Of a stretch of DNA of 64,000 nt, positions 1 through 64,000 are shown one piece after another. The DNA comes from a virus. Both the position numbers and the translations under genes were made by a program. Location of the stretch: positions 18,418 to 82,417 of the IMG/VR virus record IMGVR_UViG_3300036860_000542; one strand, given 5' to 3'. A model generated the notes under the pieces. The model did no database searches, was not told the origin of the DNA, and saw only the letters and a list, made by a program, of their open reading frames with translations. Within the stretch, counting starts at the first letter, position 1. Each line of letters opens with the position of its first letter.

Positions 1-7
1 GATCTAC

Positions 8-427
8 ATGGTCACCAAGAAGTGGCGGAAGGTGCGCGAGGAGGCAGTGATCGGCGCCGTGATCGCGGTCATCCAGTCCATCCTCCAGGCGTACATGCCC
101 GGCTTGGCCGCGATGCTGATGGACACGGACGCCAGCCTCGAGCTGGCTGGGGCGAAGGCGGCGGCCGGTCTGGATGCTGCGCCGCAAGCGATGAGGAAGC
201 CTGGTCTCCGCAAGAAGTTCGTCCTGCCCGGTGAGATCGAGGCTGGTCGTGCCGAGGAAGCGCGAGCGAGCTCCAACGGGCCGGTGAAGTACGTCATGCC
301 CGGCTCTCCTGGATCAGGTTACGGTGCGCCATCGGTCGGAGACGACTTCGAAGACGCCACGGCGAACATCCCGGACACGGCTGGTGATCTCGAAGGCGAC
401 GACGACCTGGGCATCTTCAACCAGTAG
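8..427 (+). CDS. hypothetical protein, one hydrophobic helix
   Basis: Reads 139 residues from ATG at 8, but only 7 bases precede it, so the true start may lie outside the window. A basic N-terminus (KKWRKVREE) is followed by a hydrophobic helix at about residues 14-38 and a Gly/Asp-rich acidic tail ending GIFNQ. I recognise no family. A membrane-associated or peripheral role is only an inference. Confidence 0.5.
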   Translation: MVTKKWRKVREEAVIGAVIAVIQSILQAYMPGLAAMLMDTDASLELAGAKAAAGLDAAPQAMRKPGLRKKFVLPGEIEAGRAEEARASSNGPVKYVMPGSPGSGYGAPSVGDDFEDATANIPDTAGDLEGDDDLGIFNQ

Positions 428-480
428 GAGGTCCTCTGCTCGAAGTCATCGAGTGCCTCTCGGACTCCGATTCGTGGAGT

Positions 481-927
481 TTGAGCTCGGAGAGCGATCC
501 GCCTGGTGAGCCTCCGGCGACTCCTCCGCCAAAGATCAGGTTGAGCGATGACGAGAAGAGGCGGAAGACGGTCCTGATCGTTGAGGACGATCAGGACGTC
601 CGCGTAGCGGTCATGGACTGCCTGGCAGAGGAACACTACAGCGCGGTTGCGGTCCGCAACGGTGTGGAGGCCATCTACTACCTCACTCGCGTTCCAAGGC
701 TGCCAGACCTCATCCTGCTCGACCTGGTGATGCCTGTGATGGATGGCTGGACGCTCAGGAAGAAGCTCGAGGCGAACCCCGAGTGGAACCGGATCCCAGT
801 CGTGATCTACAGTGCCAACACTCGGGTCCGACCCATCACGGCCGCTGTTGTGCTTGCCAAGCCGATCAGCTTGGCCACGTTGGTGGACGTCATCGAAGAG
901 CAGATCGTGAAGAAGAATAAACCATGA
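481..927 (+). CDS. orphan response-regulator receiver domain
   Basis: A 148-residue protein, of which residues 30-145 are a CheY-like receiver domain. Visible landmarks are the acidic pocket E35-D36-D37, phospho-acceptor D81 in LILLDLVMP, switch S111 and conserved K127 in AKPIS. Family knowledge: such domains take a phosphoryl group from a histidine kinase. There is no output domain and no kinase gene nearby, so it would have to plug into a host phosphorelay. The first 28 residues are a Pro-rich extension read from a TTG start at 481; the start is uncertain. Its stop overlaps the next ATG (ATGA), implying translational coupling. A perfect TTGCG-N3-CGCAA palindrome lies inside the gene at 647-659. 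Confidence 0.85.
   Translation: MSSESDPPGEPPATPPPKIRLSDDEKRRKTVLIVEDDQDVRVAVMDCLAEEHYSAVAVRNGVEAIYYLTRVPRLPDLILLDLVMPVMDGWTLRKKLEANPEWNRIPVVIYSANTRVRPITAAVVLAKPISLATLVDVIEEQIVKKNKP
647..659. repeat. TTGCG-N3-CGCAA palindrome 1
   Basis: TTGCGGTCCGCAA, flanked G/C to make a 15-bp inverted repeat, inside the receiver-domain gene. Confidence 0.8.
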
Positions 928-1235
928 AGCTAGTCGATCTCGACCCGAGATGGATCAGTAGCGGCGGTGAGGGGATCACACGGAACGGCCAGCCTGTCCT
1001 CCAACGCGACGGCGTCGGGATCGGCTGTGACTGCCCATGCGGTACCGAAGGATGTTGGCTGGCAGTCTACTTCACGAACCCGATTGATGGCGGCCCGACA
1101 CTTGAGGGTGTCACCGTCTCCTGGCAGCGGACCGGTGACACCTTCGAGACGCTCACGCTTCGCCCTTCACTACAGCGACGAGGCGGCTGCGACTGGCACG
1201 GCTTCTTGACCGACGGCGTCTTCGTGAAGGTCTAG
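924..1235 (+). CDS. small Cys-containing protein, DUF6527-like
   Basis: 103 residues. A CDCPCG...C cluster near residue 36 is followed by beta-strand-like segments and a closing pattern (TLRPSL, CDWHGFLTDG) that resembles the small phage family DUF6527, where a CH-F-DG motif ends the protein. That assignment is from memory of the pattern. It begins in a 4-nt overlap with the receiver gene and its last codons overlap a convergent minus-strand microgene. Confidence 0.6.
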   Translation: MKLVDLDPRWISSGGEGITRNGQPVLQRDGVGIGCDCPCGTEGCWLAVYFTNPIDGGPTLEGVTVSWQRTGDTFETLTLRPSLQRRGGCDWHGFLTDGVFVKV

Positions 1236-1318
1236 AACTCTCTCAACAACAGCCGATAGAGAAGGAAGTAGGTGAGATTCTCGCCTTCGAGCCGCACCCA
1301 CACTTCATGGTCGATCAT
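1232..1318 (-). CDS. 28-residue phage-type microprotein
   Basis: Starts MIDHEVWVRL and ends LLLREF. It begins in an ATGA overlap with the stop of the upstream glycosyltransferase and ends 4 nt inside the convergent gene. The precise stop/start overlap, the same arrangement used throughout this block, is the main reason to call it. Function unknown. Confidence 0.5.
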   Translation of the reverse strand: MIDHEVWVRLEGENLTYFLLYRLLLREF

Positions 1319-2301
1319 AACGACGCCTGCACACGCTCGATGATGGGGAGGACGTCGAGGACGCGCTTGAACCAGGTGTGGTTCTTGAGCACCTCTCCAC
1401 GGCCAGCCCTGCCCATCGCCTTGGCCTTGTCGGGGTTGTCGAGGAGCCAACGTACTCTGGTGACCAACTGATCGTTGGTCCTAAAGAACAGGCAGTGGTC
1501 GCCGTCCTTGAACTCAGTCTCCAGGAGAGGGATGTGGTAGCAGACGATGGGCGTACCGCTCGCCATGGAGATGAGCTGGCGGTCGGAGTAGTAGAGCGGG
1601 ATGTCGTTGAAGTTGGAGATGGAGACGCCCACCTTGGCGCGCTTCCACACGGAGACCTGATCCTTGACGTGGCAGGCACCCACCGTGCGGATGTCACCCG
1701 GCCAGCCCATGCCGACGACTCCGTAGTCGAACCCTGCATCGCCTAGAGCCCGTAGGGCTCCCTCGCGTTGAGGGGTGCCCGGGAAGGCTCCCCCGTAGTG
1801 GTTCCCGATCATGACGACGTCGGGGACCCGGAAGGGCGGCTTCCAGTTGCGCTCCTCCAGAACGTCTTCATGCCAGTCGAGACCCATTTGCAGGTAGTGG
1901 ACCTCGGGGGCGCCAGCCGCCTTGAAGAGCTCGGTCTGTCCGGCCGCCGCGATGAAAGAGACGTGAGTCGTCTTGCAGATCGACGAGAGGTAGTCTGAGA
2001 CGTCGGCTCTGCAGTCACCCATCCAGTGACTGAGCACCGTCTTCGGCGACCGTTGCTGGATCTCACGAAGTCCATCCGCCTCGATGATGCCGGTGTTCTG
2101 GCACTGTAGCCACAACCAATCGGGCTGGAAGTTGACGACTTCTTCCACGAGCTGCCTGGTGATCTCGTGGGCGTTGAGGCCCCTGCGTTCGCGCTCGAAG
2201 TAGTCGAAGTGGCTCGTGTAGAAGAGCGACTCGAAGGCATGCATCATCCCCCGTTGGGGGTGGTCGTAGTTGATGGTTGCCGTGAGGACCTTCTTGATCA
2301 T
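1315..2301 (-). CDS. GT-B glycosyltransferase (CgeB / group 1_2 type)
   Basis: 328 residues. The C-terminal third carries the nucleotide-sugar domain signature of group-1 glycosyltransferases: a Tyr-Tyr-Ser-Asp-Arg stretch, then MASGTPIV, a loop with LLETEF, and the helix pair LLDNPDKAKAMGRAGRGEVL. The N-terminal half lacks a signal peptide, so it is cytoplasmic. It probably moves a sugar from a nucleotide donor to a glycan or lipid acceptor; neither substrate can be read from sequence. It is the last large gene of a run coupled by 4-nt overlaps with two methyltransferases and further glycosyltransferases, suggesting one glycan pathway. Confidence 0.8.
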   Translation of the reverse strand: MIKKVLTATINYDHPQRGMMHAFESLFYTSHFDYFERERRGLNAHEITRQLVEEVVNFQPDWLWLQCQNTGIIEADGLREIQQRSPKTVLSHWMGDCRADVSDYLSSICKTTHVSFIAAAGQTELFKAAGAPEVHYLQMGLDWHEDVLEERNWKPPFRVPDVVMIGNHYGGAFPGTPQREGALRALGDAGFDYGVVGMGWPGDIRTVGACHVKDQVSVWKRAKVGVSISNFNDIPLYYSDRQLISMASGTPIVCYHIPLLETEFKDGDHCLFFRTNDQLVTRVRWLLDNPDKAKAMGRAGRGEVLKNHTWFKRVLDVLPIIERVQASL

Positions 2302-2984
2302 CGAAGTACCTTTCTGGCGGCGTAGTCGCGTTGCATCATCTCCGCCCGGCCGACGATGTCGCCCCAGGGCGGTACGAAGACGTTCGGATCCTTCCGGCAG
2401 ACGCCGAATCCGGTGTAGTGCAGCATGTCGAGCTTCTGCTTCTCCTCGGGGACGAGATCCCAGAAGACCTGCATCTCGCAGGTCGCCATGTCGAGCTCGA
2501 GATCGTCGAAGAAGATGAGACCACCAGGTCGGACGAACTGGCGATAGGCGACGTACTCACCGTAGGTTTGGTTGAAGTTGTGAAGGCCGTCGATGAAGAG
2601 CAGGTCGAAGTAGTTGTGAAGGTCTCGGTGCTCGCTAGCCCACACCATCGAATCCGCGGTCTCGGCCATGGCAGGAACCAGCTTTCCCTCCAGGGCGCGG
2701 TCGAGTTGCACTTTCGCGTCCGGGTTGATGTCGATGGTGCGCACGAAACCGCCATCGTTGGCGAAGGCGAGGTGCGCGGCTGAGGCTCCTAGGTTGGTCC
2801 CAATCTCCAGGACTGCCAGCGGGTAGAACTCTTGAACTAGTTCATGAAAGAACTGGTAGTAGAGACCGTCGTCCCCAGGATTGAGCGAACCGTTAGCCAA
2901 CGTCTTCAGCCACTCAGGTCGATCGTCGGAGATCTTCGGTAGTAATTGGGCGATAGCAAGACAGTTGCCGATGGTTGGGATCAT
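2298..2984 (-). CDS. class I SAM-dependent methyltransferase
   Basis: 228 residues of Methyltransf_24 type. Motif I is VLEIGTNLGASAAHL (about 59-73), the acidic residue after strand beta2 is in RTIDIN, and the post-core pattern DLLFIDGLHNF and GGLIFFDD matches sugar or small-molecule O-methyltransferases. The substrate is unknown; its position between glycosyltransferases makes a sugar hydroxyl the natural guess. Starts ATG at 2984 in a 4-nt overlap with the next methyltransferase. Confidence 0.82.
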   Translation of the reverse strand: MIPTIGNCLAIAQLLPKISDDRPEWLKTLANGSLNPGDDGLYYQFFHELVQEFYPLAVLEIGTNLGASAAHLAFANDGGFVRTIDINPDAKVQLDRALEGKLVPAMAETADSMVWASEHRDLHNYFDLLFIDGLHNFNQTYGEYVAYRQFVRPGGLIFFDDLELDMATCEMQVFWDLVPEEKQKLDMLHYTGFGVCRKDPNVFVPPWGDIVGRAEMMQRDYAARKVLR

Positions 2985-3568
2985 GGCTTCTCCAGAACAA
3001 GGATGGCTGGGTAGACAATGGCACGCTTGGCACGACCGTCAAGAGCGTAGCCCTCTATGTGGGATCGCAGCTCTTGTGGTTGCAGAAAATCGTGATGCCA
3101 ATCCTCGACGACGTAGAACCCACCCGGGTTCAGCATCTCCCAACACCGGTCTAGCGCTGGGAACACCGCCTTTGGTCCATGTCCACCGTCGTCGATGATG
3201 AGATCGAAGCAGCCGAGATCTCGAACACCCGGATCAGGCATGGTCATCCCGATCAGTCTGAAGGTGGTGTGGCAGCAATAGTAGTGAGCCTTGCACACCT
3301 CAGTGACTTGACCCAGATCGTTGTCGATTCCGACGATCTCGCTTGGGTGCCACAAGTGCGCCCACAGCGCAAGACTTCCTCCTCGACACACGCCGATCTC
3401 CAGAACTCGCATGGGAGCCAAAAAGATCTGCTCCAGGAACCGGTTCCAGGACTCGCGAACGATCTCGTCCTTTTGGTGCGCAAGTTCAGGGCCGCTGCCC
3501 GGAGCCCCGTTGGCCTTGAACTGGAGAACGTGACCGCACTCCAATTCCATCCGCGCTTCGATTTTCAC
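2981..3568 (-). CDS. SAM-dependent methyltransferase, CmcI/TylF-like
   Basis: 195 residues. Motif I VLEIGVCRGGSLALW, acidic IDND after beta2, and FDLIIDDGGH followed by LNPGGFYVVEDW give the methyltransferase core. The IDDGGH pattern is typical of the cephalosporin-hydroxylase/macrocin O-methyltransferase group. It starts with an unrelated-looking stretch containing a Cys-Gly-His. Overlaps both neighbours by 4 nt. Confidence 0.8.
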   Translation of the reverse strand: MKIEARMELECGHVLQFKANGAPGSGPELAHQKDEIVRESWNRFLEQIFLAPMRVLEIGVCRGGSLALWAHLWHPSEIVGIDNDLGQVTEVCKAHYYCCHTTFRLIGMTMPDPGVRDLGCFDLIIDDGGHGPKAVFPALDRCWEMLNPGGFYVVEDWHHDFLQPQELRSHIEGYALDGRAKRAIVYPAILVLEKP

Positions 3569-4299
3569 CCGATTACCTCCGTGCGAGCGTAAGGGTGATC
3601 ATGGAGCGGAGCGATCTCGAACCCACGCCGTTCGGGGTTCCAGATGTCGATCGTGGTTGGGTGTACGTCCTTGTCTCCTGGCTTCCAGCCAATAAATTTT
3701 TCCTCGAGCCAGTTGGGACGGAGCTCAGCCTGGTGGCCGTGACAGGACCACTTGTACCGGGTGAGCGCGACCGACTGGGCGTAGCCGGCGTGGATCACTG
3801 GGTTGAGACCGCTCAGGAAGCCTTGGGGCCCGCTGTAGCCCACGTTGAGGACGCGGATTGGCATCCAGTGGTCCACGTTCACCCAGTTGAAACTCCTCCA
3901 CAGATGAACCATGTTGACGCCGCACGTCCCCGACCAGGACTTGATGCCATCAGCCATCACGAAAGCCTTCTCCACTTGGCCTGGCTGCCAGATCTCGTCG
4001 GCGTCCACCACCAGGACCTGGCTGGCACCCACCGTCTCGGCGACCTTGTAGATCGCGTTGCGATGGTCACCCTCCGACGTCCAATGTCCTCGATGCCACA
4101 CGATGGGGATGGAGGAGAAGCGGTGGGCTTCCGCGAACAACTCCTCCTCGCTGTCGGGACAGGTCATGTTCGTCGGGTGACCGTAGCTCGGACGCTCGGT
4201 GTACAGGACATGGAACTGGTCCACGGACTCCTGCACCGAGCGGACGGCCCACGCCAGGTACTCTTTGCCGTAGTGCAGAGCGCAATACGCGATCCTCAT
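3565..4299 (-). CDS. GT-A type glycosyltransferase
   Basis: 244 residues from ATG 4299, chosen because it overlaps the upstream stop as ATGA; the longer reading frame would run back into the neighbour. MRIAYCALHYGKEYLAW resembles the first strand of family-2-like enzymes, and VLVVDADEIW supplies the metal-binding DxD. The C-terminal half is rich in Trp and His and unfamiliar. Likely acts in the same glycan pathway as the flanking enzymes. Confidence 0.7.
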   Translation of the reverse strand: MRIAYCALHYGKEYLAWAVRSVQESVDQFHVLYTERPSYGHPTNMTCPDSEEELFAEAHRFSSIPIVWHRGHWTSEGDHRNAIYKVAETVGASQVLVVDADEIWQPGQVEKAFVMADGIKSWSGTCGVNMVHLWRSFNWVNVDHWMPIRVLNVGYSGPQGFLSGLNPVIHAGYAQSVALTRYKWSCHGHQAELRPNWLEEKFIGWKPGDKDVHPTTIDIWNPERRGFEIAPLHDHPYARTEVIG

Positions 4300-5111
4300 C
4301 TGATCTCCTTCAGCGCCTGCAGCGCTCCGTTCGGGAACTGGTGTTCGATGCAGAGGCGGTTGAAGAAGCTGTGACGCATCTGATCGACGTTGCATGGAAT
4401 ATGACCCTGCACCGCCTGTTGACAGAACTCAGCGATGTCGTGGTAACCGATGCTGAGGAAGTCCACGCCAGGGATCAGCGGGAAGGGATCAGCGCAGTGC
4501 TCAGAGACGAACAGCGTCGAGAAGGCTGCTCCAACAGCGAAGCGCAACGGCTCGCCGATGAGCGCATCGGTCTGGTGGACGTTGAGAAACAGCTTGGAGC
4601 GAAGGAGGCCACCGGCCCGCTCGCTGCCCCAGGAGTTCGGCGCCAAGTCCAACCCTAACTGGTGGAGCCGCCCGTAGATGTGGTTCCGCCGACCGTTCAC
4701 GTAGGAGTAGTGCGTGATGTCGTGAGCTCGCGTCTCGCTGGCTGGGATCAAGAGACCAGGATGACTGCCCATCACCACGAACTTCATGCGGGTGTCGAGG
4801 GTTTGGTAGTAGCGGTCGGCCACCCAGATTTCATCCACGTGCGTGAATGCCTCGGTGATGACCTCGTTGAAGTTGCCGGCATACTCCCCGTCCGGTCGCT
4901 CGAGGTTCCACCACACGATCTTGGCTCGACGCGCCTTTGGGAGTTGGCGGCTCTTGAGCTCTCCGGTGATCGGAGTCGTCACGTAGATCGTGTCGGAGTT
5001 GATGTCGATCTCGTCCACGAAGCAGGTGGGGAGGCCAGCGAGCTCCACCATCTTCCAGAAGTCCTGATAGCTATCGTAGTGGTGTCGCGTCCGAGCGAAC
5101 TTGAAGTTCAT
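4296..5111 (-). CDS. glycosyltransferase-like protein
   Basis: 271 residues. Start ATG 5111 is preferred over ATG 5120 because a GGAG lies 8 nt upstream and the start overlaps the epimerase stop as ATGA. The pattern SKLFLNVHQTDA, GEPLRFAVGAAFSTLFVSEHCADP and the closing helices resemble the donor-binding half of GT-B enzymes of the Glyco_trans_1_2 type. No catalytic residue can be assigned with confidence. Confidence 0.62.
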   Translation of the reverse strand: MNFKFARTRHHYDSYQDFWKMVELAGLPTCFVDEIDINSDTIYVTTPITGELKSRQLPKARRAKIVWWNLERPDGEYAGNFNEVITEAFTHVDEIWVADRYYQTLDTRMKFVVMGSHPGLLIPASETRAHDITHYSYVNGRRNHIYGRLHQLGLDLAPNSWGSERAGGLLRSKLFLNVHQTDALIGEPLRFAVGAAFSTLFVSEHCADPFPLIPGVDFLSIGYHDIAEFCQQAVQGHIPCNVDQMRHSFFNRLCIEHQFPNGALQALKEIR

Positions 5112-6127
5112 GCCAACCACTCCGGGTTTTCCATGTACCAGGCCACGGTCTCGGCGAGCGACCTCTCGAGGTTGAGGGAGAAGTTGAAGCCCATGTTCTT
5201 CAGCACCGTCCCGTCCAGAGCGTAGCGCAGGTCATGACCAGGCCGGCTCGAGTGGAAGTCCACCATCTCGTACTTGAGCGGCTTGCCGACGAGCTTAGCG
5301 ATCATCTGAGCCAGGGAGAGGTTGTCGATCTCACACTCGCCCACCAGGTTGACTTTGGTGCAGCGGGGGAGCTGCTTCTCGCAGTGCTTCTCGATCAGGA
5401 ACTTGAGTGCCTGGCCCACGTTGCGGGCGTAGAGATAGAAGCGACTGCCCGCCTTCGCACAGGCGGCGTCGGCATGAACGGTGAGGACGTACTCGCGTAG
5501 CACGCAGGCGATGACCTTCGGGATGAACTTCTCGGCATGCTGTCTCTCGCCGAAGACGTTCATCGTGTGAGTGCAGAGCATGGCCAGATCGTAGGTGTTG
5601 GAGAAGGCGACGGCCATCTCCTCGGCACCGGCTTTGCTGGCGGCGTAGGGGTTGCCGCTGTTGTAGCGGTCCCACTCGCGGTAGGCGGTTCCTTCAGGCG
5701 CCGGTCCGAAGATCTCGTCCGTGCCGAAGTGGATGAAGAGCGGGTGCTTGCGTATGGAGGACATCATCATCTTGCGTGCTTTGGTCCACTCGAGGAGGTT
5801 GGTCGTCCCGACGACGTTGTCCATGACGAAGGACATCGGATCGATGATAGACCGATCCACGTGGGTCGAGGCAGCCATGTGGAGGATGACGTCCACGTGG
5901 CCGATGGCGCGATCGACCGTCGGGTTGATTGCGGCTCGCAAGTCGTGCCAGACGAACTTCACCCGGTTGGCATGCTCCTTCCAGTGCGGGATGTCGCGCA
6001 GTCGATGCAGGGTGCTGGTCGCGTCGATGCGATCGAGGCCGACGAGCTCCCAGTTGGTCTCGTCGAGGAAGAGGGAAGCCACGTGATGACCGATGAAGCC
6101 ATTCATGCCCGTGATCAGGACTCGCAT
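5108..6127 (-). CDS. NAD-dependent sugar epimerase/dehydratase, RmlB-like
   Basis: 339 residues from ATG 6127 (MRVLITGMNG). The Rossmann motif TGMNGFIG at 6-13, the FGTDEIFG strand equivalent to the STDEVYG of dTDP-glucose 4,6-dehydratases, and YAASK (catalytic Tyr and Lys) place it in the extended SDR family. It would use NAD to convert a nucleotide sugar, perhaps dTDP-glucose to the 4-keto-6-deoxy form. RmlA, RmlC and RmlD partners are not in the window. A TTGCG-N3-CGCAA palindrome lies within the gene. Confidence 0.85.
   Translation of the reverse strand: MRVLITGMNGFIGHHVASLFLDETNWELVGLDRIDATSTLHRLRDIPHWKEHANRVKFVWHDLRAAINPTVDRAIGHVDVILHMAASTHVDRSIIDPMSFVMDNVVGTTNLLEWTKARKMMMSSIRKHPLFIHFGTDEIFGPAPEGTAYREWDRYNSGNPYAASKAGAEEMAVAFSNTYDLAMLCTHTMNVFGERQHAEKFIPKVIACVLREYVLTVHADAACAKAGSRFYLYARNVGQALKFLIEKHCEKQLPRCTKVNLVGECEIDNLSLAQMIAKLVGKPLKYEMVDFHSSRPGHDLRYALDGTVLKNMGFNFSLNLERSLAETVAWYMENPEWLA
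5929..5941. repeat. TTGCG-N3-CGCAA palindrome 2
   Basis: TTGCGGCTCGCAA inside the RmlB-like gene. Confidence 0.8.
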
Positions 6128-6135
6128 GCGTTCTC

Positions 6136-6441
6136 CTAGTAGAGGCAAGGGTCCCACTTGGGACAACCCTCGCGACAGTTTCCCTCTCGCACCGTCTTGT
6201 CGGTCTTCAGGATCTCGAGGCAGCGCTCCGCGGCCTCCAGGCACGTCTCTCCATGGCCTGTGACGTCGCGTGTAACACCGGTACCTGGGTGAAAGTGATA
6301 GTCGCGCAACCACACACGCCACGAGCCGCTACCGAAGCACTCAGCGGTGACGTGATGGCCGACGATCCTCATGATTTCGTTCATCACCTCGTTGAGGCGA
6401 TCCTGCTCCTTGCGCGTCGCAAGTCCACGATGGCGGCTCAT
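6136..6441 (-). CDS. hypothetical protein with Cys-rich C-terminus
   Basis: 101 residues. The middle contains WRVWLRDYHFHPG; the last 15 residues hold three Cys (GNC, GCP, DPC). No family recognised. It starts in an ATGA overlap with the next small gene. Confidence 0.6.
   Translation of the reverse strand: MSRHRGLATRKEQDRLNEVMNEIMRIVGHHVTAECFGSGSWRVWLRDYHFHPGTGVTRDVTGHGETCLEAAERCLEILKTDKTVREGNCREGCPKWDPCLY
6410..6422. repeat. TTGCG-N3-CGCAA palindrome 3
   Basis: TTGCGCGTCGCAA; the flanks extend it to the 15-bp form CTTGCG...CGCAAG. It lies near the 5' end of the preceding minus-strand gene. Confidence 0.8.
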
Positions 6442-6638
6442 GCGATTTTCACCAGGGCCCGACGAAGCTCCTGAAGCAGACCTGGGGTTAGTTCCACCGA
6501 TGCTTCCGGGAAACTCGCAGAATCGGGCAGCACTCTGCGGTCCCTGATGCGCACTTCGAATCGGCCGTCTTTCACTGCCACGATGCAGAACTCTGCACCG
6601 TCCACGTGGTACTGAAGAATCGTTTCACGCTTCGTCAT
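6438..6638 (-). CDS. hypothetical protein, 66 residues
   Basis: Begins MTKRETILQY at ATG 6638, overlapping the stop of the upstream glycosyltransferase as ATGA. The body alternates short beta-like strands (FCIVAV, FEVRIRD) and ends in a helix LQELRRALVKIA. Longer upstream readings run inside the neighbour and are not credible. Function unknown. Confidence 0.55.
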   Translation of the reverse strand: MTKRETILQYHVDGAEFCIVAVKDGRFEVRIRDRRVLPDSASFPEASVELTPGLLQELRRALVKIA

Positions 6639-7339
6639 GCTGGCACCTTCTCCCAGGCACCGCCCCACCTCTGCTGGAAGAGGTAGGAGTCGGTCTGCCC
6701 GTCGTTGTTCTTGATGCGGAGGCTGTCTTGCGCGTTGAGGTCGTGGACCTGCAGGTTGAAGGCTGGGAAGACCTCCCACTTCAGAACATGCAGCCAGCAT
6801 CCGAACTCGGTGTCGCCGCCGTAGGTCCTGTAGATCGGGTTCCAGAACTTGCAGCCGGTAGGATCACCCTGGCGCTTCGCCACCTGCATGCCGGCCTCCG
6901 TTCTGATCATCCCGAAGTTGGCATAGATTCGACCGTTCCATCGGTCGAAGTCGTAGCCGCCGCGGAGGTCGAACGCGAAGGCCACCTCACCGATCTTCGG
7001 GTCGCTGTCGATGAGCGCACGCGCTCTCTCGAGCATGTCCGGCGTGACGAGCTCAGCGTCGTCGTTCAGATGCACCACGTACTGGTAGCCGTTCTTGACG
7101 GCGTACTCGAAGCCAAGGTTGAAGGCGTTGACGGCACCCTGCAGGCCCGGGTTCTCCCAGATGTAGTCGCAGTCTCCCTGCTCGTCGAGCCACTCCATGG
7201 TGCCGTCGGTCGAACCGCCGTCCACCGCGATGATGTCGTAGAAGCTGGTGCCGGCGTTCTTGCGGATCGACGCCACGCACTGCTTCAAGTAGGAGAGCCG
7301 GTTGTAGGTTCCGAACACGATCGCGATGCGGGGAATCAT
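6635..7339 (-). CDS. family 2 glycosyltransferase (GT-A)
   Basis: 234 residues with the full GT-A opening: IAIVFGTYNRLSYL, then VDGGSTDGTMEW, then HLNDDAEL as the DxD metal site at about residue 93. A Trp- and Gly-rich C-terminal half follows. It probably transfers a sugar from a nucleotide donor in the cytoplasm. It is separated from the other glycosyltransferases only by small genes and shares 4-nt overlaps on both sides. Confidence 0.88.
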   Translation of the reverse strand: MIPRIAIVFGTYNRLSYLKQCVASIRKNAGTSFYDIIAVDGGSTDGTMEWLDEQGDCDYIWENPGLQGAVNAFNLGFEYAVKNGYQYVVHLNDDAELVTPDMLERARALIDSDPKIGEVAFAFDLRGGYDFDRWNGRIYANFGMIRTEAGMQVAKRQGDPTGCKFWNPIYRTYGGDTEFGCWLHVLKWEVFPAFNLQVHDLNAQDSLRIKNNDGQTDSYLFQQRWGGAWEKVPA

Positions 7340-7560
7340 GCTTGCCCCTTTGCAGGTTGGCCTTGATGGAGAAGCTGGTCGATCTGCCTCAGATCCGCCG
7401 CCGTGAGTTGTTGGAACTCACGGGCGGTGGCTACCAACTTCTCCACGATGAGGATGTCGGCGTCGATTCGCTTCTGAAGCTTCTTCTGCAGGTGGATCTC
7501 GTAGGCCCACAAGCCCACGAGCGCGATGTTGGTGGCGAGAAGGACCCACAGGAGCGTCAT
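7336..7560 (-). CDS. small membrane-anchored coiled-coil protein
   Basis: 74 residues starting at ATG 7560. The N-terminal helix TLLWVLLATNIALVGLWAYEI spans the membrane, and the rest is a charged helix (QKKLQKRIDADIL...) with heptad-like spacing. An inner-membrane spanin-like protein has this shape, and the adjacent gene looks secreted, but the match is by topology only. Confidence 0.55.
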   Translation of the reverse strand: MTLLWVLLATNIALVGLWAYEIHLQKKLQKRIDADILIVEKLVATAREFQQLTAADLRQIDQLLHQGQPAKGQA

Positions 7561-7736
7561 GGCAGCGGCCTCTCTGCGCAGTCCACGGTGTATATCTCGT
7601 CCGGGCTGCCTGCACCTGCGCATCCCGGCGGGTGTCGGACCACGAGACAACGATCGCCTTGGCGGAGGATCTCGACTTTCGCTTCTGTGCAGCTCAACGC
7701 GAAGAGGAGTCCGACCAACCACTGCCACCGTTTCAT
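7557..7736 (-). CDS. small exported protein, possible lipoprotein
   Basis: 59 residues. MKRWQWLVGLLFALSC is a short basic-hydrophobic signal with a Cys where lipid could be attached, though the lipobox is not ideal. Two more Cys follow. Its position directly upstream of the membrane-anchored coiled-coil gene suggests a paired envelope role such as a spanin pair; gene order is the reverse of the usual Rz/Rz1. Starts in an ATGA overlap. Confidence 0.5.
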   Translation of the reverse strand: MKRWQWLVGLLFALSCTEAKVEILRQGDRCLVVRHPPGCAGAGSPDEIYTVDCAERPLP

Positions 7737-8152
7737 GACGGCGTCTCGTAGTCGGGGAAGCCGAAGAAGCTGCACGTGGCGATGTACGCCTTCTTCTGGT
7801 TCTGATGCTTCTGCAGCTCCTCGAAGTAGTGCTCGATGAAGCCGGGAACGAGCGGTGTCTCGCCGTCGTCCGTCCTTCCGAAGTAGGAATGCCCCGGTGG
7901 TAGCGGGAACTCCTCCGGGGTGAGATCGAAACCAGCCGCCAGCTTGGCTCGTGCCTCCTCGACCTCGTCCTTGATCGGGTCTTCAGAGATGAAGACACTT
8001 GGCTCCTGGATCAGCACCGTCGTCGTGTGGTGCTCGAGCTCGTGCAGGCCGATGGCGTCCTTGACGATCTCGTGCAGGGTTCTGAATTGGGCCTCGGTGA
8101 ACGCCCGCTTGCCACCCTTTCGCTTCGTCTTCGCTGGATTGCGCTTCTTCAT
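7733..8152 (-). CDS. hypothetical protein with basic N-terminus
   Basis: 139 residues from ATG 8152 (ATGA overlap with the upstream gene). The first 18 residues are strongly basic (KKRNPAKTKRKGGKR), then mixed alpha/beta sequence with HELEHHTTT near residue 37. No family recognised. The longer frame from 8179 would extend into the neighbour. Confidence 0.55.
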   Translation of the reverse strand: MKKRNPAKTKRKGGKRAFTEAQFRTLHEIVKDAIGLHELEHHTTTVLIQEPSVFISEDPIKDEVEEARAKLAAGFDLTPEEFPLPPGHSYFGRTDDGETPLVPGFIEHYFEELQKHQNQKKAYIATCSFFGFPDYETPS

Positions 8153-8346
8153 GCGAGTCCTTCCTTCTCGGCGAACCACTCGTGTACAACGAGCTTGCCT
8201 TCGTGGCCGACGGCGTAGACCTCGGAGTCGTCATCCACCACCGACTTGGGAACCCAGAACTCGTTTCCGTCGATGATGCAGAGGAGAGCGCGCTCGGTCT
8301 CCTTCACGCACTCGACGTCCTCGAGCGTGATCGTGGAACGCGGCAT
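8149..8346 (-). CDS. small phage-type protein
   Basis: 65 residues. The pattern CVKETERALLCIIDGNEFWVPKS, DDDSEVY and LVVHEWFAEKEGL recalls a small all-beta protein common in phage accessory regions, but I cannot attach a function. Confidence 0.65.
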   Translation of the reverse strand: MPRSTITLEDVECVKETERALLCIIDGNEFWVPKSVVDDDSEVYAVGHEGKLVVHEWFAEKEGLA

Positions 8347-8814
8347 CTACCACCTCACCTTCAGACCGTGCTTCTCTTCCAGGTGCATGCGGACGTAACT
8401 GGGCGGGCCGGTCGTGTTGTTGTGGAGGACGTCACCGCAGTCCTCGCAGAGAACATGGTAGCGGCGGCGGCCCGTGTGGAAGCCTTCACCCTTGGCTGGC
8501 GAGATGGAGAATAGGACGCCGGACACGACGACGTCGCAAGTCACGCCGGCTTTGGGGCCGTTGTGGCCGTAGATGTCGTCCGGTCGCGGCCAGGGGAAGG
8601 GCCAGTCGATGCGTTTCGTGTCGGGCGGATCGACGTATCCAGACACGGTCGTCTCCTTCTGCATGAGACAGGTGCAGCCCATCGGCACGAAGGAGTGACC
8701 CTCGTCGAGTGGACTCCCGTGCCTCTTGCGACTTCCACCGCACCCGCAGGTGTCGGGGTCGATCACCTGCAGGCAGCCACGACAGAGGATCTCGGTGTGA
8801 CGTTCCTGGTCCAT
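8347..8814 (-). CDS. Cys/His-rich zinc-binding-like protein
   Basis: 155 residues from ATG 8814, the start that overlaps the upstream microgene as TGATG. CRGC and CGCGG near residues 12-26 and CTC near 45 could form one metal site; a C-terminal CEDC...HLEEKH resembles a C2H2-type finger. This suggests nucleic-acid binding or a structural zinc. The longer frame to 8919 is rejected because another small gene occupies that space in a better frame. Confidence 0.6.
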   Translation of the reverse strand: MDQERHTEILCRGCLQVIDPDTCGCGGSRKRHGSPLDEGHSFVPMGCTCLMQKETTVSGYVDPPDTKRIDWPFPWPRPDDIYGHNGPKAGVTCDVVVSGVLFSISPAKGEGFHTGRRRYHVLCEDCGDVLHNNTTGPPSYVRMHLEEKHGLKVRW

Positions 8815-8927
8815 CACTTCCTCTTCAGGAGCCGCTGTATCGCGGTCCAGCAGAAGTCGCAGAGGTCTCCGAAGGCTCCGTGGTCGGTAGGAGGTGCGTG
8901 CGCGGCGCCTGCGTGACATTTCAGCAT
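8814..8927 (-). CDS. 37-residue Cys-containing microprotein
   Basis: MLKCHAGAAHAPP...GDLCDFCWTAI...KRK. A good ribosome site (AGGAG with AAGGA) precedes ATG 8927, and the stop TGA overlaps the next ATG. CH and CDFC could bind a metal. The call rests on the start/stop overlaps and the ribosome site. Confidence 0.45.
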   Translation of the reverse strand: MLKCHAGAAHAPPTDHGAFGDLCDFCWTAIQRLLKRK

Positions 8928-9181
8928 TCCTTCATCTCCTTCAGCCAACGAGCGACGTCATCCTTCGTCACCTCGAACAGATCGGTGCTCCACTCGCCCG
9001 TCCAGGCGACGAGGAAGACGGCGCCAGAGTCCATGTCCTGTGCGGCACGACGCAGGACTTCGAGTTTGTCACCCTTGTTCTTGACGAAGTGGAGGAGACC
9101 GTCCTTCACACGTCCGAGGGTCACCCTTCTATCCCAGAACGGGCTGTTGTTGGCATCCGTTCGTGCGTGTCTCCACCCCAT
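8921..9181 (-). CDS. hypothetical protein, 86 residues
   Basis: ATG 9181 lies just inside an ATGTACA element; an in-frame GTG 6 nt upstream is the alternative start. AAGGAAGGG is placed as a ribosome site. The C-terminal half (AVFLVAWTGEWSTDLFEVTKDDVARWLKEM) is compact alpha/beta. Function unknown. Confidence 0.6.
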   Translation of the reverse strand: MGWRHARTDANNSPFWDRRVTLGRVKDGLLHFVKNKGDKLEVLRRAAQDMDSGAVFLVAWTGEWSTDLFEVTKDDVARWLKEMKEC

Positions 9182-9198
9182 GTACACCCCTTCCTTAT

Positions 9199-9206
9199 AT
9201 GTACAT
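9199..9206. promoter_or_regulatory. ATGTACAT element between recombinase and downstream gene
   Basis: Perfect 8-bp palindrome; a second TGTACA lies at 9181-9186, overlapping the start codon region of the downstream gene. Function inferred from repeated positioning at 5' ends. Confidence 0.4.
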
Positions 9207-10129
9207 CACTTCTTCTTGGGGTTCAACAACTCAACGGCCTTCTGCTTGGCCGCCTCCCCCCGCTTGTCGTAGATCCGCGTCGTTTCGATAGAAGCGTGTC
9301 CCATCAGGTCTGCTACCACGTTCAGGTCGGCGCCCTTGTCGAGCAGGTGCGTAGCGAAGCTGCGACGCAGGTCATGGGGTGTGAATTCGGTCACACCGGA
9401 TGCACGACGCAGCTCGTAGAGGACGTGGTTGACCCCCACCAGACCGAGTCGGCGGTTCAGTGCCTTGGACTTCGCGTAGCGGACGAACAGAGGACCCGCG
9501 TCGCGTTGTGCGATCAGCTGTTCGACCTGCTTGCGCCAGCCGCTGGGCACGTAGACGGTTCTGTACTTGCCCCCCTTGCCGCGGATCTGTAGGCCGCCGG
9601 TCTTCTTCTCGTAGTCCTCGACGTCCAAAGCGGGCACTTCCGCCCGACGCAGCCCGGCCGCGTACATTAGGACGATGAGAGCGGCGTCTCGAACGCCCGC
9701 GGGGCCTGTGCAGGCTGCTAGAAGCCGGTCGATCTCGTCTTCAGACAGCGAACGTCCGGCCTCCGGCATGGTGCTGTGCGCCATCGACTTGACGTCGATC
9801 GCCTGCATGTACGTCTCGGCCTTTAGTTGCCCCATCCGCCAGGCTTCACGGAGAACCCCACGTACCGCGGATAGGCTCCGGTTGACGGAGCGGGGGCTGT
9901 AGCGCTCGATCAGGCGCGCTCGTAGGGCCTGCACGTGTTGTCGGCGAAGCTTCGTCCACGGCAACGTGAACGCATCGGCCTGGGGCTCGAGGATCCTGGC
10001 CACCGCGTGCAGGGCGGAGAGCATGGAGGCGCGTCCAGAGGGGGCCAGGGAAGCTAGGTAGACGGCGACGGGCTGCGCGGTGACAGGCATAGCCGCTTCT
10101 ACCCGTACGAGACCCTTCTCACGCCGCAT
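9206..10129 (-). CDS. tyrosine recombinase / integrase
   Basis: 307 residues from ATG 10129, or 319 from an in-frame TTG at 10165 (residue numbers below use the longer form). The N-terminal SAM-like core-binding domain spans about 30-115 and the catalytic domain 138-312. All six catalytic residues are visible: R173 in GLRRAE, K200, H264 and R267 in TPHDLRRSF, H290 in MGHASI and nucleophile Y299 in RIYDK. Family: XerC/D-like phage integrases. A TATACT hexamer sits 6 nt upstream of ATG 10129 with TTGAAT 18 nt further, so the message may be nearly leaderless. Att sites were not identified. Confidence 0.95.
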   Translation of the reverse strand: MRREKGLVRVEAAMPVTAQPVAVYLASLAPSGRASMLSALHAVARILEPQADAFTLPWTKLRRQHVQALRARLIERYSPRSVNRSLSAVRGVLREAWRMGQLKAETYMQAIDVKSMAHSTMPEAGRSLSEDEIDRLLAACTGPAGVRDAALIVLMYAAGLRRAEVPALDVEDYEKKTGGLQIRGKGGKYRTVYVPSGWRKQVEQLIAQRDAGPLFVRYAKSKALNRRLGLVGVNHVLYELRRASGVTEFTPHDLRRSFATHLLDKGADLNVVADLMGHASIETTRIYDKRGEAAKQKAVELLNPKKK

Positions 10130-10135
10130 AGAAGG

Positions 10136-10165
10136 AGTATAGCGCGGTATAGAATAGGCATTCAA
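10136..10165 (-). promoter_or_regulatory. sigma70-like promoter of the recombinase gene
   Basis: TTGAAT (-35), 18-nt spacer, TATACT (-10) read on the minus strand. The -10 ends 6 nt before ATG 10129. Confidence 0.5.
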
Positions 10166-10233
10166 GCAAGTGCTAACTAATTGAAATCATTAAGGATTTC
10201 GTCCACTTCGAGATCCCCTCTGGCGATCGCAAC

Positions 10234-10247
10234 TTGACCCTGTACAT
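10234..10247 (+). promoter_or_regulatory. TTGACC / TGTACAT element upstream of fcl
   Basis: TTGACC is followed almost directly by TGTACAT (10241-10247), with a CGCAA half-site just 5'. It lies in the divergent interval between recombinase and fcl. Confidence 0.35.
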
Positions 10248-10268
10248 CGACTCCTGCAACATCGTTGC

Positions 10269-11237
10269 ATGAACGATCTGCAGGGGCGGATCCTGATCAC
10301 CGGGGCCAAAGGTTTCTTGGGCTCCCATCTAGTACGAGCCTTCCTGGACACCCCGATCTACCGCGCAGCGGCCAACGAAGGGGTGATCGAAGGCCTTCTC
10401 ACCCCCCACCATGAGGATCTGGATCTTCTAACCCAAGCGGACGTGTACGACTACTTCTCAGAGCACAGACCCGACGTCGTATTTCACCTTGCCGCGAACG
10501 TCGGCGGCATCGGGGCGAACCGGAGACGCCCTGGTGCCTTCTTCTACGACAACATGATGATGGGCTTGAACGTGATCGACGCCTGCAGGGCCTTCAGGGC
10601 ACGCAAGGTGATCGTCGTGGGCACCGTGTGCAGCTACCCGAAGATTCCGCCGCGCATCCCGTTCCTGGAGGAAGACTTCTGGGAGGGCTATCCCGAGCCC
10701 ACCAACGCGCCCTACGGCATCGCGAAGAAAGCTCTCCTGGTGATGGGACAGGCGTACCGTGAGGAATACGACCTTAATGTCATCCACGTGGTGCCCACCA
10801 ACCTGTACGGCTCAGGCGACGACTTCGACGATGACACCTCCCACGTCATCCCGGCGCTGATCAAGAAGATCCTCGCGGCGCAGAAGGCAGGAGAGGACCA
10901 TATCGTCGTCTGGGGCGATGGGTCGCCGACTCGAGAGTTCTTGTACGTCGAGGACTGCGTGCGCGGTCTTCTCACCGCCGCGGAGTTCTACAGCGACTAC
11001 ATGCCTCTGAACCTCGGCAGCGGCCAGGAGATATCCATTCTCAACCTCGTAACGCTGATCGCCAACACGGTGGGTTGGCAGGGCAATGTCTGGTGGAACA
11101 AGGAGATGCCGAACGGGCAGCCACGGCGGGCCGTGGACAGCAGCGTCGCCTACTCGATGGGATGGAAGCCGCGCATGCACCTTCACGAAGGCATTCGTCT
11201 CACGATCGATTGGTACCAGAACGGGGGTGAGCTGTGA
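10269..11237 (+). CDS. fcl: GDP-L-fucose synthase
   Basis: 322 residues, extended SDR. NADP-binding GAKGFLG lies near residue 12; AANVGGIGANRRRP and YDNMMMGLNVIDACR match the GDP-fucose synthase family closely, as do GTVCSYPK, catalytic YGIAKK and PTNLYGSGDDFD. The enzyme epimerises and reduces GDP-4-keto-6-deoxymannose to GDP-L-fucose. Its stop overlaps the GTG start of gmd, the enzyme supplying its substrate, so the two form a complete two-step pathway from GDP-mannose. The pair runs opposite to the flanking glycosyltransferase genes. Confidence 0.92.
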   Translation: MNDLQGRILITGAKGFLGSHLVRAFLDTPIYRAAANEGVIEGLLTPHHEDLDLLTQADVYDYFSEHRPDVVFHLAANVGGIGANRRRPGAFFYDNMMMGLNVIDACRAFRARKVIVVGTVCSYPKIPPRIPFLEEDFWEGYPEPTNAPYGIAKKALLVMGQAYREEYDLNVIHVVPTNLYGSGDDFDDDTSHVIPALIKKILAAQKAGEDHIVVWGDGSPTREFLYVEDCVRGLLTAAEFYSDYMPLNLGSGQEISILNLVTLIANTVGWQGNVWWNKEMPNGQPRRAVDSSVAYSMGWKPRMHLHEGIRLTIDWYQNGGEL

Positions 11238-12205
11238 AGCGTGCGCTGATTACCGGAGCCGCGGGCCAAGACGGCTACTGGCTCGCCAAGTTGCTCCTCG
11301 AGAAGGAGTACGATGTCCACGGCATCGTGCGGCGGTCCAGCAACCCAGTGGTCGCTCGCGTCGCCACCATGCCCATCACCCTGCACGTTGCCGACATGAC
11401 CGATCAGCACTCGCTCGACATGGTGATCTCGCAGGTCGATCCGCAGGAGGTCTACAATCTGGCAGCACAGTCGCACGTGGGTCTGTCGTTCGAGATCCCC
11501 GAGTACACAGCCGACGTCACTGGCCTGGGAGCGTTGCGCTTGCTCATGGCCTGCAGGAAGCACGCGCCGCAGGCCCGCTTCTACCAGGCCAGCACGTCCG
11601 AGCTCTTCGGATCGGCCCCCGGACCGCAGAACGAGGCCACGCCCTTCCACCCTCGCAGCCCCTATGGCGTTGCCAAAGCGTTCGCCTACTACTCCGTGCA
11701 GAACTACCGTGAGGCATACGGGATGTTCGCCGTGAACGGCATCCTCTTCAACCACGAGAGCGAGCACCGCGGGACGGAATTTGTGAGTCGCAAGATCACC
11801 ATGGCCGCCGCTCGTATCAAGGCTGGGTCCCACACCAAACTGCGTCTCGGCAACCTGGACGCGATGCGCGACTGGGGACACGCCGAGGACTACGTCCGCG
11901 CCATGTGGATGATGCTGCAGCAGGACAAGCCTCAGGACTACGTGATCGGCACGGGTGTATCCCATACGGTGCGCGACTTCCTCGATGCCGCCTTCGGGGA
12001 GCTCAGGTTGCCGTGGGAGGGCTACGTGGAGATCGTGCCTGAGCTCTACCGACCGGCGGAGGTCAACATGCTCTGCGCCGACTGGAGCAGGGCCCGCCTC
12101 GAGCTAGGCTGGGAACCGCAGATCAGCTTCAGGGAGCTCGTCAAGCGGATGATCAGCCACGACGTGCGATTGGTACTGGACTCTCGCCGCGCCGTGAGGC
12201 CCTGA
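11234..12205 (+). CDS. gmd: GDP-mannose 4,6-dehydratase
   Basis: 323 residues from GTG 11234 (GTGA overlap with fcl). TGAAGQDGYWLA is the diagnostic NADP-binding opening; YNLAAQSHVG, the STSELFG strand, SPYGVAKAFAYY (catalytic Tyr/Lys) and FNHESEHRG are all family hallmarks. It converts GDP-mannose to GDP-4-keto-6-deoxy-D-mannose for the fucose synthase. Its 3' end overlaps a convergent minus-strand gene. Confidence 0.95.
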   Translation: MKRALITGAAGQDGYWLAKLLLEKEYDVHGIVRRSSNPVVARVATMPITLHVADMTDQHSLDMVISQVDPQEVYNLAAQSHVGLSFEIPEYTADVTGLGALRLLMACRKHAPQARFYQASTSELFGSAPGPQNEATPFHPRSPYGVAKAFAYYSVQNYREAYGMFAVNGILFNHESEHRGTEFVSRKITMAAARIKAGSHTKLRLGNLDAMRDWGHAEDYVRAMWMMLQQDKPQDYVIGTGVSHTVRDFLDAAFGELRLPWEGYVEIVPELYRPAEVNMLCADWSRARLELGWEPQISFRELVKRMISHDVRLVLDSRRAVRP

Positions 12206-12392
12206 TCTGCGCGAACCACCGCTGCAAGGCGGGGTGCGGCAGGCGGCAGCAGAACGCGCAGAGGTGCAGGTCTCCGTCCACGCTGATCCATCTGTCGGGG
12301 AGCGGCTCGGTGCCGTACTTCTTCACCGGTTTGGGCGGCGTCTCGATGCTGCACTTGTCGCAGGTGAAGTAGTAGGTCACTTGATAGAACAA
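12153..12392 (-). CDS. small CxxC protein
   Basis: 79 residues. CDKC at 11-14 and CAFC at 45-48 would make a four-Cys zinc ribbon. The last 53 nt overlap gmd on the other strand, so the C-terminal 15 residues may be poorly constrained. No function assigned. Confidence 0.55.
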   Translation of the reverse strand: MFYQVTYYFTCDKCSIETPPKPVKKYGTEPLPDRWISVDGDLHLCAFCCRLPHPALQRWFAQIRASRRGESPVPIARRG

Positions 12393-12796
12393 CCGAGCCG
12401 TTCAGCCATCTTGATGGCGTCCTCGGTAGTGGCGAAGGAGCCGTACGACTTGTCGGTGTCCCAGCTCACGTAGCCGTGCAACGCAACACGGCCGTCGGCG
12501 TGGTCCACGTAGCAGTGCTCGACACGACCGGTGGCCATGGACGCCTTGTAGATCGCGTAGCCTCCATAGAACGTGAGTCCGCCAACGAGGACGACGATCA
12601 CGAGTCCAAAGAAGGACGTGAGAGTGTCCTCGCTCCACAGCGACTTCCACGCCCGTGCGAATCTCTCCGGCCAGGTGACCACCGATTCGAGGAGCTTGGC
12701 GTTCTTCTGTCTGAGGACGGCGTTCTCCACTTCGAGCTCATCGGCGTACTGTCGCCAGAGATCTGCGTTGTCGCTATCACGATAGGGCTTGCTCAT
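12377..12796 (-). CDS. coiled-coil membrane protein
   Basis: 139 residues from ATG 12796 (ATGA overlap). Residues 10-45 form a helix rich in Glu, Leu and Lys (WRQYADELEVENAVLRQK); one membrane helix (SFFGLVIVVLVGGLTFYGGYAIY) sits near 60-84; a small C-terminal domain with YVDHADGRV and two Cys follows. Could be an envelope or virion-membrane protein; no family recognised. Confidence 0.6.
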   Translation of the reverse strand: MSKPYRDSDNADLWRQYADELEVENAVLRQKNAKLLESVVTWPERFARAWKSLWSEDTLTSFFGLVIVVLVGGLTFYGGYAIYKASMATGRVEHCYVDHADGRVALHGYVSWDTDKSYGSFATTEDAIKMAERLGCSIK

Positions 12797-13002
12797 GGTT
12801 TCCCCTTCTGAGCCACCGCAGGTGGCGGCTCTGTACATTGTCCTCGCGGAGTCGGCTTGCACTCGCACTCCGCGCCACCAAGACCTCCGTGACACTTGCA
12901 GACGAACCCGTTCTCCCAACGGTGCTTCACCTGGATGGTGCAACCCGGACCGGCGTAGACGGCAGCCAAGATGAACACGATGTCCCAGAACCGACGACTC
13001 AT
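12793..13002 (-). CDS. small exported Cys-rich protein, probable lipoprotein
   Basis: 69 residues. The first 21 (MSRRFWDIVFILAAVYAGPGC) look like a signal peptide ending at a Cys, followed by KCHGGLGGAECEC, which could form disulphides. A TGTACAT copy lies in the 3' part of the gene. Confidence 0.5.
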   Translation of the reverse strand: MSRRFWDIVFILAAVYAGPGCTIQVKHRWENGFVCKCHGGLGGAECECKPTPRGQCTEPPPAVAQKGKP

Positions 13003-13136
13003 ATCGGACCTCCTGTGCAGAAGCAGTTACCGCGTAGCTTCCTGCACCGCTTGCAACGGTTCAGGAGGACGAACAAGAGCCCGCCTAGGTTGACGAGCAG
13101 CGTCCCGAAGATCATGGTGGCGAGGAGCGGCAGCAT
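12999..13136 (-). CDS. small membrane protein with CxxC tail
   Basis: 45 residues starting MLPLLATM at ATG 13136, which overlaps the upstream stop as TGATG. A single membrane helix occupies about 2-26, followed by NRCKRCRK and NCFC. The 62-residue reading starts inside the neighbour and is not preferred. Confidence 0.5.
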   Translation of the reverse strand: MLPLLATMIFGTLLVNLGGLLFVLLNRCKRCRKLRGNCFCTGGPI

Positions 13137-13447
13137 CACACCCGTGGCGGCCAGGTCCAGTGCTTGTGCTTCGGGTCTGGTGCGCACGGAACGTCGGGCA
13201 GCACACGATCACCGTAGGCGAGAGCACCGTGCACGCCTGGATCGTAGATCGGGCGCAGGTAGACCGCGTAGCAGCGCTCGTCCAGCTTCGGGTTGTAGCT
13301 GTGGTGATGAACGACCCAGTCGGATGTGCGCTGCAACGCGGTTACCTTGTCTTGGTCGAAGACCGATCGGGTGATGATGCAGACCATCGGCTCGTCGCAG
13401 CGCTCGTGCGGCCAGAAGAAGACGACGCGACCCGGTGTGGGTTTCAT
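13136..13447 (-). CDS. hypothetical protein, 103 residues
   Basis: Starts MKPTPGRVVFFWPH at ATG 13447, overlapping the MazG-like gene stop. Contains YAVYLRPIYDPG and a His/Pro-rich end. No recognisable family. Confidence 0.55.
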   Translation of the reverse strand: MKPTPGRVVFFWPHERCDEPMVCIITRSVFDQDKVTALQRTSDWVVHHHSYNPKLDERCYAVYLRPIYDPGVHGALAYGDRVLPDVPCAPDPKHKHWTWPPRV

Positions 13448-13776
13448 CAGCAGGCCTTTCCGCCGTGGCGGTACGGCCGCGTCACGTTGAAGAGGTACTT
13501 CTCCTCGATCGCGGCGTCGAGGTCGATGCCGAGCGCACCAGCGAGGTCGTAAGCACGGATCACGACGTCGGCGAGCTCGGAGGGGAATCCCTCCACCTTG
13601 CCGTCCTCGCGACGACGCAACTTCATGTCGCCTTCGCGGTAGCACTCCAGCGCCTCGCTGATCTCGGAGTGCATGAGGCACAACTTCTCTGGGATCACCT
13701 TCTCCGGCTCGGGCTGGTTGTCCCACCAACCCTTCTCCCTCGACAGCGCATGATGCTTGTTCATCGGATGCTTCAT
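13447..13776 (-). CDS. MazG-like nucleotide pyrophosphohydrolase
   Basis: 109 residues from ATG 13776, which forms an ATGA overlap with the microgene upstream; an in-frame ATG at 13800 is the alternative. HSEISEALE (E38, E41) and ELADVVIRAYD (E67, D70) are the paired acidic helices that hold the metal in all-alpha NTP pyrophosphohydrolases. Phage members hydrolyse (d)NTPs or alarmones; the substrate here is unknown. Confidence 0.8.
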   Translation of the reverse strand: MKHPMNKHHALSREKGWWDNQPEPEKVIPEKLCLMHSEISEALECYREGDMKLRRREDGKVEGFPSELADVVIRAYDLAGALGIDLDAAIEEKYLFNVTRPYRHGGKAC

Positions 13777-13871
13777 CGGCACACCCCTTTGTTCGGCCAT
13801 GAGGGGAGCATCGATTTCAGCAGCCAGTAGAGGATCTGGGAATCGGAGATGCGGACTACGGACAACGTCAT
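13773..13871 (-). CDS. 32-residue microprotein upstream of mazG-like gene
   Basis: MTLSVVRISDSQILYWLLKS...KGVCR. GGGGG precedes ATG 13871 as a ribosome site and the stop overlaps the next ATG as ATGA. Hydrophobic centre could sit at a membrane. Call rests on start/stop context only. Confidence 0.35.
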   Translation of the reverse strand: MTLSVVRISDSQILYWLLKSMLPSWPNKGVCR

Positions 13872-13883
13872 CGAAGCCCCCTG

Positions 13884-13891
13884 ATGTACAT
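13884..13891. promoter_or_regulatory. ATGTACAT element upstream of mazG-like unit
   Basis: Perfect 8-bp palindrome in the gap between two minus-strand genes, just 5' of the 32-residue microgene. Confidence 0.4.
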
Positions 13892-13908
13892 AGACTACAA
13901 GAGGAGGC

Positions 13909-14094
13909 TCAACCTGTCCACGCCGAAGGCGCGTCACCCCCCTCGCAAAGCCACTGGTCGAGCTCCTGGAAGCCCTTGGCGAGCTGCACGCAGGTCTCCG
14001 CGTTGATCCGCTGGTCCTTGTCCGCCGCGTCGCTGATCTGCCGCGCCAGGTTGCGGAGGACGTTGAGTACCGCGTTCGGGTTAGTGATATCCAT
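13909..14094 (-). CDS. hypothetical protein, 61 residues
   Basis: All-helical, mildly acidic: ANVLNVLRNLARQISDAADK-like helices then CVQLAKGFQELDQW. AGGAGGT-like sequence lies upstream of the ATG. Function unknown. Confidence 0.55.
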   Translation of the reverse strand: MDITNPNAVLNVLRNLARQISDAADKDQRINAETCVQLAKGFQELDQWLCEGGDAPSAWTG

Positions 14095-14105
14095 TACTTA
14101 CCTCC

Positions 14106-14444
14106 TCACCCGATCCTGGGCACGGTCATCGGTCCGTTGGGGCCGACGATCCGCGGCGCTTCGCCGACCTTGAGCCGCTCCACCCGCGCCACCTGGTCGG
14201 CTTCGAACATCACCTCGGCCATGACCGGCTCGCGGTTCGGCCCCTCGCCCTTGCTCAGCATGACGAAGATGCCATCGACGGGTCCCGCCCTGAGCAGGCC
14301 GGCCGCCGCCGAGCTCGCCATGGCGCCCTTCAGCGTGGGGATGAGCGACTGGGTCTTGAAGTGGACCTGGCACTCGACTCCGGGGATGCCGTTCGCCGCC
14401 ATGCCCTCTTCGATCAGCTTCTCGAGCAATGCCTTCATGTACAT
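14106..14444 (-). CDS. hypothetical protein starting in ATGTACATG
   Basis: 112 residues. The start codon is the first ATG of ATGTACATG (14437-14444 is the palindrome), 9 nt after AAAGGAG. The protein (helical N-terminus, Gly/Ala-rich middle, FVMLSKGEGPNREP, beta-like C-terminus) is unfamiliar. Confidence 0.6.
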   Translation of the reverse strand: MYMKALLEKLIEEGMAANGIPGVECQVHFKTQSLIPTLKGAMASSAAAGLLRAGPVDGIFVMLSKGEGPNREPVMAEVMFEADQVARVERLKVGEAPRIVGPNGPMTVPRIG

Positions 14445-14459
14445 GAACCGTTTCTCCTT

Positions 14460-14612
14460 TCACTTCTTGTTGAGGAGCTCCTGCGCCGCCTTGACGATGA
14501 GCTCGGTGACCGAACACTCGTCCTTCTTGGCGCGCTTGCTCAGCTTCTGCCAGAGCTCCTCGGGCAGAAGGAGGTGCGTGTTGTGGACGGTCGGATCCTT
14601 CTTCTTTGCCAT
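14460..14612 (-). CDS. ribbon-helix-helix-like regulator
   Basis: 50 residues. NTHLLLPEELWQKLSKRAKKDECSVTELIVKAAQELL fits the strand-helix-helix layout of Arc/CopG-type DNA-binding proteins. ATG 14612 overlaps the upstream glycosyltransferase stop (TGATG). It may regulate this operon. Confidence 0.7.
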   Translation of the reverse strand: MAKKKDPTVHNTHLLLPEELWQKLSKRAKKDECSVTELIVKAAQELLNKK

Positions 14613-15793
14613 CAGCATTCCTCCAGGAACTTCTTCCAGTGGGCGCCGACCGCTCGATAGGAGAATCGGGTCTCCATTCGGGTCCGATCCGCGGTGTCCC
14701 GCTTCAGTCGCCTGTTGTAGGCGTAGCGCATGAGGGCCTTGGCGTCGCTGATGTTCGGCTCCGCCCAGTTCTGGCTGCCATCGATGCCCGTCGGCACCGC
14801 TCGCTTCATCGGCGTGAAGGTGAAGCCTCCGATGTTCACCTGCTTGCCCGCCTTCACCTCGGGGGTGATGGCAGGCGTGAGGAAGTAGTCGATCTCTTGC
14901 GCCTGCGAGTAGCCGCCTAGGAACTCCCACTGGCCGCCGAATCCCGTGGCGATCATCGGGTTGCCGACGATGGCGGCCTCGAAGGCTCCTAGGGCCCACG
15001 CTTCGCCTCGCGACAACGTGACGTAGCAGTGGGAGGTGTGGTGGAGCTCGCGAAGCTCGAGCTCATTGAGCCGACGGTCCTTCATCGGGAAGTCGTGCTT
15101 CACGAACTCGACCTCTGGGAGATCGTCCAGGCCGGAGCACCGCAGGAGGTGCATGACGTCATCGTCGATGACGTCCTGAGCGACGAAACGCAGCTTCACC
15201 TTGTCCTTCGACCCGCGGAACTCGGACAGGTACGCCTTGAGGAGGCCAATCGGGTTCTTCCGCTCGTTCCAGAGGTTGATGGTGTAGAAGATGTACGGTT
15301 CATCCGGCGGGACCGGCGGGTCCTCCACCCACCAGAACTTCGGCTCGAAGCCGTACGGGATGACCTTCAGCTTGTGGGTCTGGATGCCGCTGCGGGCGAG
15401 CGCGGTGCTCGTGAAGTTCGACGGGCCGATGACGTAGTCGAAGTGCGCATCCAGCACCTTGCCGTCCGACTCGGGTAGACGGTCCGTCTCCCAAGTCGTG
15501 TAGCAGATCTTCTTCACGCTAGGACCAGGGTCCAGGTCCTTGTTGATGAACTCGTGCGCGAAGCGCGGGATCGTCATCACGATGACGTGGGTCGGATCGT
15601 CGAAGGCCCGCACGCGCTCGAGGAGACACCCGTAGCGCGGATCGAGATCCTCGGTGTTGCAGTCGTGGAGTGGGGTGATCGAGAGGTTGACCCCCGCCTG
15701 GTAGAGAGCCATGGCAGTGTCATGCGCCGCCTGGGCGTAGCCGGAGTGGACCGCGAACGGACAGATGAACTCTACCTTGATGGGCTTGCCCAT
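14612..15793 (-). CDS. family 4-like glycosyltransferase (GT-B)
   Basis: 393 residues from ATG 15793. The N-terminal domain opens VEFICPFAVHSGYAQAA; YTINLWNERKNPIGLLKAY marks the start of the donor-binding domain and LSRGEAWALGAFEAAIVGNPMIATGFGG is the group-1 ExxE-type nucleotide-sugar segment (SRGE...E). Probably cytoplasmic. It belongs with the adjacent GT-A enzyme, whose 3' end it overlaps by about 20 nt. Confidence 0.85.
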   Translation of the reverse strand: MGKPIKVEFICPFAVHSGYAQAAHDTAMALYQAGVNLSITPLHDCNTEDLDPRYGCLLERVRAFDDPTHVIVMTIPRFAHEFINKDLDPGPSVKKICYTTWETDRLPESDGKVLDAHFDYVIGPSNFTSTALARSGIQTHKLKVIPYGFEPKFWWVEDPPVPPDEPYIFYTINLWNERKNPIGLLKAYLSEFRGSKDKVKLRFVAQDVIDDDVMHLLRCSGLDDLPEVEFVKHDFPMKDRRLNELELRELHHTSHCYVTLSRGEAWALGAFEAAIVGNPMIATGFGGQWEFLGGYSQAQEIDYFLTPAITPEVKAGKQVNIGGFTFTPMKRAVPTGIDGSQNWAEPNISDAKALMRYAYNRRLKRDTADRTRMETRFSYRAVGAHWKKFLEEC

Positions 15794-16563
15794 GAACGAA
15801 TCCTCTCTCTCAGGATGGTGAGGTCCGGTTGTGGACCGTGGGGCATGTAGCGATCCTTGTCCGTCTGCAGGCGGTCGAGCAACGACTCGTTCTTCAAGGT
15901 CGGCTCGTTGGTGAACAAGGGCTCCTGGCAACGATGTTCGACTACCCAGGTGTTCACGTCCTCCCAGAGCTTCCACTTGCGGTTCGCAAGACGGATGCCG
16001 ATCTCAATGTCCTCCTTCGCACAGCCGCCGTACGCCTCGTCGAAGCCGTTGACGTCGAGCAGCGCCTCGAGCGGGTAGCCGACAGCGCTACCTCGCAAGC
16101 TCGTTGGACCGATCTCGTAGTACGGCTCCGGGTGCCCCGGAACCGGGGGGAAGTCGAAGTTGCTCTGGTAGGCGTGCTTGAAGCGAACGATGCGGACCTC
16201 CTCCCACGCCTTGGTCACCCGCTTGAAGAAGTTCGGGTGAACCGCCGAGCAGTCGTCGAGGAAGAAGAGGTACTCGCCTCGGGCGTACGCGATGCCGGTG
16301 TTGCGAGCTCCGTTCTGATCAGGGAGTTGTTTCGTGTCCACCAACGGCCCGTGAAAGACGGATGGCTTCGGCGGCACGTGAACAACCCAGTGCGGTAGGT
16401 TGAACCGCTGCGTCCGGCGCGGATCCCACCACAAGCCAGCATCGACCAAGATCCACTCGAAGTCGGGGGTGTGGCCGCACGCTTCGCGAGCCACAAGAAT
16501 GGACCCGATCATCTCGCGGACCATGGGGTTCTTGCGCGCCGTGATCGTGACGAGGGAGATCAC
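15772..16563 (-). CDS. family 2 glycosyltransferase with 7C-type C-terminus
   Basis: 263 residues. MISLVTITARKNP opens a GT-A domain; LFFLDDCS supplies the DxD and NGFDEAYGGCAKEDIEIGIRL is the galactosyltransferase-type acceptor/ED motif seen in processive and chondroitin-type enzymes. Overlaps the next gene by 4 nt. A TTGCG-N3-CGCAA palindrome lies inside. Confidence 0.88.
   Translation of the reverse strand: MISLVTITARKNPMVREMIGSILVAREACGHTPDFEWILVDAGLWWDPRRTQRFNLPHWVVHVPPKPSVFHGPLVDTKQLPDQNGARNTGIAYARGEYLFFLDDCSAVHPNFFKRVTKAWEEVRIVRFKHAYQSNFDFPPVPGHPEPYYEIGPTSLRGSAVGYPLEALLDVNGFDEAYGGCAKEDIEIGIRLANRKWKLWEDVNTWVVEHRCQEPLFTNEPTLKNESLLDRLQTDKDRYMPHGPQPDLTILRERIRSWASPSR
15977..15989. repeat. 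TTGCG-N3-CGCAA palindrome 4
   Basis: TTGCGGTTCGCAA, 15 bp with the flanking C/G, inside the family 2 glycosyltransferase gene. Confidence 0.8.
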
Positions 16564-17093
16564 GGAAGGAACCCGTCAACGGCCGCTGCGAAGACCTCCG
16601 GGCTCGTCTCGTAGTCCATCGAGTCCAACAGGAACGGTCGGCAGATCAGATCGTACTTGTCCAGCGCGGCCCACTCCTCTGATACGAGAGGCCTGGGCCA
16701 GTCTCCGATCATCGCGATGTTGGGAACACCAGCGGTCCACAGACGAGCGAAGTCGGTGACGGCGTTGGGCTCCTCCAAGTCGTCTGTGTTGGTGGGCAGA
16801 CCGCGCTTCTTGTCGGTGGCCGCTTGCATTTGCTTCAGGCCCGTGAGGACGTTGGTAGCGGAGATGGGTTGCACCCCGAAGACGACGTTGACGTAGGAAG
16901 AGCTCAATCTTCCGCAGAAGTATTTCCAGAACTCGTAGAGGGGGTTGTGGGCATCGAGTACGGCGAACGGGATCACCAACAGGAGAGGTTCGAGTCCAGC
17001 CTTCACCATAGCTCGAATGTACTCGATAGCCAGGTTCCGCCAGCGGAGATCGCCCTCGGGTATGAACATGCGGACGTTGGCTTCCCTCACCAT
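16560..17093 (-). CDS. hypothetical protein in glycosyltransferase operon
   Basis: 177 residues from ATG 17093; TTG 17102 is an in-frame alternative lying in the TGTACAT element. Contains LEPLLLVIPFAVLD and ends EVFAAAVDGFLP. No catalytic motif recognised. It heads the glycosyltransferase run, so a carbohydrate role is plausible by context only. Confidence 0.55.
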   Translation of the reverse strand: MVREANVRMFIPEGDLRWRNLAIEYIRAMVKAGLEPLLLVIPFAVLDAHNPLYEFWKYFCGRLSSSYVNVVFGVQPISATNVLTGLKQMQAATDKKRGLPTNTDDLEEPNAVTDFARLWTAGVPNIAMIGDWPRPLVSEEWAALDKYDLICRPFLLDSMDYETSPEVFAAAVDGFLP

Positions 17094-17094
17094 G

Positions 17095-17113
17095 ATGTAC
17101 AAGGTGATGTACA
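17095..17113. promoter_or_regulatory. tandem ATGTACA elements
   Basis: Two ATGTACA copies (17095-17101 and 17107-17113) 12 bp apart, immediately 5' of the minus-strand operon that starts at 17093. No clear ribosome site separates them from the ATG. Confidence 0.4.
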
Positions 17114-17139
17114 GAGAGGCAGGACGTCAAGTTGGAAGA

Positions 17140-17466
17140 TTATCGGGAACGCTTGCCGAGAAAGTAGCCAAGAGCGCCCACAGCCACCATGGCGATAACG
17201 TTCATGGGGTCTTCGAGGATTCCGTCGAGTCCCTTCAAGCCCTTCGGCAGCTTCGAGTCGGCGATCTTCTTGACGCACCGCTTGAGCTTCTTGGAGTAGA
17301 TGAAACCGACCGGACACGGATCCTTCGGCGGATCAGGCTCCACCAGGAGGATGCGCTCCGCTCCCCACTGCGGTCCCCAGGTGGGGTACTGGATCGGGAA
17401 GGGGTACGGGTAGAATCCTCCGCCCCGCCGATGATGCCAACCAAGTCCGGTGCGTCCCATGTTCAT
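17140..17466 (-). CDS. virion-type membrane protein, C-terminal helix
   Basis: 108 residues from ATG 17466 (TGATG overlap). An aromatic/Pro/Gly-rich N-terminus (FYPYPFPIQYPTW), a soluble segment with KKLKRCVKKI, then one membrane helix (NVIAMVAVGALGYFL) ending GKRSR. The C-terminal-helix-plus-basic-tail plan recurs in at least ten proteins downstream. Confidence 0.55.
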   Translation of the reverse strand: MNMGRTGLGWHHRRGGGFYPYPFPIQYPTWGPQWGAERILLVEPDPPKDPCPVGFIYSKKLKRCVKKIADSKLPKGLKGLDGILEDPMNVIAMVAVGALGYFLGKRSR

Positions 17467-17753
17467 CATCCTTTCAGGAGACCGTACCCAACACCAGCAA
17501 GACCCACCAGACGCGCTGTCTTGCGCTCCATGCCGAGGAGACAGGCCACACCCATCGCGAGGAGCCCGAACTGCACAGCGGGCACCACAGAGCCCCAGGC
17601 GCCCAATCCGTCGGCGTTGCCGACGTACTGGAGCTGGGTGACGCCGCCCGTGTGGAACTTCCCGCTCAGCGGCGCCGGTGCCTCGGGCTTGCAGCACGGC
17701 TTGCCGACGTAGCAGTTGTTGCAGCACTTCTTCTTGGCGCCCTTGTGCTTCAT
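17466..17753 (-). CDS. membrane protein with Cys-rich N-terminus
   Basis: 95 residues from ATG 17753 (ATGA overlap). KKKCCNNCYVGKPCC forms a dense Cys cluster at 8-22; two hydrophobic helices follow (AVQFGLLAMGVACLLG and LVGLAGVGYGLL). Part of the putative virion membrane set. Confidence 0.55.
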   Translation of the reverse strand: MKHKGAKKKCCNNCYVGKPCCKPEAPAPLSGKFHTGGVTQLQYVGNADGLGAWGSVVPAVQFGLLAMGVACLLGMERKTARLVGLAGVGYGLLKG

Positions 17754-18214
17754 CTGCCACCTCCGCACTCACAGAAATACCGAGACTTTCCGCATACTTG
17801 GCAGCGACCGTTCTTGCGAGTCGCGAGCTCGAGAGTGCTTCCACACCGCTTGCAGTGTCCGATCTCGAAGCGCTCCTCGTCGTCCTCACGACGACCGCCT
17901 GGGTGCGTCTCGGTTCGGAAGAGGCTGGGATCCGACTTGAGTCGCTCGTGGTAGGCGACGGGACAACTCTCCTGGCTGAACTTGTGGGTGGCGCGCTTGC
18001 GGCGCACGTGGACGGTGGTGGCACCACCCTTCGGATCGGTGACGACCTCGAAGCCAGCCGGCCCTGCAGCCTTGGTGAGCTCCTTCAGGAGGGCGTAGGA
18101 CGTGTTATCGTCGGCGTCGAACTGCATGGTCTCGACGCCCAGAGCTGTGAGTGTGTCGTAGACGAAGGCTTCAGCAGCGCTGCCTTCGGGAACGACCGCG
18201 TAGGCTCGAGTCAC
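17750..18214 (-). CDS. hypothetical protein with C-terminal zinc ribbon
   Basis: 154 residues from GTG 18214, fixed by a GTGA overlap with the upstream stop. The first 80 residues look like an alpha/beta domain; the end holds CKRC, CQVC and CEC, enough for one zinc ribbon plus an extra Cys pair. The longer reading to 18412 is rejected. Confidence 0.6.
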   Translation of the reverse strand: MTRAYAVVPEGSAAEAFVYDTLTALGVETMQFDADDNTSYALLKELTKAAGPAGFEVVTDPKGGATTVHVRRKRATHKFSQESCPVAYHERLKSDPSLFRTETHPGGRREDDEERFEIGHCKRCGSTLELATRKNGRCQVCGKSRYFCECGGGR

Positions 18215-18630
18215 ACGTCCCTCGCGATGTTCTTCTCGATTGCGACTCGCCACCGGCAGAGACCAAGACCGAACTCCTGGCGCCTCCCTTCCGGTAGCTC
18301 CCAAGTGCATTCGAACGGCTCGACGGAGAGCTCGCCGGTTTCCGGCTTCCAATCCATGTCCTTGCGCTCCTGGCGCACGTAGAGGGCGTGCGGGGCACCG
18401 GGCATGGAGCACTTCGGGCAGATGAGGTGGAGGACGAAACGTCCATCCGTCAAGTAGAGGTCGGACTCGATCACCCGGTCACGCCAGCGGATGAGCGGGT
18501 GACCGATAGCCGACTTCGTCATGTCGATGGACGACTGGATACCGTGCTGTGCCGACTCCCCGGACGGATCGGGGACGTCACCAGCAATGTGGTAGAGGGA
18601 TTCGCGTTGAGGGTCGAAGGCAGTGCTCAT
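18211..18630 (-). CDS. hypothetical protein, 139 residues
   Basis: ATG 18630 lies just after an ATGTACACC element, with AGGA 8 nt upstream; an in-frame ATG at 18639 is inside the element. Residues 70-80 include LICPKC and the sequence ends IARDV. No family recognised. Confidence 0.55.
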   Translation of the reverse strand: MSTAFDPQRESLYHIAGDVPDPSGESAQHGIQSSIDMTKSAIGHPLIRWRDRVIESDLYLTDGRFVLHLICPKCSMPGAPHALYVRQERKDMDWKPETGELSVEPFECTWELPEGRRQEFGLGLCRWRVAIEKNIARDV

Positions 18631-18650
18631 GGTGTACATCCTACCAGGAG

Positions 18651-18947
18651 CTACTTCCTCTTGCCACCACGCCTCTTCAGGAGGTAGATCCCACCGATCA
18701 CTGCCACTCCGCCCAAGATCCATGGCAGGTAGCTGGGGGACTCCTGGATCGTGACCGGCGCCGCAGCCTGCCCCTTCCCGAAGACGGAAGCGATCGCGTC
18801 GAAGCCGGACTTGATGGTCCCGCCCCAGTCTGTCTTCGCGGTGGTCGCAGCGGCCGGCTTCGGGGTCACGCTGCCAAGAATCCCACCGGTGATGCTTCCA
18901 GTGAGGGCCGGCGTCGCACCCATCCCGGTCTTGATGTACTGGCTCAT
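18651..18947 (-). CDS. MSQY-family membrane protein 1
   Basis: 98 residues. Begins MSQYIKTG, has an Ala/Thr/Gly-rich middle and one C-terminal membrane helix (YLPWILGGVAVIGGIYLLKRR) with a basic GGKRK tail. It is the third member of a tandem trio sharing MSQY at the start and the helix-KRR end. I infer an integral virion membrane protein. Confidence 0.6.
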   Translation of the reverse strand: MSQYIKTGMGATPALTGSITGGILGSVTPKPAAATTAKTDWGGTIKSGFDAIASVFGKGQAAAPVTIQESPSYLPWILGGVAVIGGIYLLKRRGGKRK

Positions 18948-19189
18948 TTCTTTCCTCCAGCCGCCTTGCGGCGACGCTTCAAGAAGTAGGCGCCGCCGAC
19001 GAGCGCGACGGCACCAAGCAGGTACCACTTGTACGTGTCCAAGAAACCGCCCGAAGGCGCGGCGGCGGCAGCGGCAGCGCGTTCGGCAGCTCGCTTGGCG
19101 GACACGCAGCGTTCCACGCCACCGGACCTACGATGAAGTTGTCCAGGACCGCAGGTCAAACCGAGACCGATGGGAACGTACTGGCTCAT
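18944..19189 (-). CDS. MSQY-family membrane protein 2
   Basis: 81 residues. MSQYVPIGLG start, an Ala-rich helix around 32-45, then TYKWYLLGAVALVGGAYFLKRRRK. The helix is nearly identical in pattern to that of the next paralogue (YKWYLLG...GG..YLKRR), so duplication is recent or conserved by function. Overlaps both neighbours by 4 nt. Confidence 0.62.
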   Translation of the reverse strand: MSQYVPIGLGLTCGPGQLHRRSGGVERCVSAKRAAERAAAAAAAPSGGFLDTYKWYLLGAVALVGGAYFLKRRRKAAGGKK

Positions 19190-19428
19190 CGCTTTCTGCC
19201 CTTCTTGCGTCCTCGGCGCTTGAGATAGATGACTCCGCCTGCAAGCGCCATGGTACCCAGCAGGTACCACTTGTACTTGGAGACGAAGCCTTCCTGCACC
19301 GGAGTGACCGTGGTTCCTGTTGGTCCTGTGCTCACCTTGACGCCGGCTTTGGCCAGCTGGGTGCTCAAGGTGGGAATCATCCTCGAGAAGACGCCAGGAA
19401 CCGCACCAACTGCGATGTACTGGCTCAT
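19186..19428 (-). CDS. MSQY-family membrane protein 3
   Basis: 80 residues. MSQYIAVGAV start, helix at 54-70 (WYLLGTMALAGGVIYL) and a 10-residue Lys/Arg tail. The N-terminal half shares little with its paralogues apart from MSQY, pointing to divergence outside the anchor. Confidence 0.62.
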   Translation of the reverse strand: MSQYIAVGAVPGVFSRMIPTLSTQLAKAGVKVSTGPTGTTVTPVQEGFVSKYKWYLLGTMALAGGVIYLKRRGRKKGRKR

Positions 19429-20471
19429 GACCGCCTCCGTAGGAAGAGGAAGTAGATGGCCGCCGCGCCACCGGCGTAGAGGGCCCACTTCGGCACCTTG
19501 CTCAGCATGCCGGCCGCTGCGGCTGCAGGGAGTTCAGGAGCGGCCGGGGCCGGCCCGGCATCCTCTTCGCCTTCCTCTGGGGGAGCATCAGGGCTCCACG
19601 GGCCGCTGGGACCACCGCCTCCACCACCCCCGCCACCGGCGTAGGCTTCCGGCGGAAGAGGCATGGATGGACCCGGTACGATCGGCGTGAGACTCGAGAC
19701 CGGTCCTGGAGGCGACTGCACGAGCGGTTGCGCCGTCGTGGCGGATGCGAACGACTTGGTGGAGAGCGTCGCGAGCGTCGGCTTGACCAACGACCCGGTC
19801 TTGGGCAAGGAAATCGTCCGCGACGGAGCGGCCAGCTTCTCGGTGATCTGCTTGAACCAACCCTTGTGAAGGCCGCGATTGCCCGGCGCCGTCTTGGTGC
19901 CGAGTACGCGCTTCACCTTCTTCTTGGCAGCAGCACGCTGCGCAGCAGTGGGTACGAGCGGCATGGCTTTCTTGACCTCCGTCTGTTTCACAACCGCGGG
20001 CGCCGGGGCCTTCACCGGAAGGAGTACCGGGGCCGTCACAGCGGCCACGGGAAAAGTGGGGACGGTGGCCTTCGTCACAGGTGTGAGCGAAGAGACCGGC
20101 CCCGCCGGCATGGGAGCGATCAAACTTGGAGCCGCAACTCGCGTCGGCGCTGGGGCTGGCGTCGTCGAGATCGGAGCGAGTGCAGAGACGAGGCTTGGCA
20201 GAGGTGTCGCCACCGATCGGATCGGAGCGGCTGATACGACGAGCGGCTTCACCGACACCGGTGGGATGACCATCGGCTTCGCGGCCGTGGCACGAGCCAC
20301 AGCAGACACTGGGGCGGCCTTGGAGACCGCAATCGGAGCCGCCTTGGGCACAGGCTTCGGGGCGGGCTTGGGCGCAGGTCTCGCCACCGCCACCACCTTC
20401 TTGACGGCGGCCACGATCGGCTTGGGGGCCGTCACCGACAGGGTGAGGCCAAGGCTGCGTCTGTACGACAT
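19425..20471 (-). CDS. long Pro/Ala-rich protein with C-terminal membrane anchor
   Basis: 348 residues. Residues 14-170 are Ala/Pro/Val/Lys low complexity (repeated APKP and APVSAVARA-like runs), then a basic segment, a run of nine Gly near 290, an acidic PEEGEEDAG stretch and a membrane helix at about 324-343 ending RRRS. The shape suggests a flexible stalk or linker tethered to a membrane, for example a spike base or spanning scaffold. Starts MSY, like the next gene. Confidence 0.55.
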   Translation of the reverse strand: MSYRRSLGLTLSVTAPKPIVAAVKKVVAVARPAPKPAPKPVPKAAPIAVSKAAPVSAVARATAAKPMVIPPVSVKPLVVSAAPIRSVATPLPSLVSALAPISTTPAPAPTRVAAPSLIAPMPAGPVSSLTPVTKATVPTFPVAAVTAPVLLPVKAPAPAVVKQTEVKKAMPLVPTAAQRAAAKKKVKRVLGTKTAPGNRGLHKGWFKQITEKLAAPSRTISLPKTGSLVKPTLATLSTKSFASATTAQPLVQSPPGPVSSLTPIVPGPSMPLPPEAYAGGGGGGGGGPSGPWSPDAPPEEGEEDAGPAPAAPELPAAAAAGMLSKVPKWALYAGGAAAIYFLFLRRRS

Positions 20472-20812
20472 CAGCGCTTCCCCAGGGAGTACCCGATGAA
20501 GAAGGGGATACCCAGAACGGCGAGCGCGGCGACCGGCGCGACCCACTTGTGCTGCAGGGCGTACTTGTACGCCTTCAGGGGCGCCACCGCGTACTTGAGG
20601 CCGATACCAGCAGGCTTGGCGCCGCCAGGTTTGGCTGGCGGCTGCAGCGCGTTGATGTCCATGATGAGCCCCGTCACCTTGGGGAGTGCTGGGTCATCAA
20701 GGATCGCGGACGTGGCCTGCACAACTCCGCCCACCTTGCCGGCGTACTCGGCCACCGCGCCAGCGAGTGCTTGGCGGCGAGCTCTGCTCCGGTTGCGGTT
20801 GACGTAGCTCAT
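20471..20812 (-). CDS. membrane protein, virion block
   Basis: 113 residues. Arg-rich N-terminus (NRNRSRARRQ), a soluble middle, and a C-terminal helix VAPVAALAVLGIPFFIGYSLGKR. ATG overlaps nothing upstream; a 108-nt gap follows on its 5' side. Its stop overlaps the next ATG as TGATG. Confidence 0.55.
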   Translation of the reverse strand: MSYVNRNRSRARRQALAGAVAEYAGKVGGVVQATSAILDDPALPKVTGLIMDINALQPPAKPGGAKPAGIGLKYAVAPLKAYKYALQHKWVAPVAALAVLGIPFFIGYSLGKR

Positions 20813-20882
20813 CAGATCCTCAAGTAGCCCGTCGATCTTCGTCTCCGTCCCTGAACACGTCTCCGGTAGTTCGTGCAGGGTA

Positions 20883-20896
20883 GGCCTCGCGAGGCC
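20883..20896. promoter_or_regulatory. GGCCTCGCGAGGCC palindrome in gap
   Basis: Perfect 14-bp palindrome in the 108-nt gap between two membrane-protein genes; could be a hairpin in the leader or a protein site. Confidence 0.3.
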
Positions 20897-20920
20897 GACG
20901 GGCTAGTTCAAGAGCCGATG

Positions 20921-21532
20921 CTACTTCTTCCTCCTTCCGGCCAGACGCATCACCAGGTTGCCGACGCCCAGCTTGGTCCAGGCCAGGTAGGCGATCCCAA
21001 CGATCACGCCCCACTTCATGAGCTGGCCACTGGTGTCACACTGCCAGGCGCCGTACTTGGCGATGCACTCGTACTTCTCCTTCTCCTTCGCGTAGTCGGC
21101 GTAGGAGTTGATCGCCGCCATGAGCACTAGAGCCACGGCGCCAACCACGATCAACAGGGGCAGGATGCCCTGCGCCTGCGGGCCGGAGGGCGGTGGCGCC
21201 GCGCCGACGATGATCAGTCGAGCGAGGGTCGGAGCGTCCGATGGGAGACGGACGTTCGACCCGTATACCTCGAGCAGGAGCGCTTGCATCTTCGCCGCCA
21301 GCGTCGCCTCGATCTGAGCCCGTTCGGCCGCCTCTGTTGGGGAGAGCCCGGCGCGGCTGTTCATGTCGCGGTACTTGAGCCAGTCCTTCAAGGACCGCTT
21401 CATCTTGTTGAGCTCGACTCGAGGGTTCTTCATGGGGGTAGCTCCCATCCCACCGTAGTGGATGAGCTCCGCCAACGGCGCATCGGAATGCGGGATCTGG
21501 CGGACAGGAACGGTGTCGTAGTGCTTCGCCAC
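20921..21532 (-). CDS. two-helix membrane protein, virion block
   Basis: 203 residues from GTG 21532, chosen because GGAG lies 6 nt upstream and directly follows the upstream stop. Helical soluble N-terminus, membrane helices at about 122-143 and 171-190, loop Cys at 156 and 165, tail GRRKK. Cotranscription with the upstream candidate capsid gene suggests a virion membrane component. Confidence 0.6.
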   Translation of the reverse strand: MAKHYDTVPVRQIPHSDAPLAELIHYGGMGATPMKNPRVELNKMKRSLKDWLKYRDMNSRAGLSPTEAAERAQIEATLAAKMQALLLEVYGSNVRLPSDAPTLARLIIVGAAPPPSGPQAQGILPLLIVVGAVALVLMAAINSYADYAKEKEKYECIAKYGAWQCDTSGQLMKWGVIVGIAYLAWTKLGVGNLVMRLAGRRKK

Positions 21533-21540
21533 TTCGTCTC

Positions 21541-22155
21541 CTACATGTTGACGATGCGGTAGCCAGGCAGCGCGACCACGAGCTGGCCCTGCGTCGGCGG
21601 CGTCGAGCCGCTGAACGTGATGGCCTCGTAGGTCGGGGTGACGGCGATCGTCGTGTTCGGGGTGAACAGCGACGGCACCGGCAGCGGGATGACGTTCTCC
21701 GGCTGCGAGAGCAGTCCACCAGGAACCGGGGACGACTGGAAGTTGCGCTGCGACCCGGTGTCGATGAACTGGTAGCTGATGTCGATGAAGTCGGCCGCGA
21801 TGGTCTGCGTGGGGAGCTGCGCCGAGCACACCGGCCGCCACCGACCGAAGTTGGTGGCGCTGGAGGGCAGCGTCGGCTTCCACAGGATCATCGGGTAGTG
21901 GGTCATGATGAACGGGCCGTCCTGGGAGACCAGCATCTGGGCTGGGTTCCCCTGGCGACCGTTCACCGTGATGTCGAACAGCACGGTGCCGACGAGGGTA
22001 TAGAAGAGACGACGACCAGGGATGGCGTCGATCTCCTCCTGGACGGTGCGCGGCTTCTTGGCCGCCTCCTTCAGGATGTCCATCTCCTGTCGGAGACGCA
22101 TGATCTCCTGCTTGAAGGGGGCGAGGGCCTGTCTGAGGGCTGCGTTGTCGGACAT
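21541..22155 (-). CDS. candidate capsid protein A (beta-rich)
   Basis: 204 residues from ATG 22155, with GGGAG 8 nt upstream. Residues 5-38 form a charged helix (RLRQEMDILKEAAKK); the remainder is strand-rich (FYTLVGTVLFDITVNG, GPFIMTHYPMILW, IDISYQFIDTGS, IAVTPTYEAITF). Its size, lack of motifs and setting beside another small beta-rich protein fit a single-jelly-roll capsid protein as in P23-77-like phages. This is inference from composition and context; another virion shell or vertex protein is equally possible. Confidence 0.45.
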   Translation of the reverse strand: MSDNAALRQALAPFKQEIMRLRQEMDILKEAAKKPRTVQEEIDAIPGRRLFYTLVGTVLFDITVNGRQGNPAQMLVSQDGPFIMTHYPMILWKPTLPSSATNFGRWRPVCSAQLPTQTIAADFIDISYQFIDTGSQRNFQSSPVPGGLLSQPENVIPLPVPSLFTPNTTIAVTPTYEAITFSGSTPPTQGQLVVALPGYRIVNM

Positions 22156-22240
22156 CGGAAGCACTCCCTATACCCGGAGGTTGGGCTGGTCTGGTCGAAC
22201 ACCGGGTTGCGACTCGCCAGACCTTCGAGGGTAGAAGTGA

Positions 22241-22283
22241 GGGGGGAAGTCGGGCGGGGTGTGGGTGTACCCGACTTCCCCCC
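22241..22283 (-). terminator. strong hairpin after candidate capsid gene B
   Basis: Perfect 14-bp arms GGGGGGAAGTCGGG (22241-22254) and CCCGACTTCCCCCC (22270-22283) with a 15-nt loop, just downstream of the minus-strand gene ending at 22297. No U-tract follows, so it may be a processing or mRNA-stabilising hairpin instead. Confidence 0.6.
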
Positions 22284-22296
22284 TCGTGTCGAACGA

Positions 22297-22875
22297 CTAC
22301 TGGACGTCGCGGGTCTGGAGGCCGTCGATGACGAACATGATCACCTTCTCGTCATCGGTGGCGCCCGTGTTCAGGTTCACCAGGGCGTCGGTGGAGCCCA
22401 CGGTGAAGAACTGGCACTGGACCGCGAAGTTCTGGCGGACCGGCACCATGATGGGCCGCGCCAGCTTCAGGATCGCCTCGTGGGTCGGATCGCCGAGGTT
22501 GAAGATGGACGTGGTGTCGTCCACCGAACCCCAGACGCCGCCGCCCGACGGGTAGTACCAGCACGGCGCCTGGAAGGCCGGCTTGTCACCCAGCGACAGG
22601 GTGAAGTAGAGCTGCGAAGCCACCCGCAGGTAGTTCGCACGACGGTTGGTGCCGTTGAAGTACAGCCAGCACCGCAGGGCCAGGATGACGTAGGTCTGAT
22701 CGGACGCGAGCTGGCCGGCGACCTGGAGGTTCGTGAGGTCCAGGCGGCCGATGTTCGCGTTGCCGAACAGCACCGTGGTCTGCTGGACCACCGGCGAGGG
22801 GGTGCCGGTGGTGCGGATGATGGTGTCCCAGAACGGCTGGTGACGACGTTCCTTGACTCCGTGAAGACGAGGCAT
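22297..22875 (-). CDS. candidate capsid protein B (beta-rich)
   Basis: 192 residues. Strand-rich throughout: TTVLFGNANIGRLDL, TYVILALRCWLYFNG, ASQLYFTLSLG, FAVQCQFFTVG, KVIMFVIDG. No enzymatic motif. It is flanked by strong hairpins on both sides, which suggests a separately expressed abundant product. With protein A it could make a two-component jelly-roll shell. The assignment depends on fold prediction that I cannot run. Confidence 0.48.
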   Translation of the reverse strand: MPRLHGVKERRHQPFWDTIIRTTGTPSPVVQQTTVLFGNANIGRLDLTNLQVAGQLASDQTYVILALRCWLYFNGTNRRANYLRVASQLYFTLSLGDKPAFQAPCWYYPSGGGVWGSVDDTTSIFNLGDPTHEAILKLARPIMVPVRQNFAVQCQFFTVGSTDALVNLNTGATDDEKVIMFVIDGLQTRDVQ

Positions 22876-23009
22876 CTGGCTTTCTCCTTGCTCTCGACGT
22901 CCTCTGTTTTGTCTCGACCGAGCATCATTGCCGGTCTAGTGGGGTGACTTCCCCATCTGCAGACGTCGATCCAGCGGGTAGTGCAGCGGGCAGCGCGGAG
23001 TGAAGTGGA

Positions 23010-23039
23010 AGGTGGGGGCCCCCGAAGGAGCCCCCACCT
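23010..23039 (-). terminator. hairpin after protamine-like gene
   Basis: AGGTGGGGGC / GCCCCCACCT arms around a 10-nt loop, 10 nt past the stop of the minus-strand gene at 23049. Confidence 0.65.
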
Positions 23040-23048
23040 AGTCGCGTT

Positions 23049-24464
23049 CTAGTAGCCCCAGCCCCAGCCGCCGAAGATGCCGGCGTACAGGGAGTCGAGC
23101 TTGTCGGCGGCCGGCGTCCACTGGGGGACCGTTCGGACCATCGACCTGGAGGGCACAGGGGCCAGCATGCGGGCCGTGGGGACCGGGGCGACCATGGCAG
23201 GAGCACCGGCGGCGCCGAGCTCCTCGTAGGCACCGGTCTCCATGTACTCGCCGAGCTCCTCTTCGGCGCCCGTCTCGACGTACTCGCCCGTCTCGACGTA
23301 CTCGCCCATGTCCTGCTGGAAGGCGCCGAGGGCCTCGTCGTACACGCCCTCCGCCGCGCCCAGGGCAGCCTGGACCGACAGCGGGGCGTACGCCTTGATG
23401 AGGGCCTCGATCAGGTTCACGCCCAGGCCGATCATGATCGGCGAGTGGTACCGGGACAGGAACCGGACCTTCTTGGTGGCGATGCTGCCCAGGACCACCA
23501 TGCCGGCATGGAGGACAGGACCAGCGTGGTTGCCCAGCTTGTCCGCCACCATGCCGCCCAGGCGGCTCACGATCAGCCGGCCACCGACCATGGCGCCGAC
23601 TACCGGAAGGGCAGCCTTGGCCACGGTCATGAGCCCGCCGAGCGGGTTCTTGCGGAGGCGGAAGCCCCGCAGGATGCCACCACGACGCCGGCCATGACGG
23701 CGCCGACGCGGGTTGTGACGCCGACGCCGACGGCGACGGGGATTCGCCAGCACGGGGGCGAAGGCATTGCGGCGACGACGCCGAGCGTGACGACGCCGAC
23801 GAGGATTCCGACGAGCCTTGCGACGCCGACGCTTCCGGCGCGGGTTCATCAACGGCTCACCCGCTGTGAAGTGCCGACCACCGGCGTACTTCTTCCGCCG
23901 GGTCCGCCACGCCTTCTTGGCCGCACGACGCCGACGCGCCTTCCCGTAGCTCTTCCGGCGCACCTTGCCACGGCGGGCCTTCCGACGCTTGCGGAAGCCC
24001 TTGGGTCCGTACTTCTTCCGCCGGGTCCGCCACGCCTTGAGGGCGGCGCGACGGCGCTTGCTCGACTTCCTCTTCTTCGCCATCGGGGTTCTCCTTCTCT
24101 TGGGCCGTCGCGCCTTCCGGCGCGGGTTGGTGTACAACAGGGCCGCGTTGCGGCGGCGACGCCTCCGGCGCGGGTTGGCCAGCGCCGTCATGTGGGGGTT
24201 CTTGCGGCGGCGCCGAGCCTTGCCGAACTTCTTGTTGTGGGCCCGCCAGTAGCGCTTGAGGCCGATCGGCATCTTGCGCGAGATCTTCACAGGACCCTTC
24301 GGACGGCGCGCCTTGGAGCGCTTCCGCTTCGGGTTCAGGCGGGACGCCCGAACAGCAGCGAGGCCGCCGCGGGCAGTGGAAGCAGTTCGACGGGCCTTGA
24401 TGAGGCCGAGCTTTCGCCGGAGGGCTGCGGTTCTTCCAGGAGGATTGACGAACCAGGTTGGCAT
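23049..24464 (-). CDS. protamine-like Arg/Lys protein fused to membrane domain
   Basis: 471 residues. Residues 10-275 are dominated by Arg and Lys, punctuated by Asn-Pro pairs before Arg/Lys runs (at 44, 89, 97, 113, 207, 220, 241, 251, 273) and a duplicated KAWRTRRKKY (143-152 and 184-193). Residues 278-365 hold hydrophobic helices (VAKAALPVVGAMVGG, GPVLHAGMVVLGSIAT, SPIMIGLGVNLIEALIKAY). An acidic tract with EYVETG-type repeats follows at 387-410, then a Pro-rich, aromatic end. I infer a genome-condensing protein that ties DNA to a membrane, functionally comparable to adenovirus core proteins. It has its own promoter, leader hairpin and terminator. Unlike its neighbours it is unusually rich in CGN codons. 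Confidence 0.6.
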   Translation of the reverse strand: MPTWFVNPPGRTAALRRKLGLIKARRTASTARGGLAAVRASRLNPKRKRSKARRPKGPVKISRKMPIGLKRYWRAHNKKFGKARRRRKNPHMTALANPRRRRRRRNAALLYTNPRRKARRPKRRRTPMAKKRKSSKRRRAALKAWRTRRKKYGPKGFRKRRKARRGKVRRKSYGKARRRRAAKKAWRTRRKKYAGGRHFTAGEPLMNPRRKRRRRKARRNPRRRRHARRRRRNAFAPVLANPRRRRRRRHNPRRRRHGRRRGGILRGFRLRKNPLGGLMTVAKAALPVVGAMVGGRLIVSRLGGMVADKLGNHAGPVLHAGMVVLGSIATKKVRFLSRYHSPIMIGLGVNLIEALIKAYAPLSVQAALGAAEGVYDEALGAFQQDMGEYVETGEYVETGAEEELGEYMETGAYEELGAAGAPAMVAPVPTARMLAPVPSRSMVRTVPQWTPAADKLDSLYAGIFGGWGWGY

Positions 24465-24482
24465 GCTCTCTCCGTTCAGTTT

Positions 24483-24502
24483 CCCAACGACAAATCGTTG
24501 GG
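24483..24502 (-). promoter_or_regulatory. 5' leader hairpin of the protamine-like gene
   Basis: 8-bp stem CCCAACGA / TCGTTGGG with a 4-nt loop, between the promoter and the ribosome site (CGGAG) of the minus-strand gene. May stabilise or regulate the message. Confidence 0.4.
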
Positions 24503-24560
24503 GGCGCTTCCGCGGTTACTGTTGTCCGCGCACCGGAGAGAGCGAGGACTTGCGAGTCTA

Positions 24561-24590
24561 AAGATACGGGTACTTCCAGGACCCTGTCAA
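24561..24590 (-). promoter_or_regulatory. sigma70-like promoter of the protamine-like gene
   Basis: TTGACA (24585-24590 on the minus strand), 18-nt spacer, TATCTT (24561-24566). The best -35 in the virion block. Confidence 0.6.
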
Positions 24591-24592
24591 GT

Positions 24593-25021
24593 TCATCTAC
24601 GCCTGGGGGAGGATAGAGCGGAATCCAGCTTAGATTCCAAGCGGTTAAGAGATTCGAGAATCGACCGAAGTCGTACCTCCTGCTCCGCTTTGGATACCTC
24701 GAGCGTCTTCACACGCTCGTCGAGGGTCTTCTGCATGGCGGTGTACTCCGCCCTCGCGCTCACGAAGCTCTCCGCGTCGGGGTACTTCCCGAGACGGAAC
24801 ACCGTCACCGCGATCGGCACACCCATGGTGATGACGAAGGCGCACACCCACGATGCCACCTTCGCGATCGACGGACGAAGCATGTTCTCGATCCACGAGA
24901 ACTTCGTATTGCCCTGGTTGAGGCTGTTCTTCACCTCTTCCTTGAAGTGCGCGAAGGTGTGCTCAATGACGAGCATGCGATCGCGCAGCTCCTTGAACTC
25001 TTCGGCTTCCTGTGGAGTCAT
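24593..25021 (-). CDS. coiled-coil / membrane / coiled-coil protein
   Basis: 142 residues from ATG 25021 (ATGA overlap). A charged helix (EAEEFKELRDRMLVIE...), one membrane helix (VASWVCAFVITMGVPIAVTVF) near residues 54-75, and a second long charged helix to the end (TLDERVKTLEVSKAEQEVRLRS). Resembles phage proteins that oligomerise on a membrane; no family named. Confidence 0.6.
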   Translation of the reverse strand: MTPQEAEEFKELRDRMLVIEHTFAHFKEEVKNSLNQGNTKFSWIENMLRPSIAKVASWVCAFVITMGVPIAVTVFRLGKYPDAESFVSARAEYTAMQKTLDERVKTLEVSKAEQEVRLRSILESLNRLESKLDSALSSPRRR

Positions 25022-25728
25022 CCGGTTATGCCTTCCGGTCTCACGTCCAGCATCCCGCCCCACAACGCGGCCTCGAGCCTCGCTCGAGGTCCCTTCACGT
25101 CGATGATGAGCAGGGCGCGACCGGAAGGAACAGCGTAGAGCTCAGGATACGGTCGCGCCTCTGCATCAGACTTCCTGCCGGCGGCGTTCTTGTACTGGAA
25201 GCCGAGACACAGGCCGAGCAGGTAGAGGCTCTCCACCTTCTTCAGCCAACTAGGAACCTCTTCCAGCGGACCCTCATCGATCATGGAGTCCGTTGGCACG
25301 TACACACCCACTCCGGCCTCGTGCTCGTGGATGTAGTCGTTGAACTTCGACTCCCACTTGTCGGAGCGATAGAGGATGTGGTAGGCATCGCCGATGTACA
25401 TGAGCTCCGAAGGCATCTGAAAGCCTTCCAGAATGCCGAACTCCTGGGGATCGAACTTGGTGAAGCGCTTGTAACCCTTCACCGCGTCCATGAAGTCGGG
25501 GGGAGGTTCAGGTGGGTTCTTTTGTGGACGCTCGCCCAACTTGCGAAACATGTCCTCTTTCGAGAAACCCAGGTATCCGTGCATGTGATGCTTGCCCATG
25601 CCAGCGTCGGCATCAAACCAGGCGTTGCTCTGTCGATCAAAGTAGACCGTCGCGATGGTGTTGCCATCGTCGTCAACCACCAGTTGATTGCCGGTGTCCG
25701 CGTAGTCCTTGGCACGTTTCAACTTCAC
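25018..25728 (-). CDS. hypothetical protein, 236 residues
   Basis: Soluble alpha/beta sequence opening MKLKRAKDYADTGNQLVVDDDG, with HHMHG near 47 and a hydrophobic SLYLLGLCLGF near 168. No motif recognised. Sandwiched by 4-nt overlaps between a phosphatase-like gene and a coiled-coil membrane protein. An ATGTACAT copy at 25394-25401 is intragenic. Confidence 0.55.
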   Translation of the reverse strand: MKLKRAKDYADTGNQLVVDDDGNTIATVYFDRQSNAWFDADAGMGKHHMHGYLGFSKEDMFRKLGERPQKNPPEPPPDFMDAVKGYKRFTKFDPQEFGILEGFQMPSELMYIGDAYHILYRSDKWESKFNDYIHEHEAGVGVYVPTDSMIDEGPLEEVPSWLKKVESLYLLGLCLGFQYKNAAGRKSDAEARPYPELYAVPSGRALLIIDVKGPRARLEAALWGGMLDVRPEGITG

Positions 25729-26147
25729 CGAATCGCCTCCAACGTCTCGACGAAGTGGCGGTTGGAGAGCGCGCTATCTCCACGCAGAGATCGGATTCTG
25801 GAGACGACGGTTCGAGCACTCATACCCATGATCCGCATCGCCATGGCAGCCACCCAGGCGGAACGGTTGCGGCCCGCAAAACAGGTGACGAGAACCTTCT
25901 TGCCCCTCTCCAACGCATCCGCCACCACGACCGCAGTGCGAAGCGCCCACGCACGCTCCGTCAAGGTGGGCTTGGCGTCGTCAAGGCCTACGTAGACGAG
26001 GTTCTGTCCGGTCTCTGGGAATCGAGGTTGGTACTCAAGGGCAGTGAAGACGATCATATCGAAGCCCTTCGGAAGAACCATGGGAGCCGAACCGATGAAT
26101 AGGTTCGGATACACCTCAGTTCTGTCTGCGAGCTCCTTCATGTTCAT
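25725..26147 (-). CDS. dual-specificity phosphatase-like protein
   Basis: 140 residues from ATG 26147, fixed by the ATGA overlap. VLVTCFAGRNRSAW carries the CX5R(S/T) loop: C89 as nucleophile, R95 binding phosphate and S96. LDDAK at 55-59 could supply the general acid. These enzymes remove phosphate from Tyr/Ser/Thr or from phosphoinositides and RNA caps. A phosphatase in the middle of a virion-protein operon is unusual; it may be packaged or may act on host proteins. A TTGCG-N3-CGCAA palindrome covers the codons before the catalytic loop. Confidence 0.78.
   Translation of the reverse strand: MNMKELADRTEVYPNLFIGSAPMVLPKGFDMIVFTALEYQPRFPETGQNLVYVGLDDAKPTLTERAWALRTAVVVADALERGKKVLVTCFAGRNRSAWVAAMAMRIMGMSARTVVSRIRSLRGDSALSNRHFVETLEAIR
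25867..25879. repeat. TTGCG-N3-CGCAA palindrome 5
   Basis: TTGCGGCCCGCAA inside the phosphatase-like gene, overlapping its catalytic-loop codons. Confidence 0.8.
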
Positions 26148-26428
26148 CTCATGATGCGCCAGAGGCCGTAACCGAGCAACCCCAGGCCAATGTACAACGA
26201 CCAAGAGGAGCCGCCGAGATCGAAGTCTCCCAATCCTCGAGCGATCTGGCCACGAGCAGCTGCGCCCTCACCGATTTTCCTCACGCCAGCAGGCAGTGCC
26301 CAACCAGCTTGGTCTGAAGCCACACGGGTGCCGAGATGAGATGGTGCCTTCGGGAACGCGGCGGTCTGATGGCCGTCCTCGTAGTAGTCGTACCGGCGCA
26401 AGGCCGGCTTCCAGACCGAGTAGATCAC
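26144..26428 (-). CDS. virion-type membrane protein, C-terminal helix
   Basis: 94 residues. Aromatic N-terminus (YSVWKPALRRYDYYEDG), a soluble Gly/Ala-rich middle, and a terminal helix SWSLYIGLGLLGYGLWRIMR. Overlaps both neighbours by 4 nt. Confidence 0.6.
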   Translation of the reverse strand: MIYSVWKPALRRYDYYEDGHQTAAFPKAPSHLGTRVASDQAGWALPAGVRKIGEGAAARGQIARGLGDFDLGGSSWSLYIGLGLLGYGLWRIMR

Positions 26429-26613
26429 TTCTTTCCGCCCAGCCAGATCAGAGCCATCACCAGGACGAAGGTTCCGCCGAGGCCGAGAAGAACACTCTTC
26501 CCGTCCACCGCACCAAGACCATGCTTCCTGGAGGGAGGAGCCGGGTAGCCGCGCCAGTCCCAGGCGTAGGGCGCCATGCCGTGGGAGTAGAATCCATCCT
26601 TGGGAGCTGCCAT
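26425..26613 (-). CDS. virion-type membrane protein, 62 residues
   Basis: Aromatic, Pro-rich N-terminus (FYSHGMAPYAWDWRGYPAPP) and C-terminal helix VLLGLGGTFVLVMALIWLGGKK. Same plan as its neighbours, suggesting parallel anchors in one membrane. Confidence 0.6.
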   Translation of the reverse strand: MAAPKDGFYSHGMAPYAWDWRGYPAPPSRKHGLGAVDGKSVLLGLGGTFVLVMALIWLGGKK

Positions 26614-26617
26614 CGGA

Positions 26618-27592
26618 CTACCTCCGCTTCTTCTTGGGCTTGAAGATGAAGAAGGCCGCGACGCCGATGCCGGCGGCGGCGACCATGCCGTACCCGGACG
26701 TGAGGAAGTTCATGATGCCGCTTCCCAGGAGCGACGTGCCGGCGCTACCCGCGTCGGGCGACATCGATGACACGAGGCTCTGCACGGAGGCCACCGCCTG
26801 GCCCGCGGTGCCAAGGTACTTCCTGATTATGATGGCCGTCTTGTCGGCCGAGGCCGCCACGACGAACGGACGCTGGTACTTCTCCCAGGCGATGTAGACA
26901 CCCTGGAGATGGTTCGCCTCATCCGTGGTGAGCTTACGATTGTAGCGATCCAAGAATAGCTCCTTGGCCCTCCGCGCTGCGGCAGCCGCCGTCTTCGGGC
27001 CGATCTTCCCATCGATCGCCACGCCGAGGACCGTCTGGAGCTGCTTGAACTTGGTGGTCACGGCTGGGCTCTTGCCGAAGCAATACTCCGCGCTGCCACC
27101 GCCCACACAATCGATCGACGTGCTGGGGATCGTATAGATGATGGCGGCGTCGAGCGGAGACACTGAAGCACCAAGGCTGATCGGCTCGCCGATCGCTGTG
27201 CGCTGCGTCTGCTTCCAGTTGATCTGCTTCATCGGCTTCAGGTTCCACCGCTTGTTGCGGCGGCAGAGCTTGTAGATATGCATCCACGGAACCGCCGGCC
27301 AGTTGCGGCCCGCAACCTGAGCGATGGCAGACTGAGTCGCCGCGTTCATGAGGCCGTTTCTCGGGACGTTGAAGCCGAGCTCGTTGAGGCACTTCTGGAT
27401 GCCTTGCACGACCACCATGACCGGCTGCGAGGACGGATCGCTCTCCCCAGGCGTGAGGAAGAGAGTCGGGACCGCCATGCTGGCCAGATACGGTCGCACG
27501 CCCATGTCGGCGATGATCTGCCGAACGTCGAGCGGGCCGATCGGGAACTCAGGCGCTTCGGCTTCGCCGTTCTTCTTCTCTTCCTTTGCCAT
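26618..27592 (-). CDS. membrane protein with peptidoglycan-binding-like repeats
   Basis: 324 residues from ATG 27592. Segments 60-95 (VQGIQKCLNELGFNVPRNGLMNAATQSAI) and 180-208 (FKQLQTVLGVAIDGKIGPKTAAA) each show the helix/DG-x-GPxT pattern of PG_binding_1. A C-terminal membrane helix lies at 299-318, followed by KPKKKRR. In a membrane-containing virion such a protein could dock at the cell wall during entry or carry a lytic partner. Two further Cys pairs lie in the middle. Confidence 0.65.
   Translation of the reverse strand: MAKEEKKNGEAEAPEFPIGPLDVRQIIADMGVRPYLASMAVPTLFLTPGESDPSSQPVMVVVQGIQKCLNELGFNVPRNGLMNAATQSAIAQVAGRNWPAVPWMHIYKLCRRNKRWNLKPMKQINWKQTQRTAIGEPISLGASVSPLDAAIIYTIPSTSIDCVGGGSAEYCFGKSPAVTTKFKQLQTVLGVAIDGKIGPKTAAAAARRAKELFLDRYNRKLTTDEANHLQGVYIAWEKYQRPFVVAASADKTAIIIRKYLGTAGQAVASVQSLVSSMSPDAGSAGTSLLGSGIMNFLTSGYGMVAAAGIGVAAFFIFKPKKKRR
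27303..27315. repeat. TTGCG-N3-CGCAA palindrome 6
   Basis: TTGCGGCCCGCAA, 15 bp with flanks, inside the peptidoglycan-binding-like gene; it has the same spacer as palindrome 5. Confidence 0.8.
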
Positions 27593-27594
27593 GA

Positions 27595-28227
27595 TCAATC
27601 TCTCCTTCGAGTCACCAGGTGCGTGACGTAGAACGCGCCAAGACCGATGCCGGCCCACTTCATCCAAGTGGGCACGCTGGGTAGGAGCCACCAGGCGGCC
27701 TTGAATGGCGCCTTGACGATCGCCTGCGCCACGTCGTGCGCGGCTTCAGCAACCGCTTCTCCGAACATCGTGTACGCTCGCGGTGCCAAGAAGATCCCGC
27801 CGGACCGGAGCACAAGCTGTTCGGTGGACTTCCAGAAGCTCACCGCCAAGCTCTCCGGCAGAATCGAGTTGCCGTAGGCGTTCGCGAGCGCGGTGTTGAT
27901 CCAACCAGTCTCCGACTGCCAGGCGGGGTACTCGCGCTTCCACGCGATACGGCCGGCGGAAGTGAGCAGCGGTGCTGCCACTCCGAATAGGAGGGCATTG
28001 AAGGCCTCATCGTTGTTCACGCGCTTGTTGACTTGCGTGAACGGCTCCTCCCAGAAGTTCTTCAGCTTCAACCATTGCGTGCCCGAGAGGTTGGGGTATC
28101 GAATGTCCGTCCGACCGGGAAGGAAGACGGAAGTCTCTCCCCAGACACGCCTCGCCTCGTTCTTCTGAGCAGCGAGCATGCCCACGAAGTCGCGGTAGTT
28201 GACGGTCTGGACGGTGAAGTTCGCCAT
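27595..28227 (-). CDS. virion-block membrane protein, 210 residues
   Basis: MANFTVQTVNYRDF start, a long amphipathic middle, and hydrophobic helices from about residue 165 (AAWWLLPSVPTWMKWAGIGLGAFYVTHLV) ending TRRRD. Ends 2 nt from the next start. No family recognised. Confidence 0.58.
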   Translation of the reverse strand: MANFTVQTVNYRDFVGMLAAQKNEARRVWGETSVFLPGRTDIRYPNLSGTQWLKLKNFWEEPFTQVNKRVNNDEAFNALLFGVAAPLLTSAGRIAWKREYPAWQSETGWINTALANAYGNSILPESLAVSFWKSTEQLVLRSGGIFLAPRAYTMFGEAVAEAAHDVAQAIVKAPFKAAWWLLPSVPTWMKWAGIGLGAFYVTHLVTRRRD

Positions 28228-28235
28228 GGCTTACC

Positions 28236-29363
28236 TCACTTCAACAGGATGACAGCAAGGAGGATGGCGCCCCCGCCGATGGCCACCGGGATGATGGGAA
28301 AGCCACCGCCGGTAGAGCCAGCATCGCCAGGCGTCGGAGCGCAAAGACCTTGCGCCACGTCGGCGCCGGTCGAACCAGCCTGCGCGCCCTGTGGTCCACC
28401 AGCCGCCGCGCCGCCCGCCATCGCGCCGAGCTTGAGAAGGCCGCTGTTGGCGATCTTGCACGCCACCTTCCCGACCTTGTCGAGCGCGTTCTTCGCCTTG
28501 TCGGCGACCTTGCTGGCCGTCCCGGGGAAGGTGAGCGCAAGAGACGCCCCACCAGTAGCAGGAGCGAGGATGACGCCTGCTCCCTTCTTGGCGTAGCTCT
28601 TCACGGAGCTCCACAGGCCACCGAGACCATCAGCCCCAGCGCAGCACGCACCGAGACCCATGAGGCCGCTGGTGGGCGCCTTGCCCGTCTTGCCCATCTC
28701 CATGAGCTGGTCGAGCGTGTGGTTGGCAACGACGACGGTGATGGCCTTCAGGAGCGCCGTCTTCGCGTCGTACTTCTTCGCCTTCATCAGCAACTCGGCC
28801 TTGGACTCCACCGCGGCCGGGAAGCTCGAGTCGATGTTCCCAAGCACCGCCTGGAGGAAGATCTTCCTCTCGATCGGTGTCCTGAACTGGCGGGCATCGG
28901 CCATCAGCATGCCGGCGATCTGCTTGGCGAGCTGCGCCACGCCATCACGACCGCCGCCCGGAGCGTCGGCAAGCGCGCCGAGCGAGCTCCGACCAGCGAG
29001 CGTCGGGTTCGACAAGGTGCCGTACTTGCCCGCGCTCTTGTTCTCGTCGAAGATTCCGACGCCGACGCGCTCGGTGTGCTCACGCGCCGTGACGATCTCC
29101 GGGATGAGACCGAAGATCGTCCCGCGCTTCGTGTAGTGGGTGGTTCGCACGCCCTGGCCGAGCGGTTCGTCACGGACCGACTGCGGAAGGATGTACGGAG
29201 GCCAACCGCCTGGGTTCCGCGGGTTGCGCAGGCCCTGAACGTCGATCGTCTTCCTCTTGCGGTACTTCGAGACGATAGCGCCTCGACGGAACGGCTCGTC
29301 GATGACGTTCTGCGGGATCGCGTACCCGGCGATGTAAGGAGATCCGCGTCTCAGAAGAGCCAT
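28236..29363 (-). CDS. virion-block protein with C-terminal membrane helix
   Basis: 375 residues from ATG 29363. N-terminal half contains two related-looking pieces (YIAGYAIPQNVIDEPFRRG and YILPQSVRDEPLGQG), suggesting an internal repeat. The middle is helical; the C-terminal third is Gly/Ala-rich with Cys pairs, and the last 20 residues form a membrane helix (IIPVAIGGGAILLAVILL). Probably a structural membrane protein. Confidence 0.58.
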   Translation of the reverse strand: MALLRRGSPYIAGYAIPQNVIDEPFRRGAIVSKYRKRKTIDVQGLRNPRNPGGWPPYILPQSVRDEPLGQGVRTTHYTKRGTIFGLIPEIVTAREHTERVGVGIFDENKSAGKYGTLSNPTLAGRSSLGALADAPGGGRDGVAQLAKQIAGMLMADARQFRTPIERKIFLQAVLGNIDSSFPAAVESKAELLMKAKKYDAKTALLKAITVVVANHTLDQLMEMGKTGKAPTSGLMGLGACCAGADGLGGLWSSVKSYAKKGAGVILAPATGGASLALTFPGTASKVADKAKNALDKVGKVACKIANSGLLKLGAMAGGAAAGGPQGAQAGSTGADVAQGLCAPTPGDAGSTGGGFPIIPVAIGGGAILLAVILLK

Positions 29364-29364
29364 G

Positions 29365-29886
29365 TCACTTTCTCCTTTTGGACTTGCGAGCTGCAACCTC
29401 AAGATAGCGGATCATCCGACGCAACGTGTTCACGTTGTCGTCGATCAGACCAAGAGCCATGTTGCAGATGTGGCAGAGTAACCCGCGTACCGCGCCTGTT
29501 TTATGATCGTGATCGATCGGCCACTTGTGATGATCTCTCCACGGACCACGAGTCTCTTTCGAGCCGCAAATGGCGCAGGCGTGACCCTGTCTCTGTAGCA
29601 TGCGATTGTATTCAGCATCCGTAAGACCGAACTTTCTTAGCCTTCGGGCAGCCGAACGTAGGACTTTTGTCTCCGGCGACTTTTCGTATGCGCGCCTTTC
29701 AGCTAGGTACTTTTTCCAAGCTGCAGGATCTTCTTTCTTCAGCTTCTGCTTCCAGCGCTTGATGCGTTCTCGCGCCTTCCTTTTACACTCTTCATACCAA
29801 GCAGGGTCCTCTTCGGCTTTCTTTCGATGCCAAAGGGTGGACGCGCTCTTTCCGCCCCGATCCTTCATGTACATAGTATAGCTCAT
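29365..29886 (-). CDS. endonuclease VII-like HNH protein
   Basis: 173 residues from ATG 29886 (ATGA overlap); an ATGTACATG at 29866-29874 offers in-frame later starts. The N-terminal 85 residues are a basic helix. The nuclease core has zinc Cys pairs C104/C107 and C138/C141 around DHDH at 125-128, then GLLCHICNMALGL, matching recombination endonuclease VII. Family role: cleavage of branched DNA, or homing. A second, divergent copy lies at 47.1 kb. Confidence 0.88.
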   Translation of the reverse strand: MSYTMYMKDRGGKSASTLWHRKKAEEDPAWYEECKRKARERIKRWKQKLKKEDPAAWKKYLAERRAYEKSPETKVLRSAARRLRKFGLTDAEYNRMLQRQGHACAICGSKETRGPWRDHHKWPIDHDHKTGAVRGLLCHICNMALGLIDDNVNTLRRMIRYLEVAARKSKRRK

Positions 29887-30440
29887 GCCACCGGCCACAC
29901 CTTGGCCGCGACGACGCGCCTGAGCATCTTCCTCGTGTCGGGACCCGCTACGGGGTCGCAGACAATCCACGTTCCACTCTTCGGCTCTCGAGCCTCACAG
30001 AAGACGTGGCTGTACTGGCGTTCCTTCTTGTAGAACATGTGCCGGAATGCGCAAGTCACCACCCTCACTTCGCATCCAACGGCAAGGCACAACGCCCCGA
30101 TGAGCGCTGCCATGTCGTCGCAGTCGAGGTTCGGAATCTGGCCGGTCTTCATCTGGTTGCACACCACGTAAGGCGCCTTGACAAGCTCGATGGTACGCGG
30201 ATCGCGCATGTAGCGCGTGTGCGCGGAGACGAAGTTGTTGACGGCCAAGATCTCGGAGAGATAGTCCTTCGTGCGCAGACCCTGGCAGATGTCCTCAGCG
30301 AGCTGGCGCACGCACGAGTGGTTCTGCGACTCGAGCATTCCGCGGGCGATGAAGGCGACGCTATGCGGCGCCCCACGGTAGTCGAGCTTCAGAACCCTGT
30401 CATCACCAAGTCCCCACGGCACGTAGGGGACACTTTCCAC
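29883..30440 (-). CDS. transglutaminase-like cysteine protein
   Basis: 185 residues from GTG 30440. The papain-like triad can be read: C107 in NLDCDDMAA, H145 in YSHVFCEA and D162 in VCDPVAG, with correct spacing for the transglutaminase-like superfamily. Phage members are of uncertain function, possibly proteases or crosslinking enzymes acting on virion proteins. First gene of its transcription unit, behind a good promoter. Confidence 0.78.
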   Translation of the reverse strand: MESVPYVPWGLGDDRVLKLDYRGAPHSVAFIARGMLESQNHSCVRQLAEDICQGLRTKDYLSEILAVNNFVSAHTRYMRDPRTIELVKAPYVVCNQMKTGQIPNLDCDDMAALIGALCLAVGCEVRVVTCAFRHMFYKKERQYSHVFCEAREPKSGTWIVCDPVAGPDTRKMLRRVVAAKVWPVA

Positions 30441-30467
30441 CGGAGAAGTCGTGGACTTACACCTGAG

Positions 30468-30497
30468 AATATACAGGACCAGGGCCTAGGGGTGCAA
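30468..30497 (-). promoter_or_regulatory. sigma70-like promoter of the transglutaminase-led unit
   Basis: TTGCAC (30492-30497), 18-nt spacer, TATATT (30468-30473) on the minus strand, in the 61-nt gap upstream of GTG 30440. Confidence 0.55.
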
Positions 30498-30501
30498 CTT
30501 G

Positions 30502-32142
30502 CTACTCGACGGGCGGGGATTCCGTGGGGACTTCAGGGGCTTCCGCAGGCGGCGCTTCGTCTTCGGTCATGCCGAGCATGGCCGCAACGCACTTCCTCAG
30601 CCAGTTCCGACCGCGCTGCGAGTACAGGATCGACCCGTCCGGCGGGTTGGCGGCCTGAATGAAGGCGTCCGGTCCCATTTGCCGGAGAGCGGAGATGATC
30701 TCCGTGGGCACCATCGAGCGTGCCGAGACGGCGAAGGCCATCGGATCTGTCCCATTGGTGATGGCCTGCTCGACGAACTGCATCGCCGCCGCGACCTCCA
30801 TCGGGTTCAACTCGATGACGTGACCCTGAGAAGGCGCTTGCGGCTTCGGCTTGCGAGTCGAAACCACTGCGGTCTCGCCCTGTGCTGCGGCACGCGCTGC
30901 TTGCGCCGCTCTCTTCCGCTTCAGCACCTCCGGGTTCACCTGAGGAGGAGCAGCGGGCGGGGCGTTCTCGACTCGAGACGCCACAGCCTGTGCCATCGGG
31001 CTCTGCATCACGGTCTGCAGCACACGCTCCCAAGTGGAAGCCGGCTCCTGTTCGCCAGGACCGAGGATCTCGAGAGCATTCTTGAGCTGCGCCACCTGCT
31101 CGACGGCGTCGAGAGGACCCTTCTCCTTGATGTCGCGCAGCTTCGCGCACTCGGTCTTCGACTCGGCGAGCTGCCTCTCGAGGTCGGCGACCCGACCCTT
31201 GAAGCCGTCGAGCCGGGCCTCGTAGCTCTGCTCGACGGACTTCAACGCCTGGCCATGCGTCTCGCGCAGCATGCTGATCTCACGATCGTGCGAGCGATCG
31301 CGTCTCTCGAGCTCCGCTTGAAGGCGAGTGCGCTCCGCTTCGACGTCATGGCGATTGTTCTCTCGGAGGGTACGCAGCTCCGAGTCGAACTGAGCCCGCA
31401 GTGCATCGATGCGCCCGGACTCGCCCGCCACCAGGTGCTCGAACGTCTTCTCGATCACCGACGGTGTGGACGGTGTCTTGTTGGCGTTCGTGATGAGGTT
31501 GAGGATCTGGGCATCCTTCTCCGCCATCTGCCGACGCATCTCCATCATCTCTTGCTGCAGCATCTTGACGGCCGGCGGATCGAAGGCGAGCTTCATGAGC
31601 TCCGCATCGCCTCCGCCCTTCTTGCGGTTCTCGTCCTCGAGCTCCCAGGCTCTCTTCTGGCTGAGCTCTGCGGCGCGGGCCATGTGGTCGAGGGCCTTGC
31701 CCTGCAGGGCGACATCGTCACCGTCCTTGAGCATGGTCTTGGGGGCACCGGGCGTCTCGGCAAGCAGCGCACCACTCAGCCGCGGATCACCTTCGATCTC
31801 GAACGACTTCGCACCCGCGTAGGTCCAACCGCCCTTCGGGTTCGGTCGGAACGTCTTCACCTGGTACTTGCCGCCACCGAAGCGCTGCTTGATGTCTTTC
31901 TCGTCGAAGGGCTCGTCGTACTCCTCCAGGAAGCCGGCGATGTGGTGGCCTTGCCACTCACGAGGGTATTTCCTCTCGAGCTTGATCTTGAGCGCACCCG
32001 AGGTGCCGAGCTCCTGGAGCCACTCGAAGATGGACTTGTCCTCCGCCTGCGCGATCGTCTGCGCGGACATGGACACGTCCTCCTTCTGCTTGCCCTTGAG
32101 CGGCGTCACAGGTGCGACGTCATCGTAGGTCTGTTCACTCAT
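30502..32142 (-). CDS. large coiled-coil protein
   Basis: 546 residues from ATG 32142, which overlaps the upstream stop by 8 nt; the longer frame is rejected. A compact N-terminal domain (about 38-125, with FEWLQELG, the GGGKYQVKTF strand and FEIEGDPRLS) precedes a long heptad-rich region from about 150 to 370. A Pro/Ala linker and an alpha-helical C-terminal domain with acidic end follow. It could be a scaffold or internal virion protein. The N-terminal domain looked familiar but I cannot name it. Confidence 0.6.
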   Translation of the reverse strand: MSEQTYDDVAPVTPLKGKQKEDVSMSAQTIAQAEDKSIFEWLQELGTSGALKIKLERKYPREWQGHHIAGFLEEYDEPFDEKDIKQRFGGGKYQVKTFRPNPKGGWTYAGAKSFEIEGDPRLSGALLAETPGAPKTMLKDGDDVALQGKALDHMARAAELSQKRAWELEDENRKKGGGDAELMKLAFDPPAVKMLQQEMMEMRRQMAEKDAQILNLITNANKTPSTPSVIEKTFEHLVAGESGRIDALRAQFDSELRTLRENNRHDVEAERTRLQAELERRDRSHDREISMLRETHGQALKSVEQSYEARLDGFKGRVADLERQLAESKTECAKLRDIKEKGPLDAVEQVAQLKNALEILGPGEQEPASTWERVLQTVMQSPMAQAVASRVENAPPAAPPQVNPEVLKRKRAAQAARAAAQGETAVVSTRKPKPQAPSQGHVIELNPMEVAAAMQFVEQAITNGTDPMAFAVSARSMVPTEIISALRQMGPDAFIQAANPPDGSILYSQRGRNWLRKCVAAMLGMTEDEAPPAEAPEVPTESPPVE

Positions 32143-32647
32143 CGGAATCTCCTTCGGGTTCGTCGTTGGATTCCTCGACGGCCTCATCCGCATCACCCTC
32201 GGGGTCTCCAGCTTCCTCGCTCTCATCCGAGGTCGTATGCTCCTCGACGGCCTCCGCCGTGAGCTCGAACGCGGTGAGGTACGCGGCGGCCTGGCCCTGC
32301 AGACGCTTGGCCGTGGTGTCATCGAGAGGGACGCCGGCCTTCATCTTGGCGACCTCGTCCGCGATGACCTTCCCCAGCTCGAGGGTAGCCAGGATCTGAT
32401 CAGCGAGCTCGGGTTGGATCAGACTGTCGGACCCATCGATGAGAGCGTCCATCGCCTGCTCGAGACGCACGATGCGAGCTCCGAAGTGATCCGCCATCGT
32501 CTGCATGAGCGGGTAGGCGTTGTCACGGAACTCGTTCTTCGCCTCGATGAACTTGGCCTTGGAGACGCGCTGCTCCGCTTTCGCCAAGTCCTCCATCAGG
32601 AAGGCATGCTCCTCTTGTCCTTCGGTGGTGTCTTCCGGCTTGTCCAT
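32135..32647 (-). CDS. acidic helical protein
   Basis: 170 residues from ATG 32647 (TGATG overlap). Helical body (EDLAKAEQRVSKAKFIEAKNE...) and a C-terminal 35-residue run rich in Glu/Asp. Sitting just upstream of the coiled-coil protein, it may be a chaperone or scaffolding partner. Such acidic tails can also mask basic DNA-binding proteins; this is conjecture. Confidence 0.55.
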   Translation of the reverse strand: MDKPEDTTEGQEEHAFLMEDLAKAEQRVSKAKFIEAKNEFRDNAYPLMQTMADHFGARIVRLEQAMDALIDGSDSLIQPELADQILATLELGKVIADEVAKMKAGVPLDDTTAKRLQGQAAAYLTAFELTAEAVEEHTTSDESEEAGDPEGDADEAVEESNDEPEGDSDE

Positions 32648-33087
32648 CACTTCTTCTCCTTCTTGCGAGGCGCCAGGTAACGCTGGCGAGCGTGTTCACG
32701 ATTCGCGATGTCCATAGGGTCCATGGGGACCCACTCGGAGCATTCGAAGACGCAGTCATCGGTGAGGTCGAGCTCCACACCAGGGATGACCTTGCAGATG
32801 CGGTTGATCTGCCTTGGCGCCCGATCGAGGCCTCTCGACTCCACCTCCGCGAAGGAGTGGATCTCGATGTAGTGACGACAGGGACCACGTAGGCAAACGA
32901 AGTTGTCCGGGCTGGCCTTCGGAAGCGGTTCGGGTCTCCCAAGGTACCCGACCATGTTCGGGCCGCCGTCCTTCGCCGGAGGCGGCGCCGGGTCCGGTTC
33001 CACGTCCTTCCAGGGGTCGAGCTCCTTTCGCTTCTCGTCGTCGAGCTTGTCGCCGTCTTTACCCACCTGCCGGTTGCCGATCTTCAT
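32647..33087 (-). CDS. hypothetical protein with four-Cys motif
   Basis: 146 residues; CGGAG precedes ATG 33087. Charged Pro-rich first half; second half has CLRGPCRHY, NRICKVIPG and FECSEWVP, four Cys spaced like a metal or Fe-S site. First gene of the minus-strand block, bordering the non-coding kilobase. Confidence 0.58.
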   Translation of the reverse strand: MKIGNRQVGKDGDKLDDEKRKELDPWKDVEPDPAPPPAKDGGPNMVGYLGRPEPLPKASPDNFVCLRGPCRHYIEIHSFAEVESRGLDRAPRQINRICKVIPGVELDLTDDCVFECSEWVPMDPMDIANREHARQRYLAPRKKEKK

Positions 33088-33409
33088 GGCCGTTTCTCCG
33101 AGGTAACTGCGAGGTTCAGTGAGGTTTTCCCGGGATTGTTTTGGGTCCTCGTGTTACCCAAGCCTAAGAACGAGCCAACCCCCAAGCAAGTTGAAAGATT
33201 CAGGGCGGCCGATCGGGGTCCGGGGATCGCCCATTCGGCCGGATTCCCCGGTTTGCGATCCCTCGGGAACCTCCGTTCCAGCGAGGTTTCCGGCCCGAGG
33301 CCTCCGGCCATGGCCAGGTAGGCGGCCGATCGGCCGCGCCCGATGGCCAGGCCAGGGCAGGCTAGGGGGGCGTAGGTCCGTATCCCACACTGGAAAAGCG
33401 TTCAGTGGA

Positions 33410-33422
33410 TTGCGGCGCGCAA
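33410..33422. repeat. TTGCG-N3-CGCAA palindrome 7
   Basis: TTGCGGCGCGCAA in the non-coding kilobase. Confidence 0.8.
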
Positions 33423-33541
33423 GCGGGTCGCGTGCGGCACCCTGGGATGCCCGCCAAACGCGCCAGGATGCCCGTGGCGCCACGATCGCGGCGCCAGGGT
33501 ACCCTCGGGCACCCCCCGAATTTGCGCGGCGCGGCGTGAAA

Positions 33542-33554
33542 TTGCGACACGCAA
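33542..33554. repeat. TTGCG-N3-CGCAA palindrome 8
   Basis: TTGCGACACGCAA in the non-coding kilobase; a looser copy with a 7-nt spacer (TTGCG...CGCAA) begins about 33 bp downstream. Confidence 0.8.
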
Positions 33555-33786
33555 ATGGGCCGATTTTGCGACAGTGACGCAAGAAAACCCCGGGACAACT
33601 GCGCAGTACGACATGTGATCCCCCGGGAAAATCGCGGATTTGCGCGATCCGGGTGCCGCGGCACGCCGCGTGCTTCCGGGGAAATCAGGCGCGGCAAGGC
33701 GCCAACCCCCGGGTTTGGGAGGCCCGGGTCGCAGGTAGGTCCGGGGATGACAGGAACCTTCGTGGCGGTTTCCCCAGATCTCGCAC

Positions 33787-34080
33787 GGTCCACTGCGGAC
33801 CCACGCCAGGAGTTGTGCCCTGGTCGGTCTCTGAAAACTGAATAGACCTAGGAGTCGTCGGCTGTCCTATCACCGAGGCTTCCCCGCAGGACCAGGGGCG
33901 CACGAACCGCTAGCGCAGTCTGGGCAGAGGTAGTCCACTCTCTCACTTGTCACAGGGGAATGAGGTAGGTGTGGTAACGGTCACCAGCCGCGACGGACTA
34001 CCTAGGGGAAAAGCCCCAAACGATTGAGTAACTGCTCAAGCCTTGAACGTACGGGATACCTGCTGTCTGCACGACAGGAC
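33787..34080 (+). ncRNA. candidate structured RNA or leader
   Basis: Consecutive complementary pairs: GGTCC/GGACC (33787-33801), CCAGG/CCTGG (33806-33823), GGTCT/AGACC (33826-33848), a long-range 9-bp pair AGGTAGTCC (33928-33936) with GGACTACCT (33995-34003), GGGG/CCCC (34005-34017), TTGAG/CTCAA (34024-34039) and CTGTC/GACAG (34063-34077). The strand is undetermined; plus is chosen because plus-strand genes follow. No known RNA family is claimed. Confidence 0.35.
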
Positions 34081-34131
34081 AGCCACAACCTTCAGATCCC
34101 TGCCTTCAAGGCCTCATGGAGGGACTCAACC

Positions 34132-34335
34132 ATGATCTACGCCTTGTACACGAAACAGAATCAGAAGGTTCCGTCGCGACTCTTCGAGTGCTGGGATGAT
34201 GCCGATGCCTGGCAGAACTCGAGGGAAGCAGACGTCACGGAGCGTTACGAACTACGTCCTCTCCTGGAGAAGGACATGGACATGCTCCTCGACGCTTGGA
34301 CCAAAGGCCAGGCAACACTCCTCGGAAAGGTTTGA
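34132..34335 (+). CDS. hypothetical protein, 67 residues
   Basis: ATG 34132 follows GGAGGGACTCAACC, a leader sequence repeated exactly before the next gene. IYALYTKQNQKVPSRLFECWDDADAWQNSREAD: probably a small alpha/beta early protein. Longer frames start in the non-coding region. Confidence 0.6.
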   Translation: MIYALYTKQNQKVPSRLFECWDDADAWQNSREADVTERYELRPLLEKDMDMLLDAWTKGQATLLGKV

Positions 34336-34345
34336 ACCCTGCTAG

Positions 34346-34369
34346 GACCCATGACCTCGGTCGTGGGTC
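34346..34369 (+). repeat. CCTGCTAGG-hairpin element, copy 1
   Basis: CCTGCTAG, then a 9-bp stem (34346-34354 with 34361-34369), then CGATGGAG. The same arrangement recurs at 35051-35090. Confidence 0.5.
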
Positions 34370-34388
34370 TCGATGGAGGGACTCAACC

Positions 34389-34562
34389 ATGGAGACCATG
34401 GGCCAAGCAATCGACGAGGCTATCCGCAAGCACGAGACGATCTACCCTCAGAGCGAGGTCTATCGCGCTGAGGTGAGCGAATCGGATCTCCGAACGGCCT
34501 GGGTGGTCCTCATCCACGCCAGTCACTTCAGCGTCCCGTGTCGCTACTACGTGAGGAGGTAG
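34389..34562 (+). CDS. hypothetical protein, 57 residues
   Basis: ATG 34389 uses the duplicated leader GGAGGGACTCAACC. METMGQAIDEAIRKHETIYP is helical, followed by VYRAEVSESDL and a hydrophobic AWVVLIHASHFSVP. Function unknown. Confidence 0.58.
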   Translation: METMGQAIDEAIRKHETIYPQSEVYRAEVSESDLRTAWVVLIHASHFSVPCRYYVRR

Positions 34563-34567
34563 GTCTC

Positions 34568-34720
34568 ATGGCCAGGCAGTGGCCAACGAACTACATCCCG
34601 AAGAAGGACATCCCCAAGTGCGACATGGGCGTCGCCTGGTGGTGTTGCAACAGTGGCCGCTACCTTACCTGGCGCAAGTTGGTCGGTCTGGTCAAGTGGG
34701 CCCAGAAGAAGGAGAAGTAA
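34568..34720 (+). CDS. small protein with CC motif, 50 residues
   Basis: GAGGAGG precedes ATG 34568. IPKKDIPKCDMGVAWWCCNSGRYLTW resembles small early phage proteins with a possible metal-binding Cys trio. Ends in a basic helix. Confidence 0.55.
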   Translation: MARQWPTNYIPKKDIPKCDMGVAWWCCNSGRYLTWRKLVGLVKWAQKKEK

Positions 34721-34724
34721 GACC

Positions 34725-35045
34725 ATGTCCTACAACGGCTACAAGAACTACGAGACCTGGGCGATCTGCCTCTGGATCGACAACGAGGAAGACACCTACC
34801 TCTCATGGAAGGATCGAGCCAAGGAGCTCCTCCTAGAGGCCAGAGAGAGTCTTCTCGACGACGCCAACAACGACGAAATCGCCAAAGCCAGCGAAGACGC
34901 CAGGATCCGCCTCGCCGACGAGCTCAAGGATCACTTCGAAGAGGTGATGCCCGACCTTGGAGCGTCGGTCTGGGCCGACCTCCTGAATGCAGCTCTCAGC
35001 GAGGTTGACTGGCACGAGGTCGCCTCCTCTCGCTACGACGAGTAA
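34725..35045 (+). CDS. phage/plasmid YNGYKNYETW-type protein
   Basis: 106 residues. The opening SYNGYKNYETWAICLWIDNE is strongly conserved among small phage and plasmid accessory proteins (a DUF family with unknown role). The rest is acidic and helical (ARESLLDDANNDEI, RLADELKDHFEE). Confidence 0.7.
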   Translation: MSYNGYKNYETWAICLWIDNEEDTYLSWKDRAKELLLEARESLLDDANNDEIAKASEDARIRLADELKDHFEEVMPDLGASVWADLLNAALSEVDWHEVASSRYDE

Positions 35046-35050
35046 AGGCT

Positions 35051-35090
35051 CCTGCTAGGGTCTACAACTGAGGTTGTAGGCTTCGATGAA
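35051..35090 (+). repeat. CCTGCTAGG-hairpin element, copy 2
   Basis: CCTGCTAGGG, stem CTACAAC/GTTGTAG (35062-35079) with loop TGAG, then CGATGAA. It sits immediately after a stop codon, like copy 1. Confidence 0.5.
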
Positions 35091-35102
35091 GAAGCTTTTC
35101 TC

Positions 35103-35131
35103 TTGCACTACATCCACTCTCCGATGTACAT
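35103..35131 (+). promoter_or_regulatory. TTGCAC / ATGTACAT element
   Basis: TTGCAC (35103-35108), then ATGTACATAAT (palindrome at 35124-35131) upstream of the GTG-started gene at 35151. Confidence 0.45.
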
Positions 35132-35150
35132 AATACCCAGGGGGTTGAAC

Positions 35151-35372
35151 GTGGTCCACTGGCACAGCTACTACGACCGGCTCTACCTTTCCCCATCTTC
35201 CCCTCCTCGAGCCGCCTGTCGGCTGTCCACCTCACGAGGGGATCGTATCGACGCCAACATCAGGGAGGTCAACTGTGAGCGGTGCAAGCTCAAGCACACC
35301 CACGAAATGCAGCGAAGCTACACCAAGCTCCGACACGAGATCCTCGCTTCCAAGCGAAAGATCTACTCGTGA
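35151..35372 (+). CDS. hypothetical protein with CxxC, 73 residues
   Basis: GTG 35151 with AGGGGG 6 nt upstream is preferred to starts within the promoter element. VVHWHSYYDRLYLS, RGDRIDANIREVNCERCKLKH: His/Cys content suggests a small zinc-binding fold. Ends in a GTGA overlap. Confidence 0.5.
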   Translation: MVHWHSYYDRLYLSPSSPPRAACRLSTSRGDRIDANIREVNCERCKLKHTHEMQRSYTKLRHEILASKRKIYS

Positions 35373-35575
35373 AGGTCTCGGTGGAGAAAGGGATCACAGG
35401 CTGGTGGATATTGACGGTCCAGGATGGACCGATGACAGTGATGGAGTTTCATCCAGTCTGGAGATCCCTACTCGAGCGGGTAGCCTTTCTGTTCGGCGTC
35501 GATTGGCCGCCGGAAGCGGACCCGATGGACCTGTGGGATCAGCTCCACCTCCCACGGAGCGGTATATACCGCTAG
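35369..35575 (+). CDS. hypothetical protein, 68 residues
   Basis: GTG 35369 overlaps the upstream stop. VSVEKGITGWWILTVQDG then FHPVWRSLLERVAFLFGVDW. No family known; coupled to the preceding gene. Confidence 0.5.
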   Translation: MKVSVEKGITGWWILTVQDGPMTVMEFHPVWRSLLERVAFLFGVDWPPEADPMDLWDQLHLPRSGIYR

Positions 35576-35581
35576 GTGCTA

Positions 35582-35628
35582 CCCAGGATCCGTGGCCCTG
35601 GGTTGATAGTGAGGTAGTTCGCTACCTC
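35582..35628 (+). terminator. two hairpins after the early small-gene unit
   Basis: A CCCAGG/CCTGGG pair just past the stop codon, then GAGGTAG-TTCG-CTACCTC (35611-35628), a 7-bp stem with a TTCG loop. No U-tract. Confidence 0.5.
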
Positions 35629-35691
35629 TGCTCGATCGATTCAGGATGGGCACGTCTCAAGGCCCTCCTGTTCCTCGGTTTCTCGTCCCTC

Positions 35692-35700
35692 TGATACAAT
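35692..35700 (+). promoter_or_regulatory. extended -10 promoter of the lipoprotein gene
   Basis: TGATACAAT, an extended -10 form, 21 nt before ATG 35721 and without a clear -35. Confidence 0.45.
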
Positions 35701-35720
35701 CCAAACGAAGGAGAACGTAC

Positions 35721-36371
35721 ATGAAGACCCGCATCGCTCTTGCCTTGCTCGCGTCCGCTTGCGCCCAGCCTCCGACCGACGTCCAGGGCTTGGCCCACTC
35801 CGTCCCTCAGGGACCCAACACGATCATGGTCGCCGACGACGGCGCGGCGCAGCCCGTGGACATCCAAGCCCTCGCGGCACCTGCGCCGACGGCGCCGACG
35901 GCCGTCGATCCGCCCCCGCCTCCCCCGGCCTGTGTCCAGGGTGACTGGACCTACACCTTCACGTTCGGGCCGGGCACGTGCGACTCCGATCCCTTCGTCT
36001 CGGCCATCGAAGCCCTGGACGATCCACCCGCGTTCTACCCGTCTCAGTGCTTCGTCCTTCCGGTCAACGCTCCGAACCTGTTCTCGAGCGCTGGAGCCTT
36101 CGTCATCGATGACAACGGCTTCTACGGCCAGCCTGTCACCGTGAACGGTTGTGATTTCGCTATCGACTACCTCCTCGGGCCCATGCGCGATGCTTGCGGC
36201 GAGGATCGTACCGTGGTCTGGGATTTCTCCTTCACGGCTACTCCGGGGGGCGCAATCGGCTCGGGAACCATCTACCTGGACGTTGCCAAGGAGGACACGA
36301 CCGTGGGTGGCGTCATGGTGCCCTATGCCTCTTGCGAGCAGCAAGTCACGATCAACGCCACCAAGCTCTAG
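35721..36371 (+). CDS. exported lipoprotein, Pro-rich linker
   Basis: 216 residues; AAGGAG precedes ATG 35721. MKTRIALALLASAC is a lipoprotein signal with modified Cys at 14. An Ala/Pro/Asp linker (APAPTAPTAVDPPPPPP) leads to a beta-rich domain with five Cys (CVQGDWTYTFTFGPGTC, CFVLPV, GCDFAI, ACGEDR, SCEQQV). Exported lipoproteins from phages often block superinfection at the host surface, but no specific match is seen. Confidence 0.68.
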   Translation: MKTRIALALLASACAQPPTDVQGLAHSVPQGPNTIMVADDGAAQPVDIQALAAPAPTAPTAVDPPPPPPACVQGDWTYTFTFGPGTCDSDPFVSAIEALDDPPAFYPSQCFVLPVNAPNLFSSAGAFVIDDNGFYGQPVTVNGCDFAIDYLLGPMRDACGEDRTVVWDFSFTATPGGAIGSGTIYLDVAKEDTTVGGVMVPYASCEQQVTINATKL

Positions 36372-36379
36372 GGGGACCC

Positions 36380-36547
36380 ATGAACATCGAGATCGAAGAC
36401 GAAGACGAGGTCGTCGTCGAAGTGGATCTCTCCGACCTCGTGAGTCACTGCGACGCTTGCCTCAAGCCTCTCACCGAACTCGAAGAACCTCTCGGCTACT
36501 GCGAAGACTGCGCCTGGGAGATCGCTTCCTGGACGCCGACAAGCTAG
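36380..36547 (+). CDS. acidic zinc-ribbon-like protein, 55 residues
   Basis: GGGGG precedes ATG 36380. The first 20 residues are Glu/Asp-rich; CDAC and CEDC would form a zinc ribbon. Confidence 0.58.
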   Translation: MNIEIEDEDEVVVEVDLSDLVSHCDACLKPLTELEEPLGYCEDCAWEIASWTPTS

Positions 36548-36573
36548 AGAAACCAGCCAAGGAGGTCGCCCAT

Positions 36574-36591
36574 GCGTCGGATCAGCTAAAG
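36574..36591 (+). other. possible 5-codon leader ORF
   Basis: AAGGAGG followed by ATG and four codons then TAA (M-R-R-I-S). An otherwise empty 143-nt gap; could be a leader peptide or chance. Confidence 0.2.
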
Positions 36592-36690
36592 CCGACTGCC
36601 GCAAAGATCCAGCGCGTGCCCAGTAACCTGGCAGGAGGGTTGGCGACTCTCCCACGCGCCCAGCGGAAACCAAACCAAGGAGGATTCCCA

Positions 36691-36966
36691 ATGCGTCTGA
36701 TGCGTCTCGTCTGCGACGGAAACAAGGATCTGGCTGTGTCCCCCGCGCACGTCATCTCGATCACGAAGGGAGGGGACCGGGACAAGGTCATCGTCCGCCT
36801 CACGGACAACATCTGCCAATTCGTCATCGGCTCCTACGAGGGTGTCATCCTGGAATGGGAACGCGCCCTCAGTGGCCAGCCTCCGGCCTACCTCGGACAC
36901 GAGGAGGACGACCCGGACGACGGCCCACCCGACTCGTTCGATCCGCCCGACTCCGACGGGTACTAG
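36691..36966 (+). CDS. hypothetical protein with acidic tail, 91 residues
   Basis: AAGGAGG precedes ATG 36691. A small beta-rich domain (LMRLVCDGNKDLAVSPAHVISITKG, VIVRLTDNICQFVIGSYEG) and a tail dominated by Asp and Pro. Confidence 0.58.
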   Translation: MRLMRLVCDGNKDLAVSPAHVISITKGGDRDKVIVRLTDNICQFVIGSYEGVILEWERALSGQPPAYLGHEEDDPDDGPPDSFDPPDSDGY

Positions 36967-36968
36967 CC

Positions 36969-37124
36969 ATGATGAAATCCGTCCCCGAACTGGCCGCTGC
37001 CCTGCATATGGTCCTCGCCAGGCTGGACAGCCAACCCAAGACCTCGGCCGAATGGGAAGCGATCTTCGACGCGCTCCGTGAGGCCAGCCGCTACGCCCTC
37101 AAGAAACTCCAGGAGGAAAGATAG
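36969..37124 (+). CDS. helical protein, 51 residues
   Basis: Starts 2 nt after the previous stop. VPELAAALHMVLARLDSQPK and EAIFDALREASRYALKKLQ form two helices. Unknown function. Confidence 0.55.
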   Translation: MMKSVPELAAALHMVLARLDSQPKTSAEWEAIFDALREASRYALKKLQEER

Positions 37125-37126
37125 CC

Positions 37127-37297
37127 ATGGAAAACTTCAGCGTCCACGTGGACGACATGTTCGACTGGGAAGACGACGAGCCGACCGAGGTGTGGTCGCG
37201 CACCCTGCCTGGGTTCGTGCCGGCGCCCCCTTCGGAGAAGCCCACCGTCCGCGCCATGAAGCCCATCCGACTCCAGGCCAAGGAGGGTGCGTCGTGA
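37127..37297 (+). CDS. hypothetical acidic protein, 56 residues
   Basis: AGGAGG lies upstream of ATG 37127. MENFSVHVDDMFDWEDDEPTEVW, then a Pro-rich basic end. Overlaps the next GTG start as GTGA, which supports both. Confidence 0.5.
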   Translation: MENFSVHVDDMFDWEDDEPTEVWSRTLPGFVPAPPSEKPTVRAMKPIRLQAKEGAS

Positions 37298-37662
37298 ACG
37301 TGAACATCCGACTCATCGACATCTGCTTCTGCGACTACCTCCTCGATCACCACAACCGCGACGGGGAGATCCTCGTCGGAGTGCCGCTACGTGGGCAGTC
37401 CGCGGAGGAAATGGCCTCGGACATCGTGGACGAGGTCAACCGCGCCGACGACGGGGTGCCCGAGACGCTCACCGACGATCTCGTGTACGAACACGCGCTC
37501 GCCTGCCTGGCGCTGCCCCGGATGTCCTTCCTCTCGCCCATCCCGGAGTTCGCTCCCAACCCGTGCGAGTGCGGCCAGCGCAACGGCGACTGCGACTGCG
37601 AGCAGCCCTCCGCGTGGTTCCTCGTCAAGTGGGACATCGAACAGCAGGAGGTCGCGTCATGA
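37294..37662 (+). CDS. hypothetical protein with Cys-rich C-terminus
   Basis: 122 residues from GTG 37294. NIRLIDICFCDYLLDHHN opening; acidic middle; NPCECGQRNGDCDCEQP near residue 97. ATGA overlap with the next gene. Confidence 0.55.
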   Translation: MNVNIRLIDICFCDYLLDHHNRDGEILVGVPLRGQSAEEMASDIVDEVNRADDGVPETLTDDLVYEHALACLALPRMSFLSPIPEFAPNPCECGQRNGDCDCEQPSAWFLVKWDIEQQEVAS

Positions 37663-37859
37663 CGAAGAAGGACTATCAGCTCATCGCGGAGGCTCTCACG
37701 AACTCACGGTGCCCCAAGGTCGGTCCCAAAGACCGAGGGGCGGCTGAGATCAACACCGTCGTGGACGACGTCGTGAGGCAACTGGCCGAGGCGCTGTCCA
37801 AGGACAACCCGCGGTTCGATCGTCAACGGTTCCTCGCTGCCTGCAACTACATGCAGTAG
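37659..37859 (+). CDS. small phage-type helical protein, 66 residues
   Basis: MTKKDYQLIAEALTNSR and RFDRQRFLAACNYMQ match a widespread early phage protein pattern (KDYELIAxxL ... FDxxRFxxAC). Function unknown. Confidence 0.65.
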   Translation: MTKKDYQLIAEALTNSRCPKVGPKDRGAAEINTVVDDVVRQLAEALSKDNPRFDRQRFLAACNYMQ

Positions 37860-37874
37860 CGACTCGCAACTCTC

Positions 37875-37900
37875 TTGACAACGTCTCAACCGATGTACAT
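37875..37900 (+). promoter_or_regulatory. TTGACA / ATGTACAT promoter of DUF932-like gene
   Basis: TTGACA (37875-37880), 12 nt, ATGTACAT (37893-37900). A near-match of the other motif (TAGCGACTCGCAA) lies just 5'. The same layout occurs before parB. Confidence 0.5.
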
Positions 37901-37925
37901 CATCAGAAACCAGGAGGGAACACCC

Positions 37926-39092
37926 ATGGCACTCTTCCATCACGATCACCGCAACTACGACGAGGCCGCTTCCGAGGCCGCCAAGCGGGCGCGCAAGCAC
38001 CTCGAAGAGCAGATCGAGGCCGGCAAGGCCAAGGCCCTGGCCGTCATCGACAAGGTCATCGACGAGACCCCGAAGGACAAGATCGTCCGCGTCGATCGGC
38101 TGGAGTTCGACGCCAAGCCGAACGGCCAGCAAGTCGCCGTCTACGAGGGTCGCAAGCCGCGAACCATCGAGGGCGCCGACCTCGTCATCAATCCCGCGGA
38201 GAACGGCTGGGAACGTCTGCACCGCAACGCCCTCGGCCAGATGGCCGAGCGGGCGGGCATCCCGATGTCGTACATCTCCACCCTGGAGAATCAGGGTCTG
38301 TGGGGAAAGAAGCTGATCGCGGAGAACCTCCGCCAGCTCTTCGACCACAAGGCGGATGAGAAGTACCTCCTCCGCTCCGTCCACAACGAGGTGCGCGGCT
38401 TCCTGAGCAACAAGTACCGGCGCCTCAACACCCAGCAGCTCATCGAGACCGCGACCAAGGCGTTCAGGGAGCTTGGTCTGGTCCCGGTGGACGGCATCGG
38501 CACCGACACCCGCATCCGCATTCGCGCCCTCCTCCCCGTCATCTTCGAGCCGGTCCCGGGCGAGATCATCTGCTACGGCCTCGATTGGGGCCAGAGCGAC
38601 TTCGGCAACGGCGCGCACGTCGCGTCGGCCTTCATGGATCGCCTCTGGTGCACCAACACGGGTGTGATGCACTCGCAACTCCGTGAGGTCCACCTCGGCA
38701 CCCGCCTCTCCGAGGACATCGCGTGGTCCGATCGGACCTACAAGCTGGACAGCGATCGGTCCGCCTCGATGCTCGAGGACATGATCAAGGGCGCCCTCTC
38801 CCCGGCCAAGGTCGAAGAGATGAACGCACTCATCGTCCAGGCCGACGCCGAGAAGGTGGAGTCCAGGGACGTGGACGCCTACCTCAAGAAGAACCTCACC
38901 AAGGGCCTCGCCGAGAAGGTCTCCGAGGCCTTCCGATCGAACGACGTCGAGATGTTGCCCCCGGGCAACACCAAGTGGCGGCTGTCGAACGCTCTGTCCT
39001 GGATCGCCCAGAAGGTCGAGGACAAGGAGCAGACGCTGGATCTCCAGCGTCTCGCCGGCCAGGTCGTCGAGGGTCTCCAGAAGGCGGCGTAG
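37926..39092 (+). CDS. DUF932 / phage-plasmid-like protein
   Basis: 388 residues; AGGAGG precedes ATG 37926. The pattern of LHRNALGQMAERAGIPMSYI, RGFLSNKYRRLNTQQLIE, the strand-rich centre and the WRLSNALSWIAQ end fits the DUF932 family found on phages and plasmids. Its function is unknown, though it is often linked to early takeover or anti-defence. Expressed from its own promoter. Confidence 0.78.
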   Translation: MALFHHDHRNYDEAASEAAKRARKHLEEQIEAGKAKALAVIDKVIDETPKDKIVRVDRLEFDAKPNGQQVAVYEGRKPRTIEGADLVINPAENGWERLHRNALGQMAERAGIPMSYISTLENQGLWGKKLIAENLRQLFDHKADEKYLLRSVHNEVRGFLSNKYRRLNTQQLIETATKAFRELGLVPVDGIGTDTRIRIRALLPVIFEPVPGEIICYGLDWGQSDFGNGAHVASAFMDRLWCTNTGVMHSQLREVHLGTRLSEDIAWSDRTYKLDSDRSASMLEDMIKGALSPAKVEEMNALIVQADAEKVESRDVDAYLKKNLTKGLAEKVSEAFRSNDVEMLPPGNTKWRLSNALSWIAQKVEDKEQTLDLQRLAGQVVEGLQKAA

Positions 39093-39103
39093 AACGGTCT
39101 GTA

Positions 39104-39175
39104 GTCCCCCCAGGGGTTGCGAGCCGCAATGCGGAAGGCGACCAAGCCAAGGTTCGCAACCTCGCTGGGGACTAT
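39104..39175. repeat. long imperfect inverted repeat around palindrome 9
   Basis: Arms TAGTCCCC...GGTTGCGA (39104-39122) and TCGCAACCTCGCTGGGGACTA (39155-39175) pair with one small bulge. Palindrome TTGCGAGCCGCAA (39117-39129) lies in the left arm. It precedes the GHKL-ATPase gene. Confidence 0.55.
39117..39129. repeat. TTGCG-N3-CGCAA palindrome 9
   Basis: TTGCGAGCCGCAA, intergenic, 63 nt upstream of the ATPase start. Confidence 0.8.
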
Positions 39176-39191
39176 CGAAAAGGGGTGAACG

Positions 39192-40529
39192 ATGAAACGC
39201 ATCGAGTTGACGATCAAGGTGGACTACCTTCCGACCTGGGGCTTGTGGGAGGGGGTCCGAGAGCTGGTTCAGAACGCTCGAGACGCGGAGATCGAGCATC
39301 AGGCCAGTCTCGTCGCTTTCCACAACGGGACCACGAACACGCTCACGATCAAGAACGATGGGGTGGACCTTCCCCACGAGGCCCTGCTCCTCGGCCACAC
39401 GACCAAGAACGAGCGGACCGACACGATCGGGAAGTTTGGCGAGGGTCTCAAGCTGGGAGTCCTAGCCCTCGTCCGCGCCGGTCACAAGGTCGTCATCCAC
39501 ACAGGCAGGGAGATCTGGAAGCCTGCGCTCGTCCCCTCCACGCAATTCGAGGGCTCGACGGTCCTGGCCTTCACGATCGAGCGTCGGCCGCGCCGCACCT
39601 CGCCACAGGTGCGCGTGGACGTCTGCGACATCGACGAGGAGGCCTGGAAGGACATGAAGCGGTCGTTCCTCTTCCTGTCCGAACGGAAGGACGACGACAC
39701 CGTGGTCACGGCCAACGGAACGCTCCTCCTCGCGCCGCGCATGAAGGGGCGTGTCCACGTCAAGGGGATCTTCGTCCAGGCGAAGTCTCGCCTCGAGTAC
39801 GGCTACGACATGACCGGCGACGTGGAGCTGGACCGAGACCGGCGCATCGTGGCGAGTTGGGATCTCGAGAACCGTCTCGGAGCGATCTGGAACGAGGCTG
39901 TGCAGCTTCGGCCGGACCTGCTCGATCCCTTCTACAAGCTGTTGGAGGAGGGCAAGGAGGACGTCTACCGCTTCCACTATTCGGCCAACGTCTCGGATCA
40001 GGTGGCCATCCAGGTCACCGACAAATTCCAGGGACGATTCGGCACGGACGCCGTCCCGGTCTCCAACCTGGGGGACAGCAAGACGATCGAGCACTTCGGC
40101 AAGCGTGGGATCGTGGTCTCCAAGCCGCTCGCCAACATCCTCCACGTGACGCTCGGGGACATCGAGGAGGTCAAGAAGAAGCTGGCCGAGGAGGTTGTGG
40201 AGCACTTCTCGTGGGGAGACCTATCCGATGTCGAGCGGACCCATCTCGAGCGGGCTGTCGAGCTCTTGGATGGACGTTGCTCTCTCAACGACGTGGACGT
40301 CGTCCGCTTCCGCAGTGCGAACCTCCTCGGCCAATACAAGGTCGGGCGGCTCCTCCTCGCGAAGCGCATCCTCGACACGTTCAAGACCACCCTCGCGACC
40401 CTGGTCCACGAGGTTGCTCACAACAACGGCGGCGACGGCGAGAAGGGCCACGTTGCGGCGCTGGAAGCGATCTGGTCCGACATCGTCATCCGAGTCCTGG
40501 AAGGAGGCAGTCATGGCAGCACACACTAA
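39192..40529 (+). CDS. GHKL-type ATPase with C-terminal HExxH
   Basis: 445 residues. N-terminal Bergerat-fold motifs: N-box ELVQNARDAE (E24, N28, D31), NDGVDL (D56, G57) and GKFGEGLKLG (80-89). Family examples bind ATP in Hsp90, MutL, gyrase and histidine kinases. The last 45 residues carry HEVAH at 406-410 followed by H420, a zinc-metallopeptidase-like signature. The fusion of ATP-dependent clamp and possible protease is unusual. No transducer or phospho-acceptor domain is evident. The next gene overlaps the end by 17 nt. Confidence 0.78.
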   Translation: MKRIELTIKVDYLPTWGLWEGVRELVQNARDAEIEHQASLVAFHNGTTNTLTIKNDGVDLPHEALLLGHTTKNERTDTIGKFGEGLKLGVLALVRAGHKVVIHTGREIWKPALVPSTQFEGSTVLAFTIERRPRRTSPQVRVDVCDIDEEAWKDMKRSFLFLSERKDDDTVVTANGTLLLAPRMKGRVHVKGIFVQAKSRLEYGYDMTGDVELDRDRRIVASWDLENRLGAIWNEAVQLRPDLLDPFYKLLEEGKEDVYRFHYSANVSDQVAIQVTDKFQGRFGTDAVPVSNLGDSKTIEHFGKRGIVVSKPLANILHVTLGDIEEVKKKLAEEVVEHFSWGDLSDVERTHLERAVELLDGRCSLNDVDVVRFRSANLLGQYKVGRLLLAKRILDTFKTTLATLVHEVAHNNGGDGEKGHVAALEAIWSDIVIRVLEGGSHGSTH

Positions 40530-41478
40530 GGCGGAACGCATCACCCGAACGAGGATGGATACCATCCTCATCACCGCTCGCATGATCGAATCCTGGAAGG
40601 CTCCTCCTTGCCAGCGACGTCTCCGCATCAACGAGAAGGTTCGGAAGCTGTCCGAGCAGATCAAGGCGAGCGGTGGCGTGATCCCGGGCATCATCCACCT
40701 CGCCGTGGTGAACAACGTCACCTACTTGCTCGACGGACAACACCGGATGTACGCCTTCTCCATGTCCGGCTCGGAGGAGGGGTACGCCGACGTCTGCTGG
40801 CACTACTTCGACGACACGGCGGAGATGGGCATCGAGTTCGACGCGCTCAACTCGCGACTCGTGGCCATGAAACCGGACGATCACCTCCGGGCGCAGGAGG
40901 AATCGAGTCCCTACCTGCAGTTGATCCGCAAGAGGTGTCCGTTCATCGGCTACGACAACATCCGTCGGTCGGCCACCTCCTCGCCCGTCGTGTCCATGTC
41001 GGCCGCGCTCCGGTGTTGGTTCGGATCGCGACCCGAGGTGCCGACCACGGCGGGCGGGTCCTGCTCGCAGAACCTCGCCGGAGATCTCACCGAAGAGGAG
41101 ACGGAGAACTTCGTCTCGTTCATGACGTGCTGCTTCGCGGCCTGGGGCCGGGACGCGGAGTACCACAAGCTGTGGGGCGGTTTGACAGTGCTCCTTAGCG
41201 CCTGGCTGTACCGGAGGACCGTCATCTCGCAATACTCGCCGAACTCCACGCGACTCGGTCGCGACGTCTTCACCAAGTGCCTCATGTCCCTGTCCGCCAA
41301 CAAGCACTACGTGGACTGGATCGTGGGTCGTCTGGCCAACAGCGAGCGGGATCGTTCGCCGGCCTACACCAAGCTCAAGGCTGTCTTCACCAAGCGTGTG
41401 ATGGACGAGACCGGGAAGAAGCCCCGCCTTCCCGCGCCGGCCTGGCAGCTCGGTCACACCAAGGGAGGGGAACCATGA
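40513..41478 (+). CDS. ParB/Srx-fold protein (DGQHR type)
   Basis: 321 residues; GGAGG precedes ATG 40513. VTYLLDGQHRMYAF at about 71-84 is the DGQHR signature of the ParB/sulfiredoxin superfamily, some of which bind or hydrolyse nucleotides. The C-terminal helical region with WGRDAEYHKLWGG is unfamiliar. It may modify or monitor DNA, or be a DGQHR-type regulator. It is the first of three related folds in this block. Confidence 0.68.
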   Translation: MAAHTKAERITRTRMDTILITARMIESWKAPPCQRRLRINEKVRKLSEQIKASGGVIPGIIHLAVVNNVTYLLDGQHRMYAFSMSGSEEGYADVCWHYFDDTAEMGIEFDALNSRLVAMKPDDHLRAQEESSPYLQLIRKRCPFIGYDNIRRSATSSPVVSMSAALRCWFGSRPEVPTTAGGSCSQNLAGDLTEEETENFVSFMTCCFAAWGRDAEYHKLWGGLTVLLSAWLYRRTVISQYSPNSTRLGRDVFTKCLMSLSANKHYVDWIVGRLANSERDRSPAYTKLKAVFTKRVMDETGKKPRLPAPAWQLGHTKGGEP

Positions 41479-41789
41479 CGAACGGCGTTCAGACCCCTGA
41501 GTTGGACAAGCTCAGGAAGATCTCGCACTACTCACAGAAGATCGGCGAGTTCCTGGAGTGGTTGAAGCGAGCGGGGTTCGTCATCGCCGTACGCCACTAC
41601 CACACCAACGACTGTCGGCCTTCTCGTCCGACCGCGTTCGGCGAGTGCGGCATGCGCGATGGTGACCTGTTCGAGGCCGCCTACAGCACGCGAACTCTCC
41701 TCGGCCGCTTCTTCAAGCTCGATCTGGACAAGATCGAGTCGGAGAAGCGTGCGTTGCTCGAGGTCATCAAGAAGGGACACGCGCCGTGA
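41475..41789 (+). CDS. hypothetical protein, 104 residues
   Basis: ATGA overlap with the upstream gene. Helical N-terminus, then FVIAVRHYHTNDCRPSRP, and GRFFKLDLDKIESEKRALLE. A pattern recurrent in phage early regions; unknown function. Confidence 0.6.
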   Translation: MTNGVQTPELDKLRKISHYSQKIGEFLEWLKRAGFVIAVRHYHTNDCRPSRPTAFGECGMRDGDLFEAAYSTRTLLGRFFKLDLDKIESEKRALLEVIKKGHAP

Positions 41790-42019
41790 TGCGCCGCATC
41801 GCCGTCTGGCTGCTCGATCGGGCGGAGAAGCTCTACCTGCACGTCCACGGGTGGAAACACACCGGCCCGAACGAGTGGGACTCGCCCAAAGACCACGAGA
41901 AGCGACACGTGGCCATCACCCAGACCCACGCCATCAACTCATGCCGCTACTGGCACGCCCAACGAAGGCGAACCCTCCGGCTCATGAAGGGCGGTTTTCT
42001 GAAGGAGCGTAAGCCATGA
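41786..42019 (+). CDS. hypothetical basic protein, 77 residues
   Basis: GTG 41786 or ATG 41789. Amphipathic start (RRIAVWLLDRAEKLYLHVHG), His/Arg-rich remainder. Possibly nucleic-acid associated by charge only. Confidence 0.5.
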   Translation: MMRRIAVWLLDRAEKLYLHVHGWKHTGPNEWDSPKDHEKRHVAITQTHAINSCRYWHAQRRRTLRLMKGGFLKERKP

Positions 42020-42507
42020 GCGACAACGACTACTGCGAATCTTGTGGGGCCAACCTGCTCCTCACCGGGATGCAGCACAACCCAAACTGTTCGGACACCT
42101 TCGCGCTCGATGAGCCCTACCCACCCCGTATGTCATCCGCTTACGAGTGGAAGCTGAACGAGTGGAAGCGCAGCGGCGCTAAGGAGGAAGAGATCTTCGA
42201 GGCCGGCCCTCTCCGCTTCAACATCAGCCGCGCCAAGCGCATCATCGTCAAGGCGCCTAGGCCCGTGATCCGCCTTCCGCTGGAACCGTTTGCGACGCTT
42301 CTCGAGATCCTAGTGGATCTCGGTCCGTCCATCCCGGGACGGGACTACAACGTCACCTTCCCCATCATCGTCGCGACGCTCAAACAAGGTGGGAAGATCC
42401 CCATCGACGGGTGGCATCGCATCGATAAGGCCCTGAAGCTTGGACTGGCGTCCATTCCGACGGTGATCCTCACCGTCGAAGAGACCAAGGTCGTGAGGAG
42501 GAAGTGA
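42016..42507 (+). CDS. ParB-like protein with zinc motif (IDGWHR)
   Basis: 163 residues. CESC...NPNC at the N-terminus suggests a metal site; IDGWHRIDKALKLGLASIPTVIL in the C-terminal half matches the ParB/Srx core (DG-x-HR). No helix-turn-helix follows, so it is not a full partition protein. Confidence 0.65.
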   Translation: MSDNDYCESCGANLLLTGMQHNPNCSDTFALDEPYPPRMSSAYEWKLNEWKRSGAKEEEIFEAGPLRFNISRAKRIIVKAPRPVIRLPLEPFATLLEILVDLGPSIPGRDYNVTFPIIVATLKQGGKIPIDGWHRIDKALKLGLASIPTVILTVEETKVVRRK

Positions 42508-42782
42508 TGCCGTACCGCACCATGAAGCCGATCGATCCGCCGCCGCCCGTGTTGAAGAAGCTGAGCGAGTTCCCGGATACCGTGGCTGGTCTTCGGGCCC
42601 TCATATACGCCGTAAGGGATGCCCCACCTGGAAGCTCTCACTACGGCCTCTATTGGCAGATCAAGGGCTCCTTTCCCGACGAGCGGTGGTTCCCCAAACT
42701 CGTCGCCGCGCTGGGAGATCTCGAGCGTCGCATCATCGCGATCGAACACCAGCTCATCCGATTCGAACTCGGAGGGAGGTAG
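42507..42782 (+). CDS. hypothetical protein, 91 residues
   Basis: GGAGG upstream and TGATG overlap. KKLSEFPDTVAGLRALIYAVRDAP, SHYGLYWQIKGSFP, LERRIIAIEHQLIRFE. Helical; no family. Confidence 0.55.
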   Translation: MPYRTMKPIDPPPPVLKKLSEFPDTVAGLRALIYAVRDAPPGSSHYGLYWQIKGSFPDERWFPKLVAALGDLERRIIAIEHQLIRFELGGR

Positions 42783-42785
42783 ATC

Positions 42786-42995
42786 ATGGACACCAGACCT
42801 GGGTTCTCCATCGTCGTGGACATTGGCCATGACAGCGACAGAGCCGGCGGGGACATCCTGGAGGTCTCCCTCTACTGCGCCCGTTGCAATCGTCTCATCC
42901 TGTCCTGGCGACCTCCTACGCCGCTGGACACGATCGAACGCGAGGCCGATCGGCACCCGGCCGAATGCAATCTGGGAAGGAAGGGAAAACGATGA
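42786..42995 (+). CDS. hypothetical protein with CxxC, 69 residues
   Basis: Begins MDTRPGFSIVVDIGHDSD, with CARC near 33 and a terminal Cys and basic tail GRKGKR. Overlaps the next ATG by 4 nt. Confidence 0.55.
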   Translation: MDTRPGFSIVVDIGHDSDRAGGDILEVSLYCARCNRLILSWRPPTPLDTIEREADRHPAECNLGRKGKR

Positions 42996-43276
42996 CCGAC
43001 TTCAGATTCGGAGCGCTACTCCAGCGGGTCGCGGAGGCCATCGAGAGGGTGCAACACTGGGAAGTGATCCGGGACCCCCCGGAGGGATACGACGTGTACC
43101 GAGGGAGCTACCGGGACATCAACGTCTACGTGGGCGGGCACCAGACCCAGGACGCCATCCTGGAGGGGACGGCTGTCTTCCTGGGAGCGAACCTCCCCAT
43201 CCTTCGCCTTACCCCGGAGATGGCCCACCGAGCCCTCGAGCTGGCGCGGAGCGCGAGGAGGGCGCAGGCTTCCTGA
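42992..43276 (+). CDS. hypothetical protein, 94 residues
   Basis: TDFRFGALLQRVAEAIERVQHWEV then a strand-rich middle (YDVYRGSYRDINVYVGG) and helical end. Unknown. Confidence 0.55.
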   Translation: MTDFRFGALLQRVAEAIERVQHWEVIRDPPEGYDVYRGSYRDINVYVGGHQTQDAILEGTAVFLGANLPILRLTPEMAHRALELARSARRAQAS

Positions 43277-43293
43277 TTCTTGCGACTCGGAAC

Positions 43294-43320
43294 TTGACAT
43301 CAACCACGCACGATGTACAT
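43294..43320 (+). promoter_or_regulatory. TTGACA / ATGTACAT promoter of parB
   Basis: TTGACA (43294-43299), 13 nt, ATGTACAT (43313-43320). TTGCGACTCGGAA, one mismatch from the palindrome motif, lies just 5', so ParB could regulate itself. Confidence 0.5.
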
Positions 43321-43347
43321 GCTGTTCTAACCCAAGGAGCAACCACC

Positions 43348-44280
43348 ATGAGCGAGCTCGTCATGAAGCGTTTCGAAGACCTGGTCGAGAACAAGTCGGC
43401 CGGTTTCACCAATCCCCGCGAGAAGTTCGACGCCAACAAGCTCAAGGAGCTGGCGGCCGACATCAAGGAGCGTGGACTCGTCTACCCGCTGCAGGTCTGG
43501 GAGGCGGAGTACGAGGGCAAGAAGATGTTCGTCGTGGTCGGCGGCGAGCGTCGGCGCCTGGCGATCGGCATGCTGATCGAGTCCGGCGACTGGCCGAAGG
43601 GTCGCGGCATCGAGTGCCGGCTCGTCAAGGCCACCAACCTCAAGGAGGCGCACTACGAGGCCGTCTCCGACAACCTCCACCGTGAGGACCTGTCCTCGTA
43701 CGAGCTCGCCAAGGAAGTTGCGAGTCTCAAGATCCTCGGCGACTCGCAGAAGACGATCGCCCAGCACCTCAACAAGTCCGAGACCTGGATCAGCCGCAAG
43801 CTGAAAGCATACGAGTCGGCCTCACCGGCTCTGCGCTCCGCCTGGAAGACCGGCAAGGTCCCGGATGACACCGTCGAGGACATCGCTTCGCTGCCCGAAG
43901 AGGAGCAGGATGACGCCGTCGAGGCGCAGATCAAGCTGCGCGAGAAGGGAACCTCCCAGGCCAAGAAGGCGGCCAAGAAGGCGGCGAAGAAGAAGGCCAA
44001 GAAGCTGCAGCGCGCCTCCACCAGGGAGCTCTCAGCTGTCCTCGCGATCACCGAGAAGGCGCCGAAGGACAACTCCTACCTCCGCGGCATGAGCGACGCG
44101 CTCCGTCTCTCCCTCGGTATGCTCGAGGAAGACGACCTCAAGGGCGACTTCAAGCAGCTCAAGAAGGAGCTCGAGAAGGCCGCCGCCGTCGAGGAGGCAG
44201 AAGCGGAGGCCAAGGCGGAAGCCAAGGCGACGGCGAAGGCCGCGAAGAAGAACGGCAAGGCAGTCGAAGCAGCCGCCTGA
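43348..44280 (+). CDS. parB: ParB/Spo0J-family partition or regulatory protein
   Basis: 310 residues; AAGGAG precedes ATG 43348. ParB N-terminal core with GGERRRLA (65-72) and NLHREDLS (109-116), followed by a helix-turn-helix DSQKTIAQHLNKSETWISRKL (132-152). The C-terminal third is Ala/Lys/Glu low complexity with runs of KKAAKK. No ParA gene is in the window. Family members bind 13-16 bp inverted repeats and spread or clamp; KorB of RK2 also represses many promoters through about a dozen sites. The 15 dispersed TTGCG-N3-CGCAA sites are natural candidates for its operator. Confidence 0.88.
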   Translation: MSELVMKRFEDLVENKSAGFTNPREKFDANKLKELAADIKERGLVYPLQVWEAEYEGKKMFVVVGGERRRLAIGMLIESGDWPKGRGIECRLVKATNLKEAHYEAVSDNLHREDLSSYELAKEVASLKILGDSQKTIAQHLNKSETWISRKLKAYESASPALRSAWKTGKVPDDTVEDIASLPEEEQDDAVEAQIKLREKGTSQAKKAAKKAAKKKAKKLQRASTRELSAVLAITEKAPKDNSYLRGMSDALRLSLGMLEEDDLKGDFKQLKKELEKAAAVEEAEAEAKAEAKATAKAAKKNGKAVEAAA

Positions 44281-44303
44281 GAGGCGGCTAGGAGGGGGAA
44301 CCC

Positions 44304-44771
44304 ATGCATCCGTTGCTCGTCGAGGCGCGAAGCGCTTCGCTTTCGCGTCGCATCCGCAATGCCATCATAAGGACCTCTCGCAAGCACGACTTGGCCGTCG
44401 TCCGAGGGCCGTGCGGCTACTTCGACACGTGCGGCGCCTCCTGGACAGGTTGGTACCAGACGGCCGGAGACATCGTCTCCGGCGTCACCGCCAACCAAGT
44501 CGTGAAGCTGAACCGGTCTCGAGGCCGGGTGATCTGTCCCATCTGCGCGGTCCTCGCCGACAAGGGCCTCGAGACCCATATCGGCGGGGACATCGAGGAC
44601 ATGTTCGCCTCGTTGATGGACCTCCACACGCACGAGGTGGTGGGGTTCTTACAGGGGTGGGACGGCGACACCCGAGCGGCCGATGCGGAGGACCTGGTCA
44701 TGTTCAACATGGGCCGCAAGCTGGCTCGTGACCTCGTCGAGGACTTCGACGTGTCGGACGTGTCGTCGTGA
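44304..44771 (+). CDS. hypothetical protein with Cys pairs, 155 residues
   Basis: HPLLVEARSASLSRRIRNAIIR start; CGYFDTC and CPIC could hold a metal; the rest is mixed with MFNMGRKLARDLVEDF near the end. ATG 44304 has GGAGGGGG upstream. Confidence 0.55.
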   Translation: MHPLLVEARSASLSRRIRNAIIRTSRKHDLAVVRGPCGYFDTCGASWTGWYQTAGDIVSGVTANQVVKLNRSRGRVICPICAVLADKGLETHIGGDIEDMFASLMDLHTHEVVGFLQGWDGDTRAADAEDLVMFNMGRKLARDLVEDFDVSDVSS

Positions 44772-44956
44772 AGATCGAGCTGAAGGAAAGCGGCTGCGCC
44801 AACCCCTACCACCCCCCGGAGTGCGAGCGGTTGTACCCAGAGTGCATCCGCGACCTTGAAGGACACGTAGTGCTCACCGAGGAGGAGTGGCTGGACGTGT
44901 GCCAGAGGAACATCAGGACCGTCTTCCGTGAGGTGGAGGTCGTGAAGAAGTGCTAA
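44768..44956 (+). CDS. hypothetical Cys-containing protein, 62 residues
   Basis: GTGA overlap. GCANPYHPPECERLYPECIRD carries three Cys; helical C-terminus ends KKC. Unknown. Confidence 0.52.
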   Translation: MKIELKESGCANPYHPPECERLYPECIRDLEGHVVLTEEEWLDVCQRNIRTVFREVEVVKKC

Positions 44957-44971
44957 TCTGGAGGTGAACGA

Positions 44972-45220
44972 ATGATCGTCTTCGTCGGAACTCAAGTTTT
45001 GGTCTACGCAGGTAGCGATCCGAGGGAGTTCTCCGAGAAGCTGGTCTACCATCGTGTCCTCACGAACGATGAACGACGCAAGCTCGTCACGTGGGCGAAG
45101 GATCGCTTCGGACCCACCGGCCGCATCCTCTTCAAGTCTCTCTCCCCAGACGAACTTGCCCGCGAGATGGCCGAAGCCGAGGCGTTCATGGACTGGGTGG
45201 AAAGGAACAAGGAGCCATGA
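44972..45220 (+). CDS. hypothetical protein, 82 residues
   Basis: GGAGG lies upstream of ATG 44972. IVFVGTQVLVYAGSDPREFSEKL resembles the start of a small alpha/beta fold; the rest is helical. Confidence 0.52.
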   Translation: MIVFVGTQVLVYAGSDPREFSEKLVYHRVLTNDERRKLVTWAKDRFGPTGRILFKSLSPDELAREMAEAEAFMDWVERNKEP

Positions 45221-45702
45221 GCAAGATCCCTGTCAATCCGGGTCCCGCGCACTGGGGTGGTCGTCACGCGGGCGCCTTCCAGCCGCGTGGCCCCATCAAG
45301 GCGTTGGGCAACATTCGCTCGAATCCCGTGGCGTGGGAGAGTGAAGACACCCTATCCGCACGCCTGTTCGTCGGCTTATCTGTCGGCTCGCAACCCAGGT
45401 ACACCCTCGACGATCTCATCGGGATCGTTCGTACGATTCGCGAGGAGCAGGCGCCTGAAGACCCGTCCGTCACCTTCCTCGCGCAGAGAGGCGTCTACAA
45501 GTACAAGGCGACCGGCAAGACCGTCGAGGAGGATGGTGGCCAGGTCATCATCATCGACACGCAAGGGATGGCGCCGAAGGCATTCGAGACGCAGATGGTC
45601 GAGCTCGGTGAGAGCATCGCCCGCTCCCTCGAGCAGGAGATGGTGGTCATCGAGATCCAGCGTCGCGGTCTCGTGGAGAAGACCATTGGCGTGATGCCGT
45701 GA
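45217..45702 (+). CDS. hypothetical protein, 161 residues
   Basis: MSKIPVNPGPAHWGGRHAGAFQPRG opens with Pro/Gly; alpha/beta body includes YTLDDLIGIVRTIREEQAPEDPSVTFLAQRGVY and a C-terminal IEIQRRGLVEKT. Overlaps both neighbours. Confidence 0.55.
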   Translation: MSKIPVNPGPAHWGGRHAGAFQPRGPIKALGNIRSNPVAWESEDTLSARLFVGLSVGSQPRYTLDDLIGIVRTIREEQAPEDPSVTFLAQRGVYKYKATGKTVEEDGGQVIIIDTQGMAPKAFETQMVELGESIARSLEQEMVVIEIQRRGLVEKTIGVMP

Positions 45703-46097
45703 AGCCGATGCGGCCGATGAGACCGAAGCAGTTGCGAGCCGCCATTCACGACTGCGACTTGGCTGCTTGGGATCACGACAGACGGAAGCGGCAGTACGCC
45801 CACACCATGCACTACACGGACGTCATCTGCGTCACCCCGGACTTCTGGAAGCTTCCCGAGGGACATCTCCTCGGCATCCTCGCACACGAGGTTGGGCATC
45901 TACTCTCCAGTGCCGAGGAGCACACCGAAGAGGAAGCCGATGAGACCTTCACGACCCACTTCGGAATCTTCATCACCTACCGCGACTCCCCTCATGGGAA
46001 GCGCCTGCAGTACCTCTCACCCGCATGGGCCCGCCAGTTTCGCAAAACATTCCATGTAGATCACGTCAAGAAGTACATCGAGCTCAAGGTCAAGTAG
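45699..46097 (+). CDS. HExxH zinc metallopeptidase-like protein
   Basis: 132 residues from GTG 45699. ILAHEVGHLLS gives HEVGH at 63-67; EEHTEEEADE downstream supplies a gluzincin-like third ligand (Glu near 77-79). A small soluble zincin of this kind may be a phage-encoded protease or an ImmA-like regulator cleaver, though no helix-turn-helix partner adjoins it. Confidence 0.72.
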   Translation: MKPMRPMRPKQLRAAIHDCDLAAWDHDRRKRQYAHTMHYTDVICVTPDFWKLPEGHLLGILAHEVGHLLSSAEEHTEEEADETFTTHFGIFITYRDSPHGKRLQYLSPAWARQFRKTFHVDHVKKYIELKVK

Positions 46098-46106
46098 TAT
46101 AGAAGG

Positions 46107-46328
46107 ATGATGAAAGGAATCACCGGGCTCACCGAGTCCAAGCGCGCCGTCCTGGCGGTGCTTCTCATCCTCTGCGCGGCCGTCGCGTTGTTCATCGGGA
46201 AGATCCACTGGGTGGAGTTCAGGGAGTTCACCACGTGGATCTTCATACCGTACGCCGCCGCGGAGACCGTCTCGCACGCCGTGCGAACCATCAAGAGCAA
46301 GGGGGAAGGAAATGGATCGAAGAAGTAG
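46107..46328 (+). CDS. small membrane protein, possible holin
   Basis: 73 residues; AGGATG context before ATG 46107. Two hydrophobic segments (AVLAVLLILCAAVALFIG and TTWIFIPYAAAETVSHAV) and a Lys-rich tail. Size and topology fit a class II holin; alternative is a virion or envelope protein. Confidence 0.5.
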   Translation: MMKGITGLTESKRAVLAVLLILCAAVALFIGKIHWVEFREFTTWIFIPYAAAETVSHAVRTIKSKGEGNGSKK

Positions 46329-46803
46329 AGTCACCGACGTCGTCTTCGTCTGCTTGCTGCTCGCAAGCGTCTGCGCCATCCTCTCCGCGCTGTCCGGTTG
46401 CGGGCCCTCCATGAAGCAGAAGGCGCTACGCAACGGCATGGTGGTCCTGAACGCCTCGCTGGCCGGCGCCGAGGAGTACGACCGCGCCCACCAGATCGAG
46501 CTCATTGGGGAGAGCGAGAGTGGTGAGGAAGCTCGCGAGAAGCTGGCAGCCTACCGCGGTCGGAGAGAGCTGGTCATCACGGTGTTCGTGGCTGCGTATC
46601 GAGCGCTCGCTATGGCGGCGATGGACCCTACCGATCTGAACGTGACAAACGCGCTGAAGATCGTGGAGGGTGCTCTAGAGACCGTGAAGGAGTTCAAGAA
46701 CCACAAGTCCGAGGCGCCGGAGAAGCTAGATCTCCACAACGACAGCGATGACGACGCGGACGAATACTACGAGTACGTGTACGGACGAGGAGCCGCCCGA
46801 TGA
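46312..46803 (+). CDS. exported lipoprotein with acidic tail
   Basis: 163 residues. N-terminal signal VVFVCLLLASVCAILSALSGC with a good LSGC lipobox. Soluble helical domain and an Asp/Tyr-rich tail (DSDDDADEYYEYVY). ATGA overlap with the next gene. Could act at the host outer surface or as an o-spanin-like partner. Confidence 0.62.
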   Translation: MDRRSRVTDVVFVCLLLASVCAILSALSGCGPSMKQKALRNGMVVLNASLAGAEEYDRAHQIELIGESESGEEAREKLAAYRGRRELVITVFVAAYRALAMAAMDPTDLNVTNALKIVEGALETVKEFKNHKSEAPEKLDLHNDSDDDADEYYEYVYGRGAAR

Positions 46804-47078
46804 ACAAACCCCTGCACTACGCGAAGCTCGTGCTTGACGCCTGGCCGCACCTGCGTGCGGTCATCGCCGACATGCGCGGGAAGGATCTTCCACACGACGC
46901 GGCCATCGCCGCTGGCGTCGCTGCCCTCGCGGCGATCATGGATCAACTAGATGATGTTGCGACCGGCAAGAAGTTGGCCGAAGAGGCTGAAGGCAAGATT
47001 CATGACGTCGCCCAAATTTTTCAGAGGACAGACAGCGAGATCGATCGTCTGATCGTCAAGAAGTTCCCGGAGAAGTAA
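46800..47078 (+). CDS. hypothetical helical protein, 92 residues
   Basis: ATGA overlap. PHLRAVIADMRGKDLPHDAAIAAGVAALAAIMDQLDDV resembles a helical virion or regulatory protein; no family. Confidence 0.52.
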   Translation: MNKPLHYAKLVLDAWPHLRAVIADMRGKDLPHDAAIAAGVAALAAIMDQLDDVATGKKLAEEAEGKIHDVAQIFQRTDSEIDRLIVKKFPEK

Positions 47079-47082
47079 GAAA

Positions 47083-47550
47083 ATGCAATCGCGGGCGCGC
47101 TGGCCAAAGACCTGTACGAAGTGCGGTAGTCATGGACCATTCTATAAAGACCGGACGAAGCGAGACGGATTTCATTCGGAGTGTAAGGCTTGTACTCATG
47201 AACTGATATACGCTCGTCCTATCAGCCCAGCTCAAAGGCATAGGAAGAACGAGACCACCAGAGCGTGGCGACGCAAGCACCCAAAGCTGCTAAGAGACTA
47301 CCAACTACGAGTGTTGTACGGCCTAACCTATGCACAGTTCGAACAGCTCTTGAAAAAGCAAAGAGGTCGTTGTGCGATCTGTAGAAGGGCTCTCAATTTC
47401 AAGACCGGGGCTGTGGATCACGATCACAAGACGGGTAAGATTCGTGGGATCTTGTGCATCAAGTGCAATACGGGCCTGGGGATGTTTCAGGATAGTCGTC
47501 GCTTGTGTCTCGCGGCTGTTCGCTATTTGGGGCATAAGCGTGGAAAGTGA
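47083..47550 (+). CDS. endonuclease VII-like HNH protein with zinc finger
   Basis: 155 residues. An N-terminal CTKC...CKAC ribbon, then the endonuclease VII core: C97/C100, DHDH at 112-115, C125/C128 and GLGMFQDS. More AT-rich than its neighbours (for example TATAAAGACCGG, AGTTCGAACAGC), suggesting later acquisition or mobility. A second related gene lies at 29.4 kb. Confidence 0.86.
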   Translation: MQSRARWPKTCTKCGSHGPFYKDRTKRDGFHSECKACTHELIYARPISPAQRHRKNETTRAWRRKHPKLLRDYQLRVLYGLTYAQFEQLLKKQRGRCAICRRALNFKTGAVDHDHKTGKIRGILCIKCNTGLGMFQDSRRLCLAAVRYLGHKRGK

Positions 47551-47719
47551 CTCGTCACCGGACGAGTTGAAGGCTCGTCGTGGCAAGGTGCATGAAGACG
47601 GTCACCGTCTCGAGCTCGTCTACTTGGTCCCCAAGGGGGAGACCGGTGAACCCCGGCGCTACTGGCGTTGCCTTGACTGCCCTCTAGCCAAGATGGACGT
47701 GGATGACATCGCCGCCTAG
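47540..47719 (+). CDS. small CxxC protein, 59 residues
   Basis: GTG 47540 overlaps the nuclease end. ESDSSPDELKARRGKVHEDG then WRCLDCPLAKMDVDDIAA. Unknown; the start is uncertain. Confidence 0.45.
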   Translation: MESDSSPDELKARRGKVHEDGHRLELVYLVPKGETGEPRRYWRCLDCPLAKMDVDDIAA

Positions 47720-47732
47720 TTGCGGACCGCAA
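47720..47732. repeat. TTGCG-N3-CGCAA palindrome 10
   Basis: TTGCGGACCGCAA; it overlaps the -35 region of the J-domain gene promoter. Confidence 0.8.
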
Positions 47733-47757
47733 GCCGAACCTGCTATCCTCTGTACAT
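47720..47757 (+). promoter_or_regulatory. promoter and leaderless start of the J-domain gene
   Basis: TTGCGG and TATCCT (47744-47749) spaced 18 nt; the ATG (47756) lies 6 nt after the -10 within TGTACATG, too close for a ribosome site. Confidence 0.5.
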
Positions 47758-48163
47758 GCCTCGCAGAGCCGAAGATTTCGACGAAGAGGAAGACTTCGAA
47801 GACGACGAATACGACCTGTCCGACGTCGTGGACGAAGCACTCGAACACCCTCGAGTCCGGCGTGTCTTCGATATGTTGACAGAAACTCTCGACCGCGCCG
47901 GCCAGTTGATCGACAAGGTGTCGAGAGGTTCTATCCCCAAGCACGCTCCCCCCGCCCAACCCCAAGCCCAGAAAAAACTCTTGAACCCCTACCTCGTTCT
48001 GGGCTTCAACCCCCATCAACCGTTGACCGAAGACATGATCAAGACCCGTAGGCGTCGCTTGGCCGAGATCTACCATCCCGACAAGCCGGGCGGAGACGTT
48101 GAGGCCATGAAGATGGTGACGGCCGCCGCCGACATGCTGCTGAAGAAGTTGAAGACGGAATGA
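47756..48163 (+). CDS. J-domain (DnaJ-like) protein
   Basis: 135 residues. N-terminal acidic region (DEEEDFEDDEYD), helical middle and a C-terminal J domain with HPD at 107-109 in IYHPDKPGG. No zinc-finger or substrate domain. It would stimulate the ATPase of a host Hsp70 (DnaK). Likely expressed from a leaderless message. Viral J proteins recruit host chaperones for replication or assembly. Confidence 0.85.
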   Translation: MPRRAEDFDEEEDFEDDEYDLSDVVDEALEHPRVRRVFDMLTETLDRAGQLIDKVSRGSIPKHAPPAQPQAQKKLLNPYLVLGFNPHQPLTEDMIKTRRRRLAEIYHPDKPGGDVEAMKMVTAAADMLLKKLKTE

Positions 48164-48172
48164 GTATCCGGG

Positions 48173-48367
48173 CTAGCCGTAGGGACTCTGGTTCCAGGGC
48201 GCGAGGGAAATACCAAGGCGTTTTGCCTTCGCGTAGATGGCGCCCTCGCTTCGACCGAGCTTGAGTCCGATGATCCGTGTCGGGGTGTTCTTCTTGGCGA
48301 GCACACGTAGCATTTTCTCGGACGACTTGGACCACCTCTTCCCCGTATTCCGCATGTACTTAGACAT
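48173..48367 (-). CDS. small HTH-like DNA-binding protein
   Basis: 64 residues from ATG 48367 on the minus strand; GGAGG lies 6 nt upstream. KNTPTRIIGLKLGRSEGAIYAKAKRLG is a helix-turn-helix pattern seen in small phage Myb/SANT-like proteins. It is a lone minus-strand gene between plus-strand genes and faces the divergent promoter of the transglycosylase, making it a plausible regulator. Confidence 0.7.
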   Translation of the reverse strand: MSKYMRNTGKRWSKSSEKMLRVLAKKNTPTRIIGLKLGRSEGAIYAKAKRLGISLAPWNQSPYG

Positions 48368-48433
48368 GATCCACCTCCGTTGCCGGAGTCTAACACGAGA
48401 AGTTGCGCTGGGTTGAGGAAGCCGTTCTTGAAG

Positions 48434-48463
48434 TTGACCCACTGCCATCCAACCCTCTATACT
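48434..48463 (+). promoter_or_regulatory. sigma70-like promoter of the lysis/entry block
   Basis: TTGACC (48434-48439), 18-nt spacer, TATACT (48458-48463). The clearest promoter of the late plus-strand block. Confidence 0.6.
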
Positions 48464-48495
48464 TACTGTGTTCTCCGGTAGAAAGCCCCTCAGGG

Positions 48496-48996
48496 GTGCG
48501 AAACAAGCTCTGGTGGTTCGCAGGTGGCGGTGTCTTGGTCATGCTGTACCTCTGGTACCGGCGTGGCTACAAGGTCGTGCGCTATGTGCCTGGCTCCGCC
48601 TCCCAGATCACCCTCTTCCAGCAGGCAGCCGCCAAGGTGGGTCTACCGACGTCCTGGGCGAGCTCCAACGGCCTCATCCAGCTCCTCAAGCACGAGAGCG
48701 ACGGTTGGGTGGGCCGCCCGAACTACACCTACGGGCCACGGGCCTCGAACAAGAGCCTCTGGGGTACCGTCGTTGCTGAGCTACGCGCCGGCATCCAGTC
48801 CGCGAAGGCATCGGCCTCCGGCCTGGGCCAGTTGCTCTTGACCAACGTCGAGACGTACTACCCATCGGGCCGGCAAGGCGTCGGTGTCCCGATCGAAGAA
48901 GCGGCTGGCATGCTGCGCTACATCAAGAGTCGCTACGGAGACCCCGACCGTGCCTGGGCCTTGCGAGGCGCAAGCGGCGAGTACCACGGGTACTAA
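48496..48996 (+). CDS. membrane-anchored lytic transglycosylase
   Basis: 166 residues from GTG 48496, the first plausible start after the promoter; longer readings begin upstream of it. Helix at 5-21 anchors the protein. SLT core: catalytic E67 in LLKHESDGW, ASGLGQLL (106-113) and YGDPDRAW at the end. It cleaves peptidoglycan. With the M23 peptidase and the spike genes it fits a wall-penetration set. A TTGCG-N3-CGCAA palindrome covers its last codons. Confidence 0.78.
   Translation: MRNKLWWFAGGGVLVMLYLWYRRGYKVVRYVPGSASQITLFQQAAAKVGLPTSWASSNGLIQLLKHESDGWVGRPNYTYGPRASNKSLWGTVVAELRAGIQSAKASASGLGQLLLTNVETYYPSGRQGVGVPIEEAAGMLRYIKSRYGDPDRAWALRGASGEYHGY
48961..48973. repeat. TTGCG-N3-CGCAA palindrome 11
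   Basis: TTGCGAGGCGCAA (15 bp with flanks) near the 3' end of the transglycosylase gene; its sequence is identical to palindrome 12. Confidence 0.8.
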
Positions 48997-49005
48997 GGAG
49001 ACCAG

Positions 49006-49407
49006 ATGGCTACCTCAACTCAGATCTACACGTACACCACCCAACCGGGGGTCACGCAGCTCTTCCGTCGTGCGCTGCCGGATGAGTGGCTCGAGATCAT
49101 CCTGCGTTTGGAAACCGCTGGGCCCGTGGCCATCGGTCACCTAGAGGAGCTAGCACCAGTCCAGTCGGGCCGTGGACGGCTCCTACCGTCCAACGAGGAC
49201 ATAATCGTCAAACTCTCTCCGAGCTCGACCTTGTACATCCTGTCGGCTGGCATCGATCGGGTGAGCATCGAGATCAACGCCATTCCCGGTCTCGAGGATC
49301 TCCTGAAGGCAATCGGTGCCTCCTCCGGTCACGCCAACCAGGGGAGCAGCGAGAAGGTCAACATCGGCGGCTTCGGATTCGAGATGCCGAAGAAGAGGAC
49401 GAGGTAA
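49006..49407 (+). CDS. hypothetical virion-associated protein, 133 residues
   Basis: GGAG upstream of ATG 49006. Strand-rich (TQIYTYTTQPGVTQLF, IIVKLSPSSTLYILSAG) with a Gly/Ser region and a terminal PKKRTR. Located among spike genes; probably structural. Confidence 0.52.
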   Translation: MATSTQIYTYTTQPGVTQLFRRALPDEWLEIILRLETAGPVAIGHLEELAPVQSGRGRLLPSNEDIIVKLSPSSTLYILSAGIDRVSIEINAIPGLEDLLKAIGASSGHANQGSSEKVNIGGFGFEMPKKRTR

Positions 49408-49410
49408 GTC

Positions 49411-50292
49411 ATGTCCACGGATCTCAGCCAGCTCGTAGCTACCGGGGCGCAGTACGTCCGCCTGGAATCTACTCTTGGCGGATTCTTCGGTGGTCAACCG
49501 CTTGGTTGGGCTGATCTGCCGCAGATCGGCGTCTTCTACTTCCGGGCGTACATGAACGCAAGCATTGCGGCATTGACGATCGATCCCGACTCCGATTGGC
49601 CGTGGGTCGGTGTCCGTGGGCCGGCTGGGAACAACCTGCAGCTCACCGGGCCCGCACCGAACACCGGTCTGGCGATCGTCGGCAGCCCAATGTTGTCCCA
49701 GATCGTCTCCGCCGATATCCCTGCGGCGCAGCGGGTGAGTCCATACGCCGCCGCTGGTCCCTACGGCGCCAACATCGCGGCATTGACCACCGCTCCCAGA
49801 GAGATCTTCGGAACTGGCAGCAATTTCCCGATCGACATCAACGACACCGATTTCTACACCTACTGGGACAACTCTCTCGCCAACGATGGTTTCCCTGGCG
49901 GACTCATCCTTCGTTGCACGGTCTGGTTCGCACCTCTTCCGCCGCTGGCCGTCTTCCCGCTCCGTCGCTACAACTGGCAGTCGGACAATACCTTCGCCAT
50001 CACCGGAGGCGGCGCCACCGACATCTGCGGGAAGATCCCCATGTTCGGACGGCACGGCTGCACGGCGTGTTCCTCGGAAGGTACGGCTGGCGACATCATC
50101 ACCGTGAAGGGTGTGAAGTGGAACACCGGCGGTGGTATCCAGAAGCCCACACTCTTCACGGTCACCGTTCCGGCTTCTGGATCGTGGTCGTTCGAGATCA
50201 CCGACAACCTCTACGACGCCATCGAGATCAATGTGACAGCGGCCGGCGGCGCCACCACGATGCGCATCTACGCCGAGGCGTGGGACAGGTGA
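49411..50292 (+). CDS. beta-rich structural protein, 293 residues
   Basis: No enzyme motif. Many Pro/Gly/aromatic-rich strands; the C-terminal 60 residues (TLFTVTVPASGSWSFEITDN, IEINVTAAGGATTMRIYAEAW) look like a jelly-roll or Ig-like sandwich. Candidate vertex, penton or minor capsid protein; receptor-binding protein is the alternative. Confidence 0.5.
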   Translation: MSTDLSQLVATGAQYVRLESTLGGFFGGQPLGWADLPQIGVFYFRAYMNASIAALTIDPDSDWPWVGVRGPAGNNLQLTGPAPNTGLAIVGSPMLSQIVSADIPAAQRVSPYAAAGPYGANIAALTTAPREIFGTGSNFPIDINDTDFYTYWDNSLANDGFPGGLILRCTVWFAPLPPLAVFPLRRYNWQSDNTFAITGGGATDICGKIPMFGRHGCTACSSEGTAGDIITVKGVKWNTGGGIQKPTLFTVTVPASGSWSFEITDNLYDAIEINVTAAGGATTMRIYAEAWDR

Positions 50293-50296
50293 TCGG

Positions 50297-50917
50297 ATGC
50301 CATCCTTCCCCATCTTCAGCCGCCCGATCCTGAACGCCGCCAGCAAGCTCATGGTCTCGAGCGGCTGGGGCGCGGACCGCTCGTACCGTGGCGGCGTTCA
50401 CAACGGCCTCGACGCACCAGCCAAGGTCGGAACGCCGGTCCGTGCCGCTGCTGGCGGCACGGTGGTTGATGTAGCCGACTGGGGCTCCAACGGCGGCAAG
50501 GCGGTCGTCATCGAGCATCTGCCCGGTCTGAAGACCAGGTACCTGCACCTGGACCGACAGCTCGTAAAGAGAGGACAAAGCGTCGGTCGCGACCAACTCA
50601 TCGGCTACTCGGGCGCTACTGGCATCGCGGCGTCCGCCGCGCATCTCCACTTCGACATCCGCGGCACGCAGCCGTGGGTGGACGAGTACACCCGTCGCTT
50701 CGGAAGACCCAACCCATGGCCGGGCGAGATCACGTCTGGCGGCTATGGTATTCCTGGTGAACCCTTCTTCCCAGTGGACATTTGGATGCCTGGTGTCTTG
50801 GCGAACGCCAAGAGCCGGGGCGTGCCGATCGGCACAGCGCTAGGTGTAGGCGGCATCGTGGTCGGTCTGAGTCTGGTGGTGTTCGGGGTCTACTGGCTTC
50901 TTGCGAGGCGCAAGTAG
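50297..50917 (+). CDS. M23 peptidase with C-terminal membrane helix
   Basis: 206 residues. LytM/M23 motifs: H35 and D39 in VHNGLD, H84 in RYLHLD, H116 and H118 in AHLHFD. The membrane helix at 181-203 (GVGGIVVGLSLVVFGVYWLL) ends ARRK. It cuts peptide cross-links in peptidoglycan (zinc enzyme). Having the anchor at the C-terminus mirrors the virion membrane proteins, so it may be packaged and used on entry. Palindrome 12 covers its last codons. Confidence 0.85.
   Translation: MPSFPIFSRPILNAASKLMVSSGWGADRSYRGGVHNGLDAPAKVGTPVRAAAGGTVVDVADWGSNGGKAVVIEHLPGLKTRYLHLDRQLVKRGQSVGRDQLIGYSGATGIAASAAHLHFDIRGTQPWVDEYTRRFGRPNPWPGEITSGGYGIPGEPFFPVDIWMPGVLANAKSRGVPIGTALGVGGIVVGLSLVVFGVYWLLARRK
50901..50913. 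repeat. TTGCG-N3-CGCAA palindrome 12
   Basis: TTGCGAGGCGCAA at the 3' end of the M23 gene, reading LARRK in frame. Confidence 0.8.
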
Positions 50918-50918
50918 A

Positions 50919-52019
50919 ATGGCGACTGAAGTCAACGGTGAGCTCCTAATCAACCTGAAGGAAGCTTTGGGCAGCGCCGCCGCTATTCCAGTCACCGGCA
51001 CGCTCACAGAGATCCCGCTCACGACTGGGATCACGACTACCACGGTTCGGATTCCGACCCAGACCGTCAACACCATCTTGAAGGCCGCCGATCCCAACCG
51101 GGTCGGTTGCACGATCTTCAACAACTCGACCGCCAACATGTACGTGAAGTTCGGGGCAACCGCTTCGATCGGGGCTGGCACGGAGTCGTTCACGAGGCAG
51201 ATCCTCCCCAACGGCTACTATGAGGTCCCCTTCTTCTACACAGGCAGGATCGACGCGATCTGGGATGCCGCCGACGCCACCGGCGAGGCGTTGATCACCG
51301 AGAGGTTCACCGGCTTCTCACCGCTCTCCGTACCCAGTTCCGAGTTCTGGTTCAAGGCGGACCAGGCCGTCACCAACCCGGGCGGCGCCACTCCCTTCTG
51401 GGGAGACAGCTCTGGCAAGAACCGGAACCTGGCGCAAGCCACCGCCGCAGATCAGCCCACGCAAGTGGCGTTCGTCTTCAACAACGTCTACCCTGCGATT
51501 CGGTTCGGCACCGCGCCAACAGACAACTGGCTGGGGTTTGTAACCTCGTTCACCACTCCGAACATCGTGGCGATCTACGCAGTCATCAAGATGGTGACCA
51601 CAAACGATTACCAGATCTTCTTCCACGTCAATGGAAGCGGCCCTGCATCCTACCTGGGAGGAGACGGAGCGGACTTCGCCAGGAACCGGCCCGCACTGTA
51701 CACCATCAATGGAGACGTGGCCGTGTGGGGCTCAGACCTGGTCAATGGGACTTTCTACGTCGTGAAGTGGTCCTATGATTTGTCCGGTGGTGTGACTGAG
51801 AGTTACGCCACACAGGTGAACGACGGGACACCTGTCACCGGCACGTCACCGAACATCGGTCCTGGCAGTTACATAAGCTTGGGACTCAACCCAGCTGTGG
51901 CTGGGAACCAAGATCTTCTATCGGACGTTGGAGAGCTCGTAATGTACAGCGCGATGCCTTCTGCAGCCGACGAGCAGTTGCTGTTCGACTACTTCAACGC
52001 GAAGTACGGGATCTTCTAA
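50919..52019 (+). CDS. spike-like protein 1: shared N-domain plus lectin-like C-domain
   Basis: 366 residues from ATG 50919. Residues 1-125 are shared with the next two genes (MATEVNGELLINL, NGYYEVPFFYTGRIDAIWD). Residues 140-366 look like a concanavalin/LamG-type domain (FWFKADQAV, FWGDSSGKNRNL, PAIRFG). The N-domain probably docks to the virion and the C-domain binds a surface glycan. Confidence 0.6.
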   Translation: MATEVNGELLINLKEALGSAAAIPVTGTLTEIPLTTGITTTTVRIPTQTVNTILKAADPNRVGCTIFNNSTANMYVKFGATASIGAGTESFTRQILPNGYYEVPFFYTGRIDAIWDAADATGEALITERFTGFSPLSVPSSEFWFKADQAVTNPGGATPFWGDSSGKNRNLAQATAADQPTQVAFVFNNVYPAIRFGTAPTDNWLGFVTSFTTPNIVAIYAVIKMVTTNDYQIFFHVNGSGPASYLGGDGADFARNRPALYTINGDVAVWGSDLVNGTFYVVKWSYDLSGGVTESYATQVNDGTPVTGTSPNIGPGSYISLGLNPAVAGNQDLLSDVGELVMYSAMPSAADEQLLFDYFNAKYGIF

Positions 52020-53089
52020 TGGGCACTGAAGTCAACAACGAGCTCCTGATCAACCTGGTCGAAGCCTTCGGCGGCGCGGTCGCTGTGCCTGTCTCTGGGA
52101 CGATCACGATCGTTCCACTCACGACGGGCATCACCACCATCTCGTCCAGACAGCCGGTCTCGACAACCAACGTGACCTTGAAGGTCGCCAACCCGAACCG
52201 GACCGGGTGTGCCATCTACAACAACTCCGTGACCAACCTCTTCGTGAAGTTCGGGGCGACGGCTTCGATCGGTGCAGGCACTGAGTCGTTCACCCGTAGG
52301 ATCGGGCCGAACGAATACTACGAGGTCCCGTTCTTCTACACGGGAAGAATCGACGCGATCTGGGACGGCGCAGACGCCACTGGCGAAGCCGTCATGCTCG
52401 AACGCTTCACCGGAACCCTCACCCCAGACCTGATCGCAGGTCTCGTGGACTGGCATCGGGCAGACGCGGCCAACGTCACCCTGGTGGGCTCGAACGTCGA
52501 TACTTGGCTGGACAGCTCTGGGAACGGTCACACGCTGCAGCAGACAACGGACGCCAACCGACTCGCTTACGTGGCGAGCGGAATCAACGGCATGCCGATG
52601 TTGCAGGGTGACTCCACTGGATGGATGCCGTACTCGGCTGTGTGGTTGAGTCCAACCAACGGGACGACCTTCGGCGTCTTCCGTTACGCTACTGATGCGG
52701 ACTACCAGATCTTCCTGTACGCCTTGAGCCATCCATCGTTGTATCTGGGTGGAAGCGGTGCTGTAGACAAGCCGCTCATCTTCATCGACGCGAACCGAGC
52801 AATCTGGTCTTCAGCCTTAACCAACGGGACGGATTACCTGATCAAGTACGGGTGGGAATTCGGTGCAGCCACGAACATCTACACGCAGGTCGGCGCCGGC
52901 ACTGAGGTGTCGCAGACGATCGGCACGTTTGCGGCTATGAACATGCAGTCCCTGTCACTTGATCCTGGCATAGTCGGGGATCAACAGATGCTCAGCGCCT
53001 GCGCTGAATACTTCACCTACAACCGTCGCCTGAGTCCTTCGGAGGACGCCGCGATCAGGACGTACATCAACGGGCGGTACGCGATCTAA
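52019..53089 (+). CDS. spike-like protein 2: shared N-domain plus lectin-like C-domain
   Basis: 356 residues; TAATG overlap with protein 1. Same N-domain (TEVNNELLINLVEAFGG, YYEVPFFYTGRIDAIWDGADA) and a lectin-like C-domain (VDWHRADAANVTL, TWLDSSGNGHTLQQ). Its C-domain aligns in outline with protein 1 but is divergent in sequence, as expected for diversified receptor binding. Confidence 0.6.
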   Translation: MGTEVNNELLINLVEAFGGAVAVPVSGTITIVPLTTGITTISSRQPVSTTNVTLKVANPNRTGCAIYNNSVTNLFVKFGATASIGAGTESFTRRIGPNEYYEVPFFYTGRIDAIWDGADATGEAVMLERFTGTLTPDLIAGLVDWHRADAANVTLVGSNVDTWLDSSGNGHTLQQTTDANRLAYVASGINGMPMLQGDSTGWMPYSAVWLSPTNGTTFGVFRYATDADYQIFLYALSHPSLYLGGSGAVDKPLIFIDANRAIWSSALTNGTDYLIKYGWEFGAATNIYTQVGAGTEVSQTIGTFAAMNMQSLSLDPGIVGDQQMLSACAEYFTYNRRLSPSEDAAIRTYINGRYAI

Positions 53090-53100
53090 AGGAGAGTAGG

Positions 53101-53493
53101 ATGGCAACCGAAGTAAACAACGAAACACTGGTGAACCTGAAGACGGCGCTGGGCAGCGATACCGCTCTGCCGATCTCAGGGACGGTGACGTCCATCCCGC
53201 AGACCTCCGCAACCGGTACGGTCACCCGGAAGGCGACCAGCGCCGCCAACCAGACCCTCCTAGCGGCAAACGCGAGTCGCAAGGGGGCCACCATCGAGAA
53301 CAACTCCCAGCTCACCAATCTGTTCGTGAAGTTGGGGGCCACCGCCTCGATCACTGCTGGATCGGAGTCGTACACGGTCCGCATCCCGCCGAACGGCTAC
53401 TACGAGGTGCCGTTCAACTACACGGACATCATCGACGGCATCTCGGATGGCGCCGATGCCGCTGGCGAAGCCCTCGTGACGGAGTTGACGTAA
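53101..53493 (+). CDS. spike-like protein 3: N-domain only
   Basis: 130 residues. ATEVNNETLVNLKTALGSD, GATASITAGSESYTVRIPPNGYYEVPFNYTD match the shared N-domain throughout; no C-domain follows. It may cap or adapt the docking site, or be a remnant of a lost spike. Confidence 0.58.
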   Translation: MATEVNNETLVNLKTALGSDTALPISGTVTSIPQTSATGTVTRKATSAANQTLLAANASRKGATIENNSQLTNLFVKLGATASITAGSESYTVRIPPNGYYEVPFNYTDIIDGISDGADAAGEALVTELT

Positions 53494-53494
53494 G

Positions 53495-54355
53495 ATGCCG
53501 CTCTTCTACTCGCCGGGTGTGTTCCGAGGTCCTGGTGGAATCGTCCAACTCGAGGTGTCTACCGACTTCGTCTACATCGGTCCCTACGAGACGCCGACGC
53601 TCACTACCGCGCAACTTGGAGTGTTTCATGCCAGCGACGCCTCGTTCGTTGTTCGTAACACGGGCGGCAACGTCGAGGGTGCGCTACGCGCCACTACGGT
53701 AGTCACCTTCGGCTCGGAGACCGCCCACGATTTGTACATCCGAGCGGGTGGAGCCAACCGCTGGCATGTCCTATCGGCTAGCGGCCACTTGGAGCCGGAC
53801 GCCGACCTTACCTACGACGTCGGCAACACGACCCACGAAGTCCGCAATCTCTACATTGGTGGTACCGGCGGCGCTGGCATCCTCTTCACCAACGCTGGGA
53901 CAAGCCTAACGGAGAACAGCGGCTTCCTGGTCTCCAGTGGCGGTGTCATCGCCAACAATGGTGCCTTGGGCTTCCGAGACGGTGGAGGTGGATTCACGTT
54001 CACGGTGTCGGCAGGTGTCGTGGACGTCAACGCCAATTCCTCCGGCAACCGGATGAAGATAACCGGCCAGATCGCAGCTGGAACTGCGGGCACCACGGCC
54101 GACGTCCTCCTGGCTTCAGGCGCTACCCGAACCGCCGGCTGGATCGTGAGAGTGGACAACAACACGACGCGCAAGTGGGGCATGAAGTTCGATGGTCGTG
54201 TGTTCGAATCGGTACCCAACTCGGCACCTACCGATGGCGACCTGCAAGCCTCCGAGGTCACCTGGTACACAGACGAGGCTGTAAACACTCTCTTGGCTCG
54301 AGTCAAGTACGCGGACGGTACGACGCTCAAGCTGGGCACTGTCGCCCTGGTATAA
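53495..54355 (+). CDS. fibre-like protein with repeated strand pattern
   Basis: 286 residues. Gly/Asn/Thr-rich with HLEPDADLTYDVGNTTHEVRNLYIGG and repeated short strands, as in tail-fibre or knob-shaft proteins. The C-terminal part ends ADGTTLKLGTVALV. Probably a host-contact protein. Confidence 0.58.
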   Translation: MPLFYSPGVFRGPGGIVQLEVSTDFVYIGPYETPTLTTAQLGVFHASDASFVVRNTGGNVEGALRATTVVTFGSETAHDLYIRAGGANRWHVLSASGHLEPDADLTYDVGNTTHEVRNLYIGGTGGAGILFTNAGTSLTENSGFLVSSGGVIANNGALGFRDGGGGFTFTVSAGVVDVNANSSGNRMKITGQIAAGTAGTTADVLLASGATRTAGWIVRVDNNTTRKWGMKFDGRVFESVPNSAPTDGDLQASEVTWYTDEAVNTLLARVKYADGTTLKLGTVALV

Positions 54356-54375
54356 AGGAGAAGGAGAAGGCTATC

Positions 54376-54579
54376 ATGTTCAAGAAGACGAAGAAGGCAG
54401 CTGTCACCCCCGCTGAATCGGCAGATTCTCCTGTTCTTCCTCCGATTCCCCCCACCCCGAAGATGGGGGTCATTCCAGGGAAGAACGGAACCCACCGGTA
54501 CCAGTGTCTTGGGTGTGGTGCTTGGGTTCAGGTCCTTGATGAGTTCTGTTCGCGCTGCACGGCGAAGAAGGATGCCTAA
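54376..54579 (+). CDS. small zinc-ribbon protein, 67 residues
   Basis: AGGAGAAGGAGAAGG lies upstream of ATG 54376. Basic start FKKTKKAAV, Pro linker, then CLGC and CSRC. Its stop overlaps the next gene by 8 nt. Confidence 0.58.
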   Translation: MFKKTKKAAVTPAESADSPVLPPIPPTPKMGVIPGKNGTHRYQCLGCGAWVQVLDEFCSRCTAKKDA

Positions 54580-55243
54580 CTTCTACCGCTTCCTTCCTTG
54601 TCTGCGGATCGGCACGGACGGAGACTCCCTCGCTGGCCAGAGTCCCCCGGCTAACTGGCAGCAGTACCTCTACCAGACGCTATCGCAGAACACGAAGATG
54701 CAGATCCAGTTCGTCGGCTCCGACAACGGACCGCCTCCGATCTGGCTCAACACGCACCCAGGCAAACGAATCGACGAGATCGATACCCTTCTCACCACCA
54801 CGGACATTCCTCTCAACGAACCCGATCTGCTCATCTTGATGGCGGGGACGAACGACGCTCTTCAGGGCGCATCTTCCTCCACGATGCTAACGAGGACGGT
54901 GACTCTCCTCACCAATCTGTTCGCTTTCCGACCCGCGCTTCGAGTCGTGTACGCCAAGCCCCCTCCGCTTTCCCTAGCTGGCGCCGGAGTCACGCAGGCC
55001 AAGATCGATGCGATCGCAGCGTACGCGGCTGGGTTGACAGCGGCTTGGGCTTCCAGCAACTTCGGCAGACAGTTGCTCTCCATCGTGGACTGCTGGACAG
55101 GCTTCAACTCCGCCACGATGCTGGGAGACGGCATCCACCAGAACGAGCTTGGAGCCCGCTTCATCGCCAACGCGATGTTGGGACCAGGGGTTGGCCCTAT
55201 TGTGGACGCCTACGGCAGACAAGCGGATTCGATCAGCGTGTAG
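54572..55243 (+). CDS. SGNH/GDSL-family hydrolase
   Basis: 223 residues from ATG 54572. Block I GDSL with S19, block III GTND at 92-95 in LILMAGTND, and DGIHQNELG near the C-terminus for the Asp-His pair. These enzymes remove acyl groups, often O-acetyl, from glycans. Located beside spike genes, it may deacetylate the host surface polysaccharide. Confidence 0.84.
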   Translation: MPNFYRFLPCLRIGTDGDSLAGQSPPANWQQYLYQTLSQNTKMQIQFVGSDNGPPPIWLNTHPGKRIDEIDTLLTTTDIPLNEPDLLILMAGTNDALQGASSSTMLTRTVTLLTNLFAFRPALRVVYAKPPPLSLAGAGVTQAKIDAIAAYAAGLTAAWASSNFGRQLLSIVDCWTGFNSATMLGDGIHQNELGARFIANAMLGPGVGPIVDAYGRQADSISV

Positions 55244-55252
55244 GAGGCTACG

Positions 55253-57262
55253 ATGACGGCGGTGTACCGGACAGACTACGCGCAGATCTGGGCGAATGGG
55301 TGGAACTGGATCGATATCCACACCATTATCGTCCCGCCACCGGCGCCCGGTTCCTATGACGCAGCACCATTCATCAACTCCGCCTTGATCGCGCTGAATC
55401 AGAACGGCGGTGGCGAGGTTCAGCTTCTGGAAGAGGACTACGAAATCTTCACCCCGATCAACATGCAGAGCAACACCACGTTGATCGGGAAGGCAGGCCG
55501 ACCCCCTCGCATCGTTGTGAAGGGAACCTGGGACGGGGTGGACACGCCCACGAACGCCCTGATCAAAGGCCAGGGAACTTTGTCCGAGTCTCCGATCGCG
55601 GTCACTCAGGACAAGAACATCGGCGTGTTCACCTTGCGCGTCGCAAGTACGGCCACGCTTCGAGCAGGGGACTACGTTCTCGCCAAGTCCCCAGCCGTGG
55701 CCGGGTCTCCAATCATCCGCTACGAGATCTTGAAGATCGCTACCATCGTCAATGGGACTGATTTCACCACCATTTTCCCAACGTTCCTGTCCTACTCCGC
55801 GGCAGCATCCCCTACGGTGCAGAAGATCACACCCCTCACTCGGGTTGGGGTGTACGCCATCGACATCGACGCCAGCCAGGTCCCGAACCTAGCCGTTGGA
55901 ATCCTGATGCGCAACGTGATCGACCTGGAGATCGAGGCCATCAGTGGCTACTACATGAGCCGAGCGATGATCGACATCGATCAGGGGAGCTCCAACATCG
56001 ACGTCTACAATGTGACCGGGAAGGGTTCAAACAACGGTCTCGTCTTCATCGACAGCGCGCACGACGGCTCGATGCACGACATCGAGAACCTGCACCTCGC
56101 GGACGGCAGGCTTCATCCGCTTGGCATTCAACGCGGTCTCATCCACTTCAGGAACCAGCCGACAGGATGGGACGTCTACGACGTGGACCTCATGCATGCC
56201 GGCATCGCTCTGAACGTTTGGGGCGGGTACGACTGCGACTTCAGCGACATCCAGATCCGCGACATGGACAGCTCGGGCACCAACGGGGCCTGGGACCGCA
56301 TGCTCAATGCTTCACCTGCCGAAGGCACCGGATTCGGTGGCGGTACCGGCGTTAGCATCCTTTGCACGACGTCCCCGCTCACCGAGCACACCTATGATCT
56401 CTCGTTCGGTGGCGTCAAGATCGTCAACTGTCGGACGAACACGAACGGGTTCCATTGGTACTGTGCCGACGTCCACAACATCAAGGTGGTAGACCTTGCC
56501 GTCCTGAACTACACCGGGGTGAACCCAGGCAGCTACGGTGCGGTGGCCTTCGCCGACGTCTTCGGCGGTCTCGTGGAGAACCTCCAGGTACAGGGTATCG
56601 CTCGTGGTGTGGTGTTCCTGAACAACGGCTTCATCAGCGGAAGCCTCAACACCTACGTCTACGACCCGACCTTCTCCGACGGCCTCCTCTACGTCGCGAT
56701 CCAGTGGGACAACTCGGTCGCCAGTGGCGTGAAGATCCACGAGCTGCGCGGAAGCAACCTCACCGCCGGTAGTGAGCAGCGCATGCGCTTCGGCGCCGCG
56801 TTCCCAGGCGAGCCGAACGTTACCCTCGACGACTTCAACTGGGAGCCGGGCTGGTCCGGCGTGGCACTGATCGCTAGGAACCCGGACAACGGTACGACGT
56901 TCGCCATCGGAGACATCGTCGAGATCTACGGCGACACGAGCGGCAACCGTCTCATCCGCCAGGCGTCTAACGCTGGAAACGAATTCGGAGTCGTCGTCCA
57001 GAACTGCGCGGCGGGAAACGATCCAGACACCCACGGGTACACCACCATCCTCTACGTCCGCACCATGGACAGGTGCAACATGGTGAGGGTCACCGACAAT
57101 GGAAACGCCGTCAACATGGGAGACCGCCTCAAGTGGGACTCTGGCAACCCGCGAGCTCTGATCGTGGACAACACCGGCCAGACAAACTTCTCTATCATCG
57201 CCCGCGCCGACTCCTACCGGGCCACTCCGAGTAGCGCGCTGATGACCGTAGTCGGCGTCTGA
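55253..57262 (+). CDS. beta-helix tail-spike-like protein
   Basis: 669 residues; GGAGG precedes ATG 55253. An N-terminal motif DAAPFINSALIALNQNGGGEV resembles pectate-lyase-type spike starts (D-x-A-x-x-x-x-A-L ... GG-x-V). The repeats of short strands with Asn and Gly turns through residues 90-480 fit a right-handed beta-helix. The C-terminal 120 residues are a separate beta domain. Likely polysaccharide binding or depolymerising. Palindrome 13 lies at 55634. Confidence 0.72.
   Translation: MTAVYRTDYAQIWANGWNWIDIHTIIVPPPAPGSYDAAPFINSALIALNQNGGGEVQLLEEDYEIFTPINMQSNTTLIGKAGRPPRIVVKGTWDGVDTPTNALIKGQGTLSESPIAVTQDKNIGVFTLRVASTATLRAGDYVLAKSPAVAGSPIIRYEILKIATIVNGTDFTTIFPTFLSYSAAASPTVQKITPLTRVGVYAIDIDASQVPNLAVGILMRNVIDLEIEAISGYYMSRAMIDIDQGSSNIDVYNVTGKGSNNGLVFIDSAHDGSMHDIENLHLADGRLHPLGIQRGLIHFRNQPTGWDVYDVDLMHAGIALNVWGGYDCDFSDIQIRDMDSSGTNGAWDRMLNASPAEGTGFGGGTGVSILCTTSPLTEHTYDLSFGGVKIVNCRTNTNGFHWYCADVHNIKVVDLAVLNYTGVNPGSYGAVAFADVFGGLVENLQVQGIARGVVFLNNGFISGSLNTYVYDPTFSDGLLYVAIQWDNSVASGVKIHELRGSNLTAGSEQRMRFGAAFPGEPNVTLDDFNWEPGWSGVALIARNPDNGTTFAIGDIVEIYGDTSGNRLIRQASNAGNEFGVVVQNCAAGNDPDTHGYTTILYVRTMDRCNMVRVTDNGNAVNMGDRLKWDSGNPRALIVDNTGQTNFSIIARADSYRATPSSALMTVVGV
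55634..55646. repeat. TTGCG-N3-CGCAA palindrome 13
   Basis: TTGCGCGTCGCAA, same spacer as palindrome 3, inside the spike-like gene. Confidence 0.8.
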
Positions 57263-57270
57263 AAAGGAAC

Positions 57271-57309
57271 TTGCATGCGTCGTAGACGTCGCCGTAGACT
57301 TGTGTACAT
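57271..57309 (+). promoter_or_regulatory. promoter with TGTACATG start
   Basis: TTGCAT (57271-57276), 18-nt spacer, TAGACT (57295-57300), and the ATG (57308) within TGTACATG 7 nt later, as at 47756. Confidence 0.4.
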
Positions 57310-57643
57310 GCGCTATATCAAGGTTCCCGAGCCGCTTCAGCTCAAGTCGCCCCAGGGTGAGACGATCGAAGCACCCTTCCCAAAGTTCCTGAGAGAGATG
57401 TTGCTCGACCCCCAGTTCGCCAAGAACTACAAGACGCTCAAGATCGCCGCTGCCATCGACAAGGCTCTCGACAAGGCCAACGGGGTGGTGGCACTCGAGA
57501 ACGAGCACTGGCAGCTCTTGAAGAAGGTGATCGAGGAGCCGACCGGCGGGTACATGGGCGGCGTCGGCCCGCAGATCTTGCCATTCCTGTCGGTGGTCAT
57601 CGAAGCAACGGACGAGGAACTAGAGGTCGAGTCGCCCGCCTAG
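57308..57643 (+). CDS. hypothetical protein, 111 residues
   Basis: MRYIKVPEPLQLKSPQGETIEAPF... helical with ENEHWQLLKKVIEEP near residue 66. The ATG at 57308 is preferred; an in-frame ATG at 57275 with GGA upstream would add a run of eleven mostly Arg residues. Its end overlaps the convergent gene by 4 nt. Confidence 0.58.
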   Translation: MRYIKVPEPLQLKSPQGETIEAPFPKFLREMLLDPQFAKNYKTLKIAAAIDKALDKANGVVALENEHWQLLKKVIEEPTGGYMGGVGPQILPFLSVVIEATDEELEVESPA

Positions 57644-57831
57644 GGATGCTTCTTCCGCATCACAGCCAACCAGATCGCACCCACCTGTGCACTGTTCCCA
57701 ATATCCGGGTACGACTCATTAGCACCTGCTAGGAACATCAGTTCCCAGTCGGTGTCGAGGTAAGGTTGGAGGGCTTCCTCTTCGCGGAACTTGAGGACCT
57801 TGTACGTGTAGGTCTGAACTGGAGGCGCCAT
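57640..57831 (-). CDS. hypothetical protein, 63 residues
   Basis: MAPPVQTYTYKVLKFREEEALQPYLDTDWELM: DUF-like small alpha/beta protein of phage early regions; GAIWLAVMRKKHP ends it. Role unknown. Confidence 0.55.
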   Translation of the reverse strand: MAPPVQTYTYKVLKFREEEALQPYLDTDWELMFLAGANESYPDIGNSAQVGAIWLAVMRKKHP

Positions 57832-58038
57832 CTAGCTAGCTGCTTCCTTGCGAGGTGCAATGCCGAGGATGTAGTGGGCGGGGTCCTCGCAGGCGATGAA
57901 GTTCGGGCACTGTGGGGTCTCGTGGATCATGACGACGTTCTCCTGGTCGTTCTCTTTCATGATCCCAACCGCTCCTTCCCTCCCGCACCAGGGGCAGGAG
58001 AACTCCTCGAGCTCGTGAATGATGATGTCGTTAGCCAT
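57832..58038 (-). CDS. small zinc-binding-like protein, 68 residues
   Basis: ATG 58038 (8-nt overlap with upstream stop). CPWCG and CPNFIACEDPAHYILG provide four Cys and a His, typical of a small treble-clef or ribbon. Confidence 0.55.
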   Translation of the reverse strand: MANDIIIHELEEFSCPWCGREGAVGIMKENDQENVVMIHETPQCPNFIACEDPAHYILGIAPRKEAAS

Positions 58039-58612
58039 CCAGCCAGACTCCATGCGGGCGGTAGATCGCCGCGATTGCGGTTACGGGAAAGGTGCTGATG
58101 ACGACGCCCTCGACCCAAGAACCGTCTGGCCAACGGCCATGACCGTTGCCGTGGACGCAGGTGACGAAGGAGCGATCTTGAGCCCAGGCAAGCGCCATCG
58201 TGATGTGGTTGCCGAATTTGAGTGGTCGTGAGGCGCTCTTCACGATCACGACGTCACCACCGACAGAGCCGCCGACCTTGACCTGGAAGGCCGGATCGCG
58301 CTGCGCGGCACGCATGAGGCGGTAGGTGGACGCGAACGGGTCGCCGGGGACGTCCGGTCCGGAAAATTTCTTGGCGCGAGCTGGTGTCATGCCAGCCTGC
58401 AACCAGCACCAGGCGGCGAAGGCACCACACCAGGCGAACGTGGTGTTGCCCTTGTACTCCTTCAGCGCCCAGCCGAGACCTTCGTTGATGTACTGGCAGA
58501 TGACATGCTTGCTTTGGGCAGCGGTTGGACTCGTGTCGGTATTCGCTGGATCGTAAGTCTGGCGAAACCATTCCGTCACCGCTGCATCGAGTGCGATCTC
58601 GCCGGGCGTCAC
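58031..58612 (-). CDS. CHAP/NlpC-type cysteine hydrolase
   Basis: 193 residues from GTG 58612, fixed by the GTGA overlap with the upstream zinc-ribbon gene. FAWCGAFAAWCWLQAG carries candidate nucleophile C62, and FGNHITMALAW candidate H136, as in CHAP/DUF2272 amidases and endopeptidases. A second Cys (C39) lies in an accessory helix. A probable peptidoglycan hydrolase, possibly the endolysin. Confidence 0.72.
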   Translation of the reverse strand: MTPGEIALDAAVTEWFRQTYDPANTDTSPTAAQSKHVICQYINEGLGWALKEYKGNTTFAWCGAFAAWCWLQAGMTPARAKKFSGPDVPGDPFASTYRLMRAAQRDPAFQVKVGGSVGGDVVIVKSASRPLKFGNHITMALAWAQDRSFVTCVHGNGHGRWPDGSWVEGVVISTFPVTAIAAIYRPHGVWLDG

Positions 58613-58773
58613 GCGGCCACCTGCGGAGGCGCCGCCACCGCGACACCACAATAGCGGCACGATCCATCTCGCCTCAGCGCGGCACCCTTCCCGCAGTTCT
58701 TGCAGGTGCGTGAGGACGCCGACGCCTTGCAGGCCGCCTTCTGGTTGAGCTTGCGCTCACGATTCCATGACAT
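58609..58773 (-). CDS. zinc-ribbon protein, 54 residues
   Basis: MSWNRERKLNQKAACKAS...CKNCGKG...CRYCG. A GGGGG ribosome site precedes ATG 58773, and its stop overlaps the next GTG. The two CxxC pairs give a zinc ribbon. Confidence 0.6.
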   Translation of the reverse strand: MSWNRERKLNQKAACKASASSRTCKNCGKGAALRRDGSCRYCGVAVAAPPQVAA

Positions 58774-58785
58774 GGACACACCCCC

Positions 58786-59154
58786 TTACACGTTGACGTA
58801 GTACGAGATGAAGAGATCAATGACGATGGGTCGGATCGATTCGTTCACCACCCAGGTCGGCTTTCGCACGGGCAAGATCACGCTGTGGAAGAGCTGATCC
58901 GAGACACCTGCCTGGTAACGCTGCCACTCGGCGCGCAGGATGTCGATGGGCGCTGAGAACAAGTCCCGTTCGCCCATGTGAAGCCGCACCTCACCCGGCG
59001 CGCCGCTCGGTTTCCAGTCGGGTGGCGGCACCACGATCAGGTTGGTGATCTTGACCGGGTTCTCCCCGCCAAACGGCGCCTTCTGAAGAAGGTTGTAGTG
59101 CTGGCCTGGCTCGACCAGGATTCGAACCACGTCATGCCGTCGCTCGCGCATCAT
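58786..59154 (-). CDS. hypothetical strand-rich protein, 122 residues
   Basis: ATG 59154, or ATG 59151, both overlapping the upstream stop. HYNLLQKAPFGGENPVKITNLIVVPPPDWKP and the IVIDLFISYYV end suggest a beta-sandwich; unknown function. Confidence 0.52.
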   Translation of the reverse strand: MMRERRHDVVRILVEPGQHYNLLQKAPFGGENPVKITNLIVVPPPDWKPSGAPGEVRLHMGERDLFSAPIDILRAEWQRYQAGVSDQLFHSVILPVRKPTWVVNESIRPIVIDLFISYYVNV

Positions 59155-59258
59155 TCCCACCTCCCCTTGGTGATAAGCCACACGATGAACACGGTGAGGC
59201 CGATCATCCCACCACACAGTGCTCCAAGGCCGAACACCAACAGTTGCTCCGTGTTCAT
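59151..59258 (-). CDS. 35-residue single-helix membrane protein
   Basis: MNTEQLLVFGLGALCGGMIGLTVFIVWLITKGRWE. ATGA overlap on the upstream side and a matching overlap on the downstream side support it. Possibly a holin-antiholin component. Confidence 0.5.
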   Translation of the reverse strand: MNTEQLLVFGLGALCGGMIGLTVFIVWLITKGRWE

Positions 59259-59548
59259 CGTGCCGACCGCTTTCCGTTCTTCGCTTCAGCCGCCTTGATC
59301 CAAGCGTCCGCCTTCTCGAGCAGTGCCAGGAGGTCGCTGGTGTAGCGCTTGTCGAACCAGTGCGAGCGGCGCGCCTCCCCGTCCTTCTCGTACTCCTTCA
59401 CGAACGAGTACGAGTAGCTTGGGGCGCCGTTGAACATCCGCGAGGTGATGGTACAGACGATCTGTCCCTCACGAAGCGTGGCGACCACTTCGTGCTGGCT
59501 GCGCTGTGCGGCGAGTTCCTTGGACCAAACACTCTTCTCTTGGCTCAT
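59255..59548 (-). CDS. hypothetical protein, 97 residues
   Basis: ATG 59548 overlaps the upstream stop. A charged soluble protein (KSVWSKELAAQRSQHEVVATLREGQ) with a Tyr/Ser-rich centre and a helical basic end. Unknown. Confidence 0.52.
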   Translation of the reverse strand: MSQEKSVWSKELAAQRSQHEVVATLREGQIVCTITSRMFNGAPSYSYSFVKEYEKDGEARRSHWFDKRYTSDLLALLEKADAWIKAAEAKNGKRSAR

Positions 59549-59757
59549 CAGATGCTCCGAATTCCTCGACTCGTTGTACGGAAGTAGGTCCACCCGCCAT
59601 CGCCACGGCGTTTGACGCCGAAGTCTTCGCCCGGGGGCGGTCCGTAGCGGGCGACGAAGGATCGCATCGCGTTCTTGGCGCTGCCACGCGCCGCGATCGT
59701 GCGCATGGTGCCGTCGATGACACGTTGAACCAGCCAGAGCTCTTCAGCAGGAGGCAT
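59548..59757 (-). CDS. hypothetical protein, 69 residues
   Basis: MPPAEELWLVQRVIDGTMRTIAARGSAKNAMRSF: small basic protein with GGWTYFRTTSRG near the end. A TGTACAT element lies 22 nt upstream of the start. Confidence 0.52.
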   Translation of the reverse strand: MPPAEELWLVQRVIDGTMRTIAARGSAKNAMRSFVARYGPPPGEDFGVKRRGDGGWTYFRTTSRGIRSI

Positions 59758-59778
59758 CAGATGAAAACGTACTTGAGC

Positions 59779-59785
59779 TGTACAT
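59779..59785. promoter_or_regulatory. TGTACAT element between small minus-strand genes
   Basis: TGTACAT beside a minus-strand TTGACC; it lies 5' of the 69-residue gene. Confidence 0.35.
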
Positions 59786-59790
59786 GGAGG

Positions 59791-60063
59791 TCAAGTTGAT
59801 GCTCGGAGACGTTTCATCGGCTGCCAGTCCTCGAGCACGATATTCTCGTGGAAGTCGCACCCGGGTTCAAAGCACTGCACGGAAGGGGTGACGGTGCCAT
59901 CGTCCGCGATCTCGTGCGCCTCAACTTGCTGCACGGTTGCGGTCCGCAAGACCGCACGGTGGCCGCGGGCGCAGATCAGGATCACCCCACCGTGCCACTC
60001 GAACCACGCGGCGGAGTGCCCTCGGTCGGCACCGGCGCTGGTGGTCCGTTTGACACGGATCAA
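59791..60063 (-). CDS. hypothetical protein with Cys/His motif, 90 residues
   Basis: TTG 60063 start inferred from a TTGA overlap with the upstream gene. FEWHGGVILICARGHRAVLRT and QCFEPGCDFHENIVLEDW form a CxxxH...C...CxxH layout common in small phage proteins. Confidence 0.5.
   Translation of the reverse strand: MIRVKRTTSAGADRGHSAAWFEWHGGVILICARGHRAVLRTATVQQVEAHEIADDGTVTPSVQCFEPGCDFHENIVLEDWQPMKRLRAST
59937..59949. repeat. TTGCG-N3-CGCAA palindrome 14
   Basis: TTGCGGTCCGCAA inside the preceding Cys/His-motif gene; same spacer as palindrome 1. Confidence 0.8.
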
Positions 60064-60218
60064 GGAGTGGACCCTGGCGCGAGAAGACCGCGCTGCTTCA
60101 GAAGCTGCTCTTGAAGGCGTCGGCGCTGTTCCTGCGCCTCGTGCCACTTCTTCCAGAGCTCGCGCTCCTCCAGGTAGGCGTCGGCGAGCGCTTCGGACAG
60201 CAAGGACTCCACGGACAT
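60060..60218 (-). CDS. 52-residue coiled-coil protein
   Basis: MSVESLLSEALADAYLEERELWKKWHEAQEQRRRLQEQL...: heptad-like helix. Its stop overlaps the next TTG start. No ribosome site of note upstream. Confidence 0.45.
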   Translation of the reverse strand: MSVESLLSEALADAYLEERELWKKWHEAQEQRRRLQEQLLKQRGLLAPGSTP

Positions 60219-60507
60219 GAACTACATGCTACCACAACGAGCCTTGACGGGAAGTGGGTACTAGGAGAGCCTTGATAGCGGAGGTCCCTTGGGGCCTGGA
60301 TCGCCGTTCACCCCCCTGGCGGCTGATCCGGCTCCTTGGGGCCTCCTTCACGTGCGGGTGGCCAGCCCGCGGGGTCTCCGAAGAGCGCTTGGCCGTTTTC
60401 CTCTGAGGGCTAGAAGCTGTAGGCGCCTGGTAACCAGGCCACCAAACTCAAAGTTGCGCATCTGCGCGACGGGCCCCGGGTGTTCACTACCCGGGTGACA
60501 AAATCCA

Positions 60508-60515
60508 ATGTACAT
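60508..60515. promoter_or_regulatory. ATGTACAT element in non-coding region
   Basis: Perfect 8-bp palindrome, preceded by TGACAAAATCCA on the plus strand. Confidence 0.4.
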
Positions 60516-60645
60516 ACGAGGAACTTGGAGAGCAAGAGAGAAAACAACTTGACGTGCGCTTCGTCACTTCGTACCTTGCAACGTAACGGGGCACGAGTTC
60601 CCCCTCAGCGCCCCGCTCCGATCCCCCAATCGGTCCTCCGCTACC

Positions 60646-60679
60646 GCCACCTCCTAGGAACCCCGACCTAGGAGGTGGC
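60646..60679 (+). terminator. strong GCCACCTCCTAGG hairpin
   Basis: 13-bp perfect arms GCCACCTCCTAGG (60646-60658) and CCTAGGAGGTGGC (60667-60679), followed by CACGACTTTTT. Position upstream of the holin-like gene makes an attenuator an alternative to a terminator. Confidence 0.65.
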
Positions 60680-60769
60680 CACGACTTTTTCCCCGAGGGA
60701 TTTTTCGCCATCGACGACATAGAAACCGCTGAGCGGGTGCCTAGAACCTTCCCCCGGAGGAGGTTCCCA

Positions 60770-60934
60770 ATGATCATCATGTGGTTGGCAGTGCTCTGCG
60801 CCGTCGTCGGCACCCTCATGTTCGCCCTCGCGACGAACCCAACGCTGAAGAAGATCGGAGAGATCATGCTCTTCTGGGGCATCGGCGTGACCCTCCTGGT
60901 AGCTGGAGGGAAGACGGTCGTCCATCTGCCTTGA
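60770..60934 (+). CDS. two-helix membrane protein, holin-like
   Basis: 54 residues; GGAGG precedes ATG 60770 by 7 nt. Two membrane helices (IIMWLAVLCAVVGTLMFAL and IGEIMLFWGIGVTLLVAGG) with a basic loop (NPTLKK). Fits holin size and topology; could also be a virion membrane protein. Confidence 0.55.
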   Translation: MIIMWLAVLCAVVGTLMFALATNPTLKKIGEIMLFWGIGVTLLVAGGKTVVHLP

Positions 60935-60942
60935 GGCGAGCT

Positions 60943-61003
60943 GCGGTCCTGTACAGGATTGCGGTCCTGTACAGGATTGCGGTCCTTGGTCCTGTGCAGG
61001 ACC
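60943..61003. repeat. 18-bp tandem repeats plus palindrome
   Basis: GCGGTCCTGTACAGGATT twice in tandem (60943-60960 and 60961-60978), then a partial third copy and the palindrome GGTCCTGTGCAGGACC (60988-61003). Each unit contains a TGTACA core. Confidence 0.8.
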
Positions 61004-61148
61004 AGCCCTAGGATGCCCCTGAGGCTGCGTGGGCTGCCCGGAGACGGGCGATAGTAGGGTCGGGCGGGCGAGGGAAGGCTTCGGCCTACAGGGGCTCCTA
61101 TGCGAGCTCGCTGGTGAGATTGTATGGCCGACTACAAAGGGGGGGACA

Positions 61149-61248
61149 GGAGGGACAAAAAGGGTTTCTCATACTCTCTCTCTATAATATGTGAATAAAA
61201 GTTAACACTCTACATGGGGGAGTATGAGAAGGCCTGTTTTGTCCCTCC
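61149..61248. repeat. inverted repeat with AT-rich loop
   Basis: Arms GGAGGGACAAAA (61149-61160) and TTTTGTCCCTCC (61237-61248), and TTCTCATACTC (61166-61176) and GAGTATGAGAA (61220-61230), enclose an AT-rich loop at 61177-61219 that contains TATAAT. Such a structure near a helicase gene is origin-like. Confidence 0.75.
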
Positions 61249-61276
61249 GAGCCCCCCGAAGCGTAGGCGGCCCTAC

Positions 61277-62926
61277 TCAATCGTCTTCTAACATGTCGAA
61301 AGAATAGAAGGGGGGGTCTTTCACTCTGCCACTCGGATTCCCCTGGACCTGTAGGAGAATGCCCTTGCTCTCTAGCTTGATTCTAGCCTCGTTCTTGAGC
61401 CACTTCCCGAAGGTGTTGGCCGTCTTGAAGACCTTGGTGAAGGGCGTCTCCATGTTCAAGGCCCCGGTCCCGGACAACTCCTTCAGCTCCTCCCACAACG
61501 TGGTGACGCTTAGCTGTCGTCCACGGTTGGTCCTCTTCTCCATCCACTTGTAGACCATGTCCACGCCGGGGTCCTCCTCAGCGCTGAACTGGACCTGTTC
61601 GGCGATCGCCATCTTCAGCTCCTCCTCGGCGCCGTCGAGTCCCATCGCCCGGAGGTACGTCTGGAAGATGCGCTCGAAGCCGGGGAGGCGCGAGGCGGGG
61701 TTGGTGACGCGGATGTTGGGGAGCGCGGCCACCATGTTGCTCAGGATGTACACCCACTCTCCGAGCAGCTTCTTCCGATCTCGTTGGACCTCACGGACCA
61801 TCTCGCTTGGATCACGGATCGCTGCTTGGGTCTGCGGCGCCAGCTTGATGAAGCGTGTGCGCTGCGTGAGATCGAAGCGACGGAAGCTCTTCGGATCGGC
61901 GGAGCTCACCGCGATGAAGCAGTTCGGCTTGACGATATGGAGCGCGTCGTTCTCGTTGTGCTTGCGCTTCGCAAACCCGGCGCCGGTCGCGTACGCCGCC
62001 AACTTGTCGGGCAGCCAGTCGATGAACCGATCGGCGTTGTCGATATGGAAGATCGGGACGGAGTGGAGAGCCTGCGACGGGAAGCTGTCCTCTCCTTTGT
62101 CGGAGAGGATCTTCGCCTGCGGGTAGCCGGTGAACAGCGTGCAGATGCGACTCAGCGCCAACGTCTTGCCCGAGTTCGGCGGCCCGTCCACAAGGAGGAG
62201 CGGCCGACCGTCTGTCATGAGCTCAGCGAAGGCGATGCCGCAGATCCAAGCTGCGAAGACGTGCTTCATGACGGTGGCTGAAACCTTCCCGTCCGTGGCG
62301 TAGGAGAGATCGTCGATCAGCATCGGGTGCAGCATGTTGTGAGGCCCAATGTCGATGTCCGAGAGGGAAACAGGCACCTCTCGAGTGTCCTGCGTGCGGT
62401 TCACGTGGAAGTAGACGTCGTCTTGGCCGTTCATGACGAGCTGTGGGGGACCGTCGCCGGTGATGCGCCACACCATGCCGTCGTTGGCGTTGATGTACAG
62501 ACGGTTGTTGGCGACGTCGTAGTGGGAGAACTTGTGGAGGCGGACGGGACGGAGGTTGTAGTGGCGCACGCGGTCGGCGATGAACTGCGTCACGAAGTGT
62601 GTGAGCTTGTCGCCCTTGATGAGACCGTACCGGGTGCTGAGCCAAGCGGTGAAGTACGGATCCTTGAGGTCGATCATCAGCGCGTCGCGGCCGACGCCAT
62701 CGAGGATGTACGGTTCTCCCTCGACGCTGAAAGGTCTCGATCCGAACTCACGTTGTTCGTGGTCCCAGATCGCCCGTCCGATGACTTCGTAGTCCGTCGG
62801 GGGCGGGGCTCCTTGGTCTCGAGCCTCCTGCTGAGCCGCCTTCACGCCCCGTTTGGCGCGGTCCGCGACGCGACGTCCACTGTTGGCTGCTTCTGTTAGA
62901 CGACGGAGACGTTCTTCCGGCGTCAC
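61277..62926 (-). CDS. SF3-like replicative helicase/primase-associated ATPase
   Basis: 549 residues from GTG 62926. Residues 1-200 are an accessory domain of unknown type. The ATPase core has Walker A GPPNSGKT (248-255), Walker B FHIDNAD (293-299), a polar sensor strand IAVSSADP and DLTQRTRFIKL with a possible Arg finger (R356 or R358). The layout fits D5/P4-type SF3 or phage-plasmid primase C-terminal helicases. A C-terminal alpha/beta region likely holds a winged helix. Preceded by a promoter and the putative origin. Palindrome 15 lies in the ATPase region. Confidence 0.75.
   Translation of the reverse strand: MTPEERLRRLTEAANSGRRVADRAKRGVKAAQQEARDQGAPPPTDYEVIGRAIWDHEQREFGSRPFSVEGEPYILDGVGRDALMIDLKDPYFTAWLSTRYGLIKGDKLTHFVTQFIADRVRHYNLRPVRLHKFSHYDVANNRLYINANDGMVWRITGDGPPQLVMNGQDDVYFHVNRTQDTREVPVSLSDIDIGPHNMLHPMLIDDLSYATDGKVSATVMKHVFAAWICGIAFAELMTDGRPLLLVDGPPNSGKTLALSRICTLFTGYPQAKILSDKGEDSFPSQALHSVPIFHIDNADRFIDWLPDKLAAYATGAGFAKRKHNENDALHIVKPNCFIAVSSADPKSFRRFDLTQRTRFIKLAPQTQAAIRDPSEMVREVQRDRKKLLGEWVYILSNMVAALPNIRVTNPASRLPGFERIFQTYLRAMGLDGAEEELKMAIAEQVQFSAEEDPGVDMVYKWMEKRTNRGRQLSVTTLWEELKELSGTGALNMETPFTKVFKTANTFGKWLKNEARIKLESKGILLQVQGNPSGRVKDPPFYSFDMLEDD
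61962..61974. repeat. TTGCG-N3-CGCAA palindrome 15
   Basis: TTGCGCTTCGCAA in the helicase gene, after the Walker B region. Confidence 0.8.
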
Positions 62927-63047
62927 GACTGGTTCCCCAAACGATCATTCACGAGGTCCCCTCTGAAGATCTTCCCGGGCTGTGATCAGCCGGTTCCGCT
63001 TCCGGCTCAAAGGCGCCTACCCCCAGATCCGACAGGCGCAAGGATCG

Positions 63048-63077
63048 GTTCTACGCCCAACCCCCCGATCCTGTCAA
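63048..63077 (-). promoter_or_regulatory. sigma70-like promoter of the helicase gene
   Basis: TTGACA (63072-63077), 18-nt spacer, TAGAAC (63048-63053) on the minus strand. ATGTACA copies at 63109-63115 and 63146-63153 lie just upstream. Confidence 0.5.
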
Positions 63078-63108
63078 GGCGAAGTGAAAAGTGACCGTAG
63101 TGGCGCCC

Positions 63109-63153
63109 ATGTACAAAGGGCCGACGATTTTTCCTTGACGCCTTGATGTACAT
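63109..63153. promoter_or_regulatory. paired ATGTACA(T) elements in the divergent interval
   Basis: ATGTACA (63109-63115) and ATGTACAT (63146-63153) in the 265-nt gap between the two helicase genes, with a plus-strand TTGACG 5 nt before the second. Confidence 0.4.
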
Positions 63154-63191
63154 GAAGCAAGGTGGAACCTTCAACACAGAGGGGACCAAAA

Positions 63192-64000
63192 ATGGGGATC
63201 GAGCCGAGCACTCGGGGGAGTGCCGGGAAAACGGTGGTCGCGGTAGCCGCGTGCAATTGGGTGCGGAAGGCCGACCGCCAGGGGAAGTGGGACGACTGGT
63301 ACGCCTGTCCGCTGGACCTGGCTGTACAGCTCAAGGATGTACCTGGGGTACGGATGCTCAGGGGCGGCACGCCCATCGTCCATAGGTCCCATCTGCCGTT
63401 GATCGCGGCTCTCGCCCCAGACCTCAAGGTGGATGAGTACGACCCCGGTTCCCGTCGGGGAACCGTGACCTGGCCCTGGCCGATCTTCCGAGACCACTCG
63501 GCCATCAGCCTGCCGGCCCGGACAGTGGAGCGTTGCTCCGCCGTCGGCCTCGAACCCCGAGCGTACCAGTACCTGGGCGCCGGCTTTCTCCGAAGCAGAT
63601 CCGGCGCTCTAATCGCGGACCAGATGCGCCTGGGCAAGACCCTCCAGGTCGCCATGAGCTACGACCCGTCCGAAGGCCCGCTCGTAGTCGTCGGGCCGCT
63701 CAACGTCCGGCCGGTCTGGACGCGGCTGTTCCGTCTGCTCTGGCCCGAGATCGATCCCGTCATCCTGGACGGTCGGGTCTACGACAAGGAGCGCATCGAG
63801 AGCGCTCAGCTCGTCTACGTCCACTACGATGTCCTCTCCGCCTGGCAGTCGTTCGGCTGGAAGAAGATCGGACTCCTCGTCCTGGACGAGGCCCACGTTC
63901 TCGCTACGACGTCCCGGTCACTGCGCACTCAGGCCACCTCGCTCCTATCCCTCCTGGCGAGGCGCTGTGTGGCAGTGACCGGGACGCCCCTTTGGAACAA
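63192..64000 (+). CDS. SNF2/DEAD-type helicase, truncated by the window end
   Basis: The frame is open through the window edge, giving 269 residues. GGGG precedes ATG 63192. An N-terminal domain of about 130 residues is followed by the ATPase start: ADQMRLGKTLQVA (Walker A-like), VVVGPLNVRPVW (motif Ia), LVLDEAHVL (DEAH box) and VTGTPLWN (motif III). Typical of SNF2-family phage helicases involved in replication or recombination. Its location opposite the SF3-like gene suggests a replication module. Confidence 0.82.
   Translation, partial: MGIEPSTRGSAGKTVVAVAACNWVRKADRQGKWDDWYACPLDLAVQLKDVPGVRMLRGGTPIVHRSHLPLIAALAPDLKVDEYDPGSRRGTVTWPWPIFRDHSAISLPARTVERCSAVGLEPRAYQYLGAGFLRSRSGALIADQMRLGKTLQVAMSYDPSEGPLVVVGPLNVRPVWTRLFRLLWPEIDPVILDGRVYDKERIESAQLVYVHYDVLSAWQSFGWKKIGLLVLDEAHVLATTSRSLRTQATSLLSLLARRCVAVTGTPLWN

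What the first reader, a model, noticed from the sequence alone, without database searches (positions are those of the whole stretch)
17140..33087. Virion block suggests a large tailless phage with an internal membrane
At least a dozen consecutive proteins carry one C-terminal helix with a basic tail, beside a DNA-condensing membrane protein and two small beta-rich shell candidates. I see no terminase, portal, tape-measure, sheath or tube gene anywhere in 64 kb. Known membrane phages of the PRD1/PM2/P23-77 kind are about 10-20 kb, so a relative with more than 60 kb would be a new group. A head-tail phage with its packaging module outside the window is the alternative.
Basis: inference. Interest (0 to 1): 0.86.

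Follow-up and report, generated by a model that had tools for sequence, protein, structure and literature searches.

The report
Large tailless membrane phage, complete genome
This window is most of a complete 82-kb circular virus genome that seems to build its particle from small jelly-roll shell proteins and many membrane-anchored proteins instead of a head and tail; it belongs to a previously unrecognised group, reaching 138 kb, whose nearest known relative is the odd tailless phage SSIP-1, and no DNA-packaging motor shared by the group could be found.

Summary
The finding holds up, with corrections. The contig (82,417 bp) ends in an exact 127-bp repeat, and one helicase gene reads through the junction, so it is a closed 82,290-bp circle. 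The 18.4 kb outside the window hold replication genes, not a packaging or tail module. Nineteen related contigs were found; 11 carry end repeats of 32-141 bp (68-138 kb). Among the ~70-90 kb members a virion block keeps one gene order. Only g72 (22297-22875) occurs in all 20 genomes. AlphaFold models g72 and its neighbour g71 as jelly rolls; fold matches include SPV1, HHIV-2 and P23-77 capsid proteins. Three structural genes are homologous to structural genes of SSIP-1, a cultured tailless phage with an internal membrane (43.8 kb). Terminase (18 records), portal (16) and FtsK-type ATPase (12) searches gave no hit, and no gene family in six or more genomes has a conserved P-loop. Best reading: large tailless icosahedral phages with an internal membrane, whose DNA is condensed by an arginine-rich membrane protein beside the capsid gene. 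Particle shape, lipid and motor-free packaging remain predictions.

The parts
22297..22875 (-). g72, major capsid protein candidate, 192 aa, single jelly roll
   Evidence: The only gene family in all 20 genomes; AF2 pLDDT 74, pTM 0.69; fold matches include SPV1 capsid protein 6oj0_Z prob 1.00, TM 0.43-0.45, and viral model I1ZBH9, 211 aa, TM 0.52
21541..22155 (-). g71, second capsid protein candidate, 204 aa: N-terminal helix plus jelly roll
   Evidence: AF2 pLDDT 74, pTM 0.63; weak PDB matches include P23-77 VP17, SPV1 and HHIV-2; always next to g72 where found
23049..24464 (-). g73, arginine-rich protein with C-terminal membrane domain; DNA condensation at the membrane proposed
   Evidence: 124 K/R and 1 D/E in 273 N-terminal residues; basic N-terminus conserved in relatives
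1..427 (+). g29, homologue of the g73 membrane domain (gene starts 262 bases before the window)
   Evidence: g73 profile hits g29, and a second copy in most genomes of the ~70-90 kb group
29883..30440 (-). g83, transglutaminase-like protein
   Evidence: Pfam Transglut_core 3.5e-6; SSIP-1 structural protein gp34, hmmsearch 2.2e-21, hhalign prob 98.4
30502..32142 (-). g84, 546-aa coiled-coil protein, scaffold or internal protein proposed
   Evidence: next to g83 in the relatives that have it; hhalign to SSIP-1 gp33, which sits beside gp34, prob 53 (coiled-coil caveat)
25018..25728 (-). g75, conserved block protein
   Evidence: matches part of SSIP-1 structural protein gp43, 7.5e-6
26618..27592 (-). 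g79, peptidoglycan-binding-like protein with C-terminal membrane helix and tail KPKKKRR
   Evidence: Pfam PG_binding_3 1.1e-4, PG_binding_1 5.6e-4, both just below cut-off; helix
28236..29363 (-). g81, 375 aa, C-terminal membrane helix
26144..26613 (-). g77 and g78, small proteins with C-terminal membrane helix
   Evidence: g77 family in 15 genomes; helices
17140..21532 (-). g61-g70, small proteins, several with a C-terminal or near C-terminal membrane helix and basic tail
27595..28227 (-). g80, C-terminal membrane helix by eye, ends RRRD
32135..33087 (-). g85-g86, soluble block proteins
   Evidence: shared with G003
49006..49407 (+). g121, protein conserved in the ~70-90 kb group, beta-rich by eye
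   Evidence: 11 genomes
50297..50917 (+). g123, M23 peptidase with C-terminal membrane helix and tail RRK: virion wall-opening enzyme proposed
   Evidence: Pfam 1.4e-24; helix
50919..53493 (+). g124-g126, three spike candidates sharing an N-terminal domain
   Evidence: g126 family matches SSIP-1 gp48, hmmsearch 9.3e-8, hhalign prob 80.6
54572..57262 (+). g129-g130, SGNH hydrolase and a long beta protein that by eye resembles a spike depolymerase: polysaccharide-degrading spike candidates
   Evidence: Lipase_GDSL_2 2.5e-8; g130 has no functional family

Best explanation
A complete, circular 82.3-kb genome of a tailless icosahedral bacterial virus with an internal membrane, one of a group of large relatives of SSIP-1. 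Proposed working: g72, with g71, forms a shell of single jelly-roll capsomers (fold predicted). Under it lies a host-derived lipid layer carrying about a dozen small proteins, each anchored by one C-terminal helix with a basic tail (sequence shown, location and orientation inferred). The arginine-rich membrane protein g73, with g29, condenses the DNA against that membrane, so that core, membrane and shell co-assemble without an ATP-driven motor (inferred, by analogy with the small viruses SPV1 and FLiP). Spikes g124-g126, sharing a base domain with SSIP-1 gp48, and the SGNH hydrolase bind and cut host surface sugars; membrane-anchored wall enzymes (g123, g79) open the wall for DNA entry (inferred from domains).
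For: Closed genome: 127-bp exact end repeat, 583-codon open frame across the junction. Block order g84-g83-g81-g79-g77-g75-g73-g72-g71-g70-g69-g64 kept in the ~70-90 kb relatives, with single families (such as g70) undetected in some. Jelly-roll models. Homology to three SSIP-1 proteins, gp34, gp43 and gp48, all annotated structural; the three best of 351 hhalign pairs are with gp34, gp48 and gp33. SSIP-1 is membrane-containing with two capsid protein types (PMC6356626, PMC4958249) and also has many C-terminal-helix proteins. No TerL in 18 records, portal in 16, FtsK in 12, with controls ringing.
Against: Models are of middling confidence (pLDDT 74) and fold matches modest (TM 0.3-0.5). Capsid proteins show no sequence link to SSIP-1 gp45/gp46. 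Transglutaminase domains occur in other phages (own knowledge). No lipid, particle or proteome data. SSIP-1 has an ATPase among its structural proteins (gp40) with no detected homologue here, so a diverged or host-supplied packaging enzyme remains possible.
Confidence: 0.85

Rival explanations
1. A head-tail phage with highly diverged terminase, portal, capsid and tail genes that profiles miss.
For: Profile searches cannot exclude extreme divergence; the genome sizes are typical of tailed phages; spike-like proteins and a phage-type integrase are present.
Against: No TerL or portal match in any searched relative; several complete genomes have no convincing Walker A protein at all; no tape-measure-like or tail module; jelly-roll models of the two capsid candidates.
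Confidence: 0.05
2. A tailless virus with an outer envelope (budding, pleomorphic) rather than an icosahedral shell over an internal membrane; g71/g72 would be surface or matrix proteins.
For: Many single-span membrane proteins, an arginine-rich membrane protein, no packaging motor found.
Against: Two adjacent jelly-roll proteins, one universal and the most conserved; spikes, wall enzymes and homology to SSIP-1 structural proteins fit an icosahedral internal-membrane virion.
Confidence: 0.07
3. A tailless internal-membrane virus as above, but one that does use an ATP motor: each lineage uses a different, a diverged or a host ATPase. (This rival concerns the packaging step only; it is compatible with the rest of the best explanation.)
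For: SSIP-1 gp40 is an ATPase annotated as structural; the window genome has its own P-loop proteins g11 and g142.
Against: g142 is absent from G001-G004 and no P-loop family is shared by six or more genomes; G007, G008 and G013 show no convincing Walker A protein.
Confidence: 0.4

Closest known systems
[quoted passage not shown]
   Same: Circular dsDNA; neighbouring coiled-coil and transglutaminase genes; two adjacent genes of capsid-protein size; many C-terminal-helix proteins; homologous gp34, gp48 and part of gp43.
   Different: About half the size; carries ATPase gp40; capsid proteins not alignable by sequence; no arginine-rich g73-type protein found.
Portogloboviridae (SPV1)
   Same: Circular dsDNA, two single jelly-roll capsid proteins, internal lipid, DNA condensed by protein, no packaging ATPase (PMC8459092, PMC8812541); best TM among the listed PDB matches of g72.
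   Different: Archaeal, about 20 kb; only a fold match seen; its condensing protein forms a nucleoprotein filament, whereas g73 carries a membrane domain.
Helvetiavirae (P23-77, SH1/HHIV-2)
   Same: Two vertical single jelly-roll capsid proteins, internal membrane.
   Different: FtsK-HerA ATPase present there (PMC8812541), not found here; smaller genomes (own knowledge).
Tectiviridae / PM2 (double jelly-roll)
   Same: Tailless, internal membrane.
   Different: Capsid protein candidates here are one small jelly roll each; no FtsK-HerA ATPase found.

Membership tests
SSIP-1-like phages | Homologous structural genes | tested here: met
   gp34 2.2e-21, gp48 9.3e-8, gp43 7.5e-6
SSIP-1-like phages | Two adjacent single jelly-roll capsid genes | tested here: met
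   Predicted folds only
SSIP-1-like phages | Capsid proteins homologous in sequence | tested here: not met
SSIP-1-like phages | ATPase gp40 | tested here: not met
   No blastp hit of gp40 in any of the 20 genomes
SSIP-1-like phages | Icosahedral tailless particle with internal lipid | not testable with these tools
   needs particles
Caudoviricetes | Large terminase | tested here: not met
Caudoviricetes | Portal protein | tested here: not met
   PF04860
Caudoviricetes | HK97-fold capsid | tested here: not met
   No Pfam/PHROG capsid hit; g71/g72 modelled as jelly rolls
Helvetiavirae | FtsK-HerA packaging ATPase | tested here: not met
   PF01580; HerA-specific profiles were not run
Helvetiavirae | Two vertical single jelly-roll capsid proteins | tested here: inconclusive
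   Weak structural match only
Portogloboviridae | Sequence homology to SPV1 genes | not tested
   SPV1 proteins were not compared one by one; only a fold match
Tectiviridae and other double jelly-roll viruses | Double jelly-roll capsid protein | tested here: not met
   192 and 204 aa, modelled as one barrel each

The most novel reading that the evidence does not exclude
A widespread lineage of tailless internal-membrane bacterial viruses, with complete genomes of 68-138 kb, that packages dsDNA without any ATP motor by co-assembling membrane and shell around DNA condensed by an arginine-rich membrane protein, at genome sizes several times those of the motor-less viruses known to me (SPV1 about 20 kb, FLiP about 9 kb).
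Probability: 0.45. Interest if true: 0.92.

Novelty: new variant of a known kind. Interest (0 to 1): 0.83.

Why it matters
Known tailless membrane phages are small; SSIP-1 at 43.8 kb has stood alone. Here its structural genes are tied to an unclassified group of at least 20 contigs, up to about 138 kb, larger than many tailed phages. It would show that a tailless, single jelly-roll architecture scales to large genomes in bacteria, and the lack of any shared packaging ATPase makes the question of whether large dsDNA genomes can be packaged without a motor directly testable. Searches for phages based on terminase, portal and tail genes would miss the whole group.

Tried and rejected
Megablast and tblastn of the block, g72, g71, g83, g75 and a distant g72 relative against 50,697 phage records: no match; g72 against plasmids: no match. 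Profile search of g72 and g71 against PDB sequences: nothing relevant. hhalign of g72/g71 against SSIP-1 capsid candidates: no signal. Whether I1ZBH9 is SSIP-1 gp46 rests only on equal length (211 aa); not verified. PHROG tape-measure and minor-head hits rejected: all from the M23 domain of g123. 'Phage_cement_2' hit rejected: weak, below cut-off, in g130. G010_27 P-loop protein read by eye as a nucleotide kinase, not a packaging enzyme. Search of 148 genomes of the class of the one bacterial bin with a relative: no other copy, so no host inferred. Rfam on the window, L002 and L017: nothing. First starts called for g73 in several relatives were too far downstream; in-frame extension restored the basic part. 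One all-against-all hhalign run timed out.
Full report
What the record is. The window lies at 18418-82417 of an 82,417-bp IMG/VR contig. I fetched the rest. The first 127 bases are repeated exactly at the end, and a helicase frame of 583 codons without a stop crosses the joined ends, so the map is a closed circle of 82,290 bp. Repeats of 123-127 bp in most of the closing contigs probably reflect assembler word length on a circle (inference). The 18.4 kb outside the window carry SNF2 helicase, AAA/PIF1-type helicase, a UDG-fused family A DNA polymerase, ribonucleotide reductase and ThyX: replication and nucleotide genes, no packaging or tail module.

Observation. I called 143 genes with a home-made caller; starts are approximate. 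The block 17140-33087 is on the minus strand and is enriched in proteins ending in one hydrophobic helix with a basic tail: 7 of 26 against 4 of 117 elsewhere, p=6e-4, shuffles mean 0.33; 6 of 26 against 3 of 117 with a second scale. Counting by eye gives about 13, interspersed rather than consecutive. g73 is extreme: 124 K/R and one acidic residue in its first 273 residues, then a membrane domain.

Relatives. g72 found 4, then 13 loci in IMG/VR and one contig in a 'Deltaproteobacteria' bin; g71 and a distant g72 found more, including 130-140 kb contigs. Twenty genomes or contigs, the window's included, were gene-called. End repeats of 32-141 bp occur in 11 relatives: G001, G002, G003, G005, G007, G008, G011, G013, G016, G017 and G019, 68.1 to 138.4 kb. 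G005's repeat is only 32 bp. Block order is the same throughout the ~70-90 kb group, with a family undetected here and there. The 130-140 kb group keeps g84, g83, g77, g72 and, in part, g75, g71 and g64 in the same order. In the third group (G010, G011, G012, G018) only g72 and, in three of the four, g83 are detected. Replication genes of the window genome are mostly not shared. g72 is the only family present in all 20 genomes.

Capsid. AlphaFold with 16 sequences models g72 as one jelly roll, pLDDT 74, pTM 0.69; g71 as a helix plus jelly roll, pLDDT 74, pTM 0.63. Foldseek hits of g72 are mostly viral jelly-roll capsids; the best TM in the PDB rows shown is SPV1 (0.43-0.45), and the best viral model is I1ZBH9 (TM 0.52), whose length equals SSIP-1 gp46 but whose identity I could not check. 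g71 hits, all weak, include P23-77 VP17 and the VP16-VP17 complex, SPV1 and HHIV-2.

SSIP-1. Reading its record and proteins shows a similar layout: coiled-coil gp33, transglutaminase gp34, small helix-ended proteins, membrane protein gp44, capsid candidates gp45/gp46, then gp48. Profiles confirm g83-gp34 (2.2e-21), g126-gp48 (9.3e-8) and g75-gp43 (7.5e-6); in hhalign the top three of 351 pairs are g83-gp34, g126-gp48 and g84-gp33. g84-gp33 is weak and both are coiled coils. Which SSIP-1 genes are the capsid genes is my inference from size, adjacency and annotation as structural; the literature says it has two capsid protein types (PMC6356626, PMC4958249); the original paper is not held.

Tail-phage genes. 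TerL profiles: phrog_2 in 18 records, PF03237 in 12, no hit. Portal PF04860 in 16, no hit. FtsK PF01580 in 12, no hit. Positive controls rang each time. G013 was not in these sets. Pfam and PHROG scans of window proteins gave no head-tail gene; PHROG was not run on the replication and small-gene sets, and Pfam on the A7 set used a strict 1e-5 limit.

Packaging. A strict Walker A pattern finds no convincing NTPase in G007, G008 or G013, and only implausible matches in G005 and G006. No family in six or more genomes has a conserved P-loop. A pattern scan can miss deviant motifs. SPV1 and FLiP, both small, also lack packaging ATPases (PMC8812541); SPV1 condenses its circular DNA with protein inside a lipid layer under a shell of two single jelly-roll proteins (PMC8459092). 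By analogy I propose condensation by g73 (basic N-terminus kept in relatives). This step is inferred, not shown.

Entry. g123 (M23 peptidase with membrane tail), g79 (peptidoglycan-binding-like, sub-threshold) and a CHAP-like g134 (weak) are candidate wall enzymes; G008_15 and SSIP-1 gp54 have weak transglycosylase matches and membrane tails. g124-g126 share an N-terminal domain and vary behind it, like exchangeable spikes.

Literature. Eight searches of the held library found no description of such a group; subscription papers and preprints are mostly not held, so this is not proof of priority.

Verdict.

Noticed in passing
L017:6616-8073 (G003) and L056:855-2225 (G013): The g83 transglutaminase gene appears to be interrupted by an intein-like insert at its conserved Cys (IDC/LDC, resuming CDD); judged by eye from the translation.
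   Followed up: partly
L017:14244-15672 (G003); L033:5573-6163 (G013): The g72 capsid gene looks split by an intron-like insert with a homing-endonuclease-type ORF in G003, and its N-terminal part is displaced at another site in G013. Rfam found no group I intron in L017.
   Followed up: partly
helix-ended proteins of all genomes, e.g. window 18651-18947: They often begin M[SATGP]Y or M[SATGP]QY (46 of 144 against 39 of 1602 others, p=2e-30) and carry a G[LM]G[DAES] motif upstream of the helix (22 seen, 5.4 expected): a possible targeting or maturation signal.
   Followed up: partly
window 23049-24464 and many basic proteins, also G011 44530-46494: Recurrent RRNP / NPRRRR motifs in basic proteins, most striking in the 109-kb G011.
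   Followed up: no
L041:15552-16121, L041:17300-18349 and L042:10005-10769 (G011): Three g72 paralogues in one genome; several other genomes have a second, diverged copy (33 members in 20 genomes), perhaps pentamer or minor capsid proteins.
   Followed up: partly
window 1315-7339, 10269-12205, 14612-16563: Cluster of glycosyltransferases, methyltransferases and NDP-sugar epimerase/dehydratase genes, perhaps for glycosylation of virion or host surface.
   Followed up: no
window 25725-26147: A dual-specificity phosphatase-like gene (g76) inside the virion block; its family occurs in 12 genomes, in most of them away from the block.
   Followed up: no
window 9206-10090: A tyrosine integrase (Pfam 4.5e-32), so integration may be possible.
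   Followed up: no
window 43348-44280 and 47756-48163: ParB-like and DnaJ-like genes shared by 9-10 genomes.
   Followed up: no
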